Positions 1 to 64,000 of a stretch of 64,000 nucleotides of DNA are shown here, one piece after another; the stretch's first letter is position 1; each line of letters starts with the position of its first letter. The stretch lies in contig JANQFE010000016.1 in NCBI GenBank assembly GCA_028278025.1, positions 1-64,000 on the forward strand, in the 5' to 3' direction. Below the pieces are notes generated by a model. The model was given only the letters and a program-made list of their open reading frames with translations, made no database searches and was not told where the DNA came from. The DNA comes from Thermodesulfobacteriota bacterium (GTDB lineage Bacteria; Desulfobacterota; WTBG01; CAIYCZ01; CAIRTM01). Both the position numbers and the translations under genes were made by a program.

Positions 1-39
1 CGTATTATTTTCGGTTGCTCAAGCACTGTCTTTCTCAAT

Positions 40-176
40 CCCATTGCAACGCAGCCGAGTGCAGCGATTTCAGGCGGATACAAGGGTCAACATGTCTGAT
101 CCCGATGTATCGGGGCAAGTTGCAGGGTGCCTTTTCTTTTGCTTACTTTTCTTTGGAGCACGTAAAGAAAAGTAAG
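40..176. repeat. Dispersed repeat A, copy 1
   Basis: Starts with CCCATTGCAACGCAGCCGAG and ends with a pyrimidine-rich stretch followed by the hairpin CTTTTCTTT...AAAGAAAAG. A second copy lies at 35988-36182 with the same two ends and a longer middle. No coding potential seen; the first 316 bases hold nothing else recognisable. Confidence 0.85.
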
Positions 177-298
177 TGTATATATGCTTAGAGGCTGTGC
201 CGCATCAACACCATGTTTATTCTCCCCGAATGTTTATAAATGTAACTAACACGGTTGTTCTGTAGTTATAGATATATTTAACTAGTGTTTAGTTTTTT

Positions 299-335
299 GT
301 GCTTAGCACTCGTTACTCAGAACTCAGCACTCCTA
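299..335 (-). repeat. Gene-end spacer repeat D (copy a)
   Basis: Low-complexity DNA which on the minus strand reads as GAGTGCTGAG / GAGTAACGAG units. It overlaps the 3' end of the M23-like gene and supplies that gene's last codons and its TGA stop at 317-319. Related spacers lie at 43080-43212, 46231-46309, 48285-48412 and 56861-56922. Confidence 0.7.
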
Positions 336-1006
336 TATTGTCTCCATACAGCAGCCGGATTTTGTGAAGGATCAAAAGGAACTGTTGTATATCTGCAGGC
401 AATTACTTCCAGCGGATCAACCAACCTGACAATCTGCTTGTCACCCAGGGTGTTCCATGTCAGCTTTTCATAAGAAACATAGCGAGGGACCCATGCTACT
501 GATACGTGAACGTGTGAGAGCATCTTGGCCTTTTGCTGCACACCGTCTGCAATCGTAGCAATGATATCTCCTTCACAAAGCATACTGCCCTCAGTGAGTT
601 GAGGGTACGGGTCCGTGTGAGCGTATACGGTATACAGCTGTCTGCCGGTATCATCATAACTATCATGCTGAACAAATATAGATTGGGCAATGTAATCATC
701 GGCAATTTTAACTAGCTGTCCGTCATACATAACTGGAATGCACGCAGTATGGTCAAGCCTGAGCTGGTGCCCCTGTGTATCTGTGAATAAACATATATCA
801 ATACCCTCATGACACTTGGCACGGCTGGTGCCGGTGCCCCACCACGATTCCAGCGAATCAAACAACATGCCGGGATAAAAGACCCACTGTTCAAATCCTG
901 CTGCATCGAGCCGGTTAGCGCGAAGCACATATTCATTGAACCGTGTCTTGCCGGCATCTTGTTCTGCCTGCTCTGAAGAGTGCAGACTTTTCCTCTTACC
1001 TTTCAC
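317..1006 (-). CDS. M23-like (LytM-type) zinc metallopeptidase domain protein
   Basis: Probable peptidoglycan endopeptidase fold, 229 aa. The zinc-ligand pattern of family M23 is visible: His66-x3-Asp70 (CHEGID), a YAH at 128-130, and HVH at 165-167. No signal peptide or membrane segment is seen, so cell-wall access is not shown, and the substrate is unknown. The GTG start lies in an AAAGGTRA-type low-complexity stretch 9 bp after the stop of the LOG gene, so the first ~20 residues (Lys/Ser-rich) may not be native. The last five residues and the stop are encoded by a spacer repeat. Likely co-transcribed with the upstream LOG-family gene. Family call fairly sure, cellular role not. Confidence 0.7.
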   Translation of the reverse strand: MKGKRKSLHSSEQAEQDAGKTRFNEYVLRANRLDAAGFEQWVFYPGMLFDSLESWWGTGTSRAKCHEGIDICLFTDTQGHQLRLDHTACIPVMYDGQLVKIADDYIAQSIFVQHDSYDDTGRQLYTVYAHTDPYPQLTEGSMLCEGDIIATIADGVQQKAKMLSHVHVSVAWVPRYVSYEKLTWNTLGDKQIVRLVDPLEVIACRYTTVPFDPSQNPAAVWRQYRSAEF

Positions 1007-1018
1007 CTTTTACCTTTA
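992..1018 (-). repeat. AAAGGTRA low-complexity spacer at LOG/M23 gene junction
   Basis: On the minus strand the DNA is a run of AAAGGTAA / AAAGGTGA units. It contains the TAA stop of the LOG gene (1016-1018) and the GTG start of the M23-like gene (1004-1006). It resembles in style, not in exact unit, the spacers at the ends of other genes in the window. Confidence 0.55.
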
Positions 1019-1843
1019 GCAAAATAACCGTTCAAGTTCGGTTGTCAGGTAGTCAAAGGCTTCCTGAGGGGTATCAGAAAAGTGAAACAGCTCCAGGTCC
1101 TCCGGACTGATCATGCCCCATTCCAGCATTGCATCAAAGTTTATGACCGCATTCCAGTAATCAGTTCCGAAAATGACTACCGGCATTTTTTTCCTGAGTT
1201 TGTCGGTCTGTATCAGGGTTAAAAGCTCCATCATTTCATCAATGGTGCCGAAGCCTCCTGGAAATATAACCAGGGCTTTAGCCAGATACACAAACCAGAA
1301 TTTGCGTATGAAAAAATAATGAAACTCAAACATGAGCTCCTTTGTTATGTATGTATTCGGCGTCTGCTCAAACGGCAAACTGATATTCAAACCAATCGAT
1401 CGCTCTCCAGCCTCTGCCGCCCCTCTGTTTGCCGCTTCCATGATGCCCGGTCCTCCTCCGGTACAGATAGTAAACTGCCGCGCTTTTTTATTTTTTTTAC
1501 TCATGCAGTTTACAGACCACTCTGTCAGCATAGACGCCAGTGTGGCCGCATCTTTATAATAACGGGAGCTTTTTAAGTCGACTTCAGCTCTCCTTAATGC
1601 AACTGATAGCTGCGGGGTTGCACCCCCCTGCTCCTTTATTATTTTTCTGATATCATTGAGATTTTCCCGGGCCTGTTCCGGAGGTTTGATCCGTGAAGAA
1701 CCAAAAAAAACGATTGTATCTTTTATATTATACTTTTTAAAACGTCTCAGAGGTTCCAGATATTCGGCCAGCATGCGGATGGTTCTGGCATCCGGACTGT
1801 TTAAGAATTTGTTGTTGTTATAAGCTTTTACAGGCTTTTTCAT
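1016..1843 (-). CDS. LOG-family nucleotide monophosphate nucleosidase (TIGR00730-type)
   Basis: Rossmann-fold protein of the Lonely Guy / YgdH family; members hydrolyse nucleoside 5'-monophosphates to free base and ribose 5-phosphate. Signature motifs are GGGPGIMEAA at about residues 129-138 and PGGFGTIDE at about 195-203. About 275 aa, at the long end for the family, with an N-terminal extension before the Rossmann core. Start chosen at the ATG preceded by AAGGAG with 7-nt spacing; an ATG two codons earlier sits only one base from that ribosome site. Upstream partner of the M23-like gene, separated by 9 bp. True substrate cannot be told from sequence. Confidence 0.88.
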   Translation of the reverse strand: MKKPVKAYNNNKFLNSPDARTIRMLAEYLEPLRRFKKYNIKDTIVFFGSSRIKPPEQARENLNDIRKIIKEQGGATPQLSVALRRAEVDLKSSRYYKDAATLASMLTEWSVNCMSKKNKKARQFTICTGGGPGIMEAANRGAAEAGERSIGLNISLPFEQTPNTYITKELMFEFHYFFIRKFWFVYLAKALVIFPGGFGTIDEMMELLTLIQTDKLRKKMPVVIFGTDYWNAVINFDAMLEWGMISPEDLELFHFSDTPQEAFDYLTTELERLFC

Positions 1844-1876
1844 AAACATTCTCCTTGTGGTATTGCCGCTTGCACA

Positions 1877-2806
1877 TTACCTGGCATTCCGTGTGGTTGC
1901 AGGTAATGTTTCAGCCGCACTGCCTTGTAGAAGTTGACGAAATTCGTTAATACGATTCCGGCCCTCGGGAGTATAAAATGCGGGGTACGACTCCAGCGGC
2001 TTAACATTGCCCCGGTGAAATTCCAATGCAGCAGTCTGCACATTTTCAATATTCTCTTTCAGTATATTCAAAACAACTTTTCTAAACAGTACAAAATTCA
2101 TTATTGACTTAAGAAAACTATTTGCCGGAAACACTATACACCTCAGCCGATAGCTTATGCTTTCTTGTGAAACGGGCGTATAGTCAAAAACAACCAAAAC
2201 CCGTCCATACAGCTGCCACATTAAGACATGTGCGGTTCCATACCCGAAATAGGTTGTTTTAAACCGGTTGTCATTCTGTAGAACAATAGTAAACACACCA
2301 TATATATCCTTACCGTTAGTACCACGTATTTTTTTGCGGGCCCTGTCGACAAATCGAACCGAGTAGCTTGTCTTTTGATATGCATTAATGAGCTGGGCTG
2401 CAAAAGAAGGGTGATTCATTAAATAGCGCATGACCGGTGCGGCAAGCGGCAGGGTGTCTTCTACCATGTAGGTAATCCTGTGTTTCCTTGACAGATATGC
2501 ATAAATGCGCTTGCCCCAATACTTTTCAGGTTCCAAACCACGGGTTCTAAGTTCCTTAAAAATGCTGCAAAATTCTTCATCATATTCAATGTCAGGACCT
2601 GCAATGCACAGTGCCTCGGTACAGAATGCCGGTCTTTCTTCAAGACAATGATATACCCCTGAACAAAAAGATTTTTTATCAAATGCAAAAAGCTGACAAT
2701 GGGTGTGGGCAGCAGCACAGCATAAAAACAGGAAAAAAACTTTCACATAATACTGCAGGCTACACGGAGCGAAAAACTTGCTTGCTTTTTGTACTTCCTG
2801 TTGCAT
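1877..2806 (-). CDS. Uncharacterised secreted or membrane-anchored protein
   Basis: A 309-aa open frame of no family I recognise. A hydrophobic segment near residues 24-38 (VFFLFLCCAAAHTHC) looks like a signal peptide, possibly with a lipobox-like Cys; the rest is soluble and Cys-poor. No ribosome site is visible before the ATG at 2806, so translation may start further in, just before the hydrophobic segment. It lies 33 bp upstream of the LOG gene on the same strand and could head that operon. Confidence 0.55.
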   Translation of the reverse strand: MQQEVQKASKFFAPCSLQYYVKVFFLFLCCAAAHTHCQLFAFDKKSFCSGVYHCLEERPAFCTEALCIAGPDIEYDEEFCSIFKELRTRGLEPEKYWGKRIYAYLSRKHRITYMVEDTLPLAAPVMRYLMNHPSFAAQLINAYQKTSYSVRFVDRARKKIRGTNGKDIYGVFTIVLQNDNRFKTTYFGYGTAHVLMWQLYGRVLVVFDYTPVSQESISYRLRCIVFPANSFLKSIMNFVLFRKVVLNILKENIENVQTAALEFHRGNVKPLESYPAFYTPEGRNRINEFRQLLQGSAAETLPATTRNAR

Positions 2807-3184
2807 GTATCACACAGTGCTGCCAGTTGAAGTCAATATGTCGTGTGCTTGGCAATAAAAAGGATAGTATAGAATAAATGTAGCTGCATGGCAATCAAAA
2901 AGGCCTTTGCAATAAAGGGGCACAATGATATCTATTGACCAACATTTATATGCATGCTAAAAAATGTTCTTCAAAAATTCCAAAAGGACCGCACACAAAC
3001 AGCTCATCACTGATGGTAGCCCTAACCCCTGGAATACTCCGCCTGGTAAACTATGGCTTGCATGCTCTGATTTTTCAGTTAATACACCAGGCAGAACATA
3101 CCAGATAACTTGACATATGACGGTACAACGATATAGTATAGGAATTTATAAGCTTTTCATACAGTGTAATCAAAAGGAGCAGAC
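2807..3184. other. Intergenic region between divergent genes
   Basis: 378 bp between a minus-strand and a plus-strand gene. Apart from the promoter at 3110-3137 no repeat, RNA gene or convincing short gene is visible. Confidence 0.6.
3110..3137 (+). promoter_or_regulatory. Sigma-70-like promoter for the Lys-rich protein/ndk unit
   Basis: TTGACA at 3110-3115, 16-nt spacer, TATAGT at 3132-3137; 47 bp before the next ATG, which has a good AAAGGAG ribosome site. Confidence 0.6.
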
Positions 3185-3535
3185 ATGGGATCAAAACAAA
3201 AACTGACTAAACAGCGACAAATTGAATATCTTGAGCACGTATTTGCACAACGAAAGACCCTGCTTGCAGAAAAAGGTGTTGATGCATCTCGCATATCCAA
3301 GGACAGTGTCATAAAACATCTTCAGGCCGAAATTGCTCGGACGGTAAAAGCTGTTGCAGCAATTACCGCCAGGGACAAAATAATCGAAAAAGCCCGACAG
3401 CAAAAGCAGGAAAGGATTGCCCAAAAGAAAGCCGCAGCTGCTCAGGGCAAAACAAAAAAGGCCAAAACACCCCCACCGGAAGAAAAGAAAAAGGAGCAAA
3501 AGAAGAAAAAATCCAAAAAATCTGATGCCCAGTAG
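3185..3535 (+). CDS. Small Lys-rich basic protein
   Basis: 116 aa. Residues 1-80 are probably helical, with a KHLQAEIARTVKAVAAI segment; residues ~85-116 are an extremely Lys-rich, disordered tail (KEQKKKKSKKS). Such tails suit binding to nucleic acid or to ribosomes, but this is inference; no named family recognised. Ribosome site AAAGGAGCAGAC precedes the ATG. It is followed 47 bp later by ndk on the same strand, so the two probably share the promoter at 3110-3137. Confidence 0.7.
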   Translation: MGSKQKLTKQRQIEYLEHVFAQRKTLLAEKGVDASRISKDSVIKHLQAEIARTVKAVAAITARDKIIEKARQQKQERIAQKKAAAAQGKTKKAKTPPPEEKKKEQKKKKSKKSDAQ

Positions 3536-3582
3536 ACCACAACTGATCCTGAAATCACGTCACATGGAAGGAGATCTGTCAT

Positions 3583-4002
3583 ATGGCTATGCAACGAACC
3601 CTTGCGATTATAAAACCGGATGCGGTTAAAGCCGGTCACGTTGGTGCAATTCTAAATGAAATCGAAAAAAATAGTTTTATAATCAGTGGTATGAAAATGC
3701 TGCATTTAACAACTCAACAGGCTGAAGGTTTCTATGCCGTGCACCGTGAACGGCCTTTTTTCAAAGACTTGGTAACATTCATGATCGAAGGTCCCATTAT
3801 TACCATGATTCTTGAAAAGGAAAATGCTATTGCAGAATGGCGTCGGGTAATGGGCGCCACCAACCCTGCCGAAGCAGATCAAGGAACTATCCGCAAACTC
3901 TATGGGACCAATATTGAGCGCAATGCAGTACACGGCTCAGATGCTGAAAAGACAGCCGATTTTGAAACCCGTTATTTTTTTAATGCAACTGAGACACTCT
4001 AA
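3583..4002 (+). CDS. ndk: Nucleoside diphosphate kinase
   Basis: Transfers the gamma-phosphate of ATP to nucleoside diphosphates through a phosphohistidine, keeping the (d)NTP pools balanced in the cytoplasm. 139 aa, normal length. Lys11 in TLAIIKPD, and catalytic His117 in the NAVHGSDA motif are present, as is the ERPFF segment (56-60) of the nucleotide site. AAGGAG lies 9 nt before the ATG. Second gene after the Lys-rich protein; no hairpin terminator follows. Confidence 0.97.
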
Positions 4003-4183
4003 GGTATTCTTAGCAGGATGTTTTTTTATATTAATAAGTTTTTTTCGGATTTAGATTTTTTTGAGTTTTATATGGTTTTATTAAAACCAATCGCAGGAAA
4101 AGCTTTTATGTGTACTCACTCCTATCAGTACGATGCCAGCCGGATGCTTTATAATCATCTTGCTAACCCCGTTTCTTAATCTT

Positions 4184-4369
4184 TCTTAATAACCAATTAA
4201 TAATGAATTAATACTTCACTGCTAACCTTTCTAAGAGACCGTCTTCTTGCGCAATCGCTATATGATTTTCTTTGATCTTAATAATCCATTAATAATGATT
4301 TAATATTTTACTACTATTTTTCACTTAAAAAGCAATCTCGTTCTGTGATCGCCATATGTCTTCTTTTGA
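4184..4369. repeat. Two tandem AT-rich ~92-bp imperfect repeats
   Basis: Unit 1 (4184-4275) and unit 2 (4276-4367) both begin TCTTAATAA, share ATTAATAATGA, and end in an ATATGNNTTC/CTTTTGA-like stretch; by eye about two thirds of bases agree. They lie in the 474-bp AT-rich gap between ndk and the PilZ gene. Nothing else is visible in that gap. Confidence 0.55.
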
Positions 4370-4476
4370 GTTATGATAAGACTTCTCTTAATCGACAGAA
4401 TGAATATTTGTGATATAATAAAAAATAATTCAAAAAACTGTGAACTACAAAAAGCCATTAAGATATCCATATATAT

Positions 4477-4941
4477 TTGCGAATTAATTCAAGTGTATTT
4501 AATGCCAATAAAGCCATGTTTATAAAAGATAAAAGGAACAGTCAACGCTTTGAACTTCCACTATCGGGTAAACTGACAGGAAATACTGGTACAGTATTAG
4601 ACGAGCCATTGGTGTTAGATATAAGCTCTGGAGGAATTGCAGTACTAATGCATATCAGCAATAAAAATACATTAGGATCAATTCTGGAATTAAGTATTGA
4701 TGCCCCCTGCAAAACCAGAAAAGCTGCTGTTTATTGCCAAACCATGTTAACGTGGGTAAAGGAACTAAAGAATGGTATAAAAAATTCAAAACATAATATT
4801 ATAGGGGGTGGCCGGTTTTTATTGATTAACCCTAAAGATAAGGAGATTCTGTTAGATTATGCAAAAACTCTGTATTACTCCAGAAGACAGAGCTTTGAGC
4901 ATGACAATCCAGTAATTTTTAGAAATAAAAGTCTGTGGTAG
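4477..4941 (+). CDS. PilZ domain protein (probable c-di-GMP receptor)
   Basis: Single PilZ domain, up to 154 aa. The two c-di-GMP binding signatures are present: the RxxxR loop (RNSQR, about residues 20-24) and the DxSxxG motif (DISSGG, about 50-55). Members of the family change motility, exopolysaccharide or secretion by docking to partners when bound to c-di-GMP. The open frame begins with TTG at 4477; an ATG at 4516 (residue 14), just before the PilZ signature, is the other possible start, and neither has a clear ribosome site. Stands alone, behind a 474-bp AT-rich region. Confidence 0.85.
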   Translation: MRINSSVFNANKAMFIKDKRNSQRFELPLSGKLTGNTGTVLDEPLVLDISSGGIAVLMHISNKNTLGSILELSIDAPCKTRKAAVYCQTMLTWVKELKNGIKNSKHNIIGGGRFLLINPKDKEILLDYAKTLYYSRRQSFEHDNPVIFRNKSLW

Positions 4942-4968
4942 ATTAGTAGACAGACCTCTTTTTGAGAA

Positions 4969-6930
4969 TTAGTTCGCCTCCAAGGCAGACGGTTTAATAA
5001 CTGAACCGTATTCTTCTCTAAGCTTCAGCAATCCTTCCCTTTGCTCTTTCAGAATTGCAAAAAATTTTTCAGGCACATTCTCTTCCTTGCCGTATGCCTC
5101 CATCTGCAGATCAATTCTGGCAAGAATATTGTCAAGATACAAAGAAAATTGTCTTTCATACAATTCTACAGGGTACGGCTTGTCAATGATTGAGCTGAAC
5201 AGCTCTTTGAGATCCTCATAGTGTGGAATATTTCCTATGGGAGTGGTAATCACCCCTACTTCCCGGTGCGCAAGTCGTTCAAGCCATGCCATCCACACTT
5301 TCACATCCCTTTTTTCTCCCAGCAGTTTTTTTGAGCTGCCGCCGCGGGCTTCTTCAGTTAGAAAATAATTCAACCCCGCCATGATCGGTCGTTTGTCTTC
5401 AGCTATGTTCGTGTTGTTAAAAAATGCAAACTGAGCATCCATGTAATCACCCAGGGCACCGGGCGTAAAGGGAGCATTGGCCCAGGGAGCCCGCTTGACC
5501 CCGGTTGCACCAACCTCTGTTGCCGTGGCTGCCGACACAATACAGGCTCCAATAACAACACCGTAGTCTGGATTTTTTGCTGTCCATACCGGCGGCATTG
5601 TGTCACTATCACGGCCACTGTAAGTGATAACCAGGGTTTCCACTCCTTCAGGGGATTCAGCCATTTCCGAAAAATTCTTGAGTGCCTTTGATGCGACTGT
5701 GCAGCGGGCATTGGGGTGGGATACAGGAATTTCTTTACCGTTTTTATCTTTCATGCCCTGTTTCCATGCGCCTTGAAAATTTTTACCGCTCTGCGGGGGT
5801 TCATCGCCATCGCCTGTCCAGTGAGGCTCGCCCTTTTCATCAATAAGCACATTTGACCAGATTGCTTCTGCCCCGGGATTCCTGAGAATCTCCATCAGAT
5901 AGGGGTCCCCTTCCCAGTTAACATCCTCAACAATACCGAAAATTCCGCACTCCGGATTAATTGATCTAATGGAACCGTCCTCGGCAATCCACATCTGCGC
6001 CAGGTCATCTCCGACAAAATAGTTGCCGGCCATGGCTGTTGTTGTTTTACCGCATCCACTGGGAGCAGCCCCGGCACACCAGGTAACACGTTCACCGGGA
6101 CCCTCAATACCGGTAACAAACATATGCTCGGACAGTTCAGTACCTCTGTTTTCATAAACTGCTTTGTCCACCACAAAACGGTGATTGCCTTTTTTAAGCA
6201 GCAGGGTATTGCCTGCATAGGTACAGTTAAAGCTGTAGGTGGTCTGGTGACTGCGGTCCATAAAAACCCGGGCATTAGGCAGATCTTCAGGTCTGTTCAA
6301 TCCCTCACTGTGGATGTTAGTAAAGAAATGCCCCAGCCTGTCAGCCTCTCTGTCAAAGACCGTGTAGGCATTTCTATACAGAATCTCAGCACTGTGCAGC
6401 ACGTAGGCAGAGCTGCTCATCTCCAGGGCCGGGTTTGAAACCGGGGCCCCGGCCGGGCCCCGTATATAGAAACCGACCATCATGGTTTTTCCGTGCATAA
6501 TGCCCATCATCTTTTCCTGAACTTCCTTAAGCGCATCAGCACGAAACATCTTATTGGCAAGAGAGCTGATGTGCTCGCCTTCATTAACTATATAGTACGT
6601 GCGGTCAACAATCCGTCCCTGCTCCTCTTTCAGATCATAGTGGATCGTATGACCTTCCAGAGGGAGTTCAGCTTCCTCACCTTTTTGCAGGGCTAATTTT
6701 CGTATAAATTTCCTGTCTTCCTCTGTACCGGTATTTACATACACTGAATCAGGTTCACACATTACAATGGCATTTGCTATCTTCAAAAGGGCATGCGGAT
6801 TTGTAATATGCTGCAGTCTGGATAGATGCTCTTTATCTAAATTGTGTTTAAAAACATGCTGGGCCTCTTCAATTGTCTTTATCCCGCCGATTTCCTTCAC
6901 GATGTCTATGCCTTCATTTCTTTTCAGCAT
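4969..6930 (-). CDS. pckG: Phosphoenolpyruvate carboxykinase (GTP)
   Basis: Interconverts oxaloacetate + GTP and PEP + CO2 + GDP; links the C4 dicarboxylate pool to gluconeogenesis. About 653 aa, in the range of the GTP class and longer than the ATP class. The P-loop kinase-1 motif is APSGCGKTTTAM (around residue 285), a variant of the PSACGKTN form usual in GTP enzymes; the NPECGIFGIVEDVN metal-binding region follows. Start chosen at an ATG 6 nt after AAGGAG; an ATG seven codons upstream has no ribosome site. Monocistronic, convergent with the PilZ gene. Cofactor class is inferred from length and overall similarity. Confidence 0.92.
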   Translation of the reverse strand: MLKRNEGIDIVKEIGGIKTIEEAQHVFKHNLDKEHLSRLQHITNPHALLKIANAIVMCEPDSVYVNTGTEEDRKFIRKLALQKGEEAELPLEGHTIHYDLKEEQGRIVDRTYYIVNEGEHISSLANKMFRADALKEVQEKMMGIMHGKTMMVGFYIRGPAGAPVSNPALEMSSSAYVLHSAEILYRNAYTVFDREADRLGHFFTNIHSEGLNRPEDLPNARVFMDRSHQTTYSFNCTYAGNTLLLKKGNHRFVVDKAVYENRGTELSEHMFVTGIEGPGERVTWCAGAAPSGCGKTTTAMAGNYFVGDDLAQMWIAEDGSIRSINPECGIFGIVEDVNWEGDPYLMEILRNPGAEAIWSNVLIDEKGEPHWTGDGDEPPQSGKNFQGAWKQGMKDKNGKEIPVSHPNARCTVASKALKNFSEMAESPEGVETLVITYSGRDSDTMPPVWTAKNPDYGVVIGACIVSAATATEVGATGVKRAPWANAPFTPGALGDYMDAQFAFFNNTNIAEDKRPIMAGLNYFLTEEARGGSSKKLLGEKRDVKVWMAWLERLAHREVGVITTPIGNIPHYEDLKELFSSIIDKPYPVELYERQFSLYLDNILARIDLQMEAYGKEENVPEKFFAILKEQREGLLKLREEYGSVIKPSALEAN

Positions 6931-7075
6931 TTCATTCTCCTTTTCCCTCATGTTATTCTAACAAAGTTTCATAAGTCCGCGTCGACACATGGTCGTGAAG
7001 CATAGATAACACGTATCCTGATAACTCTATAAAATTATTTATCTTTTTGACGCTGCACTCGTACGGTGTGACACT

Positions 7076-7251
7076 TGAATTTGTTGGTATGCTTTAGCGA
7101 GGGTCTTTGGTTTTGAGCCCCCCCCGACAAGTTCGGGACAGGCAGCAAGGGCGGTGCGAACAATTGCCTAATATATATAAACGGTTGTTCACGTGAGCAC
7201 AGAGCCCGCAGCAATCAAAACTAAAGACCCTCACCTATGAACTGACAAATT
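7076..7251. repeat. Repeat B copy 1: inverted-repeat element with orientable core
   Basis: An 18-bp inverted repeat (7099-7116 GAGGGTCTTTGGTTTTGA; 7215-7232, one mismatch) encloses a ~98-bp core holding GGCAGCAAGGGCGGTGC. Flanks are TGAATTTG...TTTAGC on the left and CCTATGAACTGACAAATT on the right. Copy 2 at 63176-63330 has the same core in the same direction but with the two flanks exchanged and inverted. No coding capacity. Confidence 0.8.
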
Positions 7252-7271
7252 AAAGTGTGACACTGTGCCAG

Positions 7272-7300
7272 TCCCACATCAAGCTTCGCTTGGTGTGGGA
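7272..7300. repeat. Hairpin with CAAGCTTCGCTTG head
   Basis: Stem TCCCACATCAAGC / GCTTGGTGTGGGA closing on a TTC loop. A second hairpin with the same head but a different lower stem is at 18051-18087. The 645-bp region between pckG and the zincin gene contains this and repeat B, but no gene. Confidence 0.6.
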
Positions 7301-7575
7301 ATAGGGTCCTGTTATTAATCACTCAATTCAATTTTTTAAGTTTACACCAGTTGGAGAAATTGTACAAGCTGCAATTCATAGGTGCCTATGATTTTAGATG
7401 CTCGCGAGAGGTGTACGCAGCAGGCCAAATGCATTATCGAGAATACCGATCCCCTTGGAGCCTTTGCTTGTAAAGCCGTTTTTTTTACTTCCTGTTGTTT
7501 CTTCCGGCTGCGTGCACTTATAGAAGACTCTTCTAATGTATCGTTGAGATATTTTAGTCAACACGGGCCTATAAA

Positions 7576-8010
7576 TTACATACTGCTATAACTTTGGACA
7601 CAGGCTGTGCCATACTGATCATAGCGTTCCAGTACATCAAAGGAAAGATCCTCTTTGTCGATAAAACGGTATAAAAGACTGCGCCCCAGTGTCCAGGCCT
7701 GCTGTTCAAAAATCACTTTCTGTTCCCCTTTGTCACTATCCATCATATCACTGAAATGCTGCTCCTGCCTTGCCTTTTTTAATTCCAGCCATTGGATTGC
7801 GTGACCGACTTCATGAAAAAGCAGAAACAGAGGCTTGGAAAAATCCTGCAATGATTCATCGTAAAACAGAACAATTGTGTGAAAGGCATTTTGCCTGGGG
7901 TAGTAATAGGCTACGGCATTTTGAACGGGTACAAGCTGAATAGAAAGATTTTCTAGGGAATCCCAGCAAAGAAAAGCCTTGGCAGAAGTTAATACTGATT
8001 TACTGATCAT
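7576..8010 (-). CDS. Small zincin-like metallopeptidase (HExxH)
   Basis: 144 aa. HEVGH at about residues 66-70 is a zinc-binding gluzincin/IrrE-like motif, followed about 30 residues later by FEQQAWTLGRSLL, whose Glu could be the third ligand. No signal peptide, so cytoplasmic. Similar small HEVGH proteins are often encoded as accessory proteases or as fragments of larger ImmA/IrrE proteins; no DNA-binding domain or toxin partner is next to it. Start ATG at 8010 has only a weak ribosome site. Confidence 0.65.
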   Translation of the reverse strand: MISKSVLTSAKAFLCWDSLENLSIQLVPVQNAVAYYYPRQNAFHTIVLFYDESLQDFSKPLFLLFHEVGHAIQWLELKKARQEQHFSDMMDSDKGEQKVIFEQQAWTLGRSLLYRFIDKEDLSFDVLERYDQYGTACVQSYSSM

Positions 8011-8088
8011 GAGATTACAATGAGATGAACGACAAAAAATTTCTTATCATGCAAGAAACGCTGTCAGAATACTTATTATTACAGGCTG

Positions 8089-8116
8089 TTGACTTCAATA
8101 ACTGCTATGATACTAT
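8089..8116 (+). promoter_or_regulatory. Sigma-70-like promoter for mltD
   Basis: TTGACT at 8089-8094, 16-nt spacer and TACTAT at 8111-8116, 50 bp before the mltD start. Confidence 0.45.
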
Positions 8117-8165
8117 AACGAACAAAATATAATGTATGTAGTGTTTGTTTGTAAAGGGAAATACC

Positions 8166-9260
8166 ATGCATCTACATATATGCAAACAAAAAACAATTAT
8201 TACAATATTTATAGCAACAATACTTCTGCAGGCAACTGCGTTTGCCCATGAATCAACCGTACCGGTCCTGGAAGATTTTCCCCTGCCGGAATCTTTAACC
8301 CTGTGCGGCGAGCCCCTACCCCTGGGTCAGATTCGCATCAGAGAAATGCTGGAACGGGAATTCATAATCTCGGTCTGGGACCGAGCCCAGGTTTTTCTGT
8401 GGCTGAGGCGTGCCGGACGCTATTTCCCCCATATAGAACAGGAGCTGGCCAAAGCCGACCTGCCTGATGACTTAAAGTATCTGGCTGTGGCTGAAAGTGC
8501 GCTTATTACCTCTATAAAGTCCCCTGCCGGAGCTCTGGGCTCGTGGCAGTTCATGAAACATACGGCCCGTCGCAACGGCCTTCGTAAAAACCGCTTAACC
8601 GATGAAAGACTGAGCTTTGAACACTCTACCACAGCCGCACTCAAGCTCCTGAAACGTCTCAAAGAAAAGTTCGGCACCTGGACGCTCGCAATGGCTGCCT
8701 ATAACTGTGGCGAAGCCTGCGTTGCAGAATCTATCGAAAATCAAAAGGTAGCCGATTACTACCGCCTTAATCTGCCTGAAGAGACTGAGCGCTATGTCTT
8801 TCGCATTGCTGCTGTAAAAATTATCATGGAAAACCCTGAACGCTATGGCTATCATGTATCTCCTGAGCGTGTATACCAGCCTGTTAAGTATGACACAACA
8901 GACGTTAATATACGTATACCGTTACACATTACCGATATAGCCCGGAAACTGGATACCGACTTTAAAACAATTAAGGAGCTCAACCCCCAGCTTACCGGTT
9001 CTTATCTGCCAAAGGGTCGCTACATCCTCAAGATCCCTCCGGGCCTTGGAACAAAAGCAGCGGATGTGCTGAAAAAGTTGAGCAGAGCTGCTGCTCAGCG
9101 CATGAAAAAAAGCGGTGGAAACGTTTATGTTATCAAGTATGGCGATACCCTGAGCCATATAGCCGTACGGAATGGGATTACGGTTAAACAGATCAGAAAG
9201 CTCAATGACATTGAGGGCTCTCTGATATTTGTAGGGCAAAAGCTTCGCCTCTATCATTAA
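8166..9260 (+). CDS. mltD: Membrane-bound lytic murein transglycosylase D-like, with LysM
   Basis: Cleaves the MurNAc-GlcNAc bond of peptidoglycan to 1,6-anhydromuropeptides, in the periplasm. About 364 aa. Signal peptide at residues 1-28; SLT (GH23) domain around 95-225 with the catalytic Glu in VAESAL, then PAGALGSWQFM and AMAAYNCGE motifs; a weak LysM-like segment around 250-300; C-terminal LysM (YVIKYGDTLSHIA..., about 318-362) for glycan binding. Start taken at the ATG with AAAGGGA upstream rather than a TTG seven codons earlier. Ends 17 bp from the convergent fumarase beta gene. Confidence 0.92.
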   Translation: MHLHICKQKTIITIFIATILLQATAFAHESTVPVLEDFPLPESLTLCGEPLPLGQIRIREMLEREFIISVWDRAQVFLWLRRAGRYFPHIEQELAKADLPDDLKYLAVAESALITSIKSPAGALGSWQFMKHTARRNGLRKNRLTDERLSFEHSTTAALKLLKRLKEKFGTWTLAMAAYNCGEACVAESIENQKVADYYRLNLPEETERYVFRIAAVKIIMENPERYGYHVSPERVYQPVKYDTTDVNIRIPLHITDIARKLDTDFKTIKELNPQLTGSYLPKGRYILKIPPGLGTKAADVLKKLSRAAAQRMKKSGGNVYVIKYGDTLSHIAVRNGITVKQIRKLNDIEGSLIFVGQKLRLYH

Positions 9261-9277
9261 CAGGTAAAAAAGGGTAT

Positions 9278-9835
9278 CTAACCCTTAGCTATCCGGTATT
9301 TCGCTTTGCCTTCCTCGAAAAGGTCACCACCATATATGTCATTGATGACGGTTGCCGGAAAGTCTTTTACTTCAATCTTTCTGAGAGCCTCTGCCCCCAA
9401 ATCATCATAGGCGACAACTTCTGCCTTTTTAATACATTGCGACATAAGTGCTCCGGCACCGCCGATACCGGCAAAATAAACCGCCTTGTATTTTGGGATG
9501 GCATCTTTTACTGCCTGGTTGCGGGCACCCTTGCCGATCATGGCTTTCAGTCCGGCCTCCATTAGACGCGGCGCATAGGCATCCATACGTCCGCTTGTGG
9601 TGGGCCCGGCTGCCCCGATGACCTGCCCGGGCCTGGCCGGAGATGGGCCCATATAATAAATTGTTTGTCCTTCAATATCAAAGGGTAGTCTATCCCCCCT
9701 GTCGAGTGCCTCAACAAGACGTTTATGGGCCGCATCCCTGGCAACATACAAAACTCCACTAATTAAAGCCTGGTCTCCGGCCCGCAGTTGTTCAATTATC
9801 TTGCTTTCCAGCGGTGATGTAATCTGCAATGGCAT
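9278..9835 (-). CDS. Fumarate hydratase class I, beta subunit (C-terminal half)
   Basis: Beta subunit of the oxygen-sensitive [4Fe-4S] fumarase, hydrating fumarate to malate together with the alpha subunit. About 185 aa, the usual length of the separate subunit. The GPTTSGRMD motif near residue 80 and the IGKG and YFAGIGGAGAL segments are typical. Start chosen at the ATG 5 nt after AAGGAGG. Its alpha partner is not adjacent: it lies at 54702-55547, some 45 kb away. Related L(+)-tartrate dehydratase beta subunits look alike, but the presence of mdh and a fumarase-type alpha subunit favours fumarase. Confidence 0.88.
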   Translation of the reverse strand: MPLQITSPLESKIIEQLRAGDQALISGVLYVARDAAHKRLVEALDRGDRLPFDIEGQTIYYMGPSPARPGQVIGAAGPTTSGRMDAYAPRLMEAGLKAMIGKGARNQAVKDAIPKYKAVYFAGIGGAGALMSQCIKKAEVVAYDDLGAEALRKIEVKDFPATVINDIYGGDLFEEGKAKYRIAKG

Positions 9836-10142
9836 TGCAACCTCCTTAGTAAGCACATCATTTATGTCAGTATATAATCTGGATAAAGCGGTGTCAAATG
9901 AAACCAGGTTACATCACTTTTTCTTATTTTGATTTTTTTATTTACATCTGTTGCCGATGTCTGTTTTTTTACAATGCAAAATCAGATAGTTGCCGTTTTA
10001 TCAGATCTGCTTTTTTTGTCAATGCTCATAAGACCTGACCATCTCCTATGAATTTTTGTGTAATTTCATCGGTAATAAAAAAATTATTATTCAACACCTC
10101 ATGCCGATATAAAGAAAAATAAACTATAATGAGGCTTGTATT
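9836..10142. other. Divergent intergenic region
   Basis: 307 bp between fumarase beta (minus) and the lipoprotein gene (plus). T-rich, no hairpin, repeat or RNA gene seen; presumably holds both promoters, but no convincing -35/-10 pair is visible. Confidence 0.5.
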
Positions 10143-11522
10143 ATGAAAAAACTGCCCTATAAACTGCTTTTTGGCTTAGTCCTTATTCTGTTATCGTTAT
10201 CTTGCCGGCAACAGGGGGAAAATCCTGAGTCCGAAGAAATCAGCTTTGACAAGGTACTCGTTACCCTGCCTGAGGCTGTCAATGCTCCCGACGGTAACGG
10301 TCAAACCGGCGAAGAGGGGACCCCTCCGGTCAAAACAACTGTAGATGACATGCTTGAGTCAATCAGAAATATTTATAATCCTGTACGGGATTGGTACAAC
10401 CCCCTGGCTGCTGCAGCCATAGATCAGACTAACCTGTTATTGCAGGAAATTGAAAAAAATATTTTTCAAAATCCGGACTTAATGAAGATTATTTATGCTG
10501 AAGGTGTGTTTGAGCACACTGATGACAATGCCACCCAAAAGGGCCGGATTACTTACAACGAAAATACCTACCGGGTCGAATTCTGGATCAGCCTTGAGCA
10601 AACCTGGCTTAAGCATCTTGATGTTGAGTTCACCAAAGAAGGTGAACGCTATTTCGGCCGAATCTTTATCAGGGAGCAGCAGGCAAACCCTGAAAACCGT
10701 CCTGAATTCCGCATTGATTTTGATACACGTGACCCTTCCCTGCAGCAGCAGGTCATGGAACTGCGCATTGTTAACCTTGATTATGATGATCCTGCCGTAG
10801 ATGATTTCACAGAAGACTATAATATCCCGACCAAACTGTGGCTTAAAGCCCGGCAGGATAATGAAACTTTCTACAGCGCTGCGAATGTATACTTTAAAAA
10901 GCTTCACCAGGAAGAAAACTCTGACTTTTATCCTTATTTTATGACGATTCTTAACAATGGCGATCCGTACGTATACGGTTCAACTCTCGTTAATGCCAAT
11001 TATATATACCGCTGTGCTGTTGACCTGGTTGCGGATCGCGGTGCCGTAGACCTGGCCCTGGTGCCTGAGGCTATTGATGAAACCGCAACCATTTTTGCCG
11101 ATTACAGCATCGGGCACATTTACAAGGAAGCCTTTGCAGAATATATCAGAAAAGATGCAATTGACGACACTCCCCTTACTGAGCTTATGAACATCATGCT
11201 CACTCAGGCAGGCTCAAATATTGAGTTAAGCGAGACATCCACTACTGAAGAAATTTTTGAAGCTTTGGTTGTCATTCAGGAGTACTATGAGAAGCAGGGT
11301 GAAGACACTGAAGCATTCGATACACTGCTTTTCATAGTCAAACTGGTCAATCCCGGTTATTTTGATGCTCAGACAGGATTTGTAGGTAATGACGAAATAC
11401 TGGCTCCTGAATGGTCGTCTGATGTTCCGGCATTTGCAGATTTTGAACTGTTATCAGCGGCAGATGTTGCCGGGGATAATTTTACCGTTGTTATGCCGGA
11501 TGACGGTCCCCCTGATTTTTAA
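10143..11522 (+). CDS. Uncharacterised putative lipoprotein
   Basis: 459 aa of unknown family. Residues 1-21 form a signal peptide ending LILLSLSC, a lipobox-like site that is imperfect because Ser and Leu occupy -3 and -2. The mature part is acidic and rich in Asp, Glu, Tyr and Phe, with a Pro/Gly linker after the Cys and no transmembrane segment; an outer-membrane or periplasmic location is likely. Convergent with and only 4 bp from the response regulator gene. No function is proposed. Confidence 0.65.
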   Translation: MKKLPYKLLFGLVLILLSLSCRQQGENPESEEISFDKVLVTLPEAVNAPDGNGQTGEEGTPPVKTTVDDMLESIRNIYNPVRDWYNPLAAAAIDQTNLLLQEIEKNIFQNPDLMKIIYAEGVFEHTDDNATQKGRITYNENTYRVEFWISLEQTWLKHLDVEFTKEGERYFGRIFIREQQANPENRPEFRIDFDTRDPSLQQQVMELRIVNLDYDDPAVDDFTEDYNIPTKLWLKARQDNETFYSAANVYFKKLHQEENSDFYPYFMTILNNGDPYVYGSTLVNANYIYRCAVDLVADRGAVDLALVPEAIDETATIFADYSIGHIYKEAFAEYIRKDAIDDTPLTELMNIMLTQAGSNIELSETSTTEEIFEALVVIQEYYEKQGEDTEAFDTLLFIVKLVNPGYFDAQTGFVGNDEILAPEWSSDVPAFADFELLSAADVAGDNFTVVMPDDGPPDF

Positions 11523-11526
11523 TACG

Positions 11527-12429
11527 TTACCGACTCTCATACGTTTCAGCATTATCCTTAAGCCATTTCTCCATTGCCCTGGTGTCATGCTCAGGGTCAA
11601 GCCGCAGGAGTTTCTTTTTCTCTGTTTGCCCAGGTTGATAGAAAAAAACACGTGCCTTTTTAGAAAGCCGCAGGCTGTAAACATGTTGAACGCATTGGTA
11701 CCTGTGTACATTCATACCAGGACTGGAAAAGTCGGTCAGATCAAACCGGATGATAGTGTCTACAGCTTTTTTGAACAGTTTAAAATCCACATCAAACAAC
11801 TTCTCCAGATCGCTGCTAAAACTGGGCATCAACTCGCAATTCTTCAGTACTGTTTGCAGTATTTCCATAATTCGCTGGCAGGCTTTGGCTCCGCCGCGGG
11901 CCATTGTATGCCTGGCTTCATCCCATGAGGAAATTTCTATCTCGGCAAGCTCTTTTTTTAGGAGTTCAACAAGCTCTTTATGCTTGCTCAGCTCTCGACT
12001 CAGCTGCGCTGTGCGCTGCCCGCTTTTGCGGCCCATGCCCAGATAAAAACGAATCATACGCACAAGATGTTCAGGACTGAAAGGCTTGGGGATATAATAA
12101 ATACACTCATAATCCTGGGCCTCTTCTATAACTTCACCCTCCATGCCGGTAAGCAGAACTATCGGCAGATAGGGATGGCTTGCGCGAATAAAAGGCAGAA
12201 TATCAACACCGCTTAGACCTGAATTTTCAAAATGCACATCCAGAAGCACCATGTCCGGTACCGCAGTATTCTGCTTGAGAAATTCCATAAATGCAACCGG
12301 GTCATAAAAACTTTCAAGATGTTCCGTAAGGTCGGCCTTTGCGAGAATCGTGCTGACCATGTTATGCATACGCGGCTCATCATCAACAAGTACGATGCTA
12401 ATTTTCTGTTCTGTTGTATCTGACTGCAT
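11527..12429 (-). CDS. Response regulator with possible RelE/ParE-like C-terminal domain
   Basis: 300 aa. Residues ~10-135 are a REC domain with acidic pocket Asp16/Asp17, phospho-acceptor Asp64 (VLLDVHF), Thr94 and Lys115 (IPKPF). A helical linker (~140-200) follows. Residues ~205-295 resemble the RelE/ParE toxin fold: helix FKLFKKAVDTII, then SLRLSKKARVFFYQPG and LLRLDPEHD strands, in the order usual for that superfamily. No HTH output domain is present. Encoded 15 bp downstream of a membrane histidine kinase, its likely partner. The REC call is sure; the toxin-fold call is by pattern only. Confidence 0.82.
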   Translation of the reverse strand: MQSDTTEQKISIVLVDDEPRMHNMVSTILAKADLTEHLESFYDPVAFMEFLKQNTAVPDMVLLDVHFENSGLSGVDILPFIRASHPYLPIVLLTGMEGEVIEEAQDYECIYYIPKPFSPEHLVRMIRFYLGMGRKSGQRTAQLSRELSKHKELVELLKKELAEIEISSWDEARHTMARGGAKACQRIMEILQTVLKNCELMPSFSSDLEKLFDVDFKLFKKAVDTIIRFDLTDFSSPGMNVHRYQCVQHVYSLRLSKKARVFFYQPGQTEKKKLLRLDPEHDTRAMEKWLKDNAETYESR

Positions 12430-12444
12430 TGTTGATCCTGATTA

Positions 12445-13638
12445 TCATTCCGCTGATTTTACAGCGTGCAGCGGCATACGCATAACCACTGCGAGCCCAC
12501 TGTCATCAAGCTCGTCGGTATTGTGTGCCCCAACACGTATGCCCATGCGCTCAGCAAAAAATTTCACAAAAAGCGTCCCCTGCCCCTGACTCTTTCCGCC
12601 GCGCTTACGGGAAGGAACAGGTTCGCGGTAAAGCCGGTCAGCCTGTTCAGGTGAAACCCCGCCGCCATTATCGAAAACTTTTATTAATGCTTTTAAGCCG
12701 TCAACACACAAGGCCACATACATTCGCGGCTGGAAGTTGTTAGTAGCACCTGCACTCAGCAGTGCTATACGTTTCAAATCAAGCGCTGCCTGACTATTAC
12801 GCAGCACATTTAAAACCATATCCCAGACTTTATTCTTATCGACAAGGACCAGATTACTGTTATCATGCCATTCAGCATCCTGTATTTCAATGCTATCCTT
12901 ATATGCACCAATCTGCATAGTACTTTTGATTTTTGGGATGAGGAAAGCACCAAGTTCTGCCAGACTGATTTCCTCAAGGTCAAACGTCAGACTCAATTCC
13001 AGGTCACGCAGATGTTTAATGATATTTTCCTGAAACGGAAGCAGTATCTGCCTGTACAGTTCCCGCTCCTTTACTGAGGGGAGGTCGTTGATAATATCAT
13101 GAATTTTCGACTGCCAGGCCCCCTCGAGCAGCTGCAACTCATCTTTTACCATATTTGCCTGCGCAATGAGGTCCTGTTTAAGTTTACGACTGGCTACCAT
13201 CAGTTCCAGGTTCTGTCTGTGTTGCCGGGCTCTTTCAATAGCCTTTTTCTGTTTTTGCATACGCCTGTCTGCCGGTGATTTCCTGAGTAGCATGAGTACA
13301 AGCAGCACCAGGGCAAGCACATACATGGTCAGAAATGATTTGGCAACAAAAAGCCCTTTGTAGATGATTATGCCCTGATCCCACAAAAGTTTAGAGAAAA
13401 TGAATACGAAAAACATATTGAAAAAAGCAACATAAAACATGGTCCGTCTGCCGCCAATGAGCCAGGAAAAAAAAATTCCCGACAGGGAGAGAAATACACA
13501 AAAGTTGTAGTGCCGGATAGGGTCCTTGATGAGCAGTTCAACAGCCAGGTAGGCTGTCACATACATAACCGCCAGCACGGTCAGCTTGAGCCCGCTCAGA
13601 AGTGCAGTCAGTCTTTGCAGATATTTGTTTTGCGGCAT
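12445..13638 (-). CDS. Membrane sensor histidine kinase
   Basis: 397 aa. Four or five membrane helices in residues ~10-120 with hardly any periplasmic loops, then a coiled coil (~125-180), a divergent dimerisation region and a GHKL ATPase domain (~270-390) with an N box (LRNSQAAL), G1 box (FDNGGGVS) and G2 box (GKSQGQGTLF). The phospho-accepting His is not in a standard H box; the HDIINDLPS segment is the best candidate. The signal is probably sensed within or at the membrane. In operon with the response regulator downstream. Confidence 0.85.
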   Translation of the reverse strand: MPQNKYLQRLTALLSGLKLTVLAVMYVTAYLAVELLIKDPIRHYNFCVFLSLSGIFFSWLIGGRRTMFYVAFFNMFFVFIFSKLLWDQGIIIYKGLFVAKSFLTMYVLALVLLVLMLLRKSPADRRMQKQKKAIERARQHRQNLELMVASRKLKQDLIAQANMVKDELQLLEGAWQSKIHDIINDLPSVKERELYRQILLPFQENIIKHLRDLELSLTFDLEEISLAELGAFLIPKIKSTMQIGAYKDSIEIQDAEWHDNSNLVLVDKNKVWDMVLNVLRNSQAALDLKRIALLSAGATNNFQPRMYVALCVDGLKALIKVFDNGGGVSPEQADRLYREPVPSRKRGGKSQGQGTLFVKFFAERMGIRVGAHNTDELDDSGLAVVMRMPLHAVKSAE

Positions 13639-13765
13639 AGTCCTTAATGTTATTCAGTTACTGCCGCTGTTATTGTAATTATTTTGACTGCGGAGTGCAA
13701 GTGCATTTATAGGTGTTTATTATTGCAGGGAATTGATAATATCCGGGAAGAAAAGACAGACAACC

Positions 13766-14680
13766 CTATCCTTTAGGCTCTTTCCCAGACAGGGCTGCTA
13801 TCTCATCTCGAAATGTTTTCTGCAACAGATCGACAACCTGTAAAACAGTATTCACATATACCGTGCTGTTGTTATAATTCCAAATCACAGCCTTCTTTGA
13901 TTCCTGATCCAGACTTTTTTTCCAACCATGCGCCTGTAAATAATTGACCACTGATACAATAGCATCAGGGATATAAAACAGATCAACCGTCTTACTGCCG
14001 TCTCCGTCTCGTCCCCACTTCAGATAACTGGTCGGTAAAAACTGGGGAATGCCGAAAGCGCCTGCATAACTGCCTTTGAGTGAATGTATGTTGATCTTAT
14101 GTTCTTTTTTCATTGCAAGTAAAGCATGTAATTCTTCCTGCGCCCATTGTGCTTTTCTTGCAAGACGTTCACGATAGGGATCTTTACTGAATCCATCCGC
14201 CGGGCTGCCCGCAGCATTATTGCTGTTTTTGCGATGATTGTCCAGCATAATCGATGCAAAGACAGACATAACCGGAACATTGCCCATGTACCTGCCCAGG
14301 CTTGTCTCGACAAGCAAAATAGCTACTATTACCTCTTTGTCAACATCAAACTCAGTGCTGGCCCTGGTAAGCCTGGTGTGCCACTTTCGGGTAAACTTTT
14401 TCGCCATGCTGATAGCTGCCGGCTTTAAAAAACGACTGTAGTTATGAGAATAATCAGGGCTGCTGATGTTCTGCTTAACCAGGCCCGGTATGTATCGCAG
14501 CCGGCGGTCATTAAACACATTTCGCAAAAAACTCCGACTATAGTTTTCACAGCTGAATGTTTCCGTTAGATACTCTATATCTTCTTTGGTAAGTGTTTTA
14601 CGATAGCCTGCCTCACTTATTGAGGTTAAACAGAGCAAAAAACAAGCACTTAAAAACAAATTCCTTGTCACCTTTTCCAT
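13766..14680 (-). CDS. mltB: Lytic murein transglycosylase B-like
   Basis: Periplasmic peptidoglycan lytic transglycosylase of the SLT_2 / GH103 type. The catalytic Glu lies in VAILLVETSLGRYMG, with the AGAFGIPQFLPTSY motif of the family further on and the PDAIVSVVNYLQAHGW segment after it. Start taken at the ATG that gives a normal signal peptide (MEKVTRNLFLSACFLLC..., cleavage near Ala-Gly); the open frame extends 45 codons upstream without leader-like sequence. About 304 aa. Monocistronic, divergent from the DUF4388 gene. It is the second lytic transglycosylase in this window. Confidence 0.9.
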   Translation of the reverse strand: MEKVTRNLFLSACFLLCLTSISEAGYRKTLTKEDIEYLTETFSCENYSRSFLRNVFNDRRLRYIPGLVKQNISSPDYSHNYSRFLKPAAISMAKKFTRKWHTRLTRASTEFDVDKEVIVAILLVETSLGRYMGNVPVMSVFASIMLDNHRKNSNNAAGSPADGFSKDPYRERLARKAQWAQEELHALLAMKKEHKINIHSLKGSYAGAFGIPQFLPTSYLKWGRDGDGSKTVDLFYIPDAIVSVVNYLQAHGWKKSLDQESKKAVIWNYNNSTVYVNTVLQVVDLLQKTFRDEIAALSGKEPKG

Positions 14681-14931
14681 TGTTGTGCCGATTATAGAAT
14701 AAATAGTAACGATTATAACATTTTTTATCGGTATATATATCATTTTTCTTAAAAAACAACATTTACTTATGTTCTCTTTAGCACAAAACAGGCTACCGCT
14801 GATGCAAGCCACCAAATTTTTATTGCAAAATATCCCTCAGGTAGGTATGACACGAAACAAAAAACCTGACAAACAGAGGTCTGTCTGCATGACAGGTGAC
14901 CAGTGAAAAACCAGGTAATTAATGGATTCAT

Positions 14932-16485
14932 ATGTCTATTCAGGGAAAAATAGAAACATTCTTTCTGTCCAGTCTGCTGCAACTTTTGAGCAATGACAAT
15001 AAAACCGGCATCCTGCAGCTCACTAATGATGAGGATACTGCAAAAGTATTTATTCAGGAAGGCACTATTGTATATGCGACCGGCTCAAAAGAAGAAGAAC
15101 GTCTGGGATATCTCATGAGAAGCGAAGGAGCCATCGGGCCCAAAAAGCTCGATAAGTGTTTACAGCTGGTCGAAGAAAGGCAGCAAAAACTGGGTAAAGT
15201 CCTGGTTGATGAAGGATATCTTACTGTCGAACAGGTGGAGAAATTTATCCACATGCAGGTGGAATTTATTCTCTACAACTTATTCATGTGGGATAAGGGC
15301 ACCTTTGATTATCATGACACCCCGCTTAACCTTGAAGGACAGATCATTACCCAGTTGAACACTATGGAACTTATCCTTGAGGCTTCACGTCGCGTTGATG
15401 AACTTTCGGTTTTAAAAAAACACTATCCTGATGATTCCTATATTTTAAAGCTATCAAAAAAACCCTCCAAGCAGGAAACGTTAAGACTTACTGCCCATGA
15501 AAAGTCTCTGTCTGCTCTTATTGACGGTAACCGCACAATAAAACAGCTTATTTATGAAAGCGGTTACGATGAATTTTCAGTCTATAAGGTTATTTATTCA
15601 TTGCTCTCTTCCGGGGTTGTTGAAATAGATGAAGCTGCAGTTGTTGCCGAACTCTTTCAGGACAACCTAAGAAAAGAAAAAACAGCTGAAGCGGATCTGA
15701 CTAAAAAATCCCGCCGTATGTACTATAGGTGTGCTGCACTTATTGCTGCAGTAGTTATAATAATCAGCACAATTGTCTTCCTCATGTTGCGGCCTTCACA
15801 AAAGCAGCAGCAAACAGCCTCGCCGGCAATAAAAAAGCCCCTGTCCGTACAAAAAAAAGAACCGGATTCAGATAGCCCGGAAAAACAACCCAAACCTCCG
15901 ACGAAACCAAAACAAACAAAACCTGCTGAACAAAAGAAATCTCGAACTGCTGAAACCTCTGACAAACCCGGAGCAAAGCCGAGCAAACAGCCACCACCTG
16001 CGGAGCAGAATACACTGGGTCTGCAACCGGTTTTTTTTCAGGACCCCCAAGGCACTTTTTCACTCACCCTGCCGGGAGGATATACTCTAAAAGACACGTC
16101 GGGGACAACGCACGGTGAAGTTACCTTGACCTATCCCCCCTATATTACAATAACAATCACTTCAGGCAAAGGGGATAAAGACTGGGAACCGGAAAGCAGA
16201 ATGTACGCAAAACTTCTGAGCCTGCAGGAACCCCGGGATGGCACCACTACACTGCATGCTGATCATTATAGTCTGATTGAAGCAGGCGGCTGCCGGGGAT
16301 ATGAGATGGAGCTGTCAGGCATTCGAAATTATACATTCTCCAGGGTTCAATTGTTTGCATTCGGGTGTAATGACAAGGAAGTGTTCATTGACATTGATTG
16401 CAAAGGCTGCAAAAAAGAACAGACCCGGACACTTTTTAGAACCATAATTGAGTCAGTGCATACTACCTTCCTTATGTATCCCTGA
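14932..16485 (+). CDS. DUF4388 (PATAN-like) membrane protein
   Basis: 517 aa. Residues ~1-115 are a DUF4388 domain (SLLQLLSNDNKTGILQL, KVFIQEGTIVYATG), a fold tied to signalling and gliding/secretion in deltaproteobacteria; a helical region LGKVLVDEGYLTVEQVEKF resembles the small N-terminal modules of GspE-type proteins. A winged-helix-like part to ~245, one membrane helix at ~266-287, a Pro/Lys/Glu-rich linker (~290-365) and an extracytoplasmic beta-rich domain (~368-515, PsbP/lipoprotein-like) follow. Probably transmits a signal between cytoplasm and periplasm; no partner identified. Confidence 0.75.
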   Translation: MSIQGKIETFFLSSLLQLLSNDNKTGILQLTNDEDTAKVFIQEGTIVYATGSKEEERLGYLMRSEGAIGPKKLDKCLQLVEERQQKLGKVLVDEGYLTVEQVEKFIHMQVEFILYNLFMWDKGTFDYHDTPLNLEGQIITQLNTMELILEASRRVDELSVLKKHYPDDSYILKLSKKPSKQETLRLTAHEKSLSALIDGNRTIKQLIYESGYDEFSVYKVIYSLLSSGVVEIDEAAVVAELFQDNLRKEKTAEADLTKKSRRMYYRCAALIAAVVIIISTIVFLMLRPSQKQQQTASPAIKKPLSVQKKEPDSDSPEKQPKPPTKPKQTKPAEQKKSRTAETSDKPGAKPSKQPPPAEQNTLGLQPVFFQDPQGTFSLTLPGGYTLKDTSGTTHGEVTLTYPPYITITITSGKGDKDWEPESRMYAKLLSLQEPRDGTTTLHADHYSLIEAGGCRGYEMELSGIRNYTFSRVQLFAFGCNDKEVFIDIDCKGCKKEQTRTLFRTIIESVHTTFLMYP

Positions 16486-16507
16486 GCGCGAAAATAACCG
16501 TGCATAT

Positions 16508-17764
16508 TTACAGCAATCCTGTCAACTTTCTTTTTTTTGTCTGACTTATGGTACAGTCAACATATATGGCATCCTCTTCGTAAGCTATGTTTCCAACGAT
16601 GCTGTGTTCGTACAACTCTGCAAGACTGTTGCATTTATCATACGGCAGTTTAACGGTATGAGAAAAAAACTGATCTTGAAAATAGTCTTTTATTTTTTGG
16701 ATTAAAGCGGCCTTCGATTTCTGTTCAAACGCGCAAACCACTACCGAGTTGGGATGTTTTTTCTCAAGAATTATGCGGCCAATTTCATCAGCAAACAGGT
16801 CTGCCTTATTGAACACCAACAGGCGCGGAATATCTTCTGCTCCGATTTCACTTAAAACTTCCGTAACCGTTCTGATATGCTGCTCCCTTTCAGGATGGGC
16901 CATATCAATCACATGCAAAAGCATATCAGCTTCACGCACGGTATCAAGGGTTGAGCGAAATGAAGCAATTAATCCATGGGGGAGTTTCCTGATAAAGCCA
17001 ACTGTATCAGAAAGCAATATCTCTGGTTTTATATCAGCCTTTAGCTTTCTGGTGGTTGAATCCAGTGTCGCAAATAATTGATTTTCTGCAGGTAGCCGGC
17101 TGCCGGTCAGCAGATTCATCAGAGTTGACTTGCCTGCATTTGTATATCCAACAATGCCGATCTGTAAAAAACTATGTCGCTGTTTTTTCTTTATCATCCT
17201 TTCCTTGGTAATTTTTTTCAGCACTTTTTCAAGTTTATGAATACGCTTCCAAACAATCTGTCGGTCTATATTAATCTGCTTTTCACCCATGCCCCTTGAC
17301 GCCGCAATACCCCCCCGCTCTCTATCCAGATGTGACCACATGCCGGCCAGGCGGGGCAGCATATATTTCAACCGAGCAAGTTCTACCTGTGCTTTGGCTT
17401 CGGCAGTCTGGGCACGACGGACAAAAATCTCCAGAATAACCTGTGAACGGTCCCACACCATGCATCCAAGCTCCTGTTCAAGAACCTGTCCCTGCTTGGG
17501 TGAAAGCTCGTGGTCAAACAGTACTGCATCAATATTGTACTGACCGCACTGCTGTAGTATCTCACTGATCTTACCTCTGCCAATATATGTCCTTGGATCA
17601 GGGGCCGGACGTGTTTGTATAACAGTGCCGACAACTTCAAAATCCAGCGTAGCTGCCAAAGATTCCAGTTCATCCAGCGATTTTTTTGTCTCGTTTACAT
17701 GACCCTGCGTACGATCAACAGTGACCAGCAAAGCTTTCTGTTGTATTAACTTACTATCCTGCAT
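16508..17764 (-). CDS. hflX: GTPase HflX
   Basis: Ribosome-associated GTPase that splits or rescues stalled 70S ribosomes. 418 aa. The N-terminal HflX domain contains the family segment GRGKISEIL and the Gly-rich DRERGGIAASRGMGE; the coiled-coil linker follows; G1 GYTNAGKST at ~206-214, G3 DTVGFIRKLP, and G4 NKAD are intact. The C-terminal domain ends with TISQTKKRKLTGLL. Convergent with the DUF4388 gene; an upstream partner such as hfq is absent. Confidence 0.96.
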   Translation of the reverse strand: MQDSKLIQQKALLVTVDRTQGHVNETKKSLDELESLAATLDFEVVGTVIQTRPAPDPRTYIGRGKISEILQQCGQYNIDAVLFDHELSPKQGQVLEQELGCMVWDRSQVILEIFVRRAQTAEAKAQVELARLKYMLPRLAGMWSHLDRERGGIAASRGMGEKQINIDRQIVWKRIHKLEKVLKKITKERMIKKKQRHSFLQIGIVGYTNAGKSTLMNLLTGSRLPAENQLFATLDSTTRKLKADIKPEILLSDTVGFIRKLPHGLIASFRSTLDTVREADMLLHVIDMAHPEREQHIRTVTEVLSEIGAEDIPRLLVFNKADLFADEIGRIILEKKHPNSVVVCAFEQKSKAALIQKIKDYFQDQFFSHTVKLPYDKCNSLAELYEHSIVGNIAYEEDAIYVDCTISQTKKRKLTGLL

Positions 17765-18050
17765 AGCACCTCTAAAAACATGGAATAGTTATCAGGCAGG
17801 AATGATAAGCTGTGCGGAAATATGTGCAGGCCGTTATTTCCTTAAGTAATGCTCTATTCATAGTATTCACCTTATAGGTACTTATTATTACCTAGAAGCT
17901 ATTTTTTTCAACAGTTTTTTATATTTATATATTCTGCCCTGCATAATTCAAATTCACCTTGCATACTTCCGTAATTATACATACAATAAATTACGGTGTT
18001 CAGTAATACATATTCTGTGGCGCGCGAAGTTAGAATCCAATAGCCAGCAT
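17765..18050. other. Intergenic region upstream of hflX
   Basis: AT-rich, 286 bp up to the hairpin at 18051. No gene, RNA or convincing promoter seen; the last part has CCAGCATC-type low complexity. Confidence 0.45.
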
Positions 18051-18087
18051 CTAGTCTCAAATCAAGCTTCGCTTGATTTGAGACTAG
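18051..18087. repeat. Perfect 17-bp-stem hairpin with CAAGCTTCGCTTG head
   Basis: CTAGTCTCAAATCAAGC pairs perfectly with GCTTGATTTGAGACTAG around a TTC loop. It lies 43 bp upstream of the small ORF at 18131 and shares its head with the hairpin at 7272-7300. Confidence 0.7.
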
Positions 18088-18130
18088 TAACAAGCAGCAA
18101 ACATCCAGACCCCTAACTGATTGCGACCCT

Positions 18131-18412
18131 ATGAAAGACCACATAATCCTGGAACATTTAATAGGTTTGCTTGAGGCCCACAATGTTACGATCCGCCAGG
18201 AGCCTCTGTATGAAACAATCGGCGGATTATGCAGGCTTAAGGGAGATCAGGTTTTGTTTTTGGACGCGCATGCCGAAGCAGGCGAACTGGCAGCAGTATG
18301 TGCCCGTACCCTTGCAGAGGTTGTGGACATTGAAACAATTTTTATCAGGCCGGAAATCCGCCGGTTTATAGAATACCATATTACTGTTAAGCTACCGCAT
18401 AAAAACAAATAG
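18131..18412 (+). CDS. Small conserved-looking hypothetical protein
   Basis: 93 aa: an amphipathic start (ILEHLIGLLEAHNVTIR), then GGLCRLKGDQVLFLD and an acidic helix ending EIRRFIEYH. The GGLCRLKGxxVLFL pattern is familiar from small proteins of deltaproteobacterial genomes, but I know no function. No good ribosome site before the ATG. It lies 132 bp upstream of the PAS protein gene on the same strand; a link is possible but unproven. Confidence 0.6.
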   Translation: MKDHIILEHLIGLLEAHNVTIRQEPLYETIGGLCRLKGDQVLFLDAHAEAGELAAVCARTLAEVVDIETIFIRPEIRRFIEYHITVKLPHKNK

Positions 18413-18544
18413 TTGGAAAGTTGAACAATATGTTTAGATACTCTATACTCTTTAGGTAGGGGGAACGCCATAAGTCAATAACTATCCCGATATATCGAGA
18501 TACATTTAGCGCTAAAAAAGCCATTAAAGCTACATAGGTGAAAG

Positions 18545-19258
18545 ATGAAGGCCACAGGCAATGAAAAGAACCTGAAACATGGTGATTTTGCAGAAGTGCT
18601 CCGGCAACTCAGTGAGCTACAAAAAAGAGAAAAAACACATAAACAATTGGAAGTATCTCTGAGACAGAATGAGCAGCGCTACCGCTCACTAGTTGACCAT
18701 GCTAACGACGCAATGGCTACCCTGGACAGTGCCGGAAAGGTTGTTATCTGGAACAAAAAGGCCGAATCACTTTATGGGTTTACACTGGAGGAAATCCAGG
18801 ACAATTTTTTCGATCTGGCTACATACCCACCGAAAAGCCATAAAAAAAATTTTCAAGCCGCTGTTTCAAAAAACTGCGAAATTTTTTTCGGGCCATGGGA
18901 GGGGGTCTCAAGGAAAAAGACCGGTGAAACGTTTCCAATAGAAATTACTACCTCTGCCTGGAAAGCAAACGAAAAAATGTTTTTTACCATTGTTGTGCGA
19001 GATATCACTGAAAGGAAAAAAGTTGAGGAAGAGCAAAAGAAACTCCTGCAAAATTTACAGCAAGCATTTAACAAAATAAAAACACTGAGTGGTCTTGTTC
19101 CTATTTGCACTGAATGCAAAAAAATAAGAGATGATAGAGGATACTGGAACCGGCTTGAAAAATACATCCAGGCTCATTCAGAAGCACAGTTCAGCCATAG
19201 CATTTGTCCTGACTGTGCTGCAGAACTATATCCTGAATTTTATGGAAAAGATAAATAA
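18545..19258 (+). CDS. PAS sensor protein with C-terminal CxxC/CxxC module
   Basis: 237 aa, soluble. An N-terminal coiled coil (~15-45), a PAS domain with PAC (~46-160: RYRSLVDHANDAM, VVRDITERKK), a second coiled coil and a ~50-residue C-terminal module PICTECKKIRDDRGYW ... SICPDCAAELYPE that could bind one zinc through its four Cys. That module recurs at the ends of PAS proteins in anaerobes and may pass the signal to a partner; no kinase or cyclase domain is present. AGGTGA precedes the ATG. A long hairpin terminator follows. Confidence 0.85.
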   Translation: MKATGNEKNLKHGDFAEVLRQLSELQKREKTHKQLEVSLRQNEQRYRSLVDHANDAMATLDSAGKVVIWNKKAESLYGFTLEEIQDNFFDLATYPPKSHKKNFQAAVSKNCEIFFGPWEGVSRKKTGETFPIEITTSAWKANEKMFFTIVVRDITERKKVEEEQKKLLQNLQQAFNKIKTLSGLVPICTECKKIRDDRGYWNRLEKYIQAHSEAQFSHSICPDCAAELYPEFYGKDK

Positions 19259-19306
19259 TTGTTATTTGATTTTAGTCAAGCAATTTTTCGATCAATTGTT
19301 CCGTAT

Positions 19307-19352
19307 ACAACAAAGGCAGGTACTGTAGGGAAGATCCTGCCTTTGTTGTTTA
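19307..19352. terminator. Bidirectional hairpin terminator
   Basis: ACAACAAAGGCAGG (19307-19320) pairs perfectly with CCTGCCTTTGTTGT (19336-19349). It lies between the convergent PAS gene and BNR-repeat gene and can serve both. Confidence 0.85.
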
Positions 19353-19373
19353 TTGTTATCGGTAGATGCTTCT

Positions 19374-21701
19374 TCAACACTCGGGCAGTTCGAATATGTT
19401 TGGGCAGCCTTCAGTTGGATCTGAACTTACACCCTCATCATATTCAGCTTCACCCTCACAGCTTGGATCCAGTTCCCAGGTTGTCCCGTCAGGACAGGTC
19501 CAAGTATCATCAGGATGCACGACATAGGTATCACCATTAGGCATTGTATAGGTAGTATCCTCGTTCTCTTCCGTTTTAACCGTATAGCATTCCTGATTGT
19601 CACTGCCATAAAACGTTGAGTTGCCCTGTTCATCAGTTTCAATTTTATAGCAGAGATCATCGTTTTTGTCATAAAAGGCCATGCCGTTTTCATTGGTTAT
19701 GAGATAACCGCCGTCTTCAAACTCCATGCGCATGCCGGATTCATCCATTGTCCTGCAGACCGGGCAGCCTGTTGGAGCACAGTCAATCTTGCACTCCAGA
19801 AGAAAATCACCGCACGGCACACACTTGGATTCATCTACCACCCCACCGCCGGAATCATCGTCATCATCACCGGCAGTGTCATCGTCGTCATCCCCGGTAT
19901 CATCATCGTCATCTCCGCCAGCGTCATCGTCGTCATCCCCGGCGTCATCATCGTCATCTCCACCGGTATCATCGTCGTCATCTCCAGTGTCATCATCGTC
20001 ATCATCTCCAGCTCCTTCGATAATCAGAGAAACACCTGAGCAGGTTTTCTTACGTGTTGCAACTGTTGCCGCATATTCACCAGGTGCTGCGTTTGCGGCA
20101 ATTTTTACTAAAGCAACAACCCTGTTGCGGATTGAAAGTGCGCCAATAACCTTCACAGCATCTGCCTGGGGACCGTCAAAAGTAACATCAGGAAGGCCAA
20201 GACCGATATCTTCTCCGGTAATAGTCACCAGAAGTCGTTTTGGCCTGTTTTGATTAGGTTTAACTGAGTCAGGCGCGATACCGGTCAGGATACAGTCAGC
20301 AGCATCATCGTCATCGTCTCCGGTGTCATCGTCATCATCATCCCCCGTATCATCATCGTCATCACCTGCCGTGTCGTCATCATCATCACCCGTATCATCG
20401 TCGTCATCTGCGGCAGTGTCATCATCATCGTCCCCGGTGTCATCGTCATCGTCTGTTTCAATTACGAACTTGTAAGCATTTGCATACACATTTCTCCCGG
20501 TATCAGCTGTCTCAAAATAATAGCTGTCAGCCTGCCAGAAGATACAGGCAGCCTGGTCATTTATCGTTATGGATAACGGCCCGATATCAGGCAGATTGGC
20601 TACCGGGGAAACAAAGGCTTCATCAGTCCAGGTTGCACCCGCATCAAAGCTGACTTTCGCAAGAACAGCCTTCGTGTTGTCCTCAATCTCATTGTATTCT
20701 CCGGACTTAAAACCAACAGCAACATTATTACCATAGGCTGCTATTGACGGCGTATCAAGACGCTGATTGTAGGTTATCTCTGCCGGCGGGCTCAGACGCA
20801 CATTGGATCCAAAGGTTGCGCCGTTGTTGTTACTGGTAGCCATGTAAATACCGAAATTAGTCTCTCTTCTGTCATGCCAGGCAAGATAGACGTTGCTACC
20901 GGCAGCAGCCACTACTACATTAGAGTGTATGTTTGTATTTGCGCCATCATCGTTAATCAGCTTCCATTCGGAAAAACTCTGGCCGTGATCTGAGCTGACA
21001 GTCAGATAGACATCATTAGAATCAATTTTTGCAATATAGAGATAGTCTCCGGAAGCTGCTATGGTATTGTTTGCTCCGGCAGTTGATCCGGCAACAGGGT
21101 CATTAAAGTTTTGACCGGAATCTGTACTGATGTATAGATTCATGCTGCCGGCAACATTGCCGCTGCAAGCAATATATACATACCCGCTGGAAACTGCAAT
21201 TTTAGGGTAGCCGTCAGCGGAAATAAACTGTTCCGGCAAAAAGCTGGCACCGCCATCGGTACTGCGCACAAGATATGTCCCTGGATTTTCCGTACGCGCA
21301 TCACTCCAGGCTATGTACACAACACCGTCATCATCAACCGCAATTGCAGGTCCGGAAGTTTTTGCTGATTTGACCGCCTGGGTACCGTCTGTAATAAGTG
21401 TATTTGCAGCAAAAGAAAACTCACCGCTCGGGGATATGGTGCCCTTTGAAAAGTAGATATCACTGTTCTCGGCACCCGCTCTTCCGTCAAGCCAGACGGC
21501 AAAGACATCGGTACCCGAAATACATACTTGGGAGTAATAGTTGTAAAGCAGCTGATCATATTCTGTCGCGTCATCGTTGACCTTTACATAGGAACCGAAA
21601 TCGGCATATGCAGCCGGCAAAAACAACAAGCATATACTGACACAAAGAGCTACAGGAGTTAACCAGAAGTGCTTCAGAGTCTTAGTTGGTTTTTCTGCCA
21701 T
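19374..21701 (-). CDS. Secreted BNR/sialidase-like beta-propeller protein with Asp-rich linkers
   Basis: About 775 aa. Signal peptide in residues ~10-35 (VALCVSICLLFLPAAYA). The first ~420 residues are repeats of the BNR/sialidase-fold kind (VAVDDDGVVYIAWSDAR, STDSGQNF, SSDHGQSFSEW) that build a propeller. Two Asp-rich linkers made of DDDDTGDDDD-type units flank a ~85-residue domain (GIAPDSVKPNQNRP...), and a Cys-containing C-terminal region (CPVCRTMDESG..., YTMPNGDTYVVHPDD) follows. The linkers probably bind calcium. Start chosen at the ATG after AAGGAGGATGAA. No enzyme residues identified, so adhesion or a structural role is as likely as glycan hydrolysis. Confidence 0.82.
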   Translation of the reverse strand: MAEKPTKTLKHFWLTPVALCVSICLLFLPAAYADFGSYVKVNDDATEYDQLLYNYYSQVCISGTDVFAVWLDGRAGAENSDIYFSKGTISPSGEFSFAANTLITDGTQAVKSAKTSGPAIAVDDDGVVYIAWSDARTENPGTYLVRSTDGGASFLPEQFISADGYPKIAVSSGYVYIACSGNVAGSMNLYISTDSGQNFNDPVAGSTAGANNTIAASGDYLYIAKIDSNDVYLTVSSDHGQSFSEWKLINDDGANTNIHSNVVVAAAGSNVYLAWHDRRETNFGIYMATSNNNGATFGSNVRLSPPAEITYNQRLDTPSIAAYGNNVAVGFKSGEYNEIEDNTKAVLAKVSFDAGATWTDEAFVSPVANLPDIGPLSITINDQAACIFWQADSYYFETADTGRNVYANAYKFVIETDDDDDTGDDDDDTAADDDDDTGDDDDDTAGDDDDDTGDDDDDDTGDDDDDAADCILTGIAPDSVKPNQNRPKRLLVTITGEDIGLGLPDVTFDGPQADAVKVIGALSIRNRVVALVKIAANAAPGEYAATVATRKKTCSGVSLIIEGAGDDDDDDTGDDDDDTGGDDDDDAGDDDDDAGGDDDDDTGDDDDDTAGDDDDDSGGGVVDESKCVPCGDFLLECKIDCAPTGCPVCRTMDESGMRMEFEDGGYLITNENGMAFYDKNDDLCYKIETDEQGNSTFYGSDNQECYTVKTEENEDTTYTMPNGDTYVVHPDDTWTCPDGTTWELDPSCEGEAEYDEGVSSDPTEGCPNIFELPEC
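19852..20011 (-). repeat. Asp-codon microsatellite-like tract 1
   Basis: Coding-strand runs of GAT/GAC codons broken by Thr-Gly, Gly-Gly or Ala-Gly pairs, forming the second Asp-rich linker of the BNR protein. Length is prone to slippage. Confidence 0.75.
20302..20456 (-). repeat. Asp-codon microsatellite-like tract 2
   Basis: Same composition as the tract at 19852-20011; encodes the first Asp-rich linker, directly after the propeller. Confidence 0.75.
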
Positions 21702-21797
21702 TTCATCCTCCTTGTAATTAAAAGTATTAAAAATATCAGTTTCCAGACACTTTTTAAATACTAAACATATAACAGTAGGCTGCTTTCGGTCAACAAA

Positions 21798-21840
21798 AAA
21801 CATCGGAAGGTGTGCAAACAGGCCCTCTTAACCGATGTTT
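21798..21840 (-). terminator. Terminator of the LysM/TPR operon
   Basis: On the minus strand AAACATCGG ... CCGATGTTTTTTG, just after the stop at 21847. Confidence 0.75.
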
Positions 21841-21846
21841 AATCAT

Positions 21847-22869
21847 TTAGGCATCTTTCAGTTTTTTAAGAATACTGCGGGCTTTTTCAATGTTCTTTTG
21901 AGCCTCTGTGTGTTCAGGGTTGAGTTCCAGGGTCTTTTCCCATTCCTGAATTGCTTCGGTCAGCTTTTCATTGACAAAAAAATTGACTCCCCTGCGATAG
22001 CATATCTCCGCCTCCTCTTGAAGAGCGTCCTGAAGGCCGGCAATTGCTTCCTGGATACCATTATAGTCCGGATCAGCATTGTTATACATCTGAAGCGCTT
22101 CTGTAAATTGTTTCTTTTCCTGCAGCCCTTTACCCAACCCATAATATGAAGCGTTTGCCAGTTCAGCAGCATCGGGATTAACCGGATCGTATTCAATGAT
22201 CTTCTCAACAGTATGAAGTACACTTTTGTATTTTTTTGCTTTTAAAAGTTTGTTTGCCCTGGCTAATTCGTTTTCAGTATCAAGCATTTTACTTGCCAGT
22301 TTTTCTTCAAGCACCGGAAACCCAAGGGTTGTTCCCGGCGCAAGAGGATTCTTACTGTCAAGATCATTAAAATAAGCAATTAAGAAGTCTTTTGCCGGAT
22401 CTTTATACACGCGTGCGGCGATTTTCTTAAGCGTATCTTTCTGCTGAACTGTATACATCTTGATATAGACACCGGGAAGCTTGTTTTTGAGATAGTCAAG
22501 TGCTTCAGCATGATCAGGATTGTATCTCAGCGTTTTCAAAAACTGAACCCGCGCCTCTTGTACAGATTTCTTTTCATAGTATTTCACGCCCGCTGAAAAA
22601 TGCTTTTCTGCTTTACTAATAATCTGCTTTTGTAAAGATTTTATTCTTTGAGCGGCTTTGCTGTTTCCCGGATCCATTGCGGCAACAATCTTCCAGCTTA
22701 AAACCGCCCTGGGCAGATCACCGCTTTTTTCATAGTTCAAAGCCGCCTGCTGATGCCGCGCTGCAACTGATCCTTGAGCGCTTCCCCGTTGTGCAGACAT
22801 ACCCGCGCAGCCGGAACAAACAATGATTATGCAAAAAATCAAGACAGTTAATATGAATAATTTTTTCAT
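21847..22869 (-). CDS. Lipoprotein with TPR-like and LysM domains
   Basis: 340 aa. Signal peptide with lipobox CSGC at ~19-22; TPR-like repeats before and after a LysM-like segment (~138-185: YTVQQKDTLKKIAARVYKD). The C-terminal TPR repeat contains AIQEWEKTLELNPEH. Probably an envelope protein bound to peptidoglycan that recruits partners. Its ATG overlaps the stop of the polysaccharide deacetylase gene by 4 bp, indicating translational coupling in a three-gene operon with the cyclase. Confidence 0.82.
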   Translation of the reverse strand: MKKLFILTVLIFCIIIVCSGCAGMSAQRGSAQGSVAARHQQAALNYEKSGDLPRAVLSWKIVAAMDPGNSKAAQRIKSLQKQIISKAEKHFSAGVKYYEKKSVQEARVQFLKTLRYNPDHAEALDYLKNKLPGVYIKMYTVQQKDTLKKIAARVYKDPAKDFLIAYFNDLDSKNPLAPGTTLGFPVLEEKLASKMLDTENELARANKLLKAKKYKSVLHTVEKIIEYDPVNPDAAELANASYYGLGKGLQEKKQFTEALQMYNNADPDYNGIQEAIAGLQDALQEEAEICYRRGVNFFVNEKLTEAIQEWEKTLELNPEHTEAQKNIEKARSILKKLKDA

Positions 22870-23861
22870 TTCAATTTTTCTTTCTTAAACATTGTCAGAT
22901 TCTTTTGAAATCTCCTGAGAGAATAATCACCATAGATTGAAGAACGGTTAACGATGTAGTTATTCATAAAAAAGGGATTGCCTCCGCGATGAACCGTAAA
23001 GGCCCCCCGGTATCCGTATTTCTTCAGGAGGGCAATCACAAGGTTGTTGGTATCACCATAAGGATAAGCAAGATAGGTGCACTTTTTGTTCAACTTTTTT
23101 TCAATAAGCTTTTCTGAGGCAACAATTTCTTTCTCAATGGCCCTGAAATATTTTTCAAATGTCTCATCTTTTTGCATCTGGATAAGATTACGGTGTGTCT
23201 TGGTGTGGTTTTGAATATCAAAACCGTTCTGTGACAGCTCTTTAACCTGGTCCCATGACAAACCGCTTCTGGTGCCGATCAGGTTGGTATACACAAAAAG
23301 GGTGGCAGGGAATCCGTACTTTTTTAAAACAGGGTAAGCAATATCATAAACCGACTTCCAGCCGTCATCGATAGTAATCACAACAGATTTTTCCGGTATC
23401 TGCTCTTTCAATTCCAGAAAACCAAACAGCTGGTCAAGCGTCAACACAGTATACCCGTTTGTTTTTAAGAACCGCATTTGCTCATCAAATGCATCCCGTG
23501 GTATTATCATTTTGGTAACTTTATCTTCAGAAAAGTTGTGATAGACAAGAACAGGTACTGTCTGATAACCGGTAGGTGTCAGACCGCCTTTTTGCACAGG
23601 TTTCAAGGGAATGATTACCTGCTGGCCCCATGATACGTGGTCAATATTATTAAATTCAGCAATAACCCAGTCCTTGGCCGAGTCATTCAAGTGCTTATCA
23701 GCAAGCTTTGGCAGGTCATCCCATGGGCCGGCTGTGACAATTACAAAATCATTGAACCTTTTTGCGGGACTGAATACGGCACAGGCATTTATACAAAACA
23801 GGCTCACAACAAGCATTACAAAAAAAACATGTTTACGTTTGTGTTTCATTTTTAGCATCAT
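22866..23861 (-). CDS. Polysaccharide deacetylase (NodB-type) lipoprotein with N-terminal LysM-like region
   Basis: 331 aa. Lipobox-like CINAC near residue 26; LysM-like segment ~40-90; NodB homology domain ~105-300 with VITIDDGW (the TFDDG motif, catalytic Asp and first metal ligand), NHTKTH (HxxxH metal site) and YLAYPYGDTN (motif 3). Such enzymes remove N-acetyl groups from peptidoglycan or exopolysaccharide in the periplasm. Start overlaps the end of the cyclase gene by about 29 bp. Substrate unknown. Confidence 0.88.
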   Translation of the reverse strand: MMLKMKHKRKHVFFVMLVVSLFCINACAVFSPAKRFNDFVIVTAGPWDDLPKLADKHLNDSAKDWVIAEFNNIDHVSWGQQVIIPLKPVQKGGLTPTGYQTVPVLVYHNFSEDKVTKMIIPRDAFDEQMRFLKTNGYTVLTLDQLFGFLELKEQIPEKSVVITIDDGWKSVYDIAYPVLKKYGFPATLFVYTNLIGTRSGLSWDQVKELSQNGFDIQNHTKTHRNLIQMQKDETFEKYFRAIEKEIVASEKLIEKKLNKKCTYLAYPYGDTNNLVIALLKKYGYRGAFTVHRGGNPFFMNNYIVNRSSIYGDYSLRRFQKNLTMFKKEKLK

Positions 23862-25602
23862 CTTCTTCCCTCATGCTGCTGACCTTATAAATTTCAATTG
23901 GAGCAGATTTGCCTTTAACCTTCTGAGGAGGCAAGGCTTCTGCTTCTAACCGATTGCCAAGCTGCTCATAAACACTTTTACTGACAATAATTTCACCCGG
24001 ACCGGCAAATCCATTCAGGCGTGAAGCGAGATTTACCGTATCACCAATAACCGTATACTCCATTTTTACTGCTGAGCCAATGTTGCCTGAAACCACTACC
24101 CCGGCATTGATACTGACCCCTATGGATGCAAGCAGGCTGTTGCCGTTATTACTGGCCTTCCCAAACTCCCGCTGCATTGCAAATGCTGCCCGTACCGCTC
24201 TCTCTACATGATCATTGTAATAAACCGGCACTCCGAAGACAGCCAGCACCGCGTCCCCGATAAACTTGTCAATGAATCCGCCGTATTCAAGAATAGCACG
24301 GGTTGCAATCTCAAAATATTCATTGAGGTTCTCTACCACTTCCTCGGGTTCTTTGCCCTCGGCATACGCGGTGAAACCGCGTATGTCTGTAATAAGAACC
24401 GTTACTTCGTCACGCTTACCTTTAAGCCAGGTGTTTTCCGGATTTTCCATGATAAGCTCAAGAACCTCTGAGCCTACATACTTGCCAAATGACTTCTCCA
24501 TTACCGATTTCGTCCAGAGCTCTTCACCCATGTAATTAAATGCGGTAGCCAGGTTGCCAAGCTCATCATTTCTATTTAATTCCAGATTAACTTTGTAATT
24601 ACCTTTAGATATCTCCTGGGTAGCCAGCACAAGTTTTGCAATCGGCCGTGAAAAGCTTATGCCAAGCGTTCCTGCAACAAGGATTCCCAGGATAACGATT
24701 ATAAAAGTCATTATAAAAAGTGAAAACCGTTCTTGACGTATTAACTGCTCAATAAAATCAATCGATACACCAACATGCACTTCACCCAGAATTTTCTCTT
24801 TGAATGTTATTGGCTGGGTCAGGGTCAAGACCTTGTTCCCGTTAGGATGAATATAATTAAAATAGGTTACCGCTCCCTTGGTAACCATGTTTTCAATAAA
24901 CGCGGCTTGTTGAAATGCCGTGCCTATTTTTTTATGATCGGTATGCGCTTTGATATTCTTATCAAGGTCAACAATAATGGCATAGAGAAGCCCCTCAACG
25001 TTTGTTGCATTTTTAATCAGGGTATTGAGCTCCAGGATATTATCTTCAAGCAGAGGAATGCGGGCATTGTTCGAAAAATAGTTTAAACTGACCATGCCGA
25101 TCTTTACGGTCTGCTCATAAAGCTGCTCTTTCTGACGTCTCAAAATAATAAAATTTAACAAAAAAATTGTTATAAAGACAATCAGGGTAATGGTAGCCGA
25201 CAGTTTAAGCCAAATAGGTACGCGTGAGGAGGTTAAGCGGTCAAGGAAGGTCCCCCGTTTCTTATTTATGAGCATATCAAATTTATCGGAGAGAGATGAT
25301 ATTGAGAGGTGATAGTGGCTGTTGATAATTTGGACAATTTTATGCTCAGGGGCAAAACCTAAATCGACAATGACCTTCCCCAGGTGAACAGCCTTGCCAA
25401 GCTTGTGTAGTTTATCCTTCTGTTCAGTAAGGGCAATCTGCAGCTGTTCACGGGTAATGACATTTTTTTGTTCCAGCACCTCGCCCAGCTGCATTTTATA
25501 ATCATCAGCTGATTGTATTATTCTTTTCTGCAGCTTTTTAAAACTTATATCGCTTAGATTTTTCAGGATTCCCTTCACCTGCATGAGAAAACTCTTTTTC
25601 AC
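23833..25602 (-). CDS. Class III adenylate/guanylate cyclase, membrane-bound with HAMP
   Basis: 589 aa. An N-terminal helical module of the GspE-N/MshEN kind (~38-110, LGEVLEQKNVITREQLQIAL); membrane helix ~129-153; a periplasmic sensor region; second helix ~285-307; HAMP ~308-365; catalytic domain ~395-575 with both metal Asp residues (LITDIRGFT, FIGDAVLAVFG) and GDTVNLASRL. All visible catalytic features are intact, and the substrate residues fit ATP. A GTG start is given; an ATG six codons on with AAGAG upstream is also possible. First gene of an operon with the deacetylase and TPR protein; divergent from a cNMP-binding protein. Confidence 0.92.
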   Translation of the reverse strand: MKKSFLMQVKGILKNLSDISFKKLQKRIIQSADDYKMQLGEVLEQKNVITREQLQIALTEQKDKLHKLGKAVHLGKVIVDLGFAPEHKIVQIINSHYHLSISSLSDKFDMLINKKRGTFLDRLTSSRVPIWLKLSATITLIVFITIFLLNFIILRRQKEQLYEQTVKIGMVSLNYFSNNARIPLLEDNILELNTLIKNATNVEGLLYAIIVDLDKNIKAHTDHKKIGTAFQQAAFIENMVTKGAVTYFNYIHPNGNKVLTLTQPITFKEKILGEVHVGVSIDFIEQLIRQERFSLFIMTFIIVILGILVAGTLGISFSRPIAKLVLATQEISKGNYKVNLELNRNDELGNLATAFNYMGEELWTKSVMEKSFGKYVGSEVLELIMENPENTWLKGKRDEVTVLITDIRGFTAYAEGKEPEEVVENLNEYFEIATRAILEYGGFIDKFIGDAVLAVFGVPVYYNDHVERAVRAAFAMQREFGKASNNGNSLLASIGVSINAGVVVSGNIGSAVKMEYTVIGDTVNLASRLNGFAGPGEIIVSKSVYEQLGNRLEAEALPPQKVKGKSAPIEIYKVSSMREEDDAKNETQT

Positions 25603-25829
25603 TCTCTTATATCTTATTCAAACAAAGTCCCCATAATTTTCTGGATAGCGTTGTTGTGTACCCCAATAGCAGTGGCAGGAAGTAAATTTTTAACTGCTTG
25701 GATATACTATCAAATATTAAGATATTGTCAATTATTGTCTTTTTGTAAATTATTACGTTTTACAGGGTGTTACAAAACAGGTACGGCACTGTTGCGGGCC
25801 TAAGGATCCTCCAACTCACAGGCTGCATA

Positions 25830-25858
25830 TTGACAAGGTGTGTTTTGTGGGATATCAT
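25830..25858 (+). promoter_or_regulatory. Sigma-70 promoter upstream of the cNMP-binding fusion gene
   Basis: TTGACA (25830-25835), 17-nt spacer, TATCAT (25853-25858). The 317-bp divergent region otherwise shows no repeat or palindromic TGTGA-N6-TCACA site. Confidence 0.65.
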
Positions 25859-25919
25859 AGAAAATTGATTATTTATACAAACACACATCTGCCTCAGCAC
25901 CTCTAAAAGTTTTTCACCT

Positions 25920-28790
25920 ATGAAAAAAATAAAGCAATATAAATATGAGCGTGACATAGCCTCCGGCACACCTCATGACATACAACAAATGCATGATGGA
26001 TCACGTGGTACCTGCATTAAAAAAATTGGTGATTATCTTATTGATGAAAAGATATGCACTAAAAATGTTGTTGATCTCGCAGTAGAATTACAGACAACCC
26101 TCAGCAAACAGGGTGTTTATAAACCCCTGGGCAAAATCATGGTCGAGGCTGACTATATTGATGCTGAGGTGCTTGCTCGCTATGTATTCCGTCAATGGGT
26201 TGATATTCTCTCTTCTGCCTCACTCTTTAAAGATCTCTCCCTTGATTCAGTAGTAAAAATTGCTGCAGTAGCTGACCACTATATACTTCCGGCAGATATA
26301 GACATTTTCCATGAGCATGACCCTGGCGATACATTCTGTATGATTATATCAGGCCGTGTTCGGGTTTACCGTACTACCGAAGATGGCCTTGGCAACACCC
26401 TTGCTGCCCTTGGTCGTGGGGATTGTTTTGGTGAAATGGCACTGCTTACCGGCGCACCTCGCTCAGCATCTGTTGCAACCCTGGAACCGACAAGCATCTT
26501 GGTTGTACCCAAAAATGATTTTGATAATGTCCTTGCAGACAACCCCGACCTTTCCAGAACGTTTGCCAAGATGCTGGCTGACCGTTTAAAAGCCAGCAAT
26601 ATCCATCTTTCCAAAGCAACAGAAACTGAAAAAGCCTATCAGCGATTTGTTACTGAACAGAGCACTACCATAGATTACAGAATTTTAGGCAAAAGCAGGA
26701 TTTTCCGCAAGCTTCAGGACAGTATCGTCGCTGTTTCAAAAAACAAAAATCCAGTACTCATTACCGGTGAACTCGGTACTGAAAAGCAGAGTGCCGCCTG
26801 GGAAATCCATGAGCTTTCTAATCAGCCCGAAAGCCCTTTTCTCATTTTTGATGCCGAAACGGCAAATATTGCCAGCAGCCAAGCTGAAACGAAAAGCCAG
26901 GATATTATTCAAATTGAGGTTGCTCAGAGGAGCGCACTGTTTGGGCATAAAAAAGGCTCTTTTTCTTTTGCCAAAACCCGGCGACTGGGTCTCATTGAAG
27001 TGGGCAACGGAGGCACACTTGTTATTGAAAACATCGAGTATCTGGCTGAAAGCGTGCAGTTAACCTTGTTAAAATTCATTAAAACCTTCACGTTCAGACC
27101 CCTTGGAGAACAGGTTGCCGCGCATTCATCAGTCCGAATTATTGTCACGACTACCAGTGACCTTGCCCGGTTGGTTGACGTCGGCAAATTTAACCGTGAG
27201 CTTTACCAGCTGCTTACACCCCAGCTGATAATGATTCCCCCTTTACGCAACCGCAAAAAAGACTTACAGATTATTGTCGATTACCTTGTGCAGCGCTATA
27301 GCGATCAGACAAACAAATCTATCAAGGGAGTCGATCCCGGTGCATATCAGCAAATAATGACCTATGACTGGCCCGGCAATCTGGACGAGCTCAAAGTCGT
27401 CACCCGCAGAGCGGTTAATGTTACGCAATCTGATATACTCGGTGCTGAACACCTTTTTATCGGCATGACACCGGTAGAGGGCAAAATCACATTTAATCTG
27501 TTGAAGTTTGAAAAAATTCAGAACTTTTTTAAAAGCAGGCTTTTCCCTGTACTGCCCCAGGCTGCAGGTATTGTCTTTTTTGCAGTGCTCCTCTACCTGG
27601 GCTATTTTTCCAGTCGGCAAGCCGACAGCAACATCTCCTCAATCCTTACCTGGGGTCTGTGGTGGCCGTCCCTGGCAATATTGTGGCTGCTGATTGCACG
27701 TGCATGGTGCGCAATCTGTCCCATGGGTGCCGTAAGTGAGTTGTTATCCAGGTTTTGCAGCCTCGGTTTAAAAGTCCCCCGCTTTATACGCGAATACGGT
27801 TTCTATTGTAGCGCTCTGGGTCTCTGTATCATTATCTGGTTGGAATCAACTGTTTCCATGCCATATTCACCTCGTTCTACCGTTATGCTCATATCCGCCA
27901 TTATAACTCTTGCGGCCCTCTGTGGCCTTCTGTTTCAGCGTCGCGTCTGGTGCCGTTTTATCTGCCCGCTGGGTCATTTAAGTGGTATTATGGCGCGCTG
28001 CTCTGTGCTGGAGTTCCGCGCCAATACCAACGTGTGCAATAATGATTGTATGGACCATAGCTGCTATGTCGGTAACGAGCAGGCCTTGGGGTGCCCTATG
28101 TTTGAGGGCCCCTTCTCCCTGAATTCCAATCAGCACTGCATCCTCTGCGGCAATTGTGTAAAAACTTGTCCCAAGCAGTCCCCGCGCCTCAACCTGAGAC
28201 TGCCCGGATATGAGCTCTGGAATGTGATTAAGCCGGACAAAATCATGCCTGTCATTGTTCCTTTAATCATCAGCTCACAGCTGTTTCGCGGTTTTGAAAC
28301 AACTGCATTCTACCATGTCGGTGAAGTTTATTTCGGGCAGCGCTGGATAGCTATGGCCGTATCCTTTCTTGTGTCAATTATCATTTCTCTCTTTTTGGTC
28401 AGGTTCTCCGGCTGGCTTGCCTTCCGTCACTTGAAAAATCCTTCAATTAAAAAAACAGATCTTTTTGTATACGCGGTTCTACCTCTTGCATTTTCATTTG
28501 AGCTGTCCTATCAGCTGAAACCCTTGCTCATGAGAGCGGGACAGTTCCTGCCAGTACTGGGACGTCAACTGGGATTTTACTGGGATTTTCTCGGCGTGAG
28601 TGCAAACAGCGGGTTTGTGAAGATTCTACAGATTTTGATTGTTATCGTCGGCATGTTTGCTTCACGGGCAATTCTTGTCAGTCTTGCCCGGAAACATGAA
28701 GAAGACCATCGGTCGTCACATACCGTTCAGAGACGCTGGCCCATCGTGTTGCTTGCTACGCTGTATGTATGGCTCTTTGTAACAGGTTAA
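25920..28790 (+). CDS. cNMP-binding / degenerate NtrC-like AAA / membrane polyferredoxin (NapH/NosR-like) fusion
   Basis: 956 aa. MshEN-like module ~33-100; cyclic-nucleotide-binding domain ~101-220 with phosphate cassette FGEMALLTGAPRSASV; AAA domain ~254-510 of the sigma-54 activator type but degenerate: Walker A is GELGTEKQ (second Gly lost), GAFTGA is GSFSFA, and Walker B ends VIENI instead of LDEI. No HTH follows. From ~547 come membrane helices, two CxxxCP sites (C597/C600 and C678/C682) and a 4Fe-4S motif C740-x2-C-x2-C-x3-CP. Likely a cAMP-gated membrane redox protein; electron partners unknown. No clear ribosome site. Confidence 0.88.
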   Translation: MKKIKQYKYERDIASGTPHDIQQMHDGSRGTCIKKIGDYLIDEKICTKNVVDLAVELQTTLSKQGVYKPLGKIMVEADYIDAEVLARYVFRQWVDILSSASLFKDLSLDSVVKIAAVADHYILPADIDIFHEHDPGDTFCMIISGRVRVYRTTEDGLGNTLAALGRGDCFGEMALLTGAPRSASVATLEPTSILVVPKNDFDNVLADNPDLSRTFAKMLADRLKASNIHLSKATETEKAYQRFVTEQSTTIDYRILGKSRIFRKLQDSIVAVSKNKNPVLITGELGTEKQSAAWEIHELSNQPESPFLIFDAETANIASSQAETKSQDIIQIEVAQRSALFGHKKGSFSFAKTRRLGLIEVGNGGTLVIENIEYLAESVQLTLLKFIKTFTFRPLGEQVAAHSSVRIIVTTTSDLARLVDVGKFNRELYQLLTPQLIMIPPLRNRKKDLQIIVDYLVQRYSDQTNKSIKGVDPGAYQQIMTYDWPGNLDELKVVTRRAVNVTQSDILGAEHLFIGMTPVEGKITFNLLKFEKIQNFFKSRLFPVLPQAAGIVFFAVLLYLGYFSSRQADSNISSILTWGLWWPSLAILWLLIARAWCAICPMGAVSELLSRFCSLGLKVPRFIREYGFYCSALGLCIIIWLESTVSMPYSPRSTVMLISAIITLAALCGLLFQRRVWCRFICPLGHLSGIMARCSVLEFRANTNVCNNDCMDHSCYVGNEQALGCPMFEGPFSLNSNQHCILCGNCVKTCPKQSPRLNLRLPGYELWNVIKPDKIMPVIVPLIISSQLFRGFETTAFYHVGEVYFGQRWIAMAVSFLVSIIISLFLVRFSGWLAFRHLKNPSIKKTDLFVYAVLPLAFSFELSYQLKPLLMRAGQFLPVLGRQLGFYWDFLGVSANSGFVKILQILIVIVGMFASRAILVSLARKHEEDHRSSHTVQRRWPIVLLATLYVWLFVTG

Positions 28791-28910
28791 GCGGCGAAAA
28801 TCCCGATTTGATCTGGCAGCAGTCTTCATATATTTTATTCATGCCGTCACCGCAAAATACAATATTTTTGACTGGAAGAAAATATCGTGACAAAAGAGTT
28901 TTGTAAATAA

Positions 28911-29729
28911 TCAGTCTTTATGTATAAACTGAATCTGGATTGTCCCCGCAATCTTTGACAAATGTAAAAGAAATGCAGTCCAAAACAAAGTTATGCCTAA
29001 CATCTCGATTGTTTCTTCTATTGCTTTTGAAAAATGGCGTACAGTGCGATACCTGAGATGATAGTTTTCTTGAAGCATAACATGAAGATTCCATGGATGC
29101 TCCTTGTCCATTCCTTCAACGAAATCCATGAACACCGCAATCACAAAACAGCTGATGCCCATAACGGCCAGTGCCCAAGCCGGACGGACTTTGAGCTCTT
29201 TTTTGAGAAAAATCAGCATAAGGATGCCCATGCTGCCGAAAAAGGGCAGGAATACAACTTGCCATGCATAGCTTGGAAAGGCTCGCAGCAGTTTCCCCCC
29301 TATGGTGTGTTCACTATAGGCCCCGGCCTCGTCTTTATTCAAAGTCTTAAAAACCGTCCCCATGCGCTCGTGAACCTCTGCGCCATCATCTATTGCCATA
29401 TAGATGAAAAATATGGCAAGTATGCACCACCCGACAGCTTTCCATGTAGCTGTAGATCTGTCTTTTTTCACTCTTAGAAATATTACTATAAGCGTAAGAC
29501 CGACCATAAGGGTCTGAATGCTGCCGAACCACGAGGAAAGGCTGTCTTCACGTGCAAGGTTGCACAGCCTTCTGATAGCTCCAATTTCAGTGAGCTCAGC
29601 AAAATTCACAAAAGCATCCAGAATGAGAAAGGTAAGCTCCATCAACAAACAAAAAATGAAGATATTCCAGACAAAACGGCGCGCATGGATGCCGAACACA
29701 CAATTACCGAAATTAGTTGTATTTGACAT
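28911..29729 (-). CDS. Uncharacterised six-helix integral membrane protein
   Basis: About 272 aa. Hydrophobic segments suggest six or seven membrane helices. Charged residues lie in or next to helices: IDDGAEVHERMG, DFVEGMD and AIEETIEMLG, which could bind metal or a cofactor. The family is not recognised. Start set at the ATG with AGGTGA upstream rather than ten codons earlier. Stands alone; convergent with the redox fusion gene. Confidence 0.65.
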   Translation of the reverse strand: MSNTTNFGNCVFGIHARRFVWNIFIFCLLMELTFLILDAFVNFAELTEIGAIRRLCNLAREDSLSSWFGSIQTLMVGLTLIVIFLRVKKDRSTATWKAVGWCILAIFFIYMAIDDGAEVHERMGTVFKTLNKDEAGAYSEHTIGGKLLRAFPSYAWQVVFLPFFGSMGILMLIFLKKELKVRPAWALAVMGISCFVIAVFMDFVEGMDKEHPWNLHVMLQENYHLRYRTVRHFSKAIEETIEMLGITLFWTAFLLHLSKIAGTIQIQFIHKD

Positions 29730-29878
29730 TATTGTCACCTGTGCTTCTTTATATCGCAAATCCAGCCCGGATACTTACAATAATAATAACAGAATGAGTT
29801 GAAATTGAAAAGCCTGGAAAACAATGACGGAGGTCCGGGAAATACGGTTTTTCCCTTATTAGAGGTAATGTTTTTTAC

Positions 29879-29906
29879 TTGACAAATATTAAATATAAGG
29901 TATACA
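29879..29906 (+). promoter_or_regulatory. Promoter for the Asp/Ser-repeat protein
   Basis: TTGACA at 29879-29884, 16-nt spacer, TATACA at 29901-29906, in AT-rich DNA about 90 bp before the start. Confidence 0.5.
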
Positions 29907-29994
29907 CTAAGTATAATTGGGGAGAAGTAAAACTTAAACATTTTTAATACATATCTAATAAATTAATTTTTCCTTAACAAGCGGAGGGTGTTTT

Positions 29995-30810
29995 ATGAAA
30001 AAAATTGCCGTAGTATACGTATGCATACTATCAGTAGCTGTGTTTTACCTGTATTCTAAAAGCACCTCAACCTCTTACGAACCCTCCAAACCTAGGTGTG
30101 AAGACATTGATTGTTCAGAAATAATAACCTGCCCCGCCGGACAGTTTCCTGAGCTAATTTGTATAGTAGATGACGACGTTGATGATGACAGCAGCGAGGG
30201 TGTAAGCAGTGCTGATGACAGCAGCGATGAGCACAGTGATTGTGACAGCTACGACGGTGTGAGCAGTGATGATGACAGCAGCACTGCATCCAATGATGAT
30301 GAAGACTGTATACATTGTGAGTTTAGTGATGGCGATGCCGATAGCAGCGAGGGTGTGAGCAGCGCTGATGACAGCAGCTACGGGCAGGATAGCGAAGACG
30401 ACAGCCACGATGGTGTAAGCAGTGATGATGACAGCAGCACTGCAGCCAATGATGATGACCATTGCACCTGTTGTACCTGTGCATGTGTCGTTTTAATAGA
30501 ACTTAGTTCCTTTGAAGCTATCCCTGAGAACGGTAAAGTTGTTTTGCGATGGACGACAGATGCTGAGATTGACAATGCCGGTTTCAATATTTACCGGACC
30601 GGCAAAGACGGAGGGTCCAAAAAGATAAATGAGACATTGATACCCGCCAAGGGTTCTCCTACAGAAGGTGCATCATATGAATTTGTAGATGATACCGCAA
30701 AATTCAAATATACATATTCCTATCTGCTGGAGGACATTGACGTAAATGGGGTTGCAACCGAACACGGACCGGTGAGCCTGAAACCGAGGTGGTATAAGTT
30801 GTTGAAATAA
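29995..30810 (+). CDS. Secreted Asp/Ser-rich repeat protein with C-terminal Fn3-like module
   Basis: 271 aa. N-terminal signal peptide or anchor (AVVYVCILSVAVFYLY). Residues ~58-160 hold two 51-residue copies of an Asp/Ser-rich unit (SSEGVSSADDSS, DGVSSDDDSSTA). Cys clusters flank them. The C-terminal ~95 residues (VVLRWTTDAEIDNAGFNIYR ...) are a fibronectin-III-like module shared with the protein at 56910-57704. Probably cell-surface and calcium-binding. Good GGAGGGTG ribosome site; a terminator follows. Confidence 0.75.
   Translation: MKKIAVVYVCILSVAVFYLYSKSTSTSYEPSKPRCEDIDCSEIITCPAGQFPELICIVDDDVDDDSSEGVSSADDSSDEHSDCDSYDGVSSDDDSSTASNDDEDCIHCEFSDGDADSSEGVSSADDSSYGQDSEDDSHDGVSSDDDSSTAANDDDHCTCCTCACVVLIELSSFEAIPENGKVVLRWTTDAEIDNAGFNIYRTGKDGGSKKINETLIPAKGSPTEGASYEFVDDTAKFKYTYSYLLEDIDVNGVATEHGPVSLKPRWYKLLK
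30190..30464 (+). repeat. 153-bp tandem duplication inside the Asp/Ser-rich gene
   Basis: AGCAGCGAGGGTGTRAGCAG starts at 30190 and again at 30343, a period of 153 bp (51 codons); similarity continues to about 30464. Confidence 0.7.
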
Positions 30811-30846
30811 TAGAATAGTTGAAAAACACACCCGATGAAATTTTGC

Positions 30847-30880
30847 AAGGCAGGGCCGAGAAACAAGGTCCTGCCTTTTT
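30847..30880 (+). terminator. Rho-independent terminator
   Basis: AAGGCAGG (30847-30854) pairs with CCTGCCTT (30870-30877), followed by TTT; 37 bp after the stop at 30810. Confidence 0.8.
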
Positions 30881-30882
30881 AA

Positions 30883-31113
30883 TTACTGAGAATTACCTGC
30901 AAACACTTTTAAACCGCCAGGGGTACCGGGCAACACGCTGGAGGCAATACCAAGAAACAGCCGCTGCTGTGCCACTGTCATTGTTCTAATCCCCCAATCA
31001 AACGGACTTCCAAAACCATACGGCACGAGCATTTCCCAGGAGTCTCCATCCAGGCTATACCAGAGCTGTGCCCCGGCAGTATTAAATGTCCCCAGATAGA
31101 GTGTATTGTTATT
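30883..31113 (-). pseudogene. 3' remnant of a WD/propeller-like repeat protein gene
   Basis: An open stretch of 76 codons plus stop without start codon; an in-frame TAA lies just upstream (31114-31116). The translation contains LYLGTFNTAGAQLWYSLDG, GFGSPFDWGIRTM and LFLGIASSVLPGTPGG, which looks like the end of the repeat proteins with 'lylGTfN..GaqlW ... GfgnpnNwGiRtM' units found in anaerobes and methanogens. I infer a truncated, dead gene. It sits between a terminator and the DUF481 gene. Confidence 0.6.
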
Positions 31114-31311
31114 TTAGTATGATAAGATAAAAAAAATATTGCAACCGGTTTTAGCGAAAAAATTAAAAACCCACAAGAACTATTAGCATGACCACTTGTG
31201 CTTCAAATCGACACACAGTATAACGCTGCTATAAATAGTTTAATAAAAGACCAGAAGTTCTATCCGGAAATGTGTTCATATGCTTTATTTACAGGCACAC
31301 AAGGAGGAATC

Positions 31312-32406
31312 ATGAAAAGATTTACACTAGTGACGATTATGGTGCTGTTGTTTTGGGCGGGCGACAACGTTCACGGGGATGAAATCATTTTCAAAAACGG
31401 CGAGCGGCTTATCGGAACCGTGGTGCGTATGGAAAACGGTATAGTGTTTTTTGCATCACAACTTCTCGGTGAAGTAAAAGTTGAAATGGCGCAGATGGAA
31501 AGTATTTCGGCTGACTCTCTAATGAGCCTTCACATTGATGATGGAACGATTATAAAAAGCAGCGATATTACGGCGAATGAAAAGGGTTTTAGGGTTCAGA
31601 GTGCCGGAGTCCTTGACGGCCAGGCCCTCACGCTGAATTCCATTAAAGCTATCAACCCACAGGTTGTACCGGAGGTTACCTGGAAAGGTAATATCTCAGC
31701 CGGCTACACAATCACCAACGGCAATAGCTATACAGAACAGGCCAATGTTTCTCTGAACGCGGTCAGACGTTCAAAAAAGACCCGTCTGCGTCTTGACAGC
31801 CTTTATTTAGCAGGGCGTGATGAAGATGATGAGACGGGTGAAAAGGTTACCAGGGAAGAAAATTTTTCCATCAGACTAAAATATGATTACTTCTTTACAA
31901 AAAAGCTGTTCGGTTACCTCAGCGGCAGCTTTAAAAAAGACCATATTGCCGACCTGGACTATCGCATAATCACCGGTGCCGGCCTTGGTTATCAGTGGAT
32001 TGAAGCAGACTGGATGAAATTTTCCACCGATGCCGGTGTAGCACTCCTCAAGGAGGAATACACCAGCAAGGTCCCCGACCCGGAAGACGATGATGATGAC
32101 GAGGACGGTATAGTCAGGTTGATCGATCAAATAACACGCAGTAACGATGTATCCCTGCAATTCGGCTATAATCTTGACTGGCTGCCCCATGAGAAGGTCA
32201 ATTTTCTTTCAAACCTGATTTATACGCCTGCGGCTGATGATTTCTCAGACTACTTTTTGACCCTTGACGCCGAGCTGCGGCTGGCAATTACTGAATCATT
32301 TTACAACAGCTATAAGTTCATTCTGGACTACGACTCCGAGCCAGGTGATGAATCCGGCACTACCGATACTAAATATATCATCGGGCTGGGTTGGAATTTC
32401 TTCTAG
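31312..32406 (+). CDS. DUF481 family outer-membrane beta-barrel protein
   Basis: About 364 aa. Signal peptide at ~1-22 (TIMVLLFWAGDNVHG); a small N-terminal domain (DEIIFKNGERLIGTVVRMENG...) of the kind that precedes such barrels; then alternating beta strands (GNISAGYTITNGNSYTEQANVS...) to the C-terminal Phe in GLGWNFF, typical for BamA-dependent barrels. An Asp-rich loop (DPEDDDDDED) lies around residue 265. Start at the ATG behind AAGGAGGAATC. Function unknown; ion or efflux roles are unproven. Confidence 0.85.
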   Translation: MKRFTLVTIMVLLFWAGDNVHGDEIIFKNGERLIGTVVRMENGIVFFASQLLGEVKVEMAQMESISADSLMSLHIDDGTIIKSSDITANEKGFRVQSAGVLDGQALTLNSIKAINPQVVPEVTWKGNISAGYTITNGNSYTEQANVSLNAVRRSKKTRLRLDSLYLAGRDEDDETGEKVTREENFSIRLKYDYFFTKKLFGYLSGSFKKDHIADLDYRIITGAGLGYQWIEADWMKFSTDAGVALLKEEYTSKVPDPEDDDDDEDGIVRLIDQITRSNDVSLQFGYNLDWLPHEKVNFLSNLIYTPAADDFSDYFLTLDAELRLAITESFYNSYKFILDYDSEPGDESGTTDTKYIIGLGWNFF

Positions 32407-32812
32407 CCCGCAGTATTCATCAGCAGGTAGTGAACGTCAGCATCCCTTGGTGTTTACTACAAAAAAACCTTTCAGTATGCCGGCAGCCTGCGGTATTGAG
32501 TTGAGCTGCAAAGGCGGTGCGAGCGATGCCCGGTCATCAAGAAAGCAGCATGTTTGAGGATAGGTGATTTATTAGCAATGCTGTAGCGAACAAAAATCTG
32601 TGGATATATTGTGTATGAGATTAGATAGACGCTATATATAGTACCATAATAGCTATCCACAGGCAGTGTTAATTTCCTGTTGAAAAGTCTGTGTAAAACT
32701 GTCTTGCGGTTTGGAAAAATGAGTGTGTTAGCAGATTGCTCAATTTTGGAGCAGTGGGAAGTATAAAGATATCCATTAGTTAGAGAGCGGCAGCTACTCC
32801 GATTGATATGTC
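32407..32812. other. Intergenic region with three DnaA-box-like 9-mers
   Basis: 406 bp between convergent genes. Three near-consensus DnaA boxes: ATATCCACA (minus, 32599-32607), CTATCCACA (plus, 32653-32661), TTTTACACA (minus, 32690-32698). A GCAAAGGCGGTGCGAGC stretch near 32515 resembles part of the repeat B core. No gene or terminator hairpin seen. Confidence 0.4.
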
Positions 32813-35731
32813 TCAGGAACCACATAAAGATGCAATTATCTGCCGAGCATTCTTGTTGTGGAACTCAGCCTCGGGATGACTGAAATATTCCTGCACTATG
32901 CTGCGGGTCTGTTGCGGCAATAAGCGCCACAGTTCTCTTCTTTTTTCAGGACTACTCTTTAAGATCTCGGCTGTTAAAACACGGCAGATTGAATTTACAA
33001 AACCTGCTGTTTTCATGGATATGTTATGCTGCCCGGCATAGTGATAATCATCATTTACGGCTACAAACATTATATCCCGTAACAGATCATTCCACCTGCG
33101 AGTAGTCAGCTCTGATTCTTTGTGCTTCAGGATACTCTTTATGCGCAATCTGAACTCAGGCATTATATAGCCGTTCAAAACAGCACTGTCAAAGGGTTCC
33201 TCCCGGATCACTTCTGATTCATAACGAAATCTATCAGCAAGATTGCGCAGCCACTCAAAGCAGGATGCGGTGACCCCGGCACTGTTTGCCAGGAAATCAT
33301 ATACAACCGGGATGCCGCGAAGCTGCAGGATCTTTTCAGCCTTGGATGTATTGGTCCCGTTGCCTCCGCAGGCAACAAGTTTTGCTTTTACCTTCCCGGC
33401 AACAGGTGCCGTGATGACATTCTCCATGGCGCAGGGAATCAGCAGGTCGCAATCCAGCTGCAAGATATCCAGTCCGTGCGCGCCGCGTAACTTCTTTCTG
33501 ATGCTCTTATTAACATCCAGGAGTGTTCCGGTTCGCCTGGCATGCTCAGCCAGCTTATCAGGGTCCAAATGCCCACCGATCAAAGCACCGCTCCTGTTAG
33601 CCACTGCAATAATATTTACACCATAACGCTTCAGCTCGCGGGCAATTGAGAGCCCTACTTTACCGATACCCTGAATTACAACCTTCTTGCCCTTAAGAAG
33701 CTTGGGGAATACTACCTGAGTAAGCATCTTCCAGTCCCGGGAAGATATGAGCGCCCGGCCCTGCCGCTGCAAAACGGTATCCTCTTGTAAAGACGCTAAT
33801 TTATTAAGCAATTTTTCATCTCCGGCAGTAAGCTTTCGGGATGACTGCCACATGTCGTCAAGGTACAGACGGGTAACCGCAGCCAGAATTGCATAACAAA
33901 GCCCCCGGCCGGTTGCCCCGTTGCGGGCCGCAATGCCCCTGTTGGGCTTACCGGTAATCTGGGCCGCAGCCACAAGTTCCAAATACAGTTCACTGTTGAT
34001 TAATTCCTGTATTATGGCATCATCATTAACATCTACATCGAAATTTTTCTGCAGGATTTCCCGGGCCCGGGTCCGGGAGACAACCCTGTTGCCGACAAGT
34101 GAAATACCGTTTTTAATTCCGGAAGTCATTAAAGCCAGATCACGTAGAGCAGATTTAAAACCTTCGAACATTTCACCGATTTCCTCGGCACCACAGCCGA
34201 CATCTCCTGCCGGAATATCTTTCGCTGGCCCTGTTATAAGAAACAGTGATCTGCCGAAATTCGAGAGGGTGTCAAAAAGATCAAGCCGGTTATACTCTTT
34301 GGGATTGATAACCAACCCGCCTTTGCCGCCGCCGAAAAGGATGCGTGTACGGGCGCATTTCCACGTCATCATAAAGGACAACGCGGCTATCTCGCCGAAG
34401 CGCACGATAGGATCAAGCCTGATGCCGCCTTTATGTGCACCGCGGGCTGCATTATGCTTCGCCCTGAAACCGGGAAGGTTGACTGCTTCACCGTTATGTT
34501 TGCTCAGAACAAAAAATTCATCAAAGGCGCTAAACCCCATAAGCAATGTAACAATTTCCGGGACCTGATCAATCTTCAGAAAGCGCAGGGCTTCAAAAAA
34601 ATCAGTGCAGGCATTCAGAAAAACATCGCTCAACTCACGAGTATTGGCAATATCGCTGTTCTGTCTGACTAAGGTTTGGAGTTCATCTATGGCAAATCCG
34701 GTCTCGGTCCTGCCGGAGGATGTACTGCTCAGGCAGCGTACAATGCGTTCAAGCTTTCTTTCCAGCCTGACCGCCTCTTTTGCCTTACGGGGCTTTTGAG
34801 CTACCCTGATGCGACTTAGCGAAGCGCAAACCGCAACGGTATCAACTCCAGGGGTAACATAAGCTGAGAGAATGGCAACCGCAGTCCTGGCCTCAACATT
34901 TTCAAAAACATTATAATAGGAACGAATCAGGCTGATGTTATGGCCGGAAATTATGTTGAGCACATTCACGGGGAAAAGCGGATCGGGGTTGCTCACTGCA
35001 ATGGTGATTCTCTTTTCCGGGGCCCTGTAAATATTGTCTTCATCCGCGCCGGGAGGAACTTTTTCAGTCTGAACAACAGCTCTGCCGCGAGCATCCATTG
35101 CTTTTTGAAACATGACCAGATGACGGTATACACGGCGCGGTCTGGTAAATGTATTGATTTCCTCGGTTAAGTAATTGCAGGGCACACTTTGCAGAAAAAT
35201 ATCTGTATACCTGTTTTTACGCTTGGCACCGAATGAAATAATTTTATCCTTTAATCGTGCAATTTCCCGATTTTCTTCTGCAGACAGGGTCGGGCTTTCC
35301 CTGCAGGCCTTCTCAATGGTAGTAATGCGTACACCAGAGCGCGCCATCACGGACTCATAACGCAAAATATCAGTTGAAGCACACTCTTTGATAATGCGGC
35401 CCAGTTTGCCGGCAAAATCCCAGCCCACATTAACCAGATACGTTATGGCTTTGCCGTCAGTGCTTTCCAGCTTGACAAACTCCGTACCGGCATTAAGCAG
35501 CTGGGTAAACACAAATATATGGCTGGCAATTTCTTCAGCGCTGTTATGATGGAAGTACCAGCTTGGTAAAAAACCTTCAGCAAAATAATCACGCAGGATT
35601 CTTTCAGCTTTCTGCTGATTCATATAAAACTGCTCTGTAAGCAGCCTCTGCACATCTTCGCGGTGCTTCTGCATGTATTTTGCACGACGGACAGCATATG
35701 CTCTTAGTTCAGCCGGTGTCTTTTGTTTCAT
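32813..35731 (-). CDS. Large NAD-type glutamate dehydrogenase-like enzyme
   Basis: 972 aa. Probably deaminates glutamate to 2-oxoglutarate with NAD+. The N-terminal ~350 residues resemble regulatory regions of the large (115-180 kDa) NAD-GDH classes. The catalytic part has AHKGGIRL (~435), GGGKGGLV, the PAKDIPAGDVG segment with the substrate-site Asp, and a Rossmann fold at ~685-695 (VVIQGIGKVG) followed by NSAGVTASCFEW. Length fits a ~110-kDa class rather than the ~450-aa hexameric enzymes. Monocistronic. Substrate could be another amino acid, but the catalytic motifs favour glutamate. Confidence 0.85.
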   Translation of the reverse strand: MKQKTPAELRAYAVRRAKYMQKHREDVQRLLTEQFYMNQQKAERILRDYFAEGFLPSWYFHHNSAEEIASHIFVFTQLLNAGTEFVKLESTDGKAITYLVNVGWDFAGKLGRIIKECASTDILRYESVMARSGVRITTIEKACRESPTLSAEENREIARLKDKIISFGAKRKNRYTDIFLQSVPCNYLTEEINTFTRPRRVYRHLVMFQKAMDARGRAVVQTEKVPPGADEDNIYRAPEKRITIAVSNPDPLFPVNVLNIISGHNISLIRSYYNVFENVEARTAVAILSAYVTPGVDTVAVCASLSRIRVAQKPRKAKEAVRLERKLERIVRCLSSTSSGRTETGFAIDELQTLVRQNSDIANTRELSDVFLNACTDFFEALRFLKIDQVPEIVTLLMGFSAFDEFFVLSKHNGEAVNLPGFRAKHNAARGAHKGGIRLDPIVRFGEIAALSFMMTWKCARTRILFGGGKGGLVINPKEYNRLDLFDTLSNFGRSLFLITGPAKDIPAGDVGCGAEEIGEMFEGFKSALRDLALMTSGIKNGISLVGNRVVSRTRAREILQKNFDVDVNDDAIIQELINSELYLELVAAAQITGKPNRGIAARNGATGRGLCYAILAAVTRLYLDDMWQSSRKLTAGDEKLLNKLASLQEDTVLQRQGRALISSRDWKMLTQVVFPKLLKGKKVVIQGIGKVGLSIARELKRYGVNIIAVANRSGALIGGHLDPDKLAEHARRTGTLLDVNKSIRKKLRGAHGLDILQLDCDLLIPCAMENVITAPVAGKVKAKLVACGGNGTNTSKAEKILQLRGIPVVYDFLANSAGVTASCFEWLRNLADRFRYESEVIREEPFDSAVLNGYIMPEFRLRIKSILKHKESELTTRRWNDLLRDIMFVAVNDDYHYAGQHNISMKTAGFVNSICRVLTAEILKSSPEKRRELWRLLPQQTRSIVQEYFSHPEAEFHNKNARQIIASLCGS

Positions 35732-35987
35732 TGATCTGACGATATGCTTAATATCATTAGCGACAAGGATACGGTAGACAATAACATACTATAGTATAAC
35801 CATTCAACCTAAACCCGTCAGGGAAGCCGGATGTAACGTGTGTCTGAATGCCTTGTGCGATCATTGTTATTTAGGTAGTGCAGTGATGCTTTTGCGTTTA
35901 TAAGCGGGGTATGCTGGCAGGTTTGTGTAAAGCTTCCCCCGGACATACCGGGAGGATGAATTATCTTCAAATATGTTTCTTTCAGAG

Positions 35988-36182
35988 CCCCATTGCAACG
36001 CAGCCGAGTGCAGGGATTTCAGGCAGATTAAAGGGTTGACATGTCTGAGTCCCGGCTTGCCGGGATGAGTTTGTTGACTCGCTGACTGAAATCCTGCCGC
36101 GAGGGTATCCCGACTAGTCGGGACAAGTTGCAGGGTGCCTTTTCTTTTGTTACTTTTCTTTGGAGCACGCAAAGAAAAGTAA
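35988..36182. repeat. Dispersed repeat A, copy 2
   Basis: Same ends as the copy at 40-176 (CCCATTGCAACGCAGCCGAG ... AAAGAAAAGTAA), with about 60 extra bases in the middle (two CCCGNCTNGNCGGGA-type palindromes). Fills most of the 535-bp gap between the glutamate dehydrogenase and aldolase genes. Confidence 0.85.
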
Positions 36183-36266
36183 ATCAAATTGCAGGGGATC
36201 CACCTCTGTTGAATCGTGGGTTGGGAAATTCAACTTTAAGACAAATCATCAGTTGTCTGAAACAGC

Positions 36267-37238
36267 TCACGCAATGTCTACATCGTCAAGCCGGGTCGAC
36301 TCCAGGAAAAAATCATAGGCGTTATCCTTCTTCCTCTTGTCGGCACGCAGTTTCATGGCGTTGCGGGGATGCTGATTCAAATGGCCGCTGATGCCGTAGA
36401 TATCATTAAAACCCCATTCAATTTTCTTTCTCAGCGGTATAAATTCTTCCTGAATAACTTTGTAAATCGGCCGTACATCAAATTTGGGGTTTTTCAGAAA
36501 ATTAAGCAGGAGCTCTAAATTACAGTTACCAGCACCTCTGCCTATACCGTTAATGGTGGCGTCCAGCAGATTGACATCATCAATTATGGCCTGCTGCGTA
36601 TTGGCAAAGCCGAGCTGCTGATTATTATGGGCATGAAATCCAAGTTCTTTATCCGGTGCATATTTTCGGTACAGATTAAGATAATGTGTTATTTGTTCCG
36701 AATAAAAGGCGCCAAAGCTGTCTACCAGATACAGGTAATCTACTTCTTTTATTGCATTTACCTGCTCGAGCGCTTCTATGAGATCATTTTCAATGGCTGC
36801 TGAGGCGGCCATAATGTTTATTGTCGTCAGATAGCCCAGGTCTTTGCAGCGTCGTGCCAGATCAATTCCCTTATCAATATCAGGCACATAACAGGCTGTG
36901 CGGACCATATCAACAGGACTTTCATCTCGGGGAACCAACTTTGTAATATCTACACGCCCGACATCATACATGACGGCAATAAGAGGACGGTGCTCGCACT
37001 CTACCGAATCAATGATACGCTGGATATCATCATCATCACAAAAGTTCCACGGCCCGTATTTTTGCCGGGTATATTCATCGCTCTCAGCCAGCTTTTTCCC
37101 AAACTCAAAAAAATCAACCCCTGACTCACAAACTGCGCGGTACACTGCTTTTACAAAGTCATCAGTGAACTGATAGTTGTTGATCAATCCGCCATCCCGA
37201 ATCGTACAGTCAAATACTTTAATCTCTTTGCGAAACAT
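36267..37238 (-). CDS. DRE-TIM metallolyase (4-hydroxy-2-oxovalerate aldolase/HMGL-like)
   Basis: 323 aa TIM-barrel aldolase-like enzyme. Metal and catalytic motif FDCTIRDGG (Asp10, Arg14, Asp15), metal His pair in FHAHNN (His202, His204), and GIGRGAGN at 231-238. Closest in pattern to the catalytic domain of 4-hydroxy-2-oxovalerate aldolase; similar stand-alone proteins occur in sugar or surface-polysaccharide clusters. No acylating aldehyde dehydrogenase neighbour, so the substrate is open. GAGGTG ribosome site before the ATG. Confidence 0.83.
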   Translation of the reverse strand: MFRKEIKVFDCTIRDGGLINNYQFTDDFVKAVYRAVCESGVDFFEFGKKLAESDEYTRQKYGPWNFCDDDDIQRIIDSVECEHRPLIAVMYDVGRVDITKLVPRDESPVDMVRTACYVPDIDKGIDLARRCKDLGYLTTINIMAASAAIENDLIEALEQVNAIKEVDYLYLVDSFGAFYSEQITHYLNLYRKYAPDKELGFHAHNNQQLGFANTQQAIIDDVNLLDATINGIGRGAGNCNLELLLNFLKNPKFDVRPIYKVIQEEFIPLRKKIEWGFNDIYGISGHLNQHPRNAMKLRADKRKKDNAYDFFLESTRLDDVDIA

Positions 37239-37332
37239 TGTAACACCTCACCCATGTTTTATTCTAAGCGATACAAAAAATATCAAAATTTAATTTATTA
37301 CAAAAAAATAAAAATGTCAATATCAAGAATAG

Positions 37333-37457
37333 TGGGGCTGTTCAAAAATGCCCAGATATAAGGCGCGTGATATCCTGAGGAAGGGGGTCCGCCGTGGCGG
37401 ATCGCAGTGACTAATGATAAGTTCAACGCAGTAGATGGGCGTTTTTCAACAGCCCCA
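37333..37457. repeat. Palindromic repeat C
   Basis: 25-bp ends TGGGGCTGTTCAAAAATGCC... and its near-perfect inverted copy (...GGGCGTTTTTCAACAGCCCCA) bracket ~75 bp with a GGGGGTCCGCCGTGGCGGATC palindrome. One copy in the window; it lies just after the stop of the fumarate-reductase flavoprotein gene and could also act as its terminator. Confidence 0.75.
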
Positions 37458-37500
37458 TAGCTCCTTAATGTCATACTGCCTGTGGTGGATCTGATCTGTA

Positions 37501-39153
37501 TTATACTGCCAGTTTCTTTTCCTTGAGTTGAGGATCAGAATAATCCGGCAGCAGTATCGGGGAAATACGATCGGTTGTTATACCGCAGTCTTGCAGTTCC
37601 CGGTCATAGGCATTTACATGCTCCAGTGATAGTTTGCCGTCACGGGCCTTTTCTCGGGCATAGACTGCGGCATTCTTGCCGGCAATCCTGCCGAAAACCA
37701 GAATATCAAGCAGCGAATTACCCATAAGCCGGTTTTCTCCATGCGCACCTCCGCCGACTTCACCGGCCATATACAGTCCGGGTATGCTGGTCTCACAGGT
37801 ATTTTTGTATTCGATCCCGCCGTTTTGATAATGCAGTGTGGGATACACCAGTAGCGGCTCTTTTGAAATATCAATGCCGTGGCGACCGAACTGCTTGGCC
37901 TTGCCCGGGAACTGTGCCTTAACAAAACCTTCGCCATGAACCAGGTCAAGCATCGGTGAGTCAATCCAGACACCGAACTTTCCGGTAGTGGTAGGTACCC
38001 CTTTGCCCCGCTCGGAACATTCCCGGATGAAAGCAGCCGACTCTACATCCCGGGGTTCGCGCTCATAGACAAACTGCTGTCCTTCCACATTGAGCACATT
38101 AGCCCCGGAGGCCCTGAATTTTTCGGTAATGAGCAATCCTTCGAGTTGCTCGGGGAAAATACAGCCGGTTGGGTGGAACTGCACCGTGTGCAAAAAGGCA
38201 AGTTTCACGCCGGCCCGATAAGCCATAACAACACCGTCTGCAGTAGCTCCGTAATGATTAGTGGTTACAAACCCCTGGATATGCAGCCGGCCGGCCCCGC
38301 CGGTTGCCATAATGACGGCCTTTGCTTTTACCACTGCATAGGTTTCTGTTTCCATGTTATAGAGAACCGCTCCGGCACACTGGCCCTGATCATTGAGAAT
38401 GAGCTCGACCGCCGGTGCAAATTCCAGAACGGTGATATCTTCTTTCCTGTTGCGAACCTCATCACGGATAGTGCGCATAATCTCTGCTCCGGTAATATCA
38501 CCGGCAAAATGAAGCCTGCTGCGGCTGAATCCGGCAGCCGGTAGGGTCTGCATAGTGCCGTCGGGATGCTTCCAGAACATGGTCCCCAGATTTTCCAGCC
38601 AGTTGATAACATCCGGGGCATCATTGCAGAGCGTGTAGACAAGCTCGGGCACACAGGTAAAATGTCCGCCGCCCATAGTATCTATATAGTGATATACCGG
38701 CGAGTCCTTTTCAAGTTTATCAGCAGCCTGTATGCCGCCTTCCGCCATCATGGTATTGGCGTCACCATGGCGGAGCTTTGTGGCCAGCATGACTTTGGCA
38801 CCCTGTTCCTGGGCCAGCAGGGCCGCCGAGGTACCCGCACCCCCGCCCCCGAGCACCAGCACATCCGTTTCATAGTCAACCTGTGAAAGATCAATGCGGT
38901 CGGGGTTTATTCTGCTGTTAGCCTCAAGGATATCGGCAAATTCATGTGCCACAGCATACCCCTTACTGGGGCCGATTTTAAGCTCCCGGCGCGTACCCGG
39001 TATGTAATCGGGGTGAAATTTTTCAAGAATCGCCGCCCGCTCATCAAGCGTCATGGCAGGCACTTCCTTACCAGCCTTCTTGCGCTCAACTCGTTCAGGT
39101 CTGGTTTGCTCCACTACTTTGATAAGCTCTTTGAGTTTTTCTGGGTATGACAT
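37501..39153 (-). CDS. Fumarate reductase/thiol:fumarate reductase-like flavoprotein subunit
   Basis: 550 aa. Reduces fumarate or oxidises succinate at an FAD site. After an ~90-residue extension: FAD fold (VLVLGGGGAGTSAA, ~99-110), MAEGGIQAA, substrate-site motifs TVQFHPTG and ITEKFRASGA (catalytic Arg), and GENRLMGNSLLDILVFGR near the C-terminus. In the segment that carries the FAD-linking His of SdhA/FrdA (HTVAAEGG) this protein has NTMMAEGG, so FAD should be noncovalent, as in TfrA of methanogens. AAGGAG before the ATG. Last gene of the Nuo-Hdr operon, with no membrane anchor gene nearby. Confidence 0.9.
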   Translation of the reverse strand: MSYPEKLKELIKVVEQTRPERVERKKAGKEVPAMTLDERAAILEKFHPDYIPGTRRELKIGPSKGYAVAHEFADILEANSRINPDRIDLSQVDYETDVLVLGGGGAGTSAALLAQEQGAKVMLATKLRHGDANTMMAEGGIQAADKLEKDSPVYHYIDTMGGGHFTCVPELVYTLCNDAPDVINWLENLGTMFWKHPDGTMQTLPAAGFSRSRLHFAGDITGAEIMRTIRDEVRNRKEDITVLEFAPAVELILNDQGQCAGAVLYNMETETYAVVKAKAVIMATGGAGRLHIQGFVTTNHYGATADGVVMAYRAGVKLAFLHTVQFHPTGCIFPEQLEGLLITEKFRASGANVLNVEGQQFVYEREPRDVESAAFIRECSERGKGVPTTTGKFGVWIDSPMLDLVHGEGFVKAQFPGKAKQFGRHGIDISKEPLLVYPTLHYQNGGIEYKNTCETSIPGLYMAGEVGGGAHGENRLMGNSLLDILVFGRIAGKNAAVYAREKARDGKLSLEHVNAYDRELQDCGITTDRISPILLPDYSDPQLKEKKLAV

Positions 39154-39237
39154 GGTGTCTCCTTGTAAACGCGGCTCCCGGCTGCCGTTACACAGCTGTC
39201 AGCCATTTAGTATGTATATAAAGTTTTCTTCCTTTTT

Positions 39238-39999
39238 TTAAAGTAAAAACCGTACATCCTCAGGACGCCAATCTTCACCGGCAGTCTCCGGTTCTATTTC
39301 CCGCTCGGTATACGCTTTTTTAAGTTCATCAGTGTTCATCTTCATTACTTCCTGCATTTTGGCTTCAAACTTGCCGTCTGCTATGGTCTTTACGGCTGCG
39401 GCATTATGCTTTGCTTTAGGAGCAATCCTGCCGCCGTATATTCTGCGGGCAAGCTGCAGGATATGATACTGGGGCATTTCTGCAAAGCAGCGGCTGGTGC
39501 ACAGGCCGCACTGGATACACTCAAAAGAGGTATGCGCGGCTTTTTCAATATTGCCCTGCTTTACATATGATATTGCGTCCATGACCTCAACGTCCATAGG
39601 GCATATCTTAGTGCAGGCGTTGCAGGCTACACAGCGGAACAGTTCAGGATAGCGCTTATGAATCTCCTCGGGGGCCTCGGTCGTCTCCTGATAATTGCCC
39701 GAAACATGGTGAGCAGGATAAAACGGGATCTGCGTCAGGTACATGTTCGCCTCTACAGCAGTCTGACAGGCCAGCGCAGTATATATCTTGTAATCACCAG
39801 GTTTACGGTACACGGTTCCGCAGGCACCGCAGATACCGCCGCGGCAGCCGCATCCCCGAATAAATTGATAACCGGCATACTCCATCGCTTTCATGATGGT
39901 AAGTCCCTCGGGAACATCATAGCGTTTACCCATAATATAGATAGGGATCATGTTTGTCGCATGCGTAGCATTTTGAGTTTTGCCTTTTTCATTACTCAT
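39238..39999 (-). CDS. Fumarate reductase-like iron-sulfur subunit ([2Fe-2S] + two [4Fe-4S])
   Basis: 253 aa. N-terminal ferredoxin-like domain with CGCRGGICGAC and a later Cys (LACQT) for a [2Fe-2S] cluster, then CVACNACTKICP and CIQCGLCTSRC for two cubanes. It resembles the first two thirds of thiol:fumarate reductase TfrB, whose third part, a CCG domain, here is the separate gene 63 bp upstream. It should pass electrons between the HdrB-like protein and the flavoprotein encoded downstream. Confidence 0.88.
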   Translation of the reverse strand: MSNEKGKTQNATHATNMIPIYIMGKRYDVPEGLTIMKAMEYAGYQFIRGCGCRGGICGACGTVYRKPGDYKIYTALACQTAVEANMYLTQIPFYPAHHVSGNYQETTEAPEEIHKRYPELFRCVACNACTKICPMDVEVMDAISYVKQGNIEKAAHTSFECIQCGLCTSRCFAEMPQYHILQLARRIYGGRIAPKAKHNAAAVKTIADGKFEAKMQEVMKMNTDELKKAYTEREIEPETAGEDWRPEDVRFLL

Positions 40000-40062
40000 G
40001 CTCGTACTCCTCTATGAAAATTAAGCTTGCAGGCTTACAAGTATGCCAGCTTGCAAGTTGTT

Positions 40063-40911
40063 TTATATCAGTCCATGTTTTCTCAACAACGGTATCGCGT
40101 CAACCATATGCTTCTTAAACCAGGTAGATGATTCCTCAATGTCCAGGGCCAGACCGATCAGTTCCGTAAAATACAGAATCGGCAACCGGTTCTTTCCGCT
40201 CTGGCGCATGTCAAGATTAGCGTGACACATGGGGCAGGCCACCACAATCGCCTCGGCATCTACCTCGCGGGCATCTTCGATCACCTCCCCCAGCAGTTTC
40301 ATGGCAATTTCTTCCTTGCTGAGAATCAGGCTTCCGCCGCAGCAGTCTACCTTGCCGGCCCAGTCAAGCGCTTCTGCACCCAGCGCCGTAAGCAGCCTGT
40401 CCATACTGAGGGGATTTTCCGGATCATCAAACCCAACAATTTCGGGCGGCCTCACAAGATAACATCCATAATACGGGGCCAGTCTGAGCCCCGTGAGAGG
40501 TTTAACGATTTTTTTTGTTACTTCTTCAATGCCCAGGTCGTTTACAATAATATCCAGCAGATGCCGTACAGTGCGGGTTGCCTCATAGGGCATGCCGATC
40601 ACCTCGGCCATCTTCTTTTTAAAATCAGCAGACTCACGGGCCTTGATCTGCGTGCAGCGCAGCCGCAGGTAGCAGGCCGCGCAGACGATCGCCGTATCAA
40701 GGCCCTGCCCCTCGGCTAGTGCCAGGTTGCGCGCTGTCAGTGCGTGGGCCAGGTCATCATCGAGAAAATGGCCCGATGATGCCCCGCAGCAATTCCAGTC
40801 CGGGATCTCCTCAAGCTCTATACCAAGCCTCCGGCAAACCTCTTCGCTGGAGCGGCCGAACTCTATGGCGGTTGATTCCTGGGTGCATCCGGGATAAAAG
40901 GCGTACTTCAT
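40063..40911 (-). CDS. hdrB: HdrB-like CCG-domain protein (operon copy 2)
   Basis: 282 aa. Two CCG domains with WNCCGASS (~40-47) and VDCCGGSL (~188-195) and additional Cys (YPGCT, CAACYLRL, ACPMCHAN), the pattern that binds the noncubane [4Fe-4S] clusters of heterodisulfide reductase HdrB. Equivalent to the C-terminal third of TfrB. ATG overlaps the upstream hdrC stop by 4 bp. In this operon it may feed the fumarate reductase or reduce a disulfide; no coenzyme M/B biosynthesis is in view. Confidence 0.9.
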   Translation of the reverse strand: MKYAFYPGCTQESTAIEFGRSSEEVCRRLGIELEEIPDWNCCGASSGHFLDDDLAHALTARNLALAEGQGLDTAIVCAACYLRLRCTQIKARESADFKKKMAEVIGMPYEATRTVRHLLDIIVNDLGIEEVTKKIVKPLTGLRLAPYYGCYLVRPPEIVGFDDPENPLSMDRLLTALGAEALDWAGKVDCCGGSLILSKEEIAMKLLGEVIEDAREVDAEAIVVACPMCHANLDMRQSGKNRLPILYFTELIGLALDIEESSTWFKKHMVDAIPLLRKHGLI

Positions 40912-41492
40912 GTGCCGCGGCCTCCCAGGGTTTTTTGAAAAATATCATTCATCGCCTTTGTACCTTTTATTCTGTGAGGGCCAAATTTCAATTTCCCACG
41001 TGTAAACATGCCGAACCCGAGTTTGGCATTTGTGAGCATATCTCTGAGGGAAAACTTTCTGGCTTTCAGTATAAAAAGGCCCGTCATCAAAACTTCAAAC
41101 TGCCGTCCAAACTGTCTGACGGGAGCCATGAAAGCCCGGTGAAACACCGGCACTGCCGGCTCTTTAACCGGAGTCTCTTCCTCAAGCGCTATCTGGTGCA
41201 GGCAGTCCATAAGATGGGGTATGTTAATCTCATTGGGACAGCGTGTCACGCAGGCTTCACATGAGGTGCATACCCAGATGGAGCTGCTGGTAAGCACCGC
41301 TTCCTTCATGCCTATCTGTGTCAGGCGCACAATCTGGTTGGGTGCAACATCCATGGCAAAATTCGCATCACAGCCCAGGGTACAGGTCATGCACTGATAA
41401 CAGCGCTCAATCTCCACACCGCTGCGCTCCCGCACCTGAGCGGCAAAAGACGGGTCACACACTGTATTATTATACTTCGGTTTAGATGCCAT
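40908..41492 (-). CDS. hdrC: HdrC-like iron-sulfur protein (operon copy 2)
   Basis: 194 aa. Two [4Fe-4S] motifs, CYQCMTCTLGC (~31-41) and CTSCEACVTRCP (~74-86), in the HdrC arrangement, with NQIVRLTQIGM between them. Longer than typical HdrC because of a basic C-terminal tail. Carries electrons from HdrA to HdrB. Three bases after the frhB-like stop and overlapping hdrB. Confidence 0.9.
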   Translation of the reverse strand: MASKPKYNNTVCDPSFAAQVRERSGVEIERCYQCMTCTLGCDANFAMDVAPNQIVRLTQIGMKEAVLTSSSIWVCTSCEACVTRCPNEINIPHLMDCLHQIALEEETPVKEPAVPVFHRAFMAPVRQFGRQFEVLMTGLFILKARKFSLRDMLTNAKLGFGMFTRGKLKFGPHRIKGTKAMNDIFQKTLGGRGT

Positions 41493-41495
41493 TGA

Positions 41496-42620
41496 TTATT
41501 TCTCAAAACCTTTGAATTCTTCTTCTTTAAAGGCTGTCAGCGGCAGCTCGTCATCCGCGCTTCTACCAGGGGTATATTCAAATGTCTCCTGCACCCGTGA
41601 GCCGGCCAGACAGAACAGTTTATACACAGCAATACTGTTGGGGCAGGCATCCTCGCACAGACCACAGGCCACGCACGAAGCACCCATATGGTTCATCCGT
41701 ACCAGATGAAACAGCAGAGAATCGGCCGGTAGCCGCAATGCGCCCTTGCGGCTGGCCCAATCAAGATACTTTTCTGCTTCCCATTCTACAAAGGTGGGTG
41801 AATCAAGCAGACACTCCCTGCAGTAACAAATAGGACAGGCGATTCGGCAGTTGTGGCAGGCAACACAGGCAGACAGTACTGAAAGCATATTGTCCAGCCC
41901 GCCGGCCTCCTGCTGCACCTGGGCCAGAAACTCTTCTTTCAGCTTTTGGCGCTCGGACTTAAGTGCTGAAAGGGCCTCATCGCGTTTAGCCGGATCCGCT
42001 TCTCCATCAAGCCCAAGGGCCTCAAACACCTGGTCGCCCTCCTTTGTGCCGGAGTGAACCAGAATTTCTTTTTCAATCGGCAGTCCGAACAAGCCTATAG
42101 TCATGTCGGCTGTTAGGGGATAAGGATATTGACAGATTTTGCAGGCCGGCCGCAAAAGAGTATCGGTACCGCTGGCTGCCTTCTTGAGGTATTCCCCAGC
42201 CGGTGTGTCATGTTCCTGGCTGAACACGGCATAGTCCGTGACACTGTAGGTGCCGAAGCAGTCTATACCTATGGTAACGATATTATTCATGTCGGCCTGT
42301 TTGAGCTTAACCATTTCAACCAGGGCCCTGAGCTCGCAGGAGCGCAGGATCACCCCTACTTTCTTTGTGCTGGCAGCGACCTTGGTCACACTGCTGATTA
42401 TTTTGGCGGTATTTACCGGCATCACCGGAGCAAGCGGACTGACATCAGCCAGCTGAGCGATATCGGTTACCATGGTCTGAACAACGTTCTTTTTAGAAGG
42501 CACCTCTACCGGTACCAGCAGAGCGTCCACGGCTTTTTTCTCCAGCAGTTTTTCGAGAAAACCTCTGACAGTACCTGTAATATCTCCGCCTTTAACCTCT
42601 AGCATAGCATTGCGTGGCAT
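41496..42620 (-). CDS. FrhB/FdhB-like iron-sulfur electron-transfer protein
   Basis: 374 aa. The N-terminal ~220 residues look like the F420-hydrogenase/dehydrogenase beta family (VGVILRSCELRALVEMVKL, KICQYPYPL). Then CVACHNCRIACPICYCREC and CVACGLCEDACPN for two or three [4Fe-4S] clusters. Relatives act as flavin-bearing adaptors for F420, ferredoxin or NAD(P)H. No F420 genes are in the window, so ferredoxin exchange is my preferred guess. Nine bases after mvhD. Confidence 0.78.
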   Translation of the reverse strand: MPRNAMLEVKGGDITGTVRGFLEKLLEKKAVDALLVPVEVPSKKNVVQTMVTDIAQLADVSPLAPVMPVNTAKIISSVTKVAASTKKVGVILRSCELRALVEMVKLKQADMNNIVTIGIDCFGTYSVTDYAVFSQEHDTPAGEYLKKAASGTDTLLRPACKICQYPYPLTADMTIGLFGLPIEKEILVHSGTKEGDQVFEALGLDGEADPAKRDEALSALKSERQKLKEEFLAQVQQEAGGLDNMLSVLSACVACHNCRIACPICYCRECLLDSPTFVEWEAEKYLDWASRKGALRLPADSLLFHLVRMNHMGASCVACGLCEDACPNSIAVYKLFCLAGSRVQETFEYTPGRSADDELPLTAFKEEEFKGFEK

Positions 42621-42629
42621 AGCACCTCC

Positions 42630-43064
42630 CTATACTGACCAATTCTTTCTAAACGGGCTGGGGCCCAGTTCTTTTATCTTTTCAGTAAAATCCCGCATGG
42701 TAACTGCAAATTTCTGCCCCTCGGCCGCGCTGATCCATTTGAGCCACACCCGGTCATTCTCCAGCCCCAGCGTATCTAAAATAGTCTTAAGCCCGGCTAT
42801 CCGTCTGCGGGCCTTGTAGTTGCCGGAAACATAATGACAATCGCCCGGGTTGCAGCCCCCGATAATAATTCCGTCCGCCCCTGAAAGCAGTGCCCTGAGT
42901 ATATAAATAGGATCAACTGAACCGCTGCACATGGTGCGAATGGGGCGAATATTGGGCGGATATTGAAGCCTGGTTGTTCCTGCAAGATCGGCAGCCGTAG
43001 AGGTGCACCAGTTGCAGAAAAATCCCACTAAAATAGGTTCAAAATCCTTGTTGTCATCAGCCAT
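42630..43064 (-). CDS. mvhD: MvhD-like [2Fe-2S] adaptor
   Basis: 144 aa. Conserved Cys of MvhD: FFCNWCTST (~15-18), TMCSGSVD, and GGCNPGDCHY. In methanogens MvhD joins the hydrogenase to HdrA; no hydrogenase subunits are encoded here, so it probably links the NuoEF-like module or the FrhB-like protein to an HdrA. GGAGG 9 nt before the ATG. Separated from the double hdrA upstream by a 154-bp spacer made largely of repeat D. Confidence 0.9.
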   Translation of the reverse strand: MADDNKDFEPILVGFFCNWCTSTAADLAGTTRLQYPPNIRPIRTMCSGSVDPIYILRALLSGADGIIIGGCNPGDCHYVSGNYKARRRIAGLKTILDTLGLENDRVWLKWISAAEGQKFAVTMRDFTEKIKELGPSPFRKNWSV

Positions 43065-43079
43065 CGATCATAACCTCCG

Positions 43080-43212
43080 CTTCTGGTTGCTCGTTGCTTG
43101 TTACTGGTTGCTCATTTCTGGTTTTTTTAATTTATTCCGCTTCTCGCCTTACGCTTCACGTTTCTCGTTGCTATTACTTGTTTCTCATCACTCATTACTC
43201 ATTGCTCATCAC
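43080..43212 (-). repeat. Gene-end spacer repeat D (copy b)
   Basis: On the minus strand GTGATGAGCAATGAGTAATG-like units, then GAGAAACGTGAAGCG and GAGCAACCAGTAACAAGC units. It begins 7-8 bp after the stop of the double hdrA and ends at the ribosome site of mvhD. Stop codons occur in all three frames. Confidence 0.7.
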
Positions 43213-43218
43213 TTTTTT

Positions 43219-46215
43219 TCAGAGCGCTTCATCAAGCGCAGCCAAGATTTGCCGGTCGGTAAACTGCCTGAGCTTGGCAGCCTTGTTCGGGCATGCGCTC
43301 ACACAGGCCCCGCAGCCCTGGCAAAGCGCTTCCACTACCAGTGCAACGCCCTTGTCGGCATCTTTAACCCGTGCACCGTACGGGCAGGCTTGCACGCACA
43401 GCTCACAGCCGCTGCACCAGGTTTCATTGACCTCGGAAACCGACTGGCCTGAGACAAGGCTGCCCCGTGATAAAATCAGGCTGGCCCGCTCGGCTGCTGC
43501 CTGGGCCTGCACCAGTGCTTCCTGTATATTCCTGGGTGAATGTGCCAGGCCACAGACAAATATGCCGTCCTTGATGACATCAACAGGACGAAACTTTACC
43601 TCGGCTTCTTTAAAAAATCCATCTTCAGTCACATCAATATCCAGCATTCCGGCCAGCACACTATTATCTGCAGGCACAACCCCGGTGCTCAACACCAGCA
43701 GATCCGGCGAGAGCGAAAAGGCTCCCCCTAAAACAGGATCGTTAACACTCACGGAAAGTTTTTCTTCCGCAGCCTCCACTACAGGCTTTTTGTCAGGTTC
43801 ATAGCGTATAAAAACAATGCCCTGTTCCCGGGCCCTGGTATAGTACTCTTCCATAAAACCATAGCTCATCAGCTCGCGGTACAGGATATATATTTGAATA
43901 TCCGGATTGCGTTCTTTAAGCTGCAGGGCGTTTTTAAGGGCCTGGGCGCAGCACACCCGGCTGCAGTACGGCCGCTCTGCTTCCATTGAGCCCACGCATT
44001 GTATCATAACCAGGGAATTAAGCTGCTGTGGATCCATCTGGCCGGCAGCAAGTCTCTCTTCAAGTTCTGTCTGGGTAATAATGCGTTCATTCTGTCCATA
44101 GAGATATTGCGTTGTCGTACCCTCATCAGCGCCTGTTGCAATAACAACAGCCCCGGCATCCAGCTCATACGGCTCGGAGTCGCTGCCCTGAAGTTTCGCA
44201 TAAAAAGCGCCTGCATGACCGCTGATATGCTCCACCACGGTTTCGGTGTGTACCGTGATAAGCGGATTTTCCGAGACACGCTTAAGCAGATCATCAAGCA
44301 GTGCCCGGCTGTCTTCCCCTTCAAGGGTGCTGTGAATGCTGCGCAGTTTGCCGCCGACTTCACCAGAGCGTTCTACCAGTTCAACCTGATGTCCATGCTC
44401 GGCGATCCTCAGGGCTGCGCTCAATCCGCTTGCACCGCCGCCGATCACAAGCCCTTTCGCGCTGACAATGCTTGACTGGACAGTGCGGGACGGCCGGGCA
44501 TAACGCAGCCTGGCAAGGGCCATGGAGATAAGTTTCCTGGCTTTACGGGTAGCGGCACTCCTGTTGTCCTGATGAACCCAGGCCAGTCCTTCGCGTATGT
44601 TCACTATTTCCAGTGGCAGATTACCAAACAGCTTTTGCCCTGTAAGGGCCGAACACCCGGCAGCAATTACATGGGTCGCGCCCATGTCCCTGATTTTGGT
44701 TTGAACCTGTGCGAGTGTTTCCGGCAAACACAGATGGGAGACCTCCCCGGCATGAATGACACCTGCAAGCTGCCCACTAAAGCTCACCAGTTCTTTAGTA
44801 TCCAGGGCCCTGGTGATTTCCTCACCGCAGGTACAGATAAAAACAGCTGCTTTCATGTCTTCAGCCTGTTCCCCGGACTGCTGGTCATCGCCCTGCATAT
44901 CACCGGGGGCTGCCAGCAGCAGGGATGCGTTTCCTGCCGCCGCACTCGCTTCGGTAAGGGTATCCGCAATATCCTTGGGGGCCGCTGCCGAGCCGCAAAC
45001 GAAAATTCCATCCCGTAAAGACTCGACCGATGAAAACGCTCTGGTTCGGCAGAATTCCCAGCGGTTGCGCTGCAGGCCCAGCATTTCACTGACCTGTACG
45101 AACTGAGCTGACGGAGTCTGTCCCACCGAGAGCACTATAAGGTCACACTGCTGCTGGATGGGCTGGCCGTCCTCGCCTAGAGCACTAAAAATGACATCAT
45201 GTGTCTTGAAATTCTGCATAACCCGCGGCACACGGCATCTGACAAACCGGATGCCCAGCTCATCGCGGGCCTTTTCAAAATAGCGGTAGTAGCCTTTCCC
45301 GGCGGTACGCAGGTCCATAAAATAGATACATACATCCGTACCCGGATATTTTTCCTTAATCATTATGGCCTCTTTGAGCGCATACATGCAGCAGGCCGAT
45401 GAACAGTAGTTGCGCTCCAGCGAGCGTGAACCGACACATTGCAGAAAGGCAACAGACTGGGGCTCTTTGTCGTCCGAGGGGCGCAGCAGGCTGCCCCGGG
45501 TAGGTCCGCTGCCGCTCAGCAGCCGCTCAAGCTCCAGGCTTGTAATAACATTGGGAAAGCGCTTGTATCCATACTGGGAAGCGGCCTGGGCATCAAACTC
45601 GTCAAAACCGGTAGAAAGAATGATGGCACCGACGCTCAGGGTGTTTTCGCTGGTCTGCATATCAAGGTTTATGGCTTTTGTCGGACATACCTCTTCACAT
45701 GCCCTGCAGCGGGTGCAGTGCTGTGCATCAATCGTATAGGTTTTGGCAAGGGCCGTCGGGTTGGCCAGGTAAGCGGCTTTGCGCTTTCCGAGCCCCTGGT
45801 TAAACTCTTCATCCACCTCGACCGGACACACCTCACTACATTTGCCGCATCCTATACACAGGTCAGGATGAATCCCGCTTGAGCGGGTTGCAGTGCTGAC
45901 CGCAAAATTACCGGCTTCACCCTCAACCCCTGTGATTTCGGTTGCGGAAAGTATCTCGATATTGTGATGGACCAGCCCGCGCCTGAGACAGTACTGTGAG
46001 GACCTGTCCCTGGAGAAAATCGGCAGCACCTTGCACATGCCGCAATGGTCATCCGGGAACCACCGGTCAAGCTGCAGCAGCGTGCCGCCGATATGCGTCT
46101 TGCGGTCACACAGGTATACCCTGTGGCCCAGCTCGGCCAGCTCCAGGGCTGCCTTGATACCGGCAATGCCGGCCCCGATCACTAATGCGCTATCTGGTTT
46201 GTCTTTACTGTTCAA
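43219..46215 (-). CDS. hdrA: Double HdrA-like flavoprotein (two fused FAD modules)
   Basis: 998 aa. First half: FAD fold at the very start (ALVIGAGIAGIKAAL), lacking the usual N-terminal CxCG domain, then CIGCGKCSEVCPVEV and CTRCRACEEVCPTKA. Second half (~from residue 465): VFICTCGEEITR N-terminal domain, FAD fold GLVIGGGASGLSAALR, and C-terminal CSGCELCVQACPYGA and CQGCGACVSACPNKA. Two HdrA units in tandem on one chain, each with a YCS-type CC segment (NYCSSACC, PYCSRVCC). Likely site of flavin-based electron branching. TTG start without a strong ribosome site, preceded by a repeat D spacer. Confidence 0.87.
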   Translation of the reverse strand: MNSKDKPDSALVIGAGIAGIKAALELAELGHRVYLCDRKTHIGGTLLQLDRWFPDDHCGMCKVLPIFSRDRSSQYCLRRGLVHHNIEILSATEITGVEGEAGNFAVSTATRSSGIHPDLCIGCGKCSEVCPVEVDEEFNQGLGKRKAAYLANPTALAKTYTIDAQHCTRCRACEEVCPTKAINLDMQTSENTLSVGAIILSTGFDEFDAQAASQYGYKRFPNVITSLELERLLSGSGPTRGSLLRPSDDKEPQSVAFLQCVGSRSLERNYCSSACCMYALKEAIMIKEKYPGTDVCIYFMDLRTAGKGYYRYFEKARDELGIRFVRCRVPRVMQNFKTHDVIFSALGEDGQPIQQQCDLIVLSVGQTPSAQFVQVSEMLGLQRNRWEFCRTRAFSSVESLRDGIFVCGSAAAPKDIADTLTEASAAAGNASLLLAAPGDMQGDDQQSGEQAEDMKAAVFICTCGEEITRALDTKELVSFSGQLAGVIHAGEVSHLCLPETLAQVQTKIRDMGATHVIAAGCSALTGQKLFGNLPLEIVNIREGLAWVHQDNRSAATRKARKLISMALARLRYARPSRTVQSSIVSAKGLVIGGGASGLSAALRIAEHGHQVELVERSGEVGGKLRSIHSTLEGEDSRALLDDLLKRVSENPLITVHTETVVEHISGHAGAFYAKLQGSDSEPYELDAGAVVIATGADEGTTTQYLYGQNERIITQTELEERLAAGQMDPQQLNSLVMIQCVGSMEAERPYCSRVCCAQALKNALQLKERNPDIQIYILYRELMSYGFMEEYYTRAREQGIVFIRYEPDKKPVVEAAEEKLSVSVNDPVLGGAFSLSPDLLVLSTGVVPADNSVLAGMLDIDVTEDGFFKEAEVKFRPVDVIKDGIFVCGLAHSPRNIQEALVQAQAAAERASLILSRGSLVSGQSVSEVNETWCSGCELCVQACPYGARVKDADKGVALVVEALCQGCGACVSACPNKAAKLRQFTDRQILAALDEAL

Positions 46216-46230
46216 ATTACAAGCCTTAAT

Positions 46231-46309
46231 AATTATCTGTTGTTAATTGTCCGTTGTCTGTTGCTTTTTCTATTCACGAATTACCAATCACCAATTACGA
46301 TTCAACCTT
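46231..46309 (-). repeat. Gene-end spacer repeat D (copy c)
   Basis: Minus strand: AATCGTAATTGGTGATTGG, AATTCGTGAATAGAAAAAGC and AACAGACAACGGACAATT units, starting directly after the stop of hdrA. Closely matches copy e at 56861-56922. Confidence 0.7.
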
Positions 46310-48283
46310 TCATTCATACTCTTTCGTAAATACATCCACGATATTGAAAAACTGTTTGGGCGTCCAGTTTTTATGCTTCATAGCTTTTGAAGGACAGGTA
46401 GCCGCGCAGGCACCGCAGCCCTCACATATGGCCTCGTTAACACTGGCCAGCTTCTGTTTCTCATCCAAAGTAATGGCCTTATAGGCACAGATTGACACGC
46501 ACTGACCGCAACCCACACAAAGCTCTTCATCCACATAAGCTATAGCGGGATCATGCAGCAGCTCCTCCCGGGAGAACAGGGACAGTATCCGGCTTGCAGC
46601 ACCGCTGGCCGAGGCAATCGTGTCCGGGATGTCCTTGGGCCACTGGGCAGTACCGGCAAGGTAGATGCCTGACGTGAGGGTATCTACCGGCCGCAGCTTT
46701 AAATGGGCCTCGGTGAAAAAACCGTTCTGATCGGCAATGATGTTCAGCACCCGGGCAAGGTCTTTGGCATCGGTACGCGGCACCATGGCGGTTGCCAGCA
46801 CCACCATATCCGCGGCAATCTCAATGCTCTTGCCGGTCAGAGTATCAACTCCCCAGACCTTGAGCTTATCACCATCGCGAAACACCTTTGACACCCGGCC
46901 GCGCAGATACATTGTGCGGCCCTTTTCAACCACATTCTGCACAAACTCCTCGGTGCCTTTTACATCAGAGCGAATATCCATATAGAAGACATAGGCCTGT
47001 CCCTCGGGTATGCTGCGTTTATACAGCAGCGATTGCTTGGCCACATACAGGCAGCAGACCCGCGAGCAGTAGGATTTGCCGTGCTCCTGATCACGCGAAC
47101 CGACACACTGGATAAACACCACTTCTTTGGGCACCTTGCCGTCTGAGGGGCGTTTGACAACTCCGCCGGTTGGCCCTGTAGGCGAGAGCAGCCGTTCAAG
47201 CTGCATTCCGTCGATAATATCAGGATCATCACTGTACTCGGGGGCAATGCCCCTGGTAATCAGATCATACCCGGTTGCAACCACGATAGCACCCAGTTCT
47301 TCCTCGATAACCGTGTCTTTCTGATCATAGGAAATAGCATTCTCGCTGCAGACCTGCTCACAGGCGCTGCACCCGTCATCACTAAAATGAGCACACGACA
47401 GCACATCTATTACCGGCCTGAAGGGTACTGCCTGGGCAAAGGGCCGGTAAATTGCCTTTCGGTCAGACAGTCCGCGGTCAAATTCAGACGGAACAGCAAC
47501 CGGGCATACCTCAAAACAGCGTCCGCAATTGGTACACTTCGTCTCATCGACACAGGTGGCTTTTGCGCGGATTTTCACTGCGAAATTACCCACATACCCC
47601 GAGACTTCCTCAATATCGGCATAGGCATACAGCCTGATCCGGGGATGGGCGGCAACCTCCGCCATCATAGGGGCTACCAGGCATGCCGGGCGATCAAGCG
47701 TTGGAAACGTACCGGACAACTGGGCCGCATGCCCGCCGATGCTGGGAGAGCTTTCCACCAGCACCACCTCATACCCTCCATTGGCAATACGCAACGCAGC
47801 CTGCATGCCGGCCACACCTCCGCCGATCACCAGGACCTTTTTATTAAGATTAATGACCGCCGGGGTCAGGGCCATGTTGAGCTTGAGCCGGTCGATGGTA
47901 GCCTTGATGATCGCGATGGCTTTCCTGGTTGCGGTCTGGCGGTCATTGGCGTGCGGCCAGCTGCAGTGTTCCCTGATGTTGGCAACTTCCTGATGGTAGG
48001 GGTTAAGGCCCTCTGCCTGTACCAGACCCCGAAATGTTTTTTCATGCAGCGAGGGCGAGCAATTGGCGTTTATAACGGCATTAAGATTGTGATCCTTGAT
48101 GGCCTTGCGTATCAGTTCCTGACCCGGCTCGGAGCACATGTACTGATAATGCTCAGCGTGCACCACGCCCGGGTAGCTGCTTATCTCCTGCACTACCTTC
48201 TCAACATCTACTGACTGGGCAACATTAAGCCCGCAGTGGCAGACAAAAACGCCGATTCTTTTATCTTTCCCGCTCTGTTCCAT
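46310..48283 (-). CDS. hdrA: HdrA-like flavoprotein (first of the 650-aa pair in coordinate order)
   Basis: 657 aa, canonical HdrA build: N-terminal domain with FVCHCGLN (Cys15/Cys17), FAD fold VLVIGGGVAGMQAALR (~150), CTNCGRCFEVCPVAV (~250) and CSACEQVCSENAI, SYCSRVCC, and two C-terminal [4Fe-4S] motifs CVGCGQCVSICAYKAI and CEGCGACAATCPSKAM for ferredoxin exchange. Flavin-based electron bifurcation is the role of HdrA in methanogens; here assumed. The ATG has no ribosome site and directly follows a repeat D spacer. Confidence 0.92.
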   Translation of the reverse strand: MEQSGKDKRIGVFVCHCGLNVAQSVDVEKVVQEISSYPGVVHAEHYQYMCSEPGQELIRKAIKDHNLNAVINANCSPSLHEKTFRGLVQAEGLNPYHQEVANIREHCSWPHANDRQTATRKAIAIIKATIDRLKLNMALTPAVINLNKKVLVIGGGVAGMQAALRIANGGYEVVLVESSPSIGGHAAQLSGTFPTLDRPACLVAPMMAEVAAHPRIRLYAYADIEEVSGYVGNFAVKIRAKATCVDETKCTNCGRCFEVCPVAVPSEFDRGLSDRKAIYRPFAQAVPFRPVIDVLSCAHFSDDGCSACEQVCSENAISYDQKDTVIEEELGAIVVATGYDLITRGIAPEYSDDPDIIDGMQLERLLSPTGPTGGVVKRPSDGKVPKEVVFIQCVGSRDQEHGKSYCSRVCCLYVAKQSLLYKRSIPEGQAYVFYMDIRSDVKGTEEFVQNVVEKGRTMYLRGRVSKVFRDGDKLKVWGVDTLTGKSIEIAADMVVLATAMVPRTDAKDLARVLNIIADQNGFFTEAHLKLRPVDTLTSGIYLAGTAQWPKDIPDTIASASGAASRILSLFSREELLHDPAIAYVDEELCVGCGQCVSICAYKAITLDEKQKLASVNEAICEGCGACAATCPSKAMKHKNWTPKQFFNIVDVFTKEYE

Positions 48284-48284
48284 G

Positions 48285-48412
48285 TTTGTTTCTTGTTGCT
48301 CGTTACTCGTTGCTAGTTATCAATTACGAATTACCAATTATGAATTACGAACCGGTTGTTTCTCAGCACTCAGAACTCATTGCTCATCACTCATTACTCA
48401 TCCCTCATTTCC
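48285..48412 (-). repeat. Gene-end spacer repeat D (copy d)
   Basis: Minus strand: GAGGGATGAGTAATGAGTGA, GAGTTCTGAGTGCTGAG, AATTCATAATTGGTAATTCG and GAGTAACGAGCAACAAG units. The repeat supplies the last three codons (Asn-Glu-Gly) and TGA of the upstream hdrA gene and runs up to the ATG of the next hdrA. Confidence 0.75.
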
Positions 48413-50149
48413 CGCTGCCGCCAGTGTATCTGTGACTACCTCATCCTGCGAAAACAACTCCAGCACACTGCTGGCGGCTCCGCTGCCCATGGCAACGGAA
48501 TCCGGAATATCCCGGGGCCCCTGGGCCGTACCGGCAACATAAATGCCGGCGACCGACGTTTCCAGCGGCCGCAGCTTCGGGTGGGCCTCGGCAATAAATC
48601 CATATTCATTGGTAGCTATACCAAGCTTGCGGGCCAGGTCTTTAGCGCCTTCGGAAGGCATCATGGCCATACCCAGCACCACCATATCACAGGCAATATC
48701 AACTTTTTGACCGGTAAGCGTATCCGCGCCCTGAACCCTGAGTGTATCGCCGTCACGGAAAATCTTGGAAACCCGTCCCCGCAGGTACATAACACCGTAT
48801 TCCTCCACAGCCCGCTGCACAAACTCTTCATAGCCTTTTCCGGTGGTGCGCTGGTCCATATAAAAAACATAGGCCTGCCCGTCATGCACCACATGCCGAT
48901 AGAGCAGGGCCTGCTTGGCCAGGTACATGCAGCACACCCGTGAACAATAAGATACACCATGCTCCGGATCACGCGAGCCTATACAGGACACAAACACAAC
49001 CTCCTTGGGCTCCTTGCCGTCGGAAGGCCTGCGCACCACTCCCGCGGTCGGGCCGGAAGGACACAGGACGCGCTCAAATTCAAGGCCGTGAACAATATCG
49101 GGATCATCATAGAATTCGCTGATCTCCTTCTTGGGCATCAGGTCAAAGCCGGCAGTCACCACAATCGCCCCGACTTTTTCCTCCAGGATGGTATCCTGCT
49201 GATCATAGTCAATGGCCTGCAGGGGGCAAATCTGGGAGCACACCTGACACAGACCGGTAGTAAAATGTCCGCATACCTCCCGGTTGATAACCGGTTTGTT
49301 GGGTACGGCCTGGGCAAACGGTATCGAAATCGCCTTAGCCTGGTTAAAGGGTAGCTGCTGGTTGTATTCCGAAGCAACCGGTGTGAGGCACTTTTGCTGA
49401 CAAATTCCGCACCCGTTACACTTATCCCAGTCAACATAGGTAGCTTTCTTTCTGATCTTCACCGTAAAATCACCGACCGAGCCGCTGACCGATTCTATCT
49501 CGCTGTAGGCCATTATGGTAATGTTGGGATGCTGCCCGACCTCAACCATCTTGGGGGTTCCGATACACTGGGGACAGTCCAGCGTGGGAAACACCTCCGC
49601 GTATTGCAGCATGTGACCTCCGATACTGGAGGTCTTTTCTACCAGCAGCACTTCATAACCGGCATCTGCTATATCAAGAGAGGTCTGGATGCCGGCTATA
49701 CCGCCGCCGATTACCAAGGCCCGCTTGGTGATGCGTGTTGTCACCCCGGGCAGTGCCTGGGCGCCACGGATTTTTGCAACTGCATTATCAAGGGCCTCAA
49801 TGACCCTGGCCGTAGTCTCTTCCGCCGTCTCAAAGCGCGGCCAGGAAAAATAGTCTTCCAGGTCTACGATTTCAACCTGGTGGGACTGCAAACCCTGTGA
49901 TGCGAGCACCCTGCGCAGGTTTTCCTCGTGGGTTGCCGCAGAGCAGGTGGTTATGACTACTCCGTCCAGATTATCGGCGGTTATCTGCTGCTGCAGGTGT
50001 GCACAGGTGGGATCAAGGCACAGGTCCTCGGCAGCCGAGGCATGCACAACATCGGAAAGACTGCTGACCGCTGCGGTCACGTCATCCTTGTTGAGTGCTC
50101 CGGCAGCCCTCAAATTACAATAGCAGAGAAATACGCCGATTCTAGCCAT
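48398..50149 (-). CDS. hdrA: HdrA-like flavoprotein lacking the C-terminal ferredoxin domain
   Basis: 583 aa. N-terminal VFLCYCNLRAAG (Cys-x-Cys kept), FAD fold ALVIGGGIAGIQTSLD, CNGCGICQQKCLTPV, CQVCSQICPLQAI, and SYCSRVCCMYLAKQA. It ends after the SGAASSVLELFSQDE segment, without the two C-terminal [4Fe-4S] motifs present in its neighbour, so it probably cannot pass electrons to ferredoxin itself. Overlaps the NuoG-like gene by 8 bp, which suggests that it takes electrons from the NuoEF-G module. Confidence 0.9.
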   Translation of the reverse strand: MARIGVFLCYCNLRAAGALNKDDVTAAVSSLSDVVHASAAEDLCLDPTCAHLQQQITADNLDGVVITTCSAATHEENLRRVLASQGLQSHQVEIVDLEDYFSWPRFETAEETTARVIEALDNAVAKIRGAQALPGVTTRITKRALVIGGGIAGIQTSLDIADAGYEVLLVEKTSSIGGHMLQYAEVFPTLDCPQCIGTPKMVEVGQHPNITIMAYSEIESVSGSVGDFTVKIRKKATYVDWDKCNGCGICQQKCLTPVASEYNQQLPFNQAKAISIPFAQAVPNKPVINREVCGHFTTGLCQVCSQICPLQAIDYDQQDTILEEKVGAIVVTAGFDLMPKKEISEFYDDPDIVHGLEFERVLCPSGPTAGVVRRPSDGKEPKEVVFVSCIGSRDPEHGVSYCSRVCCMYLAKQALLYRHVVHDGQAYVFYMDQRTTGKGYEEFVQRAVEEYGVMYLRGRVSKIFRDGDTLRVQGADTLTGQKVDIACDMVVLGMAMMPSEGAKDLARKLGIATNEYGFIAEAHPKLRPLETSVAGIYVAGTAQGPRDIPDSVAMGSGAASSVLELFSQDEVVTDTLAAAGNEG

Positions 50150-50750
50150 CCTTTTCTCCAGAGCGCTGTTTATTTCGTTGCCAGAGAAACTCCGGCTTGC
50201 CGTCTACAATTCTGATTGCCCCGGTCGGGCAGACATAAGCACATCCCCCGCAGGCAATACACTCTTCGGGAGGCTCATAAAACGGGGCAGCCACTTCCTT
50301 TTCAAATCCGCGGTCAACAAAATTGAGCAGATGTTTTTCAGAAACCTCATGACAGACCCGCACGCACAAACCGCACAGAATACATTCATGTTCGTCTCTT
50401 TCAAAACGCGGTTTGTCAACACCCAGCTGCTGTGCCAGGGCCTGAATCCTTTCCGAGTCCGGACACCTGGTCAGCAATAGCTCTATAATACCGCGCCGCA
50501 GGCGCAGAACCCTTTCAGAGTTTGTTTTCACTTCAAGTCCCTGGGCAACGGGGTACAGGCAGGACACAACCACGCGGGACCACCCGCGCTGTACGACCTC
50601 CACGCTGCACAGGCGGCAGGACCCGTGGGCACTCAGAACCGGATGGTAGCAGAGCGTAGGAATTTCTATGCCGAACATCCTGGCAGCTTCCAGAATGGTC
50701 GTGCCTTCCGTGACTCCTATCTCTTTGCCGTCTATGGTCAGCGTGATCAT
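50142..50750 (-). CDS. NuoG N-terminal/HoxU-like iron-sulfur subunit
   Basis: 202 aa. [2Fe-2S] ferredoxin domain with LCYHPVLSAHGSCRLCSVEV-type spacing and a fourth Cys (VVSCLYP), the His/Cys G region, then CILCGLCVRVCHE (~122-134) and CIACGGCAYVCPTGAI (~163-178). Equivalent to the electron-transfer part of NuoG, HoxU or the gamma subunit of bifurcating hydrogenases, without a molybdopterin or H-cluster domain. Overlaps nuoF by 4 bp. Confidence 0.9.
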   Translation of the reverse strand: MITLTIDGKEIGVTEGTTILEAARMFGIEIPTLCYHPVLSAHGSCRLCSVEVVQRGWSRVVVSCLYPVAQGLEVKTNSERVLRLRRGIIELLLTRCPDSERIQALAQQLGVDKPRFERDEHECILCGLCVRVCHEVSEKHLLNFVDRGFEKEVAAPFYEPPEECIACGGCAYVCPTGAIRIVDGKPEFLWQRNKQRSGEKDG

Positions 50751-52672
50751 TTCCTACCCTCGGATCTCTTTCGTGCTGCTCCAAACTTGCAGACTTCAAT
50801 GCAGGCACCGCATTTAATACACTTTTCAGTATCAATACGGTGCGGTTGTTTCTTTTCGCCGAAGATTGCCTCGTTGGGACACTTCCTGGCACACAGCGTA
50901 CACCCGGTGCAGGCTTCCGGGTCGATATAATACTCGATCAAATCAGGACACACCCCGGCAGGGCAGCGTTTGTCCCTTATGTGAGCTTCATACTCATCCC
51001 TGAAGTAACTGAGGGTACTGATAACCGGGTTGGCAGCACTTGAACCCAGAGCGCACAGCGCTCCGTCCTGCAGTGTCAGAGCCAGGTCTTCAAGCAGCTC
51101 AATGTCGCCCTGGTTACCCTCCCCTGCGGTTATTCTACTCAGCACCTGGCGGGCCCGCCGGACACCCTCACGGCAGGGTACACACTTGCCGCAGGATTCA
51201 CCTTCAAGGAACTCCAGAAAATATTTGGCCACGTCCACCATACAGGTGTCCTCATCCATGACAATCATGCCGCCCGAGCCCATCATGGAGCCTGCTTCTG
51301 TGAGGGCCTCATAGTCAACCGGCAGATCAAGCAGTCGCTCGGGGATACACCCGCCCGATGGTCCTCCTGTCTGGACCGCCTTGAACTTCTTGCCCTGCGG
51401 AACTCCTCCGCCGATAGTATCGATGATCTCACGCAGGCTCACACCCATGGGAACTTCAACCAGCCCGGTATTGTTTATCTTTCCGACTAGGGAAAATATT
51501 TTTGTTCCTTTGCTGCGGTCCGTGCCGATAGAGGCATACCAGTCAGCCCCCCTGTTTATGATAAGCGGCACATTGGCCCATGTTTCAACATTATTGAGAT
51601 TGCTGGGTTTGTCCCAGAGCCCCCGTGCTACAGAACGGATATATTTTGCCCGGGGCTCTCCAATTTTTCCTTCCAGTGAGGCCATTAGTGACGTGGACTC
51701 ACCGCAGACAAAAGCGCCGCCGCCGCGGTTGATTTTAATTGAAAAGTTAAAATCAGTACCAAAAATATTCTCCCCCAGGATTCCGTATTCCCGGGCCTGT
51801 TCAATCGCCCGCCTGATTCGCTTGATTGCCAGGGGGTATTCATTGCGCACATATATATAGCCCTGGTGAGACCCTATGGCATAGGCACCAATAACCATCC
51901 CCTCCAGCACGCTGTGCGGATCACCTTCCAGAACACTTCTGTCCATATAAGCGCCGGGGTCACCCTCATCGGCATTACATATAACGTACCGGGGCGTTCC
52001 GGGGGCCTTACGACAGGACTCCCATTTAACCCCGGTAGGAAATCCGGCCCCGCCCCTTCCCCGCAGACCGGAACGCTTTACTTCACTGATAACCTGCTCG
52101 GACGTCATCTCGTGCAGGACTTTAAACAGGGCTGTATAGCCGCCCTTGGCAATATATTCACAAATGTTGCCCGGATCGATATAGCCGCAATTATGCAGCG
52201 CTATTTTGAGCTGTTTGTTATAGAAATCGATATCAGTGCATAGAGGAATATCCGCAAATACTGCAGGGGCTTCACTGATATCATAGGGAACGGTTTTGTC
52301 TTCAATTAAAAACCGTTCTGATTCGTCTTTTGCCAGAATCCACTCTGTATTGACTGCATTGTTTTGTAAGCTTGAAACCAACTCCAGGGCCTTATCAGGC
52401 GTCATTTTTTTTAAAAAAATGCGGGGCTTTTTGGGCTGCTGCACGCTGACAATGGGCTCCTGCTGGCAAAAACCCATGCAGCCGGTCTGTTCGAGCGCAA
52501 TATCCAGACCCGCTTTTTCTATCTCCCCTGCAAGCGCGTCCCAGACTTTTCCCGCACCTGTGGCCAGACCGCAGGTAGCCATCCCCACGCTGATTTTAAT
52601 CTTCTGCGGATGCAGCAGGGCCAGTCCTTGTTCACGAACTTCCTGTAAATCATTAAGTGATGTTATCTTCAT
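50747..52672 (-). CDS. nuoF: NuoF-like NADH-binding flavoprotein
   Basis: 641 aa. N-terminal thioredoxin-like [2Fe-2S] domain (Cys34; TGCMGFC), then the NuoF core with FMN/NADH motifs (GLRGRGGAGFPTGVKW; CNADEGDPGAYMDRS), the N3 cluster motif ESCGKCVPCREG and a C-terminal two-cubane ferredoxin domain (CTGCTLCARKCP, CIKCGACIEVCK). This long form is the type found in bifurcating hydrogenases (HydB) and other soluble NADH modules rather than in complex I. Overlaps nuoE by 4 bp. Entry or exit point of NAD(H) for the Hdr complex. Confidence 0.95.
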   Translation of the reverse strand: MKITSLNDLQEVREQGLALLHPQKIKISVGMATCGLATGAGKVWDALAGEIEKAGLDIALEQTGCMGFCQQEPIVSVQQPKKPRIFLKKMTPDKALELVSSLQNNAVNTEWILAKDESERFLIEDKTVPYDISEAPAVFADIPLCTDIDFYNKQLKIALHNCGYIDPGNICEYIAKGGYTALFKVLHEMTSEQVISEVKRSGLRGRGGAGFPTGVKWESCRKAPGTPRYVICNADEGDPGAYMDRSVLEGDPHSVLEGMVIGAYAIGSHQGYIYVRNEYPLAIKRIRRAIEQAREYGILGENIFGTDFNFSIKINRGGGAFVCGESTSLMASLEGKIGEPRAKYIRSVARGLWDKPSNLNNVETWANVPLIINRGADWYASIGTDRSKGTKIFSLVGKINNTGLVEVPMGVSLREIIDTIGGGVPQGKKFKAVQTGGPSGGCIPERLLDLPVDYEALTEAGSMMGSGGMIVMDEDTCMVDVAKYFLEFLEGESCGKCVPCREGVRRARQVLSRITAGEGNQGDIELLEDLALTLQDGALCALGSSAANPVISTLSYFRDEYEAHIRDKRCPAGVCPDLIEYYIDPEACTGCTLCARKCPNEAIFGEKKQPHRIDTEKCIKCGACIEVCKFGAARKRSEGRK

Positions 52673-53139
52673 TGCGATTCTGTGCGATACTGTTCCAGCA
52701 GCTTGGCCAGTTCATCCTGGGTCACGTTGCCGTAGGTTTCCTCGCCTACCACGACCACAGGGGCCAGGCTGCAGCAGCCTACACACCGGACGGTTTCCAG
52801 TGTAAACTGTTTATCTTTGGTTGTTTCTCCCGGTGTAATACCTAAATCTCTGTTTATCTTGTGCTCTATACCGGCCGCGCCCCTAACATGACAGGCGGTT
52901 CCGGTACACACACTGATAATATGTTTGCCGCGCGGTTTCAGGCTGAAAGCTTTAAAAAAGGTAGCAACGCCAAACACCTGACCTACCGGAATGTCAAGCT
53001 CGGCACTGACGGTTTCAAGGGCTTCACGGGGCAGATAATTAAATTCAGCCTGCACATCCTGTAAAATAGAGATGAGCATCTCTTTTTCGCCGTTGTACCC
53101 GGCAATTATTTCTTCTACTTTGGCAGCATCATATTCCAT
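52669..53139 (-). CDS. nuoE: NuoE-like [2Fe-2S] subunit
   Basis: 156 aa, thioredoxin-like fold. Four cluster Cys in CTGTACHVRGA (~79-84) and RCVGCCSLAPV (~120-124). Works with the NuoF-like flavoprotein in NADH oxidation or NAD+ reduction. Ten bp after hdrB and overlapping nuoF. Confidence 0.95.
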   Translation of the reverse strand: MEYDAAKVEEIIAGYNGEKEMLISILQDVQAEFNYLPREALETVSAELDIPVGQVFGVATFFKAFSLKPRGKHIISVCTGTACHVRGAAGIEHKINRDLGITPGETTKDKQFTLETVRCVGCCSLAPVVVVGEETYGNVTQDELAKLLEQYRTESQ

Positions 53140-53149
53140 TGCAGTATCC

Positions 53150-54028
53150 TTACGCGATTAAGCCTTTGCTCTCCAAAAACGCCTGGTTGTTCATATATCC
53201 CAGGTCAAATCGGCAGCCCTCTGTATCAACCCCCAGGGCCAGCGCCAGAAGCTGGGTAAAATAGATAACAGGCAGCTGCTTAAAACCGGTGTACTGCACT
53301 GTCAGCTCCTTTTGTTTGACTGCCAGGTTATATTCACACAGCGGACAGCTGACTGCCAGGACCTCAGCCCCCCGGCCTGCAGCCGAGCTCAGGATATTCC
53401 AGGCGCACTCATTCACAAACTCAGGAGTGCTCACGGTCTGAAATGATCCGCAGCATTCGGTTTCAAAAGGAAAACCGACGGCGGTTGCTCCCAGTGCTTC
53501 AATCAGCTTGTGCAGCACGCTGGGCTGCTCCACATCATCAAGGGCTATATCACTGGGACGCACCAGGGTGCAGCCGTAATAAGGCGCTACTTTCAGGCCG
53601 CTCAGCGGTTTGGACACTTTCTCCGCCAGGGTTTCCCAGCCCACATCATCTCTCAGCACCTCCAGCAGGTGAACCGGCTCAACTCCGCCGCTGTAATCCG
53701 GCTCCTCGTCCATAAACCTGTTCAGCGTATCCTTTTTGTCCGCGTCATGTGTAATAATCATGTTGGCCCGCTTGAGGGTGTTGTAGCAAAAAGCACACAG
53801 TGTGAGCAGTTTCGCGGCACCCTGCTCCTGGGCCCTGATTAAAGTGCGTACCGGGGCTACCTGGTGAATCAGGTCATCGTCCGAAAGACTAAAGGCCGCG
53901 CCGCAGCAGTTCCAGCGCGGTAGTTCAATGAGATTTACCCCCAGGGCCGCCAGAGCAGCTATAGCGGAATCCTCAAAGTTTTTGGATTTTGTTTTGAGCG
54001 TACAACCGGGATAGTAATACAAATCCAT
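53150..54028 (-). CDS. hdrB: HdrB-like CCG-domain protein (operon copy 1)
   Basis: 292 aa. YYYPGCTL, WNCCGAAF (~40-47), CAFCYNTL, TECCGSFQ (~190-197) and SCPLCEYN give the two CCG cluster sites. Diverged from the copy at 40063-40911, so the two are distinct subunits and not a recent duplication. Seventeen bp after hdrC copy 1. Confidence 0.9.
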   Translation of the reverse strand: MDLYYYPGCTLKTKSKNFEDSAIAALAALGVNLIELPRWNCCGAAFSLSDDDLIHQVAPVRTLIRAQEQGAAKLLTLCAFCYNTLKRANMIITHDADKKDTLNRFMDEEPDYSGGVEPVHLLEVLRDDVGWETLAEKVSKPLSGLKVAPYYGCTLVRPSDIALDDVEQPSVLHKLIEALGATAVGFPFETECCGSFQTVSTPEFVNECAWNILSSAAGRGAEVLAVSCPLCEYNLAVKQKELTVQYTGFKQLPVIYFTQLLALALGVDTEGCRFDLGYMNNQAFLESKGLIA

Positions 54029-54045
54029 AACACACCTATTAAAAG

Positions 54046-54453
54046 TTAGCCGGTAAATTTCCTGAACCCGCTTACCAATGCTATTTGCGGGAGTTCCTTG
54101 ATTGTTTCCTGGGCCATCTTGGACAGTTCAACCGTGTCCTCGTTCTTGCGCAGTGTCAGCTGGCGCAGCGCCTCCATTACCTTGGAAAGATCAACGCCCC
54201 GCGGGCAGCGGGCGCCGCAGGTGATACAGGACGCACAAAGCCAGATTGTTTTCGACTTGCCGATTTCTTCATCCAAGCCCAGCTGTACCAGCCGGATAAT
54301 CTGGTTGGGCAGAATGTCCATGGCAAACACCATCGGACAGCCCGCAGAGCACTTGCCGCACTGGTAGCAGGACATCAGGTCCTGCCCGCTGATTTCCTCG
54401 ATCTTTTTAACAAATTCGCTGCACAGTTTTTTAGAATCCAGTTTGACTCTCAT
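54046..54453 (-). CDS. hdrC: HdrC-like iron-sulfur protein (operon copy 1)
   Basis: 135 aa. CYQCGKCSAGCP (~29-40) and CASCITCGARCP (~72-83) with NQIIRLVQLGL between, the compact HdrC form. GGGAGG ribosome site. First gene of the 17-kb operon; preceded by a hairpin (54511-54529) in its leader. Confidence 0.9.
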   Translation of the reverse strand: MRVKLDSKKLCSEFVKKIEEISGQDLMSCYQCGKCSAGCPMVFAMDILPNQIIRLVQLGLDEEIGKSKTIWLCASCITCGARCPRGVDLSKVMEALRQLTLRKNEDTVELSKMAQETIKELPQIALVSGFRKFTG

Positions 54454-54501
54454 AGCACCTCCCTGTTGTGTGCTAATTTACCTATTGTGAGCCTTGACCA
54501 T

Positions 54502-54529
54502 AGTAAAAGAGCTCCGGCCTGAGCGGAGC
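54502..54529 (-). terminator. Terminator or leader attenuator before hdrC
   Basis: Minus strand GCTCCG-CTCAGGC-CGGAGC followed by TCTTTTACT. It lies 173 bp after the fumarase alpha stop and 58 bp before the hdrC start, so it either ends mdh-fumarase transcription or attenuates the Hdr operon. Confidence 0.5.
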
Positions 54530-54701
54530 ACGAACAGTTTCATAATCAGTTAGAATGTTATACAGCCGTATACCTGTTAAACATCAGTGTAAACACGCAG
54601 ACAACATCCAAAAACCATAACAAGAGCTGCCGAACCAGACAGAAAAACGCGTAAAAACTCCCTATTTATCTATAACATCCCTGCAAAACCATAACAACCG
54701 G

Positions 54702-55547
54702 CTACAGGATCGCTTCTTTGTGGCGGGCGCTATGGCACTGCAGGTTAACCGCAACCGGCATACTGGCAATATGACTGGGAAAGGTCTCCACATGCACAGA
54801 CAGGGCCGTCAGCCTGCCCCCAAAGCCCATGGAACCGATACCCAGATTGTTGACCCTCCTGAGAATTTCGGCTTCCAGCTGTGCCACTTCTTCATCTGCG
54901 CTGGGCTTGCCTACCTCGCGAAGAAGTGATCGCTTTGCAAGCGCCATTGCTTTTTCAGCCGTACCGCCGATGCCCACGCCCACGATTACCGGCGGACAGG
55001 GATTACCTCCGGCGGCATCCACCGCCTCTACAACAAAATCAATTACTCCCTGCCGGCCCTGGGCCGGTTTCAGCACCGTGAATTTACTCATATTTTCACT
55101 GCCGCCGCCCTTGGGCGCGACCGTTATCTTCAGATCTTCACCGGGAACAATAGTGGTATGAATTATAGGAGGGGTGTTGTCTTTTGTGTTAACTCTACCG
55201 GAAAAAGGCCGCTGCACCATGGACTTTCGCAGATAACCTTTTTCATAACCGATCCGCACACCTTCTTCTACAGCACTGTACAGGTCACCACCCACAAGAT
55301 GCACATCCTGGCCCACATCCAGAAATATTACCGCGGCACCGCAATCCTGGCACAGCGGGATGCGCTCTGCGGCGGCTATTTGTGCATTTTCAAGAAGCTT
55401 GTCCAGAACCTGCCTGGCAGCTTGTGACTCTTCACTGTCTCGGGCTTTTACAAGAGCAGCGTGTACATCTTCGCCAAGAAAAAAATTGGCATCCTGACAT
55501 AAACGGGCTACCGTTTCTGTTACCGCTTCAACGTGAACTTCTTTCAT
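54702..55547 (-). CDS. Fumarate hydratase class I, alpha subunit
   Basis: About 281 aa. Cluster Cys in PLCQDCGAA, GGNPCPPVIVGVG and LQCHSARH. SENMSKF and GIGSMGFGG are typical of the alpha half. Forms the [4Fe-4S] fumarase with the beta subunit at 9278-9835. Start taken at the ATG before KEVHVEAV; the open frame runs 15 codons further to a GTG. Follows mdh by 154 bp on the same strand. Confidence 0.9.
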   Translation of the reverse strand: MKEVHVEAVTETVARLCQDANFFLGEDVHAALVKARDSEESQAARQVLDKLLENAQIAAAERIPLCQDCGAAVIFLDVGQDVHLVGGDLYSAVEEGVRIGYEKGYLRKSMVQRPFSGRVNTKDNTPPIIHTTIVPGEDLKITVAPKGGGSENMSKFTVLKPAQGRQGVIDFVVEAVDAAGGNPCPPVIVGVGIGGTAEKAMALAKRSLLREVGKPSADEEVAQLEAEILRRVNNLGIGSMGFGGRLTALSVHVETFPSHIASMPVAVNLQCHSARHKEAIL

Positions 55548-55669
55548 GATGTGACTCAAAACCAAAGCAATCGCTAAAAGAACTTCAGGCACTTCAGTGC
55601 ACTTTAGTTCATTTTAGGCACTTTGAACTCCAGAGATGTCTGACCTTCTCCACAATAAAGTTTCACTGC

Positions 55670-55700
55670 AAAAAGCAGTCAGTCACAATAAGCTGACTGC
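55670..55700 (-). terminator. Terminator after mdh
   Basis: Minus strand GCAGTCAG-CTTATTGTGA-CTGACTGC followed by TTTTTGC, directly after the mdh stop; it separates mdh from the fumarase alpha gene. Confidence 0.85.
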
Positions 55701-55701
55701 A

Positions 55702-56628
55702 CTATATGCCCATTACCTTAAGCAAGCCTTTTACAGCATCCGCAGATTTCTGCAATGCCGCCAGCTCCTCATCATATAATTTCAATTCGATTACCTGCTC
55801 AATACCATTCTGGCCCAGCTTGGCAGGCACCCCTACCACAACACCGCTGATACCGTACTCGCCCTCAAGCAGGGTCGCGCAGGGCAGAATTTTTTTTCTG
55901 TCAAGTATAATGGCATCAACCATTTGGGCACTCGCGGTCCCGGGGGCATAAAAAGCGCTGCCGGTTTTCAGCAGGGCAACGATTTCAGCACCGCCTTTAA
56001 CGGTACGCTCCACCAGGGCATCAACCTTTTCCCTGGGCAGCAACTCTGTTATGGGCACACCACCGACCGTGCAAAGCCGGGGAACCGGTACCATCGTGTC
56101 ACCGTGGCCGCCCAACACGCACGCAAACACATCTTCTACCGATACGTTAAGTTCCTGGGCAATAAAGGTGCGGAAGCGGGCACTGTCAAGCACGCCTGAT
56201 TGACCGAAGACTTTGGTGCGGGGCAGTTTGCTGGCATGCAGCGCCATCTGGACCATGGCATCAAGGGGATTTGATACGACAATGATTATACAATCGGGAG
56301 AATGCTGGACGACCTTCTCGGTGACTTCCTTAACAATCTGCATATTGGTCTTCACCAGGTCGTCCCGGCTCATACCGGGTTTGCGCGGAATGCCGGATGT
56401 AATTACAACAACATCGGAACCCGCGGTTTCTTCATACCCGTTTGTCCCGATAATATTGGCGTCTGAATCAATAATAGGAGTCGCCTCCAGCATGTCAAGG
56501 CCCTTGCCCTGGGGAAGCCCTTCAACAATATCAACCAGCACCACATCAGCATAGCCTTTTTCTGCAATCCTGAATGCACAGGTTGCTCCAACATTGCCGG
56601 CCCCGATCACGGAAACTTTACTGCGCAT
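55702..56628 (-). CDS. mdh: Malate dehydrogenase (NAD, LDH-like family)
   Basis: 308 aa. Oxidises malate to oxaloacetate. Rossmann fold [12 protein letters not shown] (8-19), Asp33 favouring NAD+, PRKPGMSR with Arg82 and Arg88 (malate rather than lactate specificity), Arg in VLDSARF, and catalytic His in GGHGDTMVP. Ribosome site GAGGAGG lies rather far (10 nt) from the ATG. Makes a fumarate-malate-oxaloacetate path with the fumarase and pckG. Confidence 0.97.
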
Positions 56629-56860
56629 AGTATAGGTACCTCCTCTAAGTCATTAAAAAAATATAATTATTTAATATATGCTAAAACTAAAAAAGTGTCA
56701 ATGCAAAAAGCTTATAGTGCATTGAAACAAAGATGGGGTTACAGTTTGCAGGTATAAAATACTACCGACAGGTAAGGAAATTAATCTGCGATAGATAGCT
56801 TTTATGCTTTATTGTTTTAATAAATATTTTATAATTATTTATCAAATTATTTTATTTGAT

Positions 56861-56922
56861 AGTTTTCAGTTGTTTGTTGCTTCTTCTGTTCACGAATCAC
56901 AAATTATGATTAACGATTTAAA
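56861..56922 (-). repeat. Gene-end spacer repeat D (copy e)
   Basis: Minus strand AATCGTTAATCATAATTTGTG, ATTCGTGAACAGAAGAAGC, AACAAACAACTGA. It encodes the last two codons (Asn-Arg) and TAA of the secreted protein gene and matches copy c closely. Confidence 0.75.
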
Positions 56923-57704
56923 AGTCTCGGGACTGCACTCACTGTCCCGTGCATTGTGGACACACCATTCAGGTCAATATCTTCCAGCATATAATAATAT
57001 GTTGTGCGGTTCTGCACTGCTTCATCCACAAACTCATAAGCCGCTCCTTCTGCCGCAGAACCCTGGGCAGGGATCAGGGCCTCATTAATCCATACATACT
57101 CTCCACCTTCTGCTTCCGAGCGGTAGAGGTTAAAACCGGCGTTGTCGATCTCAGCATCGGTTGACCAGGAGATGGTAACTTTTTTATCATCAGGTAAAGC
57201 TTTAAATGATGATAAAAATACTGCATCAACACATTCCACTTCCCACCTGCCATAAAACCATTGTTCTTCCGCGGATGGGAGATCGACCACTGCTAATCGC
57301 CACAACTTATCATTTTGACATGACCATGCTGCGGCTGTGCAGGCATTAAGCCAGTTGGTAACGGCAATACACGTTTTTGCCGTACTTGAAGGGCACTGGT
57401 ATTCTTCCCACTCATTCCCATAGTCATAATCAGAGCAGGTATCATACCACATCGTTGCACCATCACCGCAATATGATGCTGATTTTCGGGAGGCTATCTC
57501 ATTGACAAGTTCAAGGGCAGCCTGGTCGGTTTCTGATGTTTCCAGTGTCGAAATCGAAAACCAGAAAAAATACACATACTCAAACTCCATATCATCCCAG
57601 CCTCTATTAAAGGCTCTAATAGAGCATACGTTCGCTGCATGTGCGCTAAAAACACAAGACAGCAAGACAAACCCTACAATGACTATGCTGCATTGTTTCT
57701 TCAT
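56910..57704 (-). CDS. Secreted protein with C-terminal Fn3-like module
   Basis: 264 aa. Signal peptide 1-23 (VIVGFVLLSCVFSAHA). Cys- and Trp-rich middle part of unknown fold (residues 24-160). The C-terminal ~95 residues (KVTISWSTDAEIDNAGFNLYR, YYYMLEDIDLNGV) form an Fn3-like module nearly the same as in the protein at 29995-30810. Probably cell-surface or extracellular. Last codons and stop come from repeat D. Good GGGAGGGG ribosome site. Confidence 0.75.
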   Translation of the reverse strand: MKKQCSIVIVGFVLLSCVFSAHAANVCSIRAFNRGWDDMEFEYVYFFWFSISTLETSETDQAALELVNEIASRKSASYCGDGATMWYDTCSDYDYGNEWEEYQCPSSTAKTCIAVTNWLNACTAAAWSCQNDKLWRLAVVDLPSAEEQWFYGRWEVECVDAVFLSSFKALPDDKKVTISWSTDAEIDNAGFNLYRSEAEGGEYVWINEALIPAQGSAAEGAAYEFVDEAVQNRTTYYYMLEDIDLNGVSTMHGTVSAVPRLLNR

Positions 57705-57916
57705 GGCCTTACCCCTCCCTTTTAAAACTATATTCTAAAAAAAATTTGGAAATTATGCGATCGTGATTAGATAATCTGCCCCGTCAACAAATGCTTTTTA
57801 GATACTAAATATTAGCATATCAATAATTATATGATTATACTCTGATTATTTTTTAAGTCAAGCATCGATTTTTTAAAAATACATGTTTTTTGGTGTATAA
57901 AAATTGCAAAAGGCAA

Positions 57917-57959
57917 TAAAAAAGGAGTACTCCTTAAATACAGATAGAAGTACTCCTTA
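57917..57959 (-). terminator. Terminator after the GYD gene
   Basis: Minus strand AAGGAGTACT ... AGTACTCCTTTTTATT; 25 bp after the GYD stop. Confidence 0.75.
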
Positions 57960-57983
57960 AATGTAATAATTTTTTTGAACCGG

Positions 57984-58274
57984 CTAAATTTCTTTCGTTA
58001 TACTGAGAAACTCCTCAATCGGCAGGGCTGACAGCGTTTTCGCCGTTATTCTTCCGGAAGAACAAATCTTGAAAACGGCAGTTGCAAGTGCGCTTTTGTT
58101 GGGCATTTCCACAACCGTAATAACATCGTATTCGCCAACCAGACCATAAATCTGCAACAGCTTGCCGCCCTGTTTTTCAATGATTTTTTTCACAGCCCCA
58201 AACCGCTTCTCCGTATTACCAATGTCCATGAGACCATCTCGTGTATAACGCCACAGGGTTACATAAATCGGCAT
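57984..58274 (-). CDS. GYD domain protein
   Basis: 96 aa, ferredoxin-like alpha/beta fold of the GYD family (YVTLWRYTRDGLMDI; GLVGEYDVITVVE). Function unknown; such proteins are often encoded next to acyl-CoA metabolic genes. GGGGGG ribosome site before the ATG. It follows the acyl-CoA ligase start region by gene order: ligase, then GYD, with 44 bp between. Confidence 0.85.
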   Translation of the reverse strand: MPIYVTLWRYTRDGLMDIGNTEKRFGAVKKIIEKQGGKLLQIYGLVGEYDVITVVEMPNKSALATAVFKICSSGRITAKTLSALPIEEFLSITKEI

Positions 58275-58318
58275 AATACCCCCCTTTCTAAAAAAGGTTT
58301 AATAGTTGTTTGTTTATT

Positions 58319-59917
58319 CTATTTCCCCGCCTCTATTGATTCAACTTCTTCTTTCTTGATAATATTTTTCTGCACTTTACCAATTGAAGTTCTGGGGAAA
58401 TCATCCTTGAATTTTACAAAACTGGGCACCTTGAACTTGGCCAGTTTTTCTGCACACCAATCTATAATTTCCTGTTCGGTGCAGGTCTCGCCCGGATTAA
58501 GAATGATGCAGGCCATAACGGCCTCATCGCGGATAGGATCAGGAACACCGATAACAGCAACTTCCTTTACTTTGGGATGCAGACTGATAACATATTCCAC
58601 CTCGGTTGCGGCAACATTTTCACCGGACCGCTTAATCATATCTTTCTTGCGATCCACAAAATGAAAATAGCCGTCTTCATCCATATAGGCGTTATCACCG
58701 GTATACAGCCAGCCGTCCTTGATTGTTTCTGCGGTTGCTTCCGGATTTTTGTAATAGGCTTTCATTATGGTTCTGCCGGGCACACCCTGCACAACGATTT
58801 CTCCAACCGTACCGGGCGGCACTTCCTTGCCTTCTTCATCAATTATTTTTATGGCATTCTCCATACGCGGCATGCCGATACAGTTTTTCTTTAAAACCCC
58901 GTCAATGGGATTAAGGGTTGTTGCACCCAGGGTTTCCGTCATACCCCACAGGTCGCACAGCTTAACATCGAACCTGCGCTCGAACTCATCCCAGACCTCA
59001 TCGGGAATTGCAATGGCATACATAATCAACCTGAAATCATTCTGGGCATCAACGTCTGTTTCCGGAATGGGTTGATTCATGATCATCTTTACATTGGCAG
59101 CAACAAGACTGGCTGTTGTTGTTTTGTGTCTGCGGGCCTGCTCCATGTATTTTGAAGCGCTGAACACTTCCACCATAACCAGTGTGGCACCGGCCGTAAA
59201 CGTCGGCATTACCGATATAAACTGACCGTTAACATGAAAAAGCGGCAGGCAGATGAAATGTCTGTCCGCGGGTGTTACCTTCCAGGACTGGGCACCAAAA
59301 ATGCCTGCAAATACTGCATTGGCATGGGTAAGCTGAACCGCCTTGGGACGCGAGGTTGTGCCGGAGGTGAACAGCCACATCAGGTCATCTTCATTGTCTA
59401 TTGCAATTTCGGGAACCTCCGTTGAAGCATCTTTCATCAAGTCTGCCATAACGGTTGTATGGGGATATAATTTCCGTGAGGGATAGCGGGGTGACGTGCG
59501 TGACAGAAAAATGTTTTTCACGCTTTTGCATTTTTTCTGAAGCTCTTCAAACATCTCAACATAATTGGGCTCGGTAATGATGGCTACCGATTCTGAAAAT
59601 TCCAGAAAATATTCCAGTTCAAAGGCCCCGGCAAGCACGTTGGTCGGTATCATCACCGCGCCGATCTTACCCAGGGCAAACCAGGAAGCCAGATATTCAG
59701 GACAATTAAGCATGTGCACGACAACCTTATCACCCTTTTGAATGCCTTTGCTGAGTAAAATAGTGGCATACTTGTTTATCATGTCGCCAAACTGTTTGTA
59801 GCTGTAGCGAATTACATTTCCTTCACGGTCCTCAAAGACAATGCATTCCTTGTCTGCAAACTGCTGCACCTTGAGCTCAATAACATCCCTTAAGTTCTTG
59901 GTCCCTATAATATCCAT
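58319..59917 (-). CDS. AMP-forming acyl-CoA synthetase (CaiC/FadD-like)
   Basis: About 532 aa, ANL superfamily. Activates a carboxylic acid to its CoA thioester through an acyl-AMP. Motifs: LFTSGTTSRPKAV (P-loop-like), YAIA...LCDLWGMTETLGATT, YTGDNAYMDEDGYFHFVDRKKDMI and the C-terminal catalytic Lys in RTSIGKVQK. Start chosen at the ATG behind GGGGAGGAAG rather than 36 codons upstream. Downstream of a CoA-transferase gene on the same strand, with a terminator between, so they may be separately transcribed. Substrate unknown. Confidence 0.9.
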   Translation of the reverse strand: MDIIGTKNLRDVIELKVQQFADKECIVFEDREGNVIRYSYKQFGDMINKYATILLSKGIQKGDKVVVHMLNCPEYLASWFALGKIGAVMIPTNVLAGAFELEYFLEFSESVAIITEPNYVEMFEELQKKCKSVKNIFLSRTSPRYPSRKLYPHTTVMADLMKDASTEVPEIAIDNEDDLMWLFTSGTTSRPKAVQLTHANAVFAGIFGAQSWKVTPADRHFICLPLFHVNGQFISVMPTFTAGATLVMVEVFSASKYMEQARRHKTTTASLVAANVKMIMNQPIPETDVDAQNDFRLIMYAIAIPDEVWDEFERRFDVKLCDLWGMTETLGATTLNPIDGVLKKNCIGMPRMENAIKIIDEEGKEVPPGTVGEIVVQGVPGRTIMKAYYKNPEATAETIKDGWLYTGDNAYMDEDGYFHFVDRKKDMIKRSGENVAATEVEYVISLHPKVKEVAVIGVPDPIRDEAVMACIILNPGETCTEQEIIDWCAEKLAKFKVPSFVKFKDDFPRTSIGKVQKNIIKKEEVESIEAGK

Positions 59918-60083
59918 GGAACTTCCTCCCCTTGTTGATTTTTGATCTTCACATATCCCATTTTCTGTTGTTATTCCTGATGCTGTACCAGCAACAAACA
60001 AAAAAGAGTAAATATGAAAACTCATGAAATGTCAAGGATTTTTAGAAAAACACCAGGGTGATTCGATCACAACCAGCTAAAAT

Positions 60084-60122
60084 AAAAAAAGGGGCTAGAG
60101 CACTTGCGGCCTTATCCCCTTA
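60084..60122 (-). terminator. Terminator after the CoA-transferase gene
   Basis: Minus strand AAGGGG ... GCCCCTTTTTTTATTTT, 24 bp after the stop. Confidence 0.75.
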
Positions 60123-60146
60123 CGTTTTCAAAAGAATATATATTAA

Positions 60147-61409
60147 TTACTGATTCAGTCTGTCTACTGCTTGCTCGTGATAGACTACCTCCTGGTCATA
60201 CAGATCCTTTATATGCCTTTCGTTATAGTTCAATACATCCGTAAGAATTTCCTGGGTGTGCTCTCCCAGCAGGGGGCCGTGCCCCCGGGGACCGCAGGGG
60301 GTCTCAGACATTTTCAGCGGGCTGCCGTACATTTTCATCTTGCCCACAAAAGGCTGGTCGACTTCAACCATCATATCACGCTCTTTTATGTGGGGGTCCC
60401 TGTCTGCCAGCTCTTTGATTGACCGTACACGCAAGCAGGGGCAGCCGTATGCTTCAAGCTGTCGCTCGGCATCTTCAACGGATTCCTGTTCCATAACCCA
60501 TTGTTCGATAATCTTGTGGATAAAGGGGGCGTTCTGCTCGGTGCACCGGGTGGAAACCGATATCGTTCTGGAATCTGTCAGCAGCCATTCATAATCTTTG
60601 CCCATAGTTTTAACAATTGCTTCCCAACGCGGCTGAGTGAGCGATGCAATGGTGATATAACCGTTCTTACCTTTATAGATACCATAGGGGGCATAGCCCG
60701 GGTGGTGCCGTCCTATCTTGGGAGGATCAACCGGTTTGCCGACAGCACTTGAGAGCAGATACCACGGCAGCGTATTCTCGTGAAACGTAAACAGGCAGTC
60801 CATCATCGAAATGTCAATGTTCTGCCCCTTACCGGTTTTTTCCCGGCAGTAAAGCGCACCGTTGATTGCCATAGCTGCATGCACCGCAGCATTCATATCG
60901 CCGATGGAGACGGGTGCTATCTGGGGCATCTCATTTTGATCGGTCCAACCGCTGGCACCTTGGGCTATCATATCATAGCCTGGTTTTTCACAATACGAGC
61001 CCCAGTGGCCGAAACACGATACCGAACAATAGATGATATCTTCTTTAATTTTCCTGACTCTTTCATAGTCCAGTTCAAGCCGATCCATAACACCGGGAGC
61101 AAAATTTTCGATCAGCACATCGCTTTTCCTGATCAACTCATGGATCAGCTCTTTACCCCGGGGGTTTTTAAGATCAATGCAAATGCTCTTCTTACCCCGG
61201 TTGCAGTTGATGTTATAAGAACTCTGAGTAACACCATCATTTTCCATGATTAAGGGCAGATGGCGCTCATTGGTACCGTCTTTGTAACGCTCCACTTTGA
61301 TAATGTAGGCGCCCATATCTGCAAGGGTTCTCGTAGCAAAAGGCCCTGCCAGCACCCAGGTAAAGTCAAGAACAGTGACACCCTTAAGGGGCCCCGGTTG
61401 TGTTTCCAT
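60147..61409 (-). CDS. Family III CoA-transferase (CaiB/BaiF)
   Basis: 420 aa. Moves CoA between acyl-CoA and an acid through an Asp-bound intermediate. N-terminal VLDFTWVLAGPFATRTLADMGA, VLIENFAPGVMDRL and catalytic Asp146 in KPGYDMIAQGASG. Substrate unknown; with the neighbouring ligase it may belong to dicarboxylic, aromatic or carnitine-like acid degradation. Confidence 0.93.
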   Translation of the reverse strand: METQPGPLKGVTVLDFTWVLAGPFATRTLADMGAYIIKVERYKDGTNERHLPLIMENDGVTQSSYNINCNRGKKSICIDLKNPRGKELIHELIRKSDVLIENFAPGVMDRLELDYERVRKIKEDIIYCSVSCFGHWGSYCEKPGYDMIAQGASGWTDQNEMPQIAPVSIGDMNAAVHAAMAINGALYCREKTGKGQNIDISMMDCLFTFHENTLPWYLLSSAVGKPVDPPKIGRHHPGYAPYGIYKGKNGYITIASLTQPRWEAIVKTMGKDYEWLLTDSRTISVSTRCTEQNAPFIHKIIEQWVMEQESVEDAERQLEAYGCPCLRVRSIKELADRDPHIKERDMMVEVDQPFVGKMKMYGSPLKMSETPCGPRGHGPLLGEHTQEILTDVLNYNERHIKDLYDQEVVYHEQAVDRLNQ

Positions 61410-61833
61410 AACAAACCTCCACGTTGCGTTGATACTTTTTAGATACTTATATATCCATACTTCATGGAAAAGCTTTTCAGCTTATCACGGTAAGGGGGGT
61501 ATAGACTACCTCGTCGCTAGAAAAGGCAATTCGTATGCCAACAGCCCACAAATTGGCAATCTTGTATAAGAATTTAATAAAACATTATTTTTTTAAAATC
61601 AGGGCTAAAAACATCCGGCAAACACTGATAATTTTCTCATTTTTTTTTGACATTTTGACAAAATCTGTGATTGCATACGTATTATAGAGAAATATTGACA
61701 ACGGTTTAAAACTTAAAAAACACTGATACAGAACGATCCGGATTATGTATGGATGTCCGCTTTGGTATGGATATCGCCCCTCATGCCACGTCGCAGCGCT
61801 GATCCGTCTACTGGATACATACGTCCGAATAAA
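61410..61833. other. Intergenic region upstream of the CoA-transferase
   Basis: AT-rich, no gene or RNA recognised. A plus-strand TTGACA...TATTAT pair at 61652-61682 has a 19-nt spacer and no gene behind it. Confidence 0.4.
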
Positions 61834-61870
61834 TTACCAGGCCATATACAGCAGATATATGGCCTGGTAA
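61834..61870 (-). terminator. Hairpin terminator of the Tat-protein gene
   Basis: TTACCAGGCCATATA pairs perfectly with TATATGGCCTGGTAA over 15 bp; directly after the stop at 61883, with TTTATT following on the minus strand. Confidence 0.8.
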
Positions 61871-61882
61871 CAGTATGTTCAG

Positions 61883-63037
61883 CTAAACCGGAATACCCAT
61901 TTTTTTGATAAGGTCAAGTTTTTCTGCCGTAGTAAGTTTTTTCTTCTGCCTCGGTTTAATGGCAAGTACGGGCTTGGAGCTGTTTTCATAATCATGGGAC
62001 GGCACTGTTCGTTTACCCCGGCCCGGGTCATAGCTGGGTGTTTCATTGAACTGTTCTACAATAAGAAAAATGTTTGTGGCAATGTCACAGGCACCGCCGT
62101 GGTAGCCGCAATGGGCTTGGTTAATATAATCGGCAATTGCCAGTTCATACTCAGTATTCGCAGGATTATAGTACGATATAAGCCAACAGAACCCTCTGAA
62201 CTGAAAGTGAGGATACAGCCCTTCCTGCCCGCCAAAAAACGGGCTGTCGTTTGTGGATGCATGCAGGCCCAGATAACCCATGGTTGCCATTGGATTAACC
62301 ATGAGATTCTGAAATGTTTTGGTTTCCGTAAAACCATAGCCGCCGCCATCATCCTCTTTGTTGATAGGCCGCCCGCTATACAGCTCAAGGGTTGCAAACC
62401 GGGTTTTGTCCCAGAGGGTTTTGTCCTGATAGAGCTCCTGGCGCAGCTTGAAAATATCTACAGGAATCTTTGCCGTGCCCTGCCGTACGGCCTCATATAC
62501 TTTCTCTACTTCATCATTTATATACTGAATATGCTCCTCTTTCGGAATGATGGTCAGCCCTTTGACTGCCGTGTTAAGATGAAAATCACTATCACCCCGG
62601 CTGCCGTATTTTCTGCCGTACGTGCAAAGCATAGGGTGATGATGGCCGCCGCTGGAGATCTCAAGCTCATCGGTTTCACCTTCAAAAAAAGCTATGAGCT
62701 GATCATAATACCAGGTTTTTTCAGAGATCCACCATTCATGGAAATCATCATCAAATTCCCTTACAGGGTATTTGCGCCACAATCCGTCGACTTTTGCCGT
62801 TACGGTTCCTTGATCATTAACGTTATCTGTGCGTATGTTTCTCGGAATAAAATAGCTGTTGCCGTTTTCATCGGTTTTCCAATCAGCCAAAGGTTTGTAT
62901 ACCTTCGGCTGCCCTGCATTACCCCATTTTGCACTTAAAGGGGTTAACCCCAGTCCCAGTGAAGAAAGCCCTGCAAGTTTTAAAAAGGACCTGCGCTGCA
63001 TGTTGATATTGCCGAAAAAATCTTTTATTTTTTTCAT
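61883..63037 (-). CDS. Tat-exported protein of unknown function
   Basis: 384 aa. Twin-arginine leader MQRRSFLKLAGLSSLGLG at ~13-30, so exported folded, typically with a bound cofactor. The mature part is rich in His, Trp, Tyr and Phe: SGGHHHPMLC, FHLNTAVKG, and a Cys pair region HCGYHGGACD near residue 315 that could bind metal or haem-like cofactor. No family recognised. AAGGAGGAG ribosome site. Confidence 0.75.
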   Translation of the reverse strand: MKKIKDFFGNINMQRRSFLKLAGLSSLGLGLTPLSAKWGNAGQPKVYKPLADWKTDENGNSYFIPRNIRTDNVNDQGTVTAKVDGLWRKYPVREFDDDFHEWWISEKTWYYDQLIAFFEGETDELEISSGGHHHPMLCTYGRKYGSRGDSDFHLNTAVKGLTIIPKEEHIQYINDEVEKVYEAVRQGTAKIPVDIFKLRQELYQDKTLWDKTRFATLELYSGRPINKEDDGGGYGFTETKTFQNLMVNPMATMGYLGLHASTNDSPFFGGQEGLYPHFQFRGFCWLISYYNPANTEYELAIADYINQAHCGYHGGACDIATNIFLIVEQFNETPSYDPGRGKRTVPSHDYENSSKPVLAIKPRQKKKLTTAEKLDLIKKMGIPV

Positions 63038-63175
63038 AGCTCACTCCTCCTTCACGATAAATATAATACTTTTGTTACACGCCTGCCCCCCTTTTTCAAA
63101 GGCGCTTATGATCACCTGTATGACCATGAGATTATATATTGTTTTTCGAAAAAGGAATTACTACCGCTTCACATC

Positions 63176-63330
63176 TGAATTTGTCAGTTCATCGGTGGGG
63201 GTCTTTGGTTTTGGGCAGCAAGGGCGGTGCAAGCAATTGTCTTTACTATAAGAGACGGTCGTTCAAGCGAGCACATAGCCCGCTGCAATCAAAACCAAAG
63301 ACCCTCGCTAAATCATACCCCCAAATTCAA
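63176..63330. repeat. Repeat B copy 2: core inverted relative to flanks
   Basis: Inverted repeat GGGGGTCTTTGGTTTTG (63197-63213) / CAAAACCAAAGACCCTC (63290-63306). The core (GGCAGCAAGGGCGGTGC ... GAGCACATAGCCCGCTGCAA) runs in the same direction as in copy 1, but the left flank GAATTTGTCAGTTCATCGG is the inverse of copy 1's right flank and the right flank is the inverse of copy 1's left flank. Confidence 0.8.
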
Positions 63331-63354
63331 ATATGATTTGTACTACTACTAACC

Positions 63355-63440
63355 GACAATTAAAACTGCGGAGGTTGGGCTCGCACCTGTTTGGGCAGCA
63401 AGGGCAGTGCGAGCCCGGCTTACGCCCAATTTTAATTGTC
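63355..63440. repeat. 86-bp imperfect palindrome with repeat B core motif
   Basis: GACAATTAAAA ... TGGGCTCGCAC pairs with GTGCGAGCCCGG ... TTTTAATTGTC. The apex contains TTGGGCAGCAAGGGCAGTGC, close to the start of the repeat B core next door. Confidence 0.65.
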
Positions 63441-63477
63441 CTCATGTACTACCGTACAAAGGCAATTACCGTGAAGT

Positions 63478-63657
63478 TTAGCGTAATTTCCAGCCATGAA
63501 AGGATTTCGATTGCATCTGATTGCGCGTCTGCATCTGAAACTGCCGCCCGCTTACACCCCAACGATTGATTCCGTGTGTGTCACCCTGTCTTTTTTCTGC
63601 CTTGATATAGGAAATCACTGCAGATATGGCTGCGGCCATGCTATCGTTCTTTTTCAT
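63478..63657 (-). CDS. Small subunit resembling MmdE/OadG C-terminus (acyl-CoA decarboxylase-associated)
   Basis: About 59 aa. An Ala/Ile-rich helix (MAAAISAVISYIKAEKR) and a basic tail RWGVSGRQFQMQTRNQMQS. The W-x2-(S/A)GR-x2-QM-x2-R tail recalls the small epsilon/delta subunits of methylmalonyl-CoA and related Na+-pumping decarboxylases. Start placed at the ATG after GGGAG. Encoded just after meaB, which fits a methylmalonyl-CoA context. Family call is tentative. Confidence 0.5.
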   Translation of the reverse strand: MKKNDSMAAAISAVISYIKAEKRQGDTHGINRWGVSGRQFQMQTRNQMQSKSFHGWKLR

Positions 63658-63721
63658 ATCGACTCCCACAAAATATAAACACGTTACAAGACCATCCTAC
63701 AATCTCAGGACAGCGCTATGC

Positions 63722-64000
63722 TTAATGTGTGTTGTCAAGACAGTCAAGCAGTTCATATGCCGCTGTTGTCGGAACAAGTTTGCCGTGTTCAACCTTCTTG
63801 GTAACGTTATGTATTAATTTTTTAATGCCCGGTCTTTTATAAAAGCGCTCTTTAAGTCCGGCTTCAACCAGTGTCCACATCCAGTCAATTGCCTGCTGTT
63901 TTCTTTTAAGCTCCAGTTCCCCCGTTTCCGTCAGTTTTGTGCGATGTTCAAGCACGGTCTGCCAGATTTTATCTATCCCGGTCATATTCAAAGCACTGCA
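63722..64000 (-). CDS. meaB: MeaB/ArgK-type GTPase, C-terminal part (cut by window edge)
   Basis: Only the last ~92 residues are in the window; the frame continues past base 64000 (…CSALNMTGIDKIWQTVLEHR). The SAL-x2-TGID-x-IW segment and the helical tail ending KLVPTTAAYELLDCL match the C-terminal dimerisation region of MeaB, which protects and reloads adenosylcobalamin-dependent methylmalonyl-CoA mutase. Implies mutase genes just outside the window. Confidence 0.82.
   Translation of the reverse strand, partial: CSALNMTGIDKIWQTVLEHRTKLTETGELELKRKQQAIDWMWTLVEAGLKERFYKRPGIKKLIHNVTKKVEHGKLVPTTAAYELLDCLDNTH

Follow-up and report, generated by a model that had tools for sequence, protein, structure and literature searches.

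A pseudo-AAA head on a membrane polyferredoxin

The gene at 25920-28790 (+) is a single unbroken ORF encoding one membrane protein of 956 residues, in which, we propose with moderate confidence, a NapH-type Fe-S protein for electron transfer or redox sensing carries a cytosolic pseudo-AAA regulatory head. It lies in the window, a stretch of 64,000 nucleotides from a Thermodesulfobacteriota bacterium. Pfam recognizes a cNMP_binding domain (residues 128-208, 2.4e-23), Sigma54_activat (residues 255-432, 1.2e-30), AAA_lid_14 (residues 443-512, 7e-16) and Fer4_5 (residues 576-620, 3.3e-8), with a weak Fer4 match at residues 737-754. An earlier note had read the gene as a cNMP domain, a dead NtrC-like AAA domain and a membrane polyferredoxin in one frame, and the intact ORF, the Pfam matches and an NCBIfam NapH/MauN match confirm this architecture. 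How the domains are arranged in the full-length protein is uncertain, because the full-chain AF2 model reaches a pTM of only 0.50 (pLDDT 81.5). The true start codon may be further downstream, as homologs start near residue 30. A sigma70-like promoter (TTGACA-17-TATCAT, 11/12, a consensus match only) is found at 25830-25858 (+), 61 bp upstream of the fusion's start.

The protein begins with a degenerate MshEN-like module (residues 33-97, 26016-26210, +) containing the motifs KIG...K...Q and PLG...D...Q, separated by a spacer of 10. The consensus of MshEN c-di-GMP receptors is two (R/K/L)LG...G...Q motifs with a spacer of 5 (PMC11731258). The fusion scores 20.7 bits against the NCBIfam c-di-GMP_motif model, below the cut-off (E 0.0017 within the genome), and the cyclase encoded next to it scores 38.1, just reaching the cut-off of 38. 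Compared with the published motif, both modules are degenerate, with spacers of 10-11, and these motifs make a canonical c-di-GMP site in the fusion doubtful. A third MshEN-type gene in the window, at 14932-16485 (+), encodes a DUF4388 protein and scores above the NCBIfam cut-off (40.9 bits).

The AAA domain has lost catalysis and kept its fold

The sigma54-type AAA+ domain (residues 255-442, 26682-27245, +), assigned by Pfam and by its match to NtrC1 (1ny6), is predicted to be catalytically dead. Its Walker A is degenerate (GELGTEKQ, residues 283-290, 26766-26789, +), with GTEKQ replacing GTGKE; the GAFTGA loop has become GSFSFA (residues 346-351, 26955-26972, +); and E370-N371 stand at the Walker B site where DE is expected (27027-27032, +). 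Both Arg fingers and the sensor II Arg are also missing. The losses of Walker A and GAFTGA are thus as the earlier note described them, but the first Walker B acid, which it counted as lost, is a D-to-E change that is still acidic; it is the catalytic Glu that is gone, replaced by Asn. The AAA lid (residues 443-512, 27246-27455, +; Pfam) keeps WPGNxxEL, and the predicted AAA fold matches NtrC1 1ny6 in Foldseek with a target TM-score of 0.92.

The same pattern extends to the whole family. The Walker B Glu is present in one of 82 aligned fusions and replaced by Asn in 72 of them. GAFTGA is intact in none: its Thr survives in 1/52, and the cyanobacterial members have deleted the loop. The first Arg finger is absent from all 52 fusions that have the segment. 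Five bona fide activators from the same genome, aligned as a control, keep every catalytic residue; therefore, the motif loss in the fusions is not an alignment artefact. LFG, RxxD, WPGN and the lid Glu are retained in 81-82 of the 82 fusions, and dN/dS of the AAA domain is 0.06-0.28 in 12 diverged pairs (zero in a nearly identical thirteenth pair). Because catalytic loss is family-wide, the fold residues are near-invariant and dN/dS is low, the sequences indicate that the pseudo-AAA domain is ancient and under selection, and is not decaying.

A NapH-like membrane part with twelve conserved cysteines

Residues 530-956 (27507-28787, +) form the NapH-like membrane polyferredoxin, as judged by Pfam, NCBIfam and a structural model of this part with about nine TM helices (pLDDT 84.7, pTM 0.85). 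A PDB structure search returned no solved structure resembling its fold. NCBIfam NapH/MauN (TIGR02163) matches 34 of the 34 fusions scanned, including the one in the window. Twelve Cys (597/600, 678/682, 706/710/715/725 and 740/743/746/750; 27708-28169, +) are conserved in fused and unfused relatives alike and are predicted to hold three [4Fe-4S] clusters. NapH-like proteins have been described as quinol-linked electron carriers (PMC8238504), and a membrane redox role for the fusion is consistent with its NapH homology and its twelve Cys. The NapH/NosR likeness claimed earlier was therefore borne out by the NapH/MauN match, Fer4_5 and the Cys, without the FMN domain of NosR: Pfam finds no FMN-binding domain of the NosR/PceC kind in the window protein or in the other fusions scanned. 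In some unfused polyferredoxin relatives, the N-terminal head is replaced by a YHS (L012) or a cupredoxin/COX2-like domain (L016), which suggests variants linked to metals.

Family spread and gene neighbourhoods

A scan of a genome collection found at least 80 related loci in at least five phyla: Desulfobacterota including Geobacterales, Nitrospirota, Planctomycetota (Scalindua), Armatimonadota and Cyanobacteria. Two cyanobacterial plasmids carry related loci as well. In all proteins that could be extracted from these loci, the order cNMP, AAA, polyferredoxin is constant, with GAF domains in between in some. In a phylum-wide sample, the membrane part occurs in 20 of 148 genomes, about half of which, as judged by frame length, could encode a fusion. 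The literature that we searched holds no published description of this architecture or of its cyanobacterial gene context; the family, whose architecture is real and conserved across phyla, is apparently undescribed.

In a tree, the window copy belongs to a well-supported clade of ten (100/100) with a common MshEN-like N-terminus. The sole recurrent neighbour in this clade is a membrane protein of 152-164 residues from no known family, encoded upstream in four loci. These small proteins (L041:2177-2668 and its equivalents in L038, L039 and L042), which have no Pfam match, lie directly upstream of the fusions. Beside the window copy there is no gene for a reductase, a dehydrogenase or an ApbE/FMN partner, and none recurs beside its close relatives. 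Elsewhere in the window, 19374-21803 (-) and 29995-30810 (+) encode proteins that are apparently secreted and whose long repeat linkers are rich in Asp (DDDDDTG, DDDSSEGVSS).

In Cyanobacteria, cysK is found downstream of the fusion in 15 of 30 loci; in 14 of the 30 it is co-directional, with a gap of 0-110 bp. Other genes recur nearby: cydAB (cytochrome bd oxidase), rhodanese, DsrE, PetC, an SQR-like flavoprotein and ArsP permeases. From this content of redox and sulfur genes, the cyanobacterial neighbourhood is a predicted sulfide or low-oxygen setting. Cyanobacterial genomes (L030, L031, L092-L115) apparently carry one to three fusion paralogs of two subfamilies, one of which is co-directional with cysK.

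What could the head act on? The membrane part may read the quinone pool and the head bind or sequester a protein of the cytosol (in Cyanobacteria, for instance, cysteine synthase), so that the fusion is a redox sensor with a protein-binding output. The closely spaced cysK genes favour such an output, as do an AAA fold that is dead yet strongly selected and the lack of any catalytic partner, fused or adjacent. However, no partner is conserved across clades, and the close clade has only the small upstream protein in common. We therefore consider this reading possible and hold it tentatively, behind that of a regulatory head on an electron-transfer or redox-sensing protein.

The cNMP pocket and the neighbouring cyclase

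The cNMP-binding domain (residues 128-208, 26301-26543, +; Pfam) carries the phosphate cassette FGEMALLTGAPRSASV, in which the canonical E and RSA are present (E172 and R181-S182-A183). By this cassette, the site appears intact, as had been suggested. An intact pocket is not a family-wide trait: only about one fusion in four retains the phosphate-binding Arg. Both the E and the R are retained in 21 sequences, comprising 16/16 of the Geobacterales type, 3/11 of the window's clade and 2 others; in eight of the eleven close-clade members, His or Tyr takes the place of the Arg.

A class III nucleotidyl cyclase (23833-25602, -; MshEN-like, sCache_3, HAMP and Guanylate_cyc, the last at 1.1e-26 in Pfam) is encoded divergently, 317 bp from the fusion. 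It is the first gene of its own operon, followed by a polysaccharide deacetylase (NodB; 22866-23861, -) and a LysM/TPR protein (21847-22869, -), and has its own promoter-like site at 25704-25731 (-; TTGACA-16-TAGTAT, 10/12, a consensus match only). The description of this gene in the earlier note as a full class III cyclase, divergent at 317 bp and with an N-terminal module of the same kind, is accurate: Pfam supports the cyclase, and the module is MshEN-like in both proteins.

These two genes could form a dedicated pair, in which the adjacent cyclase makes the cAMP that the cNMP domain binds, and this binding gates the electron flow. The intact E/RSA cassette, the full-length cyclase at such a short distance with its similar N-terminal module, and the presence of class III cyclases in all seven close-clade genomes tested would fit this reading. 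However, neither gene keeps the other across relatives. The cyclase-deacetylase-LysM/TPR operon recurs in a genome of the same family (G002) and in one of the same class (G011), with cyclases that are 53-55% identical, and the fusion is absent from both. Conversely, for nine close homologs the upstream side is covered by sequence, and in no case is the immediate neighbour a cyclase; in one locus (L044), an unrelated CHASE2-type cyclase lies 3 kb from the fusion. The Arg substitutions in the close clade and the separate promoter-like sites also speak against a pair, as does the finding that, among eight Geobacterales-type genomes tested whose pocket is intact, six have no detectable class III cyclase (PF00211); there, therefore, the ligand differs or is made otherwise. 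Thus, the co-occurrence of fusion and cyclase elsewhere is not supported, we rejected the pairing as such, and the cyclase seems to lie beside the fusion by chance, not as its partner, which makes the dedicated pair unlikely. Its operon is possibly a cAMP-linked envelope module in its own right. Since class III cyclases are present in all seven close-clade genomes, the window copy may be under cAMP control. Of the second-messenger-controlled redox gate that had been proposed for this locus, the membrane redox role is consistent with the NapH homology and the twelve Cys, but the pairing with the cyclase is not supported, given the independence of the operon and a pocket that is not family-wide.

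The fusion is not a sigma54 activator

No HTH above the cut-off was found in the fusion by Pfam: HTH_Crp is absent and HTH_52 appears only at E 0.45. No sigma54 above the cut-off was found in 15 cyanobacterial genomes that carry the fusion, and the same search recovered it in 12 of 13 Desulfobacterota genomes, including that of the window. The missing sigma54 argues strongly against a role as transcription activator, and since the AAA motifs are dead as well, sigma54 activation is not the conserved function. We therefore rejected this role, in agreement with the earlier note, which had argued that the protein is not a transcription factor.

Might the head act on activators instead? A redox-controlled anti-activator would join genuine sigma54 activators by AAA-AAA contacts and poison their rings. 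The NtrC1-like fold of the pseudo-AAA domain and the presence of sigma54 and many activators in the window's genome are compatible with this, but the cyanobacterial carriers that lack sigma54 still hold the domain under purifying selection, and we regard an anti-activator as very unlikely. A decaying chimera or an assembly artefact, which the lost catalytic motifs might suggest, is ruled out, because isolates and MAGs from at least five phyla share this architecture and dN/dS values are well under 1.

A model for the fusion

In the reading that we favour, a regulatory head on a NapH-type protein, the fusion would exchange electrons with the quinone pool or sense its redox state. The NapH/MauN match, the twelve Cys and the redox and sulfur genes near the cyanobacterial copies speak for this reading; the absence of a recurrent redox partner gene in the window's clade, a membrane fold with no solved counterpart and the uncertain domain arrangement speak against it. 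The pseudo-AAA head would derive from a sigma54 activator that lost ATP hydrolysis and sigma54 contact. It would be retained for its fold, which probably serves in assembly and in relaying conformational changes from the sensor domains at the N-terminus to the membrane-face Fe-S clusters, or in the reverse direction. The sensor input would differ by clade, with an intact cNMP pocket in the window copy and in Geobacterales, a degenerate pocket with GAF domains in some other members, and a pocket that is not usable in the cyanobacterial ones. The window's genome has four cyclases, any of which could supply cAMP as the ligand. Electron transfer, the direction of signalling, the oligomer and the ligand are what we infer for the fusion. 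More broadly, and tentatively, these proteins may form a class of membrane redox proteins that is so far undescribed, spans several phyla and is regulated by ligands. In this class, a sigma54-activator ring that is dead and fixed by an ancestral Walker B Glu-to-Asn change would gate a NapH-type Fe-S electron path, and the ligand of the window copy would be cAMP.

An activator AAA domain has apparently been reused, without its ATPase, as the regulatory head of a respiratory-type membrane protein, which would be a clean example of very long conservation of a pseudo-ATPase. This explains why copies in Cyanobacteria, although sigma54 is missing there, bear misleading labels such as "nitrogen assimilation regulatory protein". 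Through the copies that sit beside cysK, a connection of the cyanobacterial proteins with sulfide or low-oxygen physiology can be tested.

Comparison with known systems

The fusion shares with the sigma54 activators NtrC, PspF and NorR the AAA+ fold and lid and the LFG and WPGNxxEL residues, but it is membrane anchored and lacks GAFTGA, the Walker B Glu, the Arg fingers and a DNA-binding domain. TyrR and Rhodobacter NtrC are activators that lack GAFTGA. They resemble the fusion in having an activator-type AAA domain without sigma54 contact; in contrast to the fusion, they retain a DNA-binding domain and act on transcription. The cNMP-binding domain with its canonical phosphate cassette is reminiscent of the CRP/FNR family, from which the fusion differs in having no HTH and a pocket that is not conserved across its own family. 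With NapH, NosR and PceC, it has in common the Fer4_5 membrane hairpins, the CxxCP and CxxxCP pairs and the cytosolic ferredoxin-type Cys motif. It stands apart from them by the missing FMN-binding domain and nap, nos or pce context, by five additional C-terminal helices in the model, and by its large cytosolic head of sensor and pseudo-AAA domains.

Follow-up and report, generated by a model that had tools for sequence, protein, structure and literature searches.

A 14-gene operon with NuoEFG, Hdr and FrdAB genes as a candidate soluble NAD(H)- and ferredoxin-linked succinate:fumarate oxidoreductase

A run of 14 genes, all on the minus strand (positions 37501-54453), was found by combining the ORF list with Pfam and NCBIfam matches in a 64,000-nucleotide stretch of a Thermodesulfobacteriota genome (hereafter the window). 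It encodes two HdrBC pairs, NuoEFG, four HdrA flavin modules, MvhD, an FrhB/FdhB-like subunit and FrdBA, and we consider it probable that these make up one soluble (cytoplasmic), multi-subunit NAD(H)- and ferredoxin-linked succinate:fumarate oxidoreductase. The presence of FrdAB near Hdr genes is widespread; its elaboration with NuoEFG and four HdrA modules is rare, and was seen in two genomes.

Gene content and genomic setting

All 14 ORFs that a sequence-only reading of this DNA had proposed are present, and their identities match the named families in outline:

54046..54453, minus strand: hdrC1, 135 aa, 4Fe-4S dicluster
53150..54028, minus strand: hdrB1, 292 aa, both CCG noncubane-cluster motif sets intact
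52669..53139, minus strand: nuoE, BfuC-like, 156 aa, thioredoxin-like 2Fe-2S
50747..52672, minus strand: nuoF, BfuB-like, 641 aa, FMN and NADH module, two C-terminal 4Fe-4S
50142..50750, minus strand: short nuoG, BfuA Type-2-like, 202 aa, 2Fe-2S and two 4Fe-4S
48398..50149, minus strand: hdrA1, 583 aa, one FAD module (K412, E359), without the C-terminal ferredoxin domain
46310..48283, minus strand: hdrA2, 657 aa, full-length HdrA (K416, E363)
43219..46215, minus strand: hdrA3, 998 aa, TTG start, double HdrA (type II), two FAD modules
42630..43064, minus strand: mvhD/FlpD, 144 aa
41496..42620, minus strand: FrhB/FdhB-like subunit, 374 aa
40908..41492, minus strand: hdrC2, 194 aa
40063..40911, minus strand: hdrB2, 282 aa, both CCG motif sets intact
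39238..39999, minus strand: frdB-like, 253 aa, three Cys cluster sets
37501..39153, minus strand: frdA-like, 550 aa, N-terminal extension of ~94 aa, FAD domain

Four of the 13 junctions are overlaps of the claimed 4-8 bp (nuoE/nuoF, nuoF/nuoG and hdrC2/hdrB2, 4 bp each; nuoG/hdrA1, 8 bp), and another four are short gaps of 3-17 bp. The tight packing described earlier holds within blocks but not at the remaining five junctions, where gaps of 63-154 bp (hdrA1/hdrA2 114, hdrA2/hdrA3 94, hdrA3/mvhD 154, hdrB2/frdB 63 and frdB/frdA 84 bp) could leave room for internal promoters. As had been claimed, no membrane anchor and no hydrogenase occur among the 14 genes. A scan of 19-residue hydropathy found no clear membrane segment in the 14 proteins, the highest mean (1.74) being a single window in a Cys-rich Fe-S stretch of hdrA3.

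The neighbouring and related genes are:

9278..9856, minus strand: fumB, fumarase beta subunit, with no other Fumerase_C match in the genome
54702..55592, minus strand: fumA, fumarase alpha subunit, over its NCBIfam cut-off
55702..56628, minus strand: mdh, malate dehydrogenase, over its NCBIfam cut-off
58319..60025, minus strand: AMP-forming acyl-CoA ligase
60147..61409, minus strand: class III CoA-transferase, succinyl-CoA-type relatives below cut-off
63722..64000 in the window, minus strand: meaB (whole gene G000:C9 63722-64708)
64728-66863, outside the window, same strand: methylmalonyl-CoA mutase
67039-67443, outside the window, same strand: epimerase

Since the mutase, MeaB and epimerase genes, each over an NCBIfam cut-off, lie at or just past the window's edge on the same strand, the setting is the methylmalonyl-CoA (propionate) route. 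The fumarase and malate dehydrogenase genes noted upstream are indeed represented by fumA and mdh, but the partner fumB lies ~45 kb away. Elsewhere the genome also encodes a canonical SdhAB and its own NadB (over cut-off), and it has no match to the membrane anchor family Sdh_cyt.

Cofactor and active-site residues of the subunits

Judged from sequence, NuoF retains most of the published marks of bifurcation. Its Pfam domains are those of BfuB, namely 51K FMN, SLBB (just below cut-off, 25.6 vs 27 bits), NADH 4Fe-4S and an extra C-terminal 4Fe-4S pair. Ligands of the B2 cluster are reported for bifurcating BfuB (C438, C476 or Thr, H525, C531 and C536 in A. mobile), the B2 His being described as missing from non-bifurcating homologues (PMC9304861); by alignment, this signature is present in NuoF as C477, T515, H564, C570 and C575. 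A241 and M243 likewise correspond to A202 and M204 of BfuB, while BfuB F182 is not placeable in the chain numbering, the Phe at chain position 180 standing opposite Ser219 of NuoF. In the first 110 residues of NuoF, the region of the N-terminal 2Fe-2S (B5), there are only three Cys (C34, C65, C69). The short NuoG carries one 2Fe-2S and two 4Fe-4S Cys sets and, judged by eye, no A3 Cys set, as in Type 2 BfuA. Several of the PDB entries nearest to NuoF have "electron-bifurcating" titles. A tree of 21 NuoF sequences joined the window's protein and that of a second genome, G013, in a supported pair, and grouped separately four NuoF whose operons appear Bam-like by gene order, the deeper forks being weak.

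Equivalents of K409/E356 of bifurcating HdrA were located by alignment in hdrA1 and hdrA2 (residues listed above) and in the N-half of hdrA3 (K281/E230), and by motif only in its C-half (K761/E720). hdrA2 has the C-terminal ferredoxin domain with two 4Fe-4S clusters, and hdrA3 ends in one as well. The product of hdrA1, previously read simply as HdrA, does have the FAD module but stops where this domain starts in a standard HdrA. HdrB1 and HdrB2 each carry two C-CCG-CxxC sets, and HdrB2 is SdhE-like (177 bits in NCBIfam, cut-off 500). The predicted model of the FrhB-like subunit matches 7bkb_E and 8rvu_E.

FrdA keeps the catalytic residues H327, E344, R347, R368, H441 and R475, and shares its dicarboxylate residues with SdhA and NadB of the same genome. 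Where canonical SdhA carries the covalent-FAD His (His43 in the genome's own), FrdA has N133, an Asn also found at the flavin link of NadB, and its FAD is therefore probably bound non-covalently. The best NCBIfam match is the fumarate reductase TfrA (326 bits, cut-off 718), with SdhA (275 bits) and NadB (268 bits) also below cut-off. The "FrdB-like" label fits its subunit only in part: it matches the dhsB family, but weakly (36 bits over 37 residues, vs 237 for the genome's canonical SdhB), and its predicted model had no match among complex II subunits (best TM 0.29). Its ligands for 2Fe-2S (C52/C57/C60/C78) and for two 4Fe-4S clusters (C123/C126/C129/C133 and C161/C164/C167/C171) are invariant in 77/77 aligned sequences; FrdB has no 3Fe-4S motif, and two CxxCxxCxxxC sets instead.

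Related loci and known systems

The full gene order was found again in G013, which belongs to another family of the same class, at 47-67% identity, with the set divided by two contig ends, which fall inside frhB and hdrC2, and with fumAB before it and sucCD after it. In other families most of the set occurs without nuoEFG, and the double HdrA, MvhD, FrhB-like and FrdBA genes are together in several of them; given this recurrence, the gene run is not a chance assembly. NuoEFG is absent from five related operons read whole (G023, G024, G028, G037 and G042) so the core function does not depend on it. No FrdA (E <= 1e-60) was found in any of 8 other genomes from the window's own family.

Among the 80 named loci that came out nearest in the FrdA search, counting same-strand genes in the fetched stretch, HdrB is present in 50 and HdrA in 36; 22 loci have HdrB without HdrA and another 22 have no Hdr gene, some of these stretches ending at contig ends. 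FlxA-like genes occur in 8/80, and sucC/D lies <=4 kb away in 21 of 97 FrdA loci. FrdA relatives with Hdr genes nearby come from records labelled as many phyla. The loci without Hdr or without HdrA suggest that FrdAB may also work with other partners, such as NuoF in Cupriavidus CH34, where frdB-frdA-nuoF accompanies a dicarboxylate symporter and no Hdr gene is in the fetched stretch. The Ilyobacter cluster is flanked by aspartate ammonia-lyase on one side and an aminotransferase on the other.

These counts do not bear out the view that a link between Hdr and a soluble FrdAB is unusual in its own right, and leave only the addition of NuoEFG and four HdrA modules as the uncommon part. A Flx-Hdr-Tfr-Kor link had moreover already been proposed: PMC6315080 describes reverse-TCA clusters, in tubeworm symbionts and Thioflavicoccus, that carry Flx-Hdr together with korABCD and tfrAB, and its authors suggest a complex that hands electrons directly to OGOR and fumarate reductase. 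By gene content the two systems are alike in having a Tfr/FrdAB-type fumarate reductase among HdrABC and an NADH module. However, the NADH module described there is FlxABCD, whereas here it is NuoEFG (Bfu type), with no FlxA among the 14 genes; the present operon also lacks kor genes and carries two HdrBC pairs along with four HdrA modules, two of them in a double HdrA, and its setting is methylmalonyl-CoA rather than reverse TCA. Class II benzoyl-CoA reductase (BamBCDEFGHI) similarly combines NuoEFG-like BfuABC with an HdrA-type module, and two serial bifurcation steps have been proposed for Bam-Bfu (PMC9304861). Its terminal unit is the tungsten enzyme BamB, of which no family member was found among the 14 genes or scanned neighbours, and here that unit is FrdAB. 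The B2-cluster ligands, C-terminal 4Fe-4S pair, BfuC and short BfuA without A3 resemble Type 2 Bfu (HydABC-like); the proposed third substrate, fumarate/succinate, sets the operon apart from the Bfu family, and neither term appears in the main text of PMC9304861.

The methanogen Hdr supercomplexes (Fdh-Hdr-Fmd 7bkb, Elp-Hdr 8rvu, Hdr 5odc) share a close HdrA sequence, MvhD, HdrBC and the FdhB/FrhB-like subunit, but the 14 genes include extra HdrA modules and no hydrogenase or formate dehydrogenase, and FrdAB would replace, or add to, heterodisulfide chemistry. TfrAB and SdhABE-type enzymes also have a non-classical FrdA with FrdB and a CCG (HdrB/SdhE) protein; TfrB, however, unites in one chain the FrdB and HdrB parts that are separate here and accompanied by HdrA and NADH modules, and the scores against TfrA and SdhE both stay below cut-off. 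Classical complex II (SQR/QFR) has the same catalytic residues, whereas its covalent-FAD His, 3Fe-4S and anchor are absent here. Hydrogenobacter thermophilus is said to use a five-subunit soluble NADH-dependent fumarate reductase in the reductive TCA cycle, an enzyme likewise described as soluble and NADH-linked.

Proposed mechanism, alternatives and meaning

In the mechanism that we propose, succinate and fumarate would interconvert at FrdA on non-covalently bound FAD, FrdB (2Fe-2S and two 4Fe-4S) would link FrdA to one of the HdrBC pairs, and these pairs would connect on to the HdrA flavins. NAD(H) would enter at the NuoF FMN of the Type-2 Bfu module (NuoEFG), with electrons then passing to the HdrA modules. 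Methanogen Fdh-Hdr complexes have MvhD and an FdhB-type subunit placed at an HdrA entry, and by analogy MvhD and the FrhB/FdhB-like subunit may hold another such entry here. The HdrA FADs, possibly with the Bfu centre, would bifurcate or confurcate electrons between NAD(H), ferredoxin and fumarate/succinate. Within the methylmalonyl-CoA route, the enzyme would save energy as reduced ferredoxin when working as a fumarate reductase (~-18 kJ/mol calculated for fumarate + 2 NADH + 2 Fdox at in-vivo-like potentials); as a succinate dehydrogenase it would spend reduced ferredoxin to drive succinate electrons onto NAD+, a reaction calculated to be near equilibrium at a succinate:fumarate ratio of ~1000. 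The two directions appear roughly equally probable. The coupling suggested by the sequence-only reading is upheld insofar as an anchorless succinate/fumarate module lies in one gene order with NADH and Hdr flavin modules, bifurcation-linked residues are largely intact and the order is kept in a second genome; the single complex, its wiring, bifurcation and stoichiometry are what we infer.

Alternatively, and in our view rather unlikely, the gene run may hold two machines, a Nuo-Hdr bifurcating NADH:ferredoxin (or thiol-disulfide protein) complex and an FrdAB fed by a different carrier or by only one HdrBC pair, their co-location reflecting co-regulation within the methylmalonyl-CoA route. Such a division would suit the placing of one HdrBC pair beside nuoEFG and the other beside frdB, the 63-154 bp gaps between some blocks, and the named loci in which FrdAB stands with HdrB but no visible HdrA (22/80) or with no visible Hdr (another 22); it sits poorly with hdrC2/hdrB2 adjoining frdB, with the joint occurrence of the double HdrA, MvhD, FrhB-like and FrdBA genes in several families, and with the conserved order of all 14 genes in G013, albeit over two contig ends.

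The bifurcation-linked residues of the HdrA modules and those of NuoF, the B2 His among them, make it improbable that the operon encodes a plain soluble NADH-dependent fumarate reductase, in which NADH would feed FrdAB through NuoF and an Hdr relay without bifurcation, either disposing of NADH or feeding a reductive branch, and the extra HdrA modules would be electron wires. Keeping four HdrA FADs for a ~60 kJ/mol downhill transfer would also presumably waste energy. Still, the Cupriavidus locus makes NADH delivery to FrdAB without HdrA plausible, and some HdrABC complexes outside methanogens are described as probably non-bifurcating (PMC5861303). We give very little credence to FrdA acting on another substrate, such as L-aspartate or a dicarboxylate other than succinate, in an amino-acid or specialised dicarboxylate oxidoreductase: the similar NadB and SdhA scores, the flavin-link Asn shared with NadB and the Ilyobacter neighbourhood would accord with it, but TfrA is the best match, the genome already has its own NadB, the product of aspartate ammonia-lyase is itself fumarate, and fumarase, mdh and methylmalonyl-CoA genes stand nearby here, as fumAB and sucCD do in G013.

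Of all steps in the methylmalonyl-CoA pathway, succinate oxidation (~+30 mV) has been described as the one that depends most on energy, and it has been explained by a membrane-bound enzyme and menaquinone (PMC8691401). Succinate dehydrogenase is reported missing in two representative Cloacimonadota genomes analysed (PMC13082233), and we found HdrB-FrdB-FrdA in one Cloacimonadota MAG and FrdB-FrdA in a second. Returning to the single soluble oxidoreductase, a more specific version is conceivable, though we hold it only tentatively: a doubly bifurcating enzyme, with Bfu FMN and HdrA FADs in series, may replace membrane-bound complex II and quinone-based reverse electron transport in the methylmalonyl-CoA route, such that reduced ferredoxin rather than an ion gradient pays for succinate to NAD+ (or is earned on fumarate reduction). 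A soluble enzyme coupling the succinate step to ferredoxin and NAD(H) would be a different answer to the same step, and one that a single operon renders testable; fumarate/succinate would then join the third substrates proposed for Bfu enzymes.

Composition of the operon and its subunits

All 14 open reading frames were found where the sequence-only reading had placed them, every one on the minus strand, and Pfam and NCBIfam scans agreed in outline with the family names it had assigned:

37501-54453, minus strand: operon of, in order of transcription, hdrC1, hdrB1, nuoE, nuoF, a short nuoG, hdrA1, hdrA2, a double hdrA3, mvhD, an frhB-like gene, hdrC2, hdrB2, a frdB-like gene and a frdA-like gene

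The overlaps of 4-8 bp that had been described between the genes are present at 4 of the 13 junctions, the others being gaps of 3-17 bp (4/13) or 63-154 bp (5/13). Scans of the window detected neither a tRNA nor an Rfam match reaching the gathering score.

FrdA matched the models of TfrA (thiol:fumarate reductase), SdhA and NadB, in all cases below their cut-offs. In an alignment with the genome's own SdhA and NadB, residues H327, E344, R347, R368, H441 and R475 of FrdA are identical in both proteins, and N133 occupies the position of the SdhA histidine that binds FAD covalently. All 16 aligned FrdA sequences share an N-terminal extension of some 94 residues, the row for Cupriavidus containing a gap. 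The FrdB ligand sets, for one 2Fe-2S and two 4Fe-4S clusters, are invariant in all 77 sequences examined (the window protein and the plus-strand matches longer than 200 aa from 80 named loci), and the 3Fe-4S pattern of complex II was absent from these 77. A search with the AlphaFold2 model of FrdB (mean pLDDT 82, pTM 0.68) retrieved no close solved fold, the weak partial matches reaching a TM of 0.29 at best.

HdrB1 and HdrB2 each carry two CCG sets, both intact. K409 and E356 of Methanothermococcus HdrA have been proposed to tell bifurcating from non-bifurcating proteins (PMC12054007). The equivalent residues are present in all four HdrA modules, being by alignment K412/E359 in hdrA1, K416/E363 in hdrA2 and K281/E230 in the first half of hdrA3, and by motif K761/E720 in its second half. 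In the PDB, NuoF comes closest to subunit B of the NiFe hydrogenase 7t2r and to chains of 9bov, 8oh5, 9n5u, 7q4v and 8a6t; the titles of 7t30, 9bov, 8oh5, 8a6t and 9mqx read electron bifurcating. At the positions of the B2-cluster ligands that PMC9304861 reports for bifurcating BfuB, the window NuoF has H564 together with C477, T515, C570 and C575, threonine being the commoner variant at the T515 position. Counting against bifurcation, one of three further residues listed for BfuB found no placement, and the N-terminal cluster shows three cysteines only. The FrhB-like model (pLDDT 84) matched chain E of both 7bkb and 8rvu with a TM of 0.74 by query length, the former chain being FdhB.

Gene order and distribution in related genomes

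Searching other genomes for the same gene order, as the sequence-only reading had proposed, revealed that it is repeated in G013, a genome of the same class and another family, across two contig ends. One contig (C284) reads fumA-fumB-hdrC1-hdrB1-nuoE-nuoF-nuoG-hdrA1-hdrA2-hdrA3-mvhD-frhB up to its end, and the other (C266) reads hdrC2-hdrB2-frdB-frdA-sucC-sucD from its end, with 47-67% identity to the window proteins. The break lies inside frhB and hdrC2, in keeping with a single operon that the assembly cut in two; the contigs would join there. In a tree of 21 NuoF proteins the window and G013 sequences form a pair (support 100/98); the deeper forks are weak.

Five operons read whole in other relatives (G023, G024, G028, G037 and G042) hold most of the gene set without nuoEFG. 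In G028, nuoEFG lies 6.7 kb downstream of frdA, behind kor-like (2-oxoacid oxidoreductase) genes. The double-HdrA or FrhB-like type occurs in another 16 genomes, none of which had a NuoF match beside FrdA: in G062 the two are about 171 kb apart on one contig, and in the other 15 they lie on separate contigs or are absent. Contig ends truncate some of the 16 operons, from which a nuoEFG may be missing for that reason. In this survey NuoEFG was therefore seen within the operon in two genomes, that of the window and G013. As NAD(P)H module, Flx occurs in Ilyobacter and some MAGs, and an HdrA fused to a GltD-like domain, which binds NAD(P)H, takes the place of hdrA1 in the G042 operon (L038:11463-14225); a similar HdrA in G014 (L041:6088-8253) is on a separate contig without frdA. 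In four loci from as many genomes (L128, L132, L133 and L143), kor/por-like AB genes are directly followed by nuoEFG, possibly encoding a 2-oxoacid oxidoreductase with an NADH module of the bifurcating BfuABC type.

FrdA matches at E <= 1e-60 were found in 15/58 related genomes (window genome included), and at E <= 1e-150 in 78/297 genomes of the phylum; within the class, 4/17 genomes have a match, again counting that of the window. At E <= 1e-60 there was no match in the eight other genomes of the family or the two of the order, several of them incomplete; FrdA distribution thus appears patchy.

Neighbours were tabulated for the best 80 of 579 FrdA relatives, named loci only, which represent the nearest relatives and not the whole family; genes above 60 bits were counted on the same strand anywhere in the fetched stretch, many stretches ending at contig ends. 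The partners were FrdB (77), HdrB (50), HdrA (36), MvhD (32), FrhB-like (18), fumarase (15), double HdrA (14), Kor (12) and Flx (8), with Nuo in none of the 80; no Hdr was visible in 22 loci, and HdrB occurred without HdrA in another count of 22. In 21 of 97 loci, frdA has sucC or sucD on its strand no more than 4 kb away; the 97 include the locus of the window itself, and at least one record is counted twice (L026 = L048).

The plasmid search yielded two useful relatives. The Cupriavidus metallidurans CH34 megaplasmid (L044:5291-10331) carries frdB-frdA-nuoF beside a sodium:dicarboxylate symporter; Hdr is absent from this stretch, a possible simple NADH-linked relative. Plasmid pILYOP01 of Ilyobacter polytropus, a named strain (L043:4831-17482), has in a row aspartate ammonia-lyase, HdrB, HdrC, HdrA, MvhD, Flx-like genes, FrdB, FrdA and an aminotransferase. 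Two Cloacimonadota MAGs (L082 and L117) both encode FrdB-FrdA of the window's family, L117 also HdrB. PMC13082233 reports that succinate dehydrogenase is missing from the propionate pathway of representative Cloacimonadota genomes; these FrdB-FrdA pairs could be candidates for the missing step, in MAGs that may differ from the digester lineages studied.

Pathway setting and alternative functions

On the strand of the operon, fumA and mdh lie next to it, as do genes for an acyl-CoA ligase and a class III CoA-transferase; directly beyond the window end follow meaB, methylmalonyl-CoA mutase and methylmalonyl-CoA epimerase, these three each above an NCBIfam cut-off. These genes jointly cover the route methylmalonyl-CoA to succinyl-CoA, succinate, fumarate, malate and oxaloacetate; PEP carboxykinase is elsewhere in the window. 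The fumarase described as lying upstream is there in one subunit, fumA, with fumB about 45 kb off. In several related operons, those of G013 and G053 among them, the two fumarase genes lie side by side. A mutase or epimerase lies near frdA in 4 of 99 other loci (L093, L097, L099 and L100), and this linkage is therefore local to a few lineages.

54702-55592, minus strand: fumA
9278-9856: fumB
56910-57704: gene interrupting the row of pathway genes
61883-63037: second interrupting gene, between meaB and the CoA-transferase; 384-aa protein with no match in Pfam or NCBIfam and an RRSFLK-like start, by eye a possible export signal
32813-35731: 972-aa protein with a C-terminal half of glutamate-dehydrogenase type, its long N-terminal region having no Pfam match at E <= 0.001

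A class II benzoyl-CoA reductase (Bam), for which two bifurcating modules in series are proposed in PMC9304861, is ruled out as there is no tungsten subunit in the 14 genes and the scanned neighbours. The four Bam-like NuoF form a separate supported group in the tree; the operons they represent, which come from relatives and were used for comparison, are so called by gene order, and the one first gene scanned matched the aldehyde ferredoxin oxidoreductase model at 199 of 868 bits, below the cut-off. We consider L-aspartate oxidase improbable, given that the genome has its own NadB above cut-off and that C4-acid and CoA genes surround the operon.

FrdAB would not be the sole succinate/fumarate enzyme of the genome, since canonical SdhA and SdhB score above cut-offs on another contig; Sdh_cyt had no match in this genome (93.5% complete), and the anchor may have been lost at a contig end. 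Sulfate reduction is rejected as the setting, no dsrA being above cut-off in the genome. The best RnfC match (236.8 bits) is just below the cut-off of 245.95, and judged by this score Rnf is probably present.

Energetics and direction

The potentials used were +33 mV for fumarate and physiological values of -280 mV for NAD and -500 mV for ferredoxin, as given in PMC5861303 and PMC9304861. With these, fumarate + 2 NADH + 2 Fdox -> succinate + 2 NAD+ + 2 Fdred is computed to yield -18 kJ/mol, and succinate oxidation comes near equilibrium at a succinate:fumarate ratio of about 1000; standard potentials give -49 kJ/mol forward and +49 kJ/mol in reverse. Fumarate reduction and succinate oxidation are therefore both possible. 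The methylmalonyl-CoA pathway runs in either direction, in propionate oxidisers and producers.

For the operon's products we infer bifurcation, the wiring of the modules and a single particle. An earlier study described flxABCD-hdrABC with korABCD and tfrAB genes scattered among them, and proposed a complex that would supply the fumarate reductase (PMC6315080). Among the literature matches listed, mostly outside subscription journals, none was seen to describe NuoEFG together with HdrA and FrdAB. The operon is thus a variant of an already proposed linkage between Hdr and fumarate reductase, and its interest lies in the question of what meets the energy cost of the succinate step.
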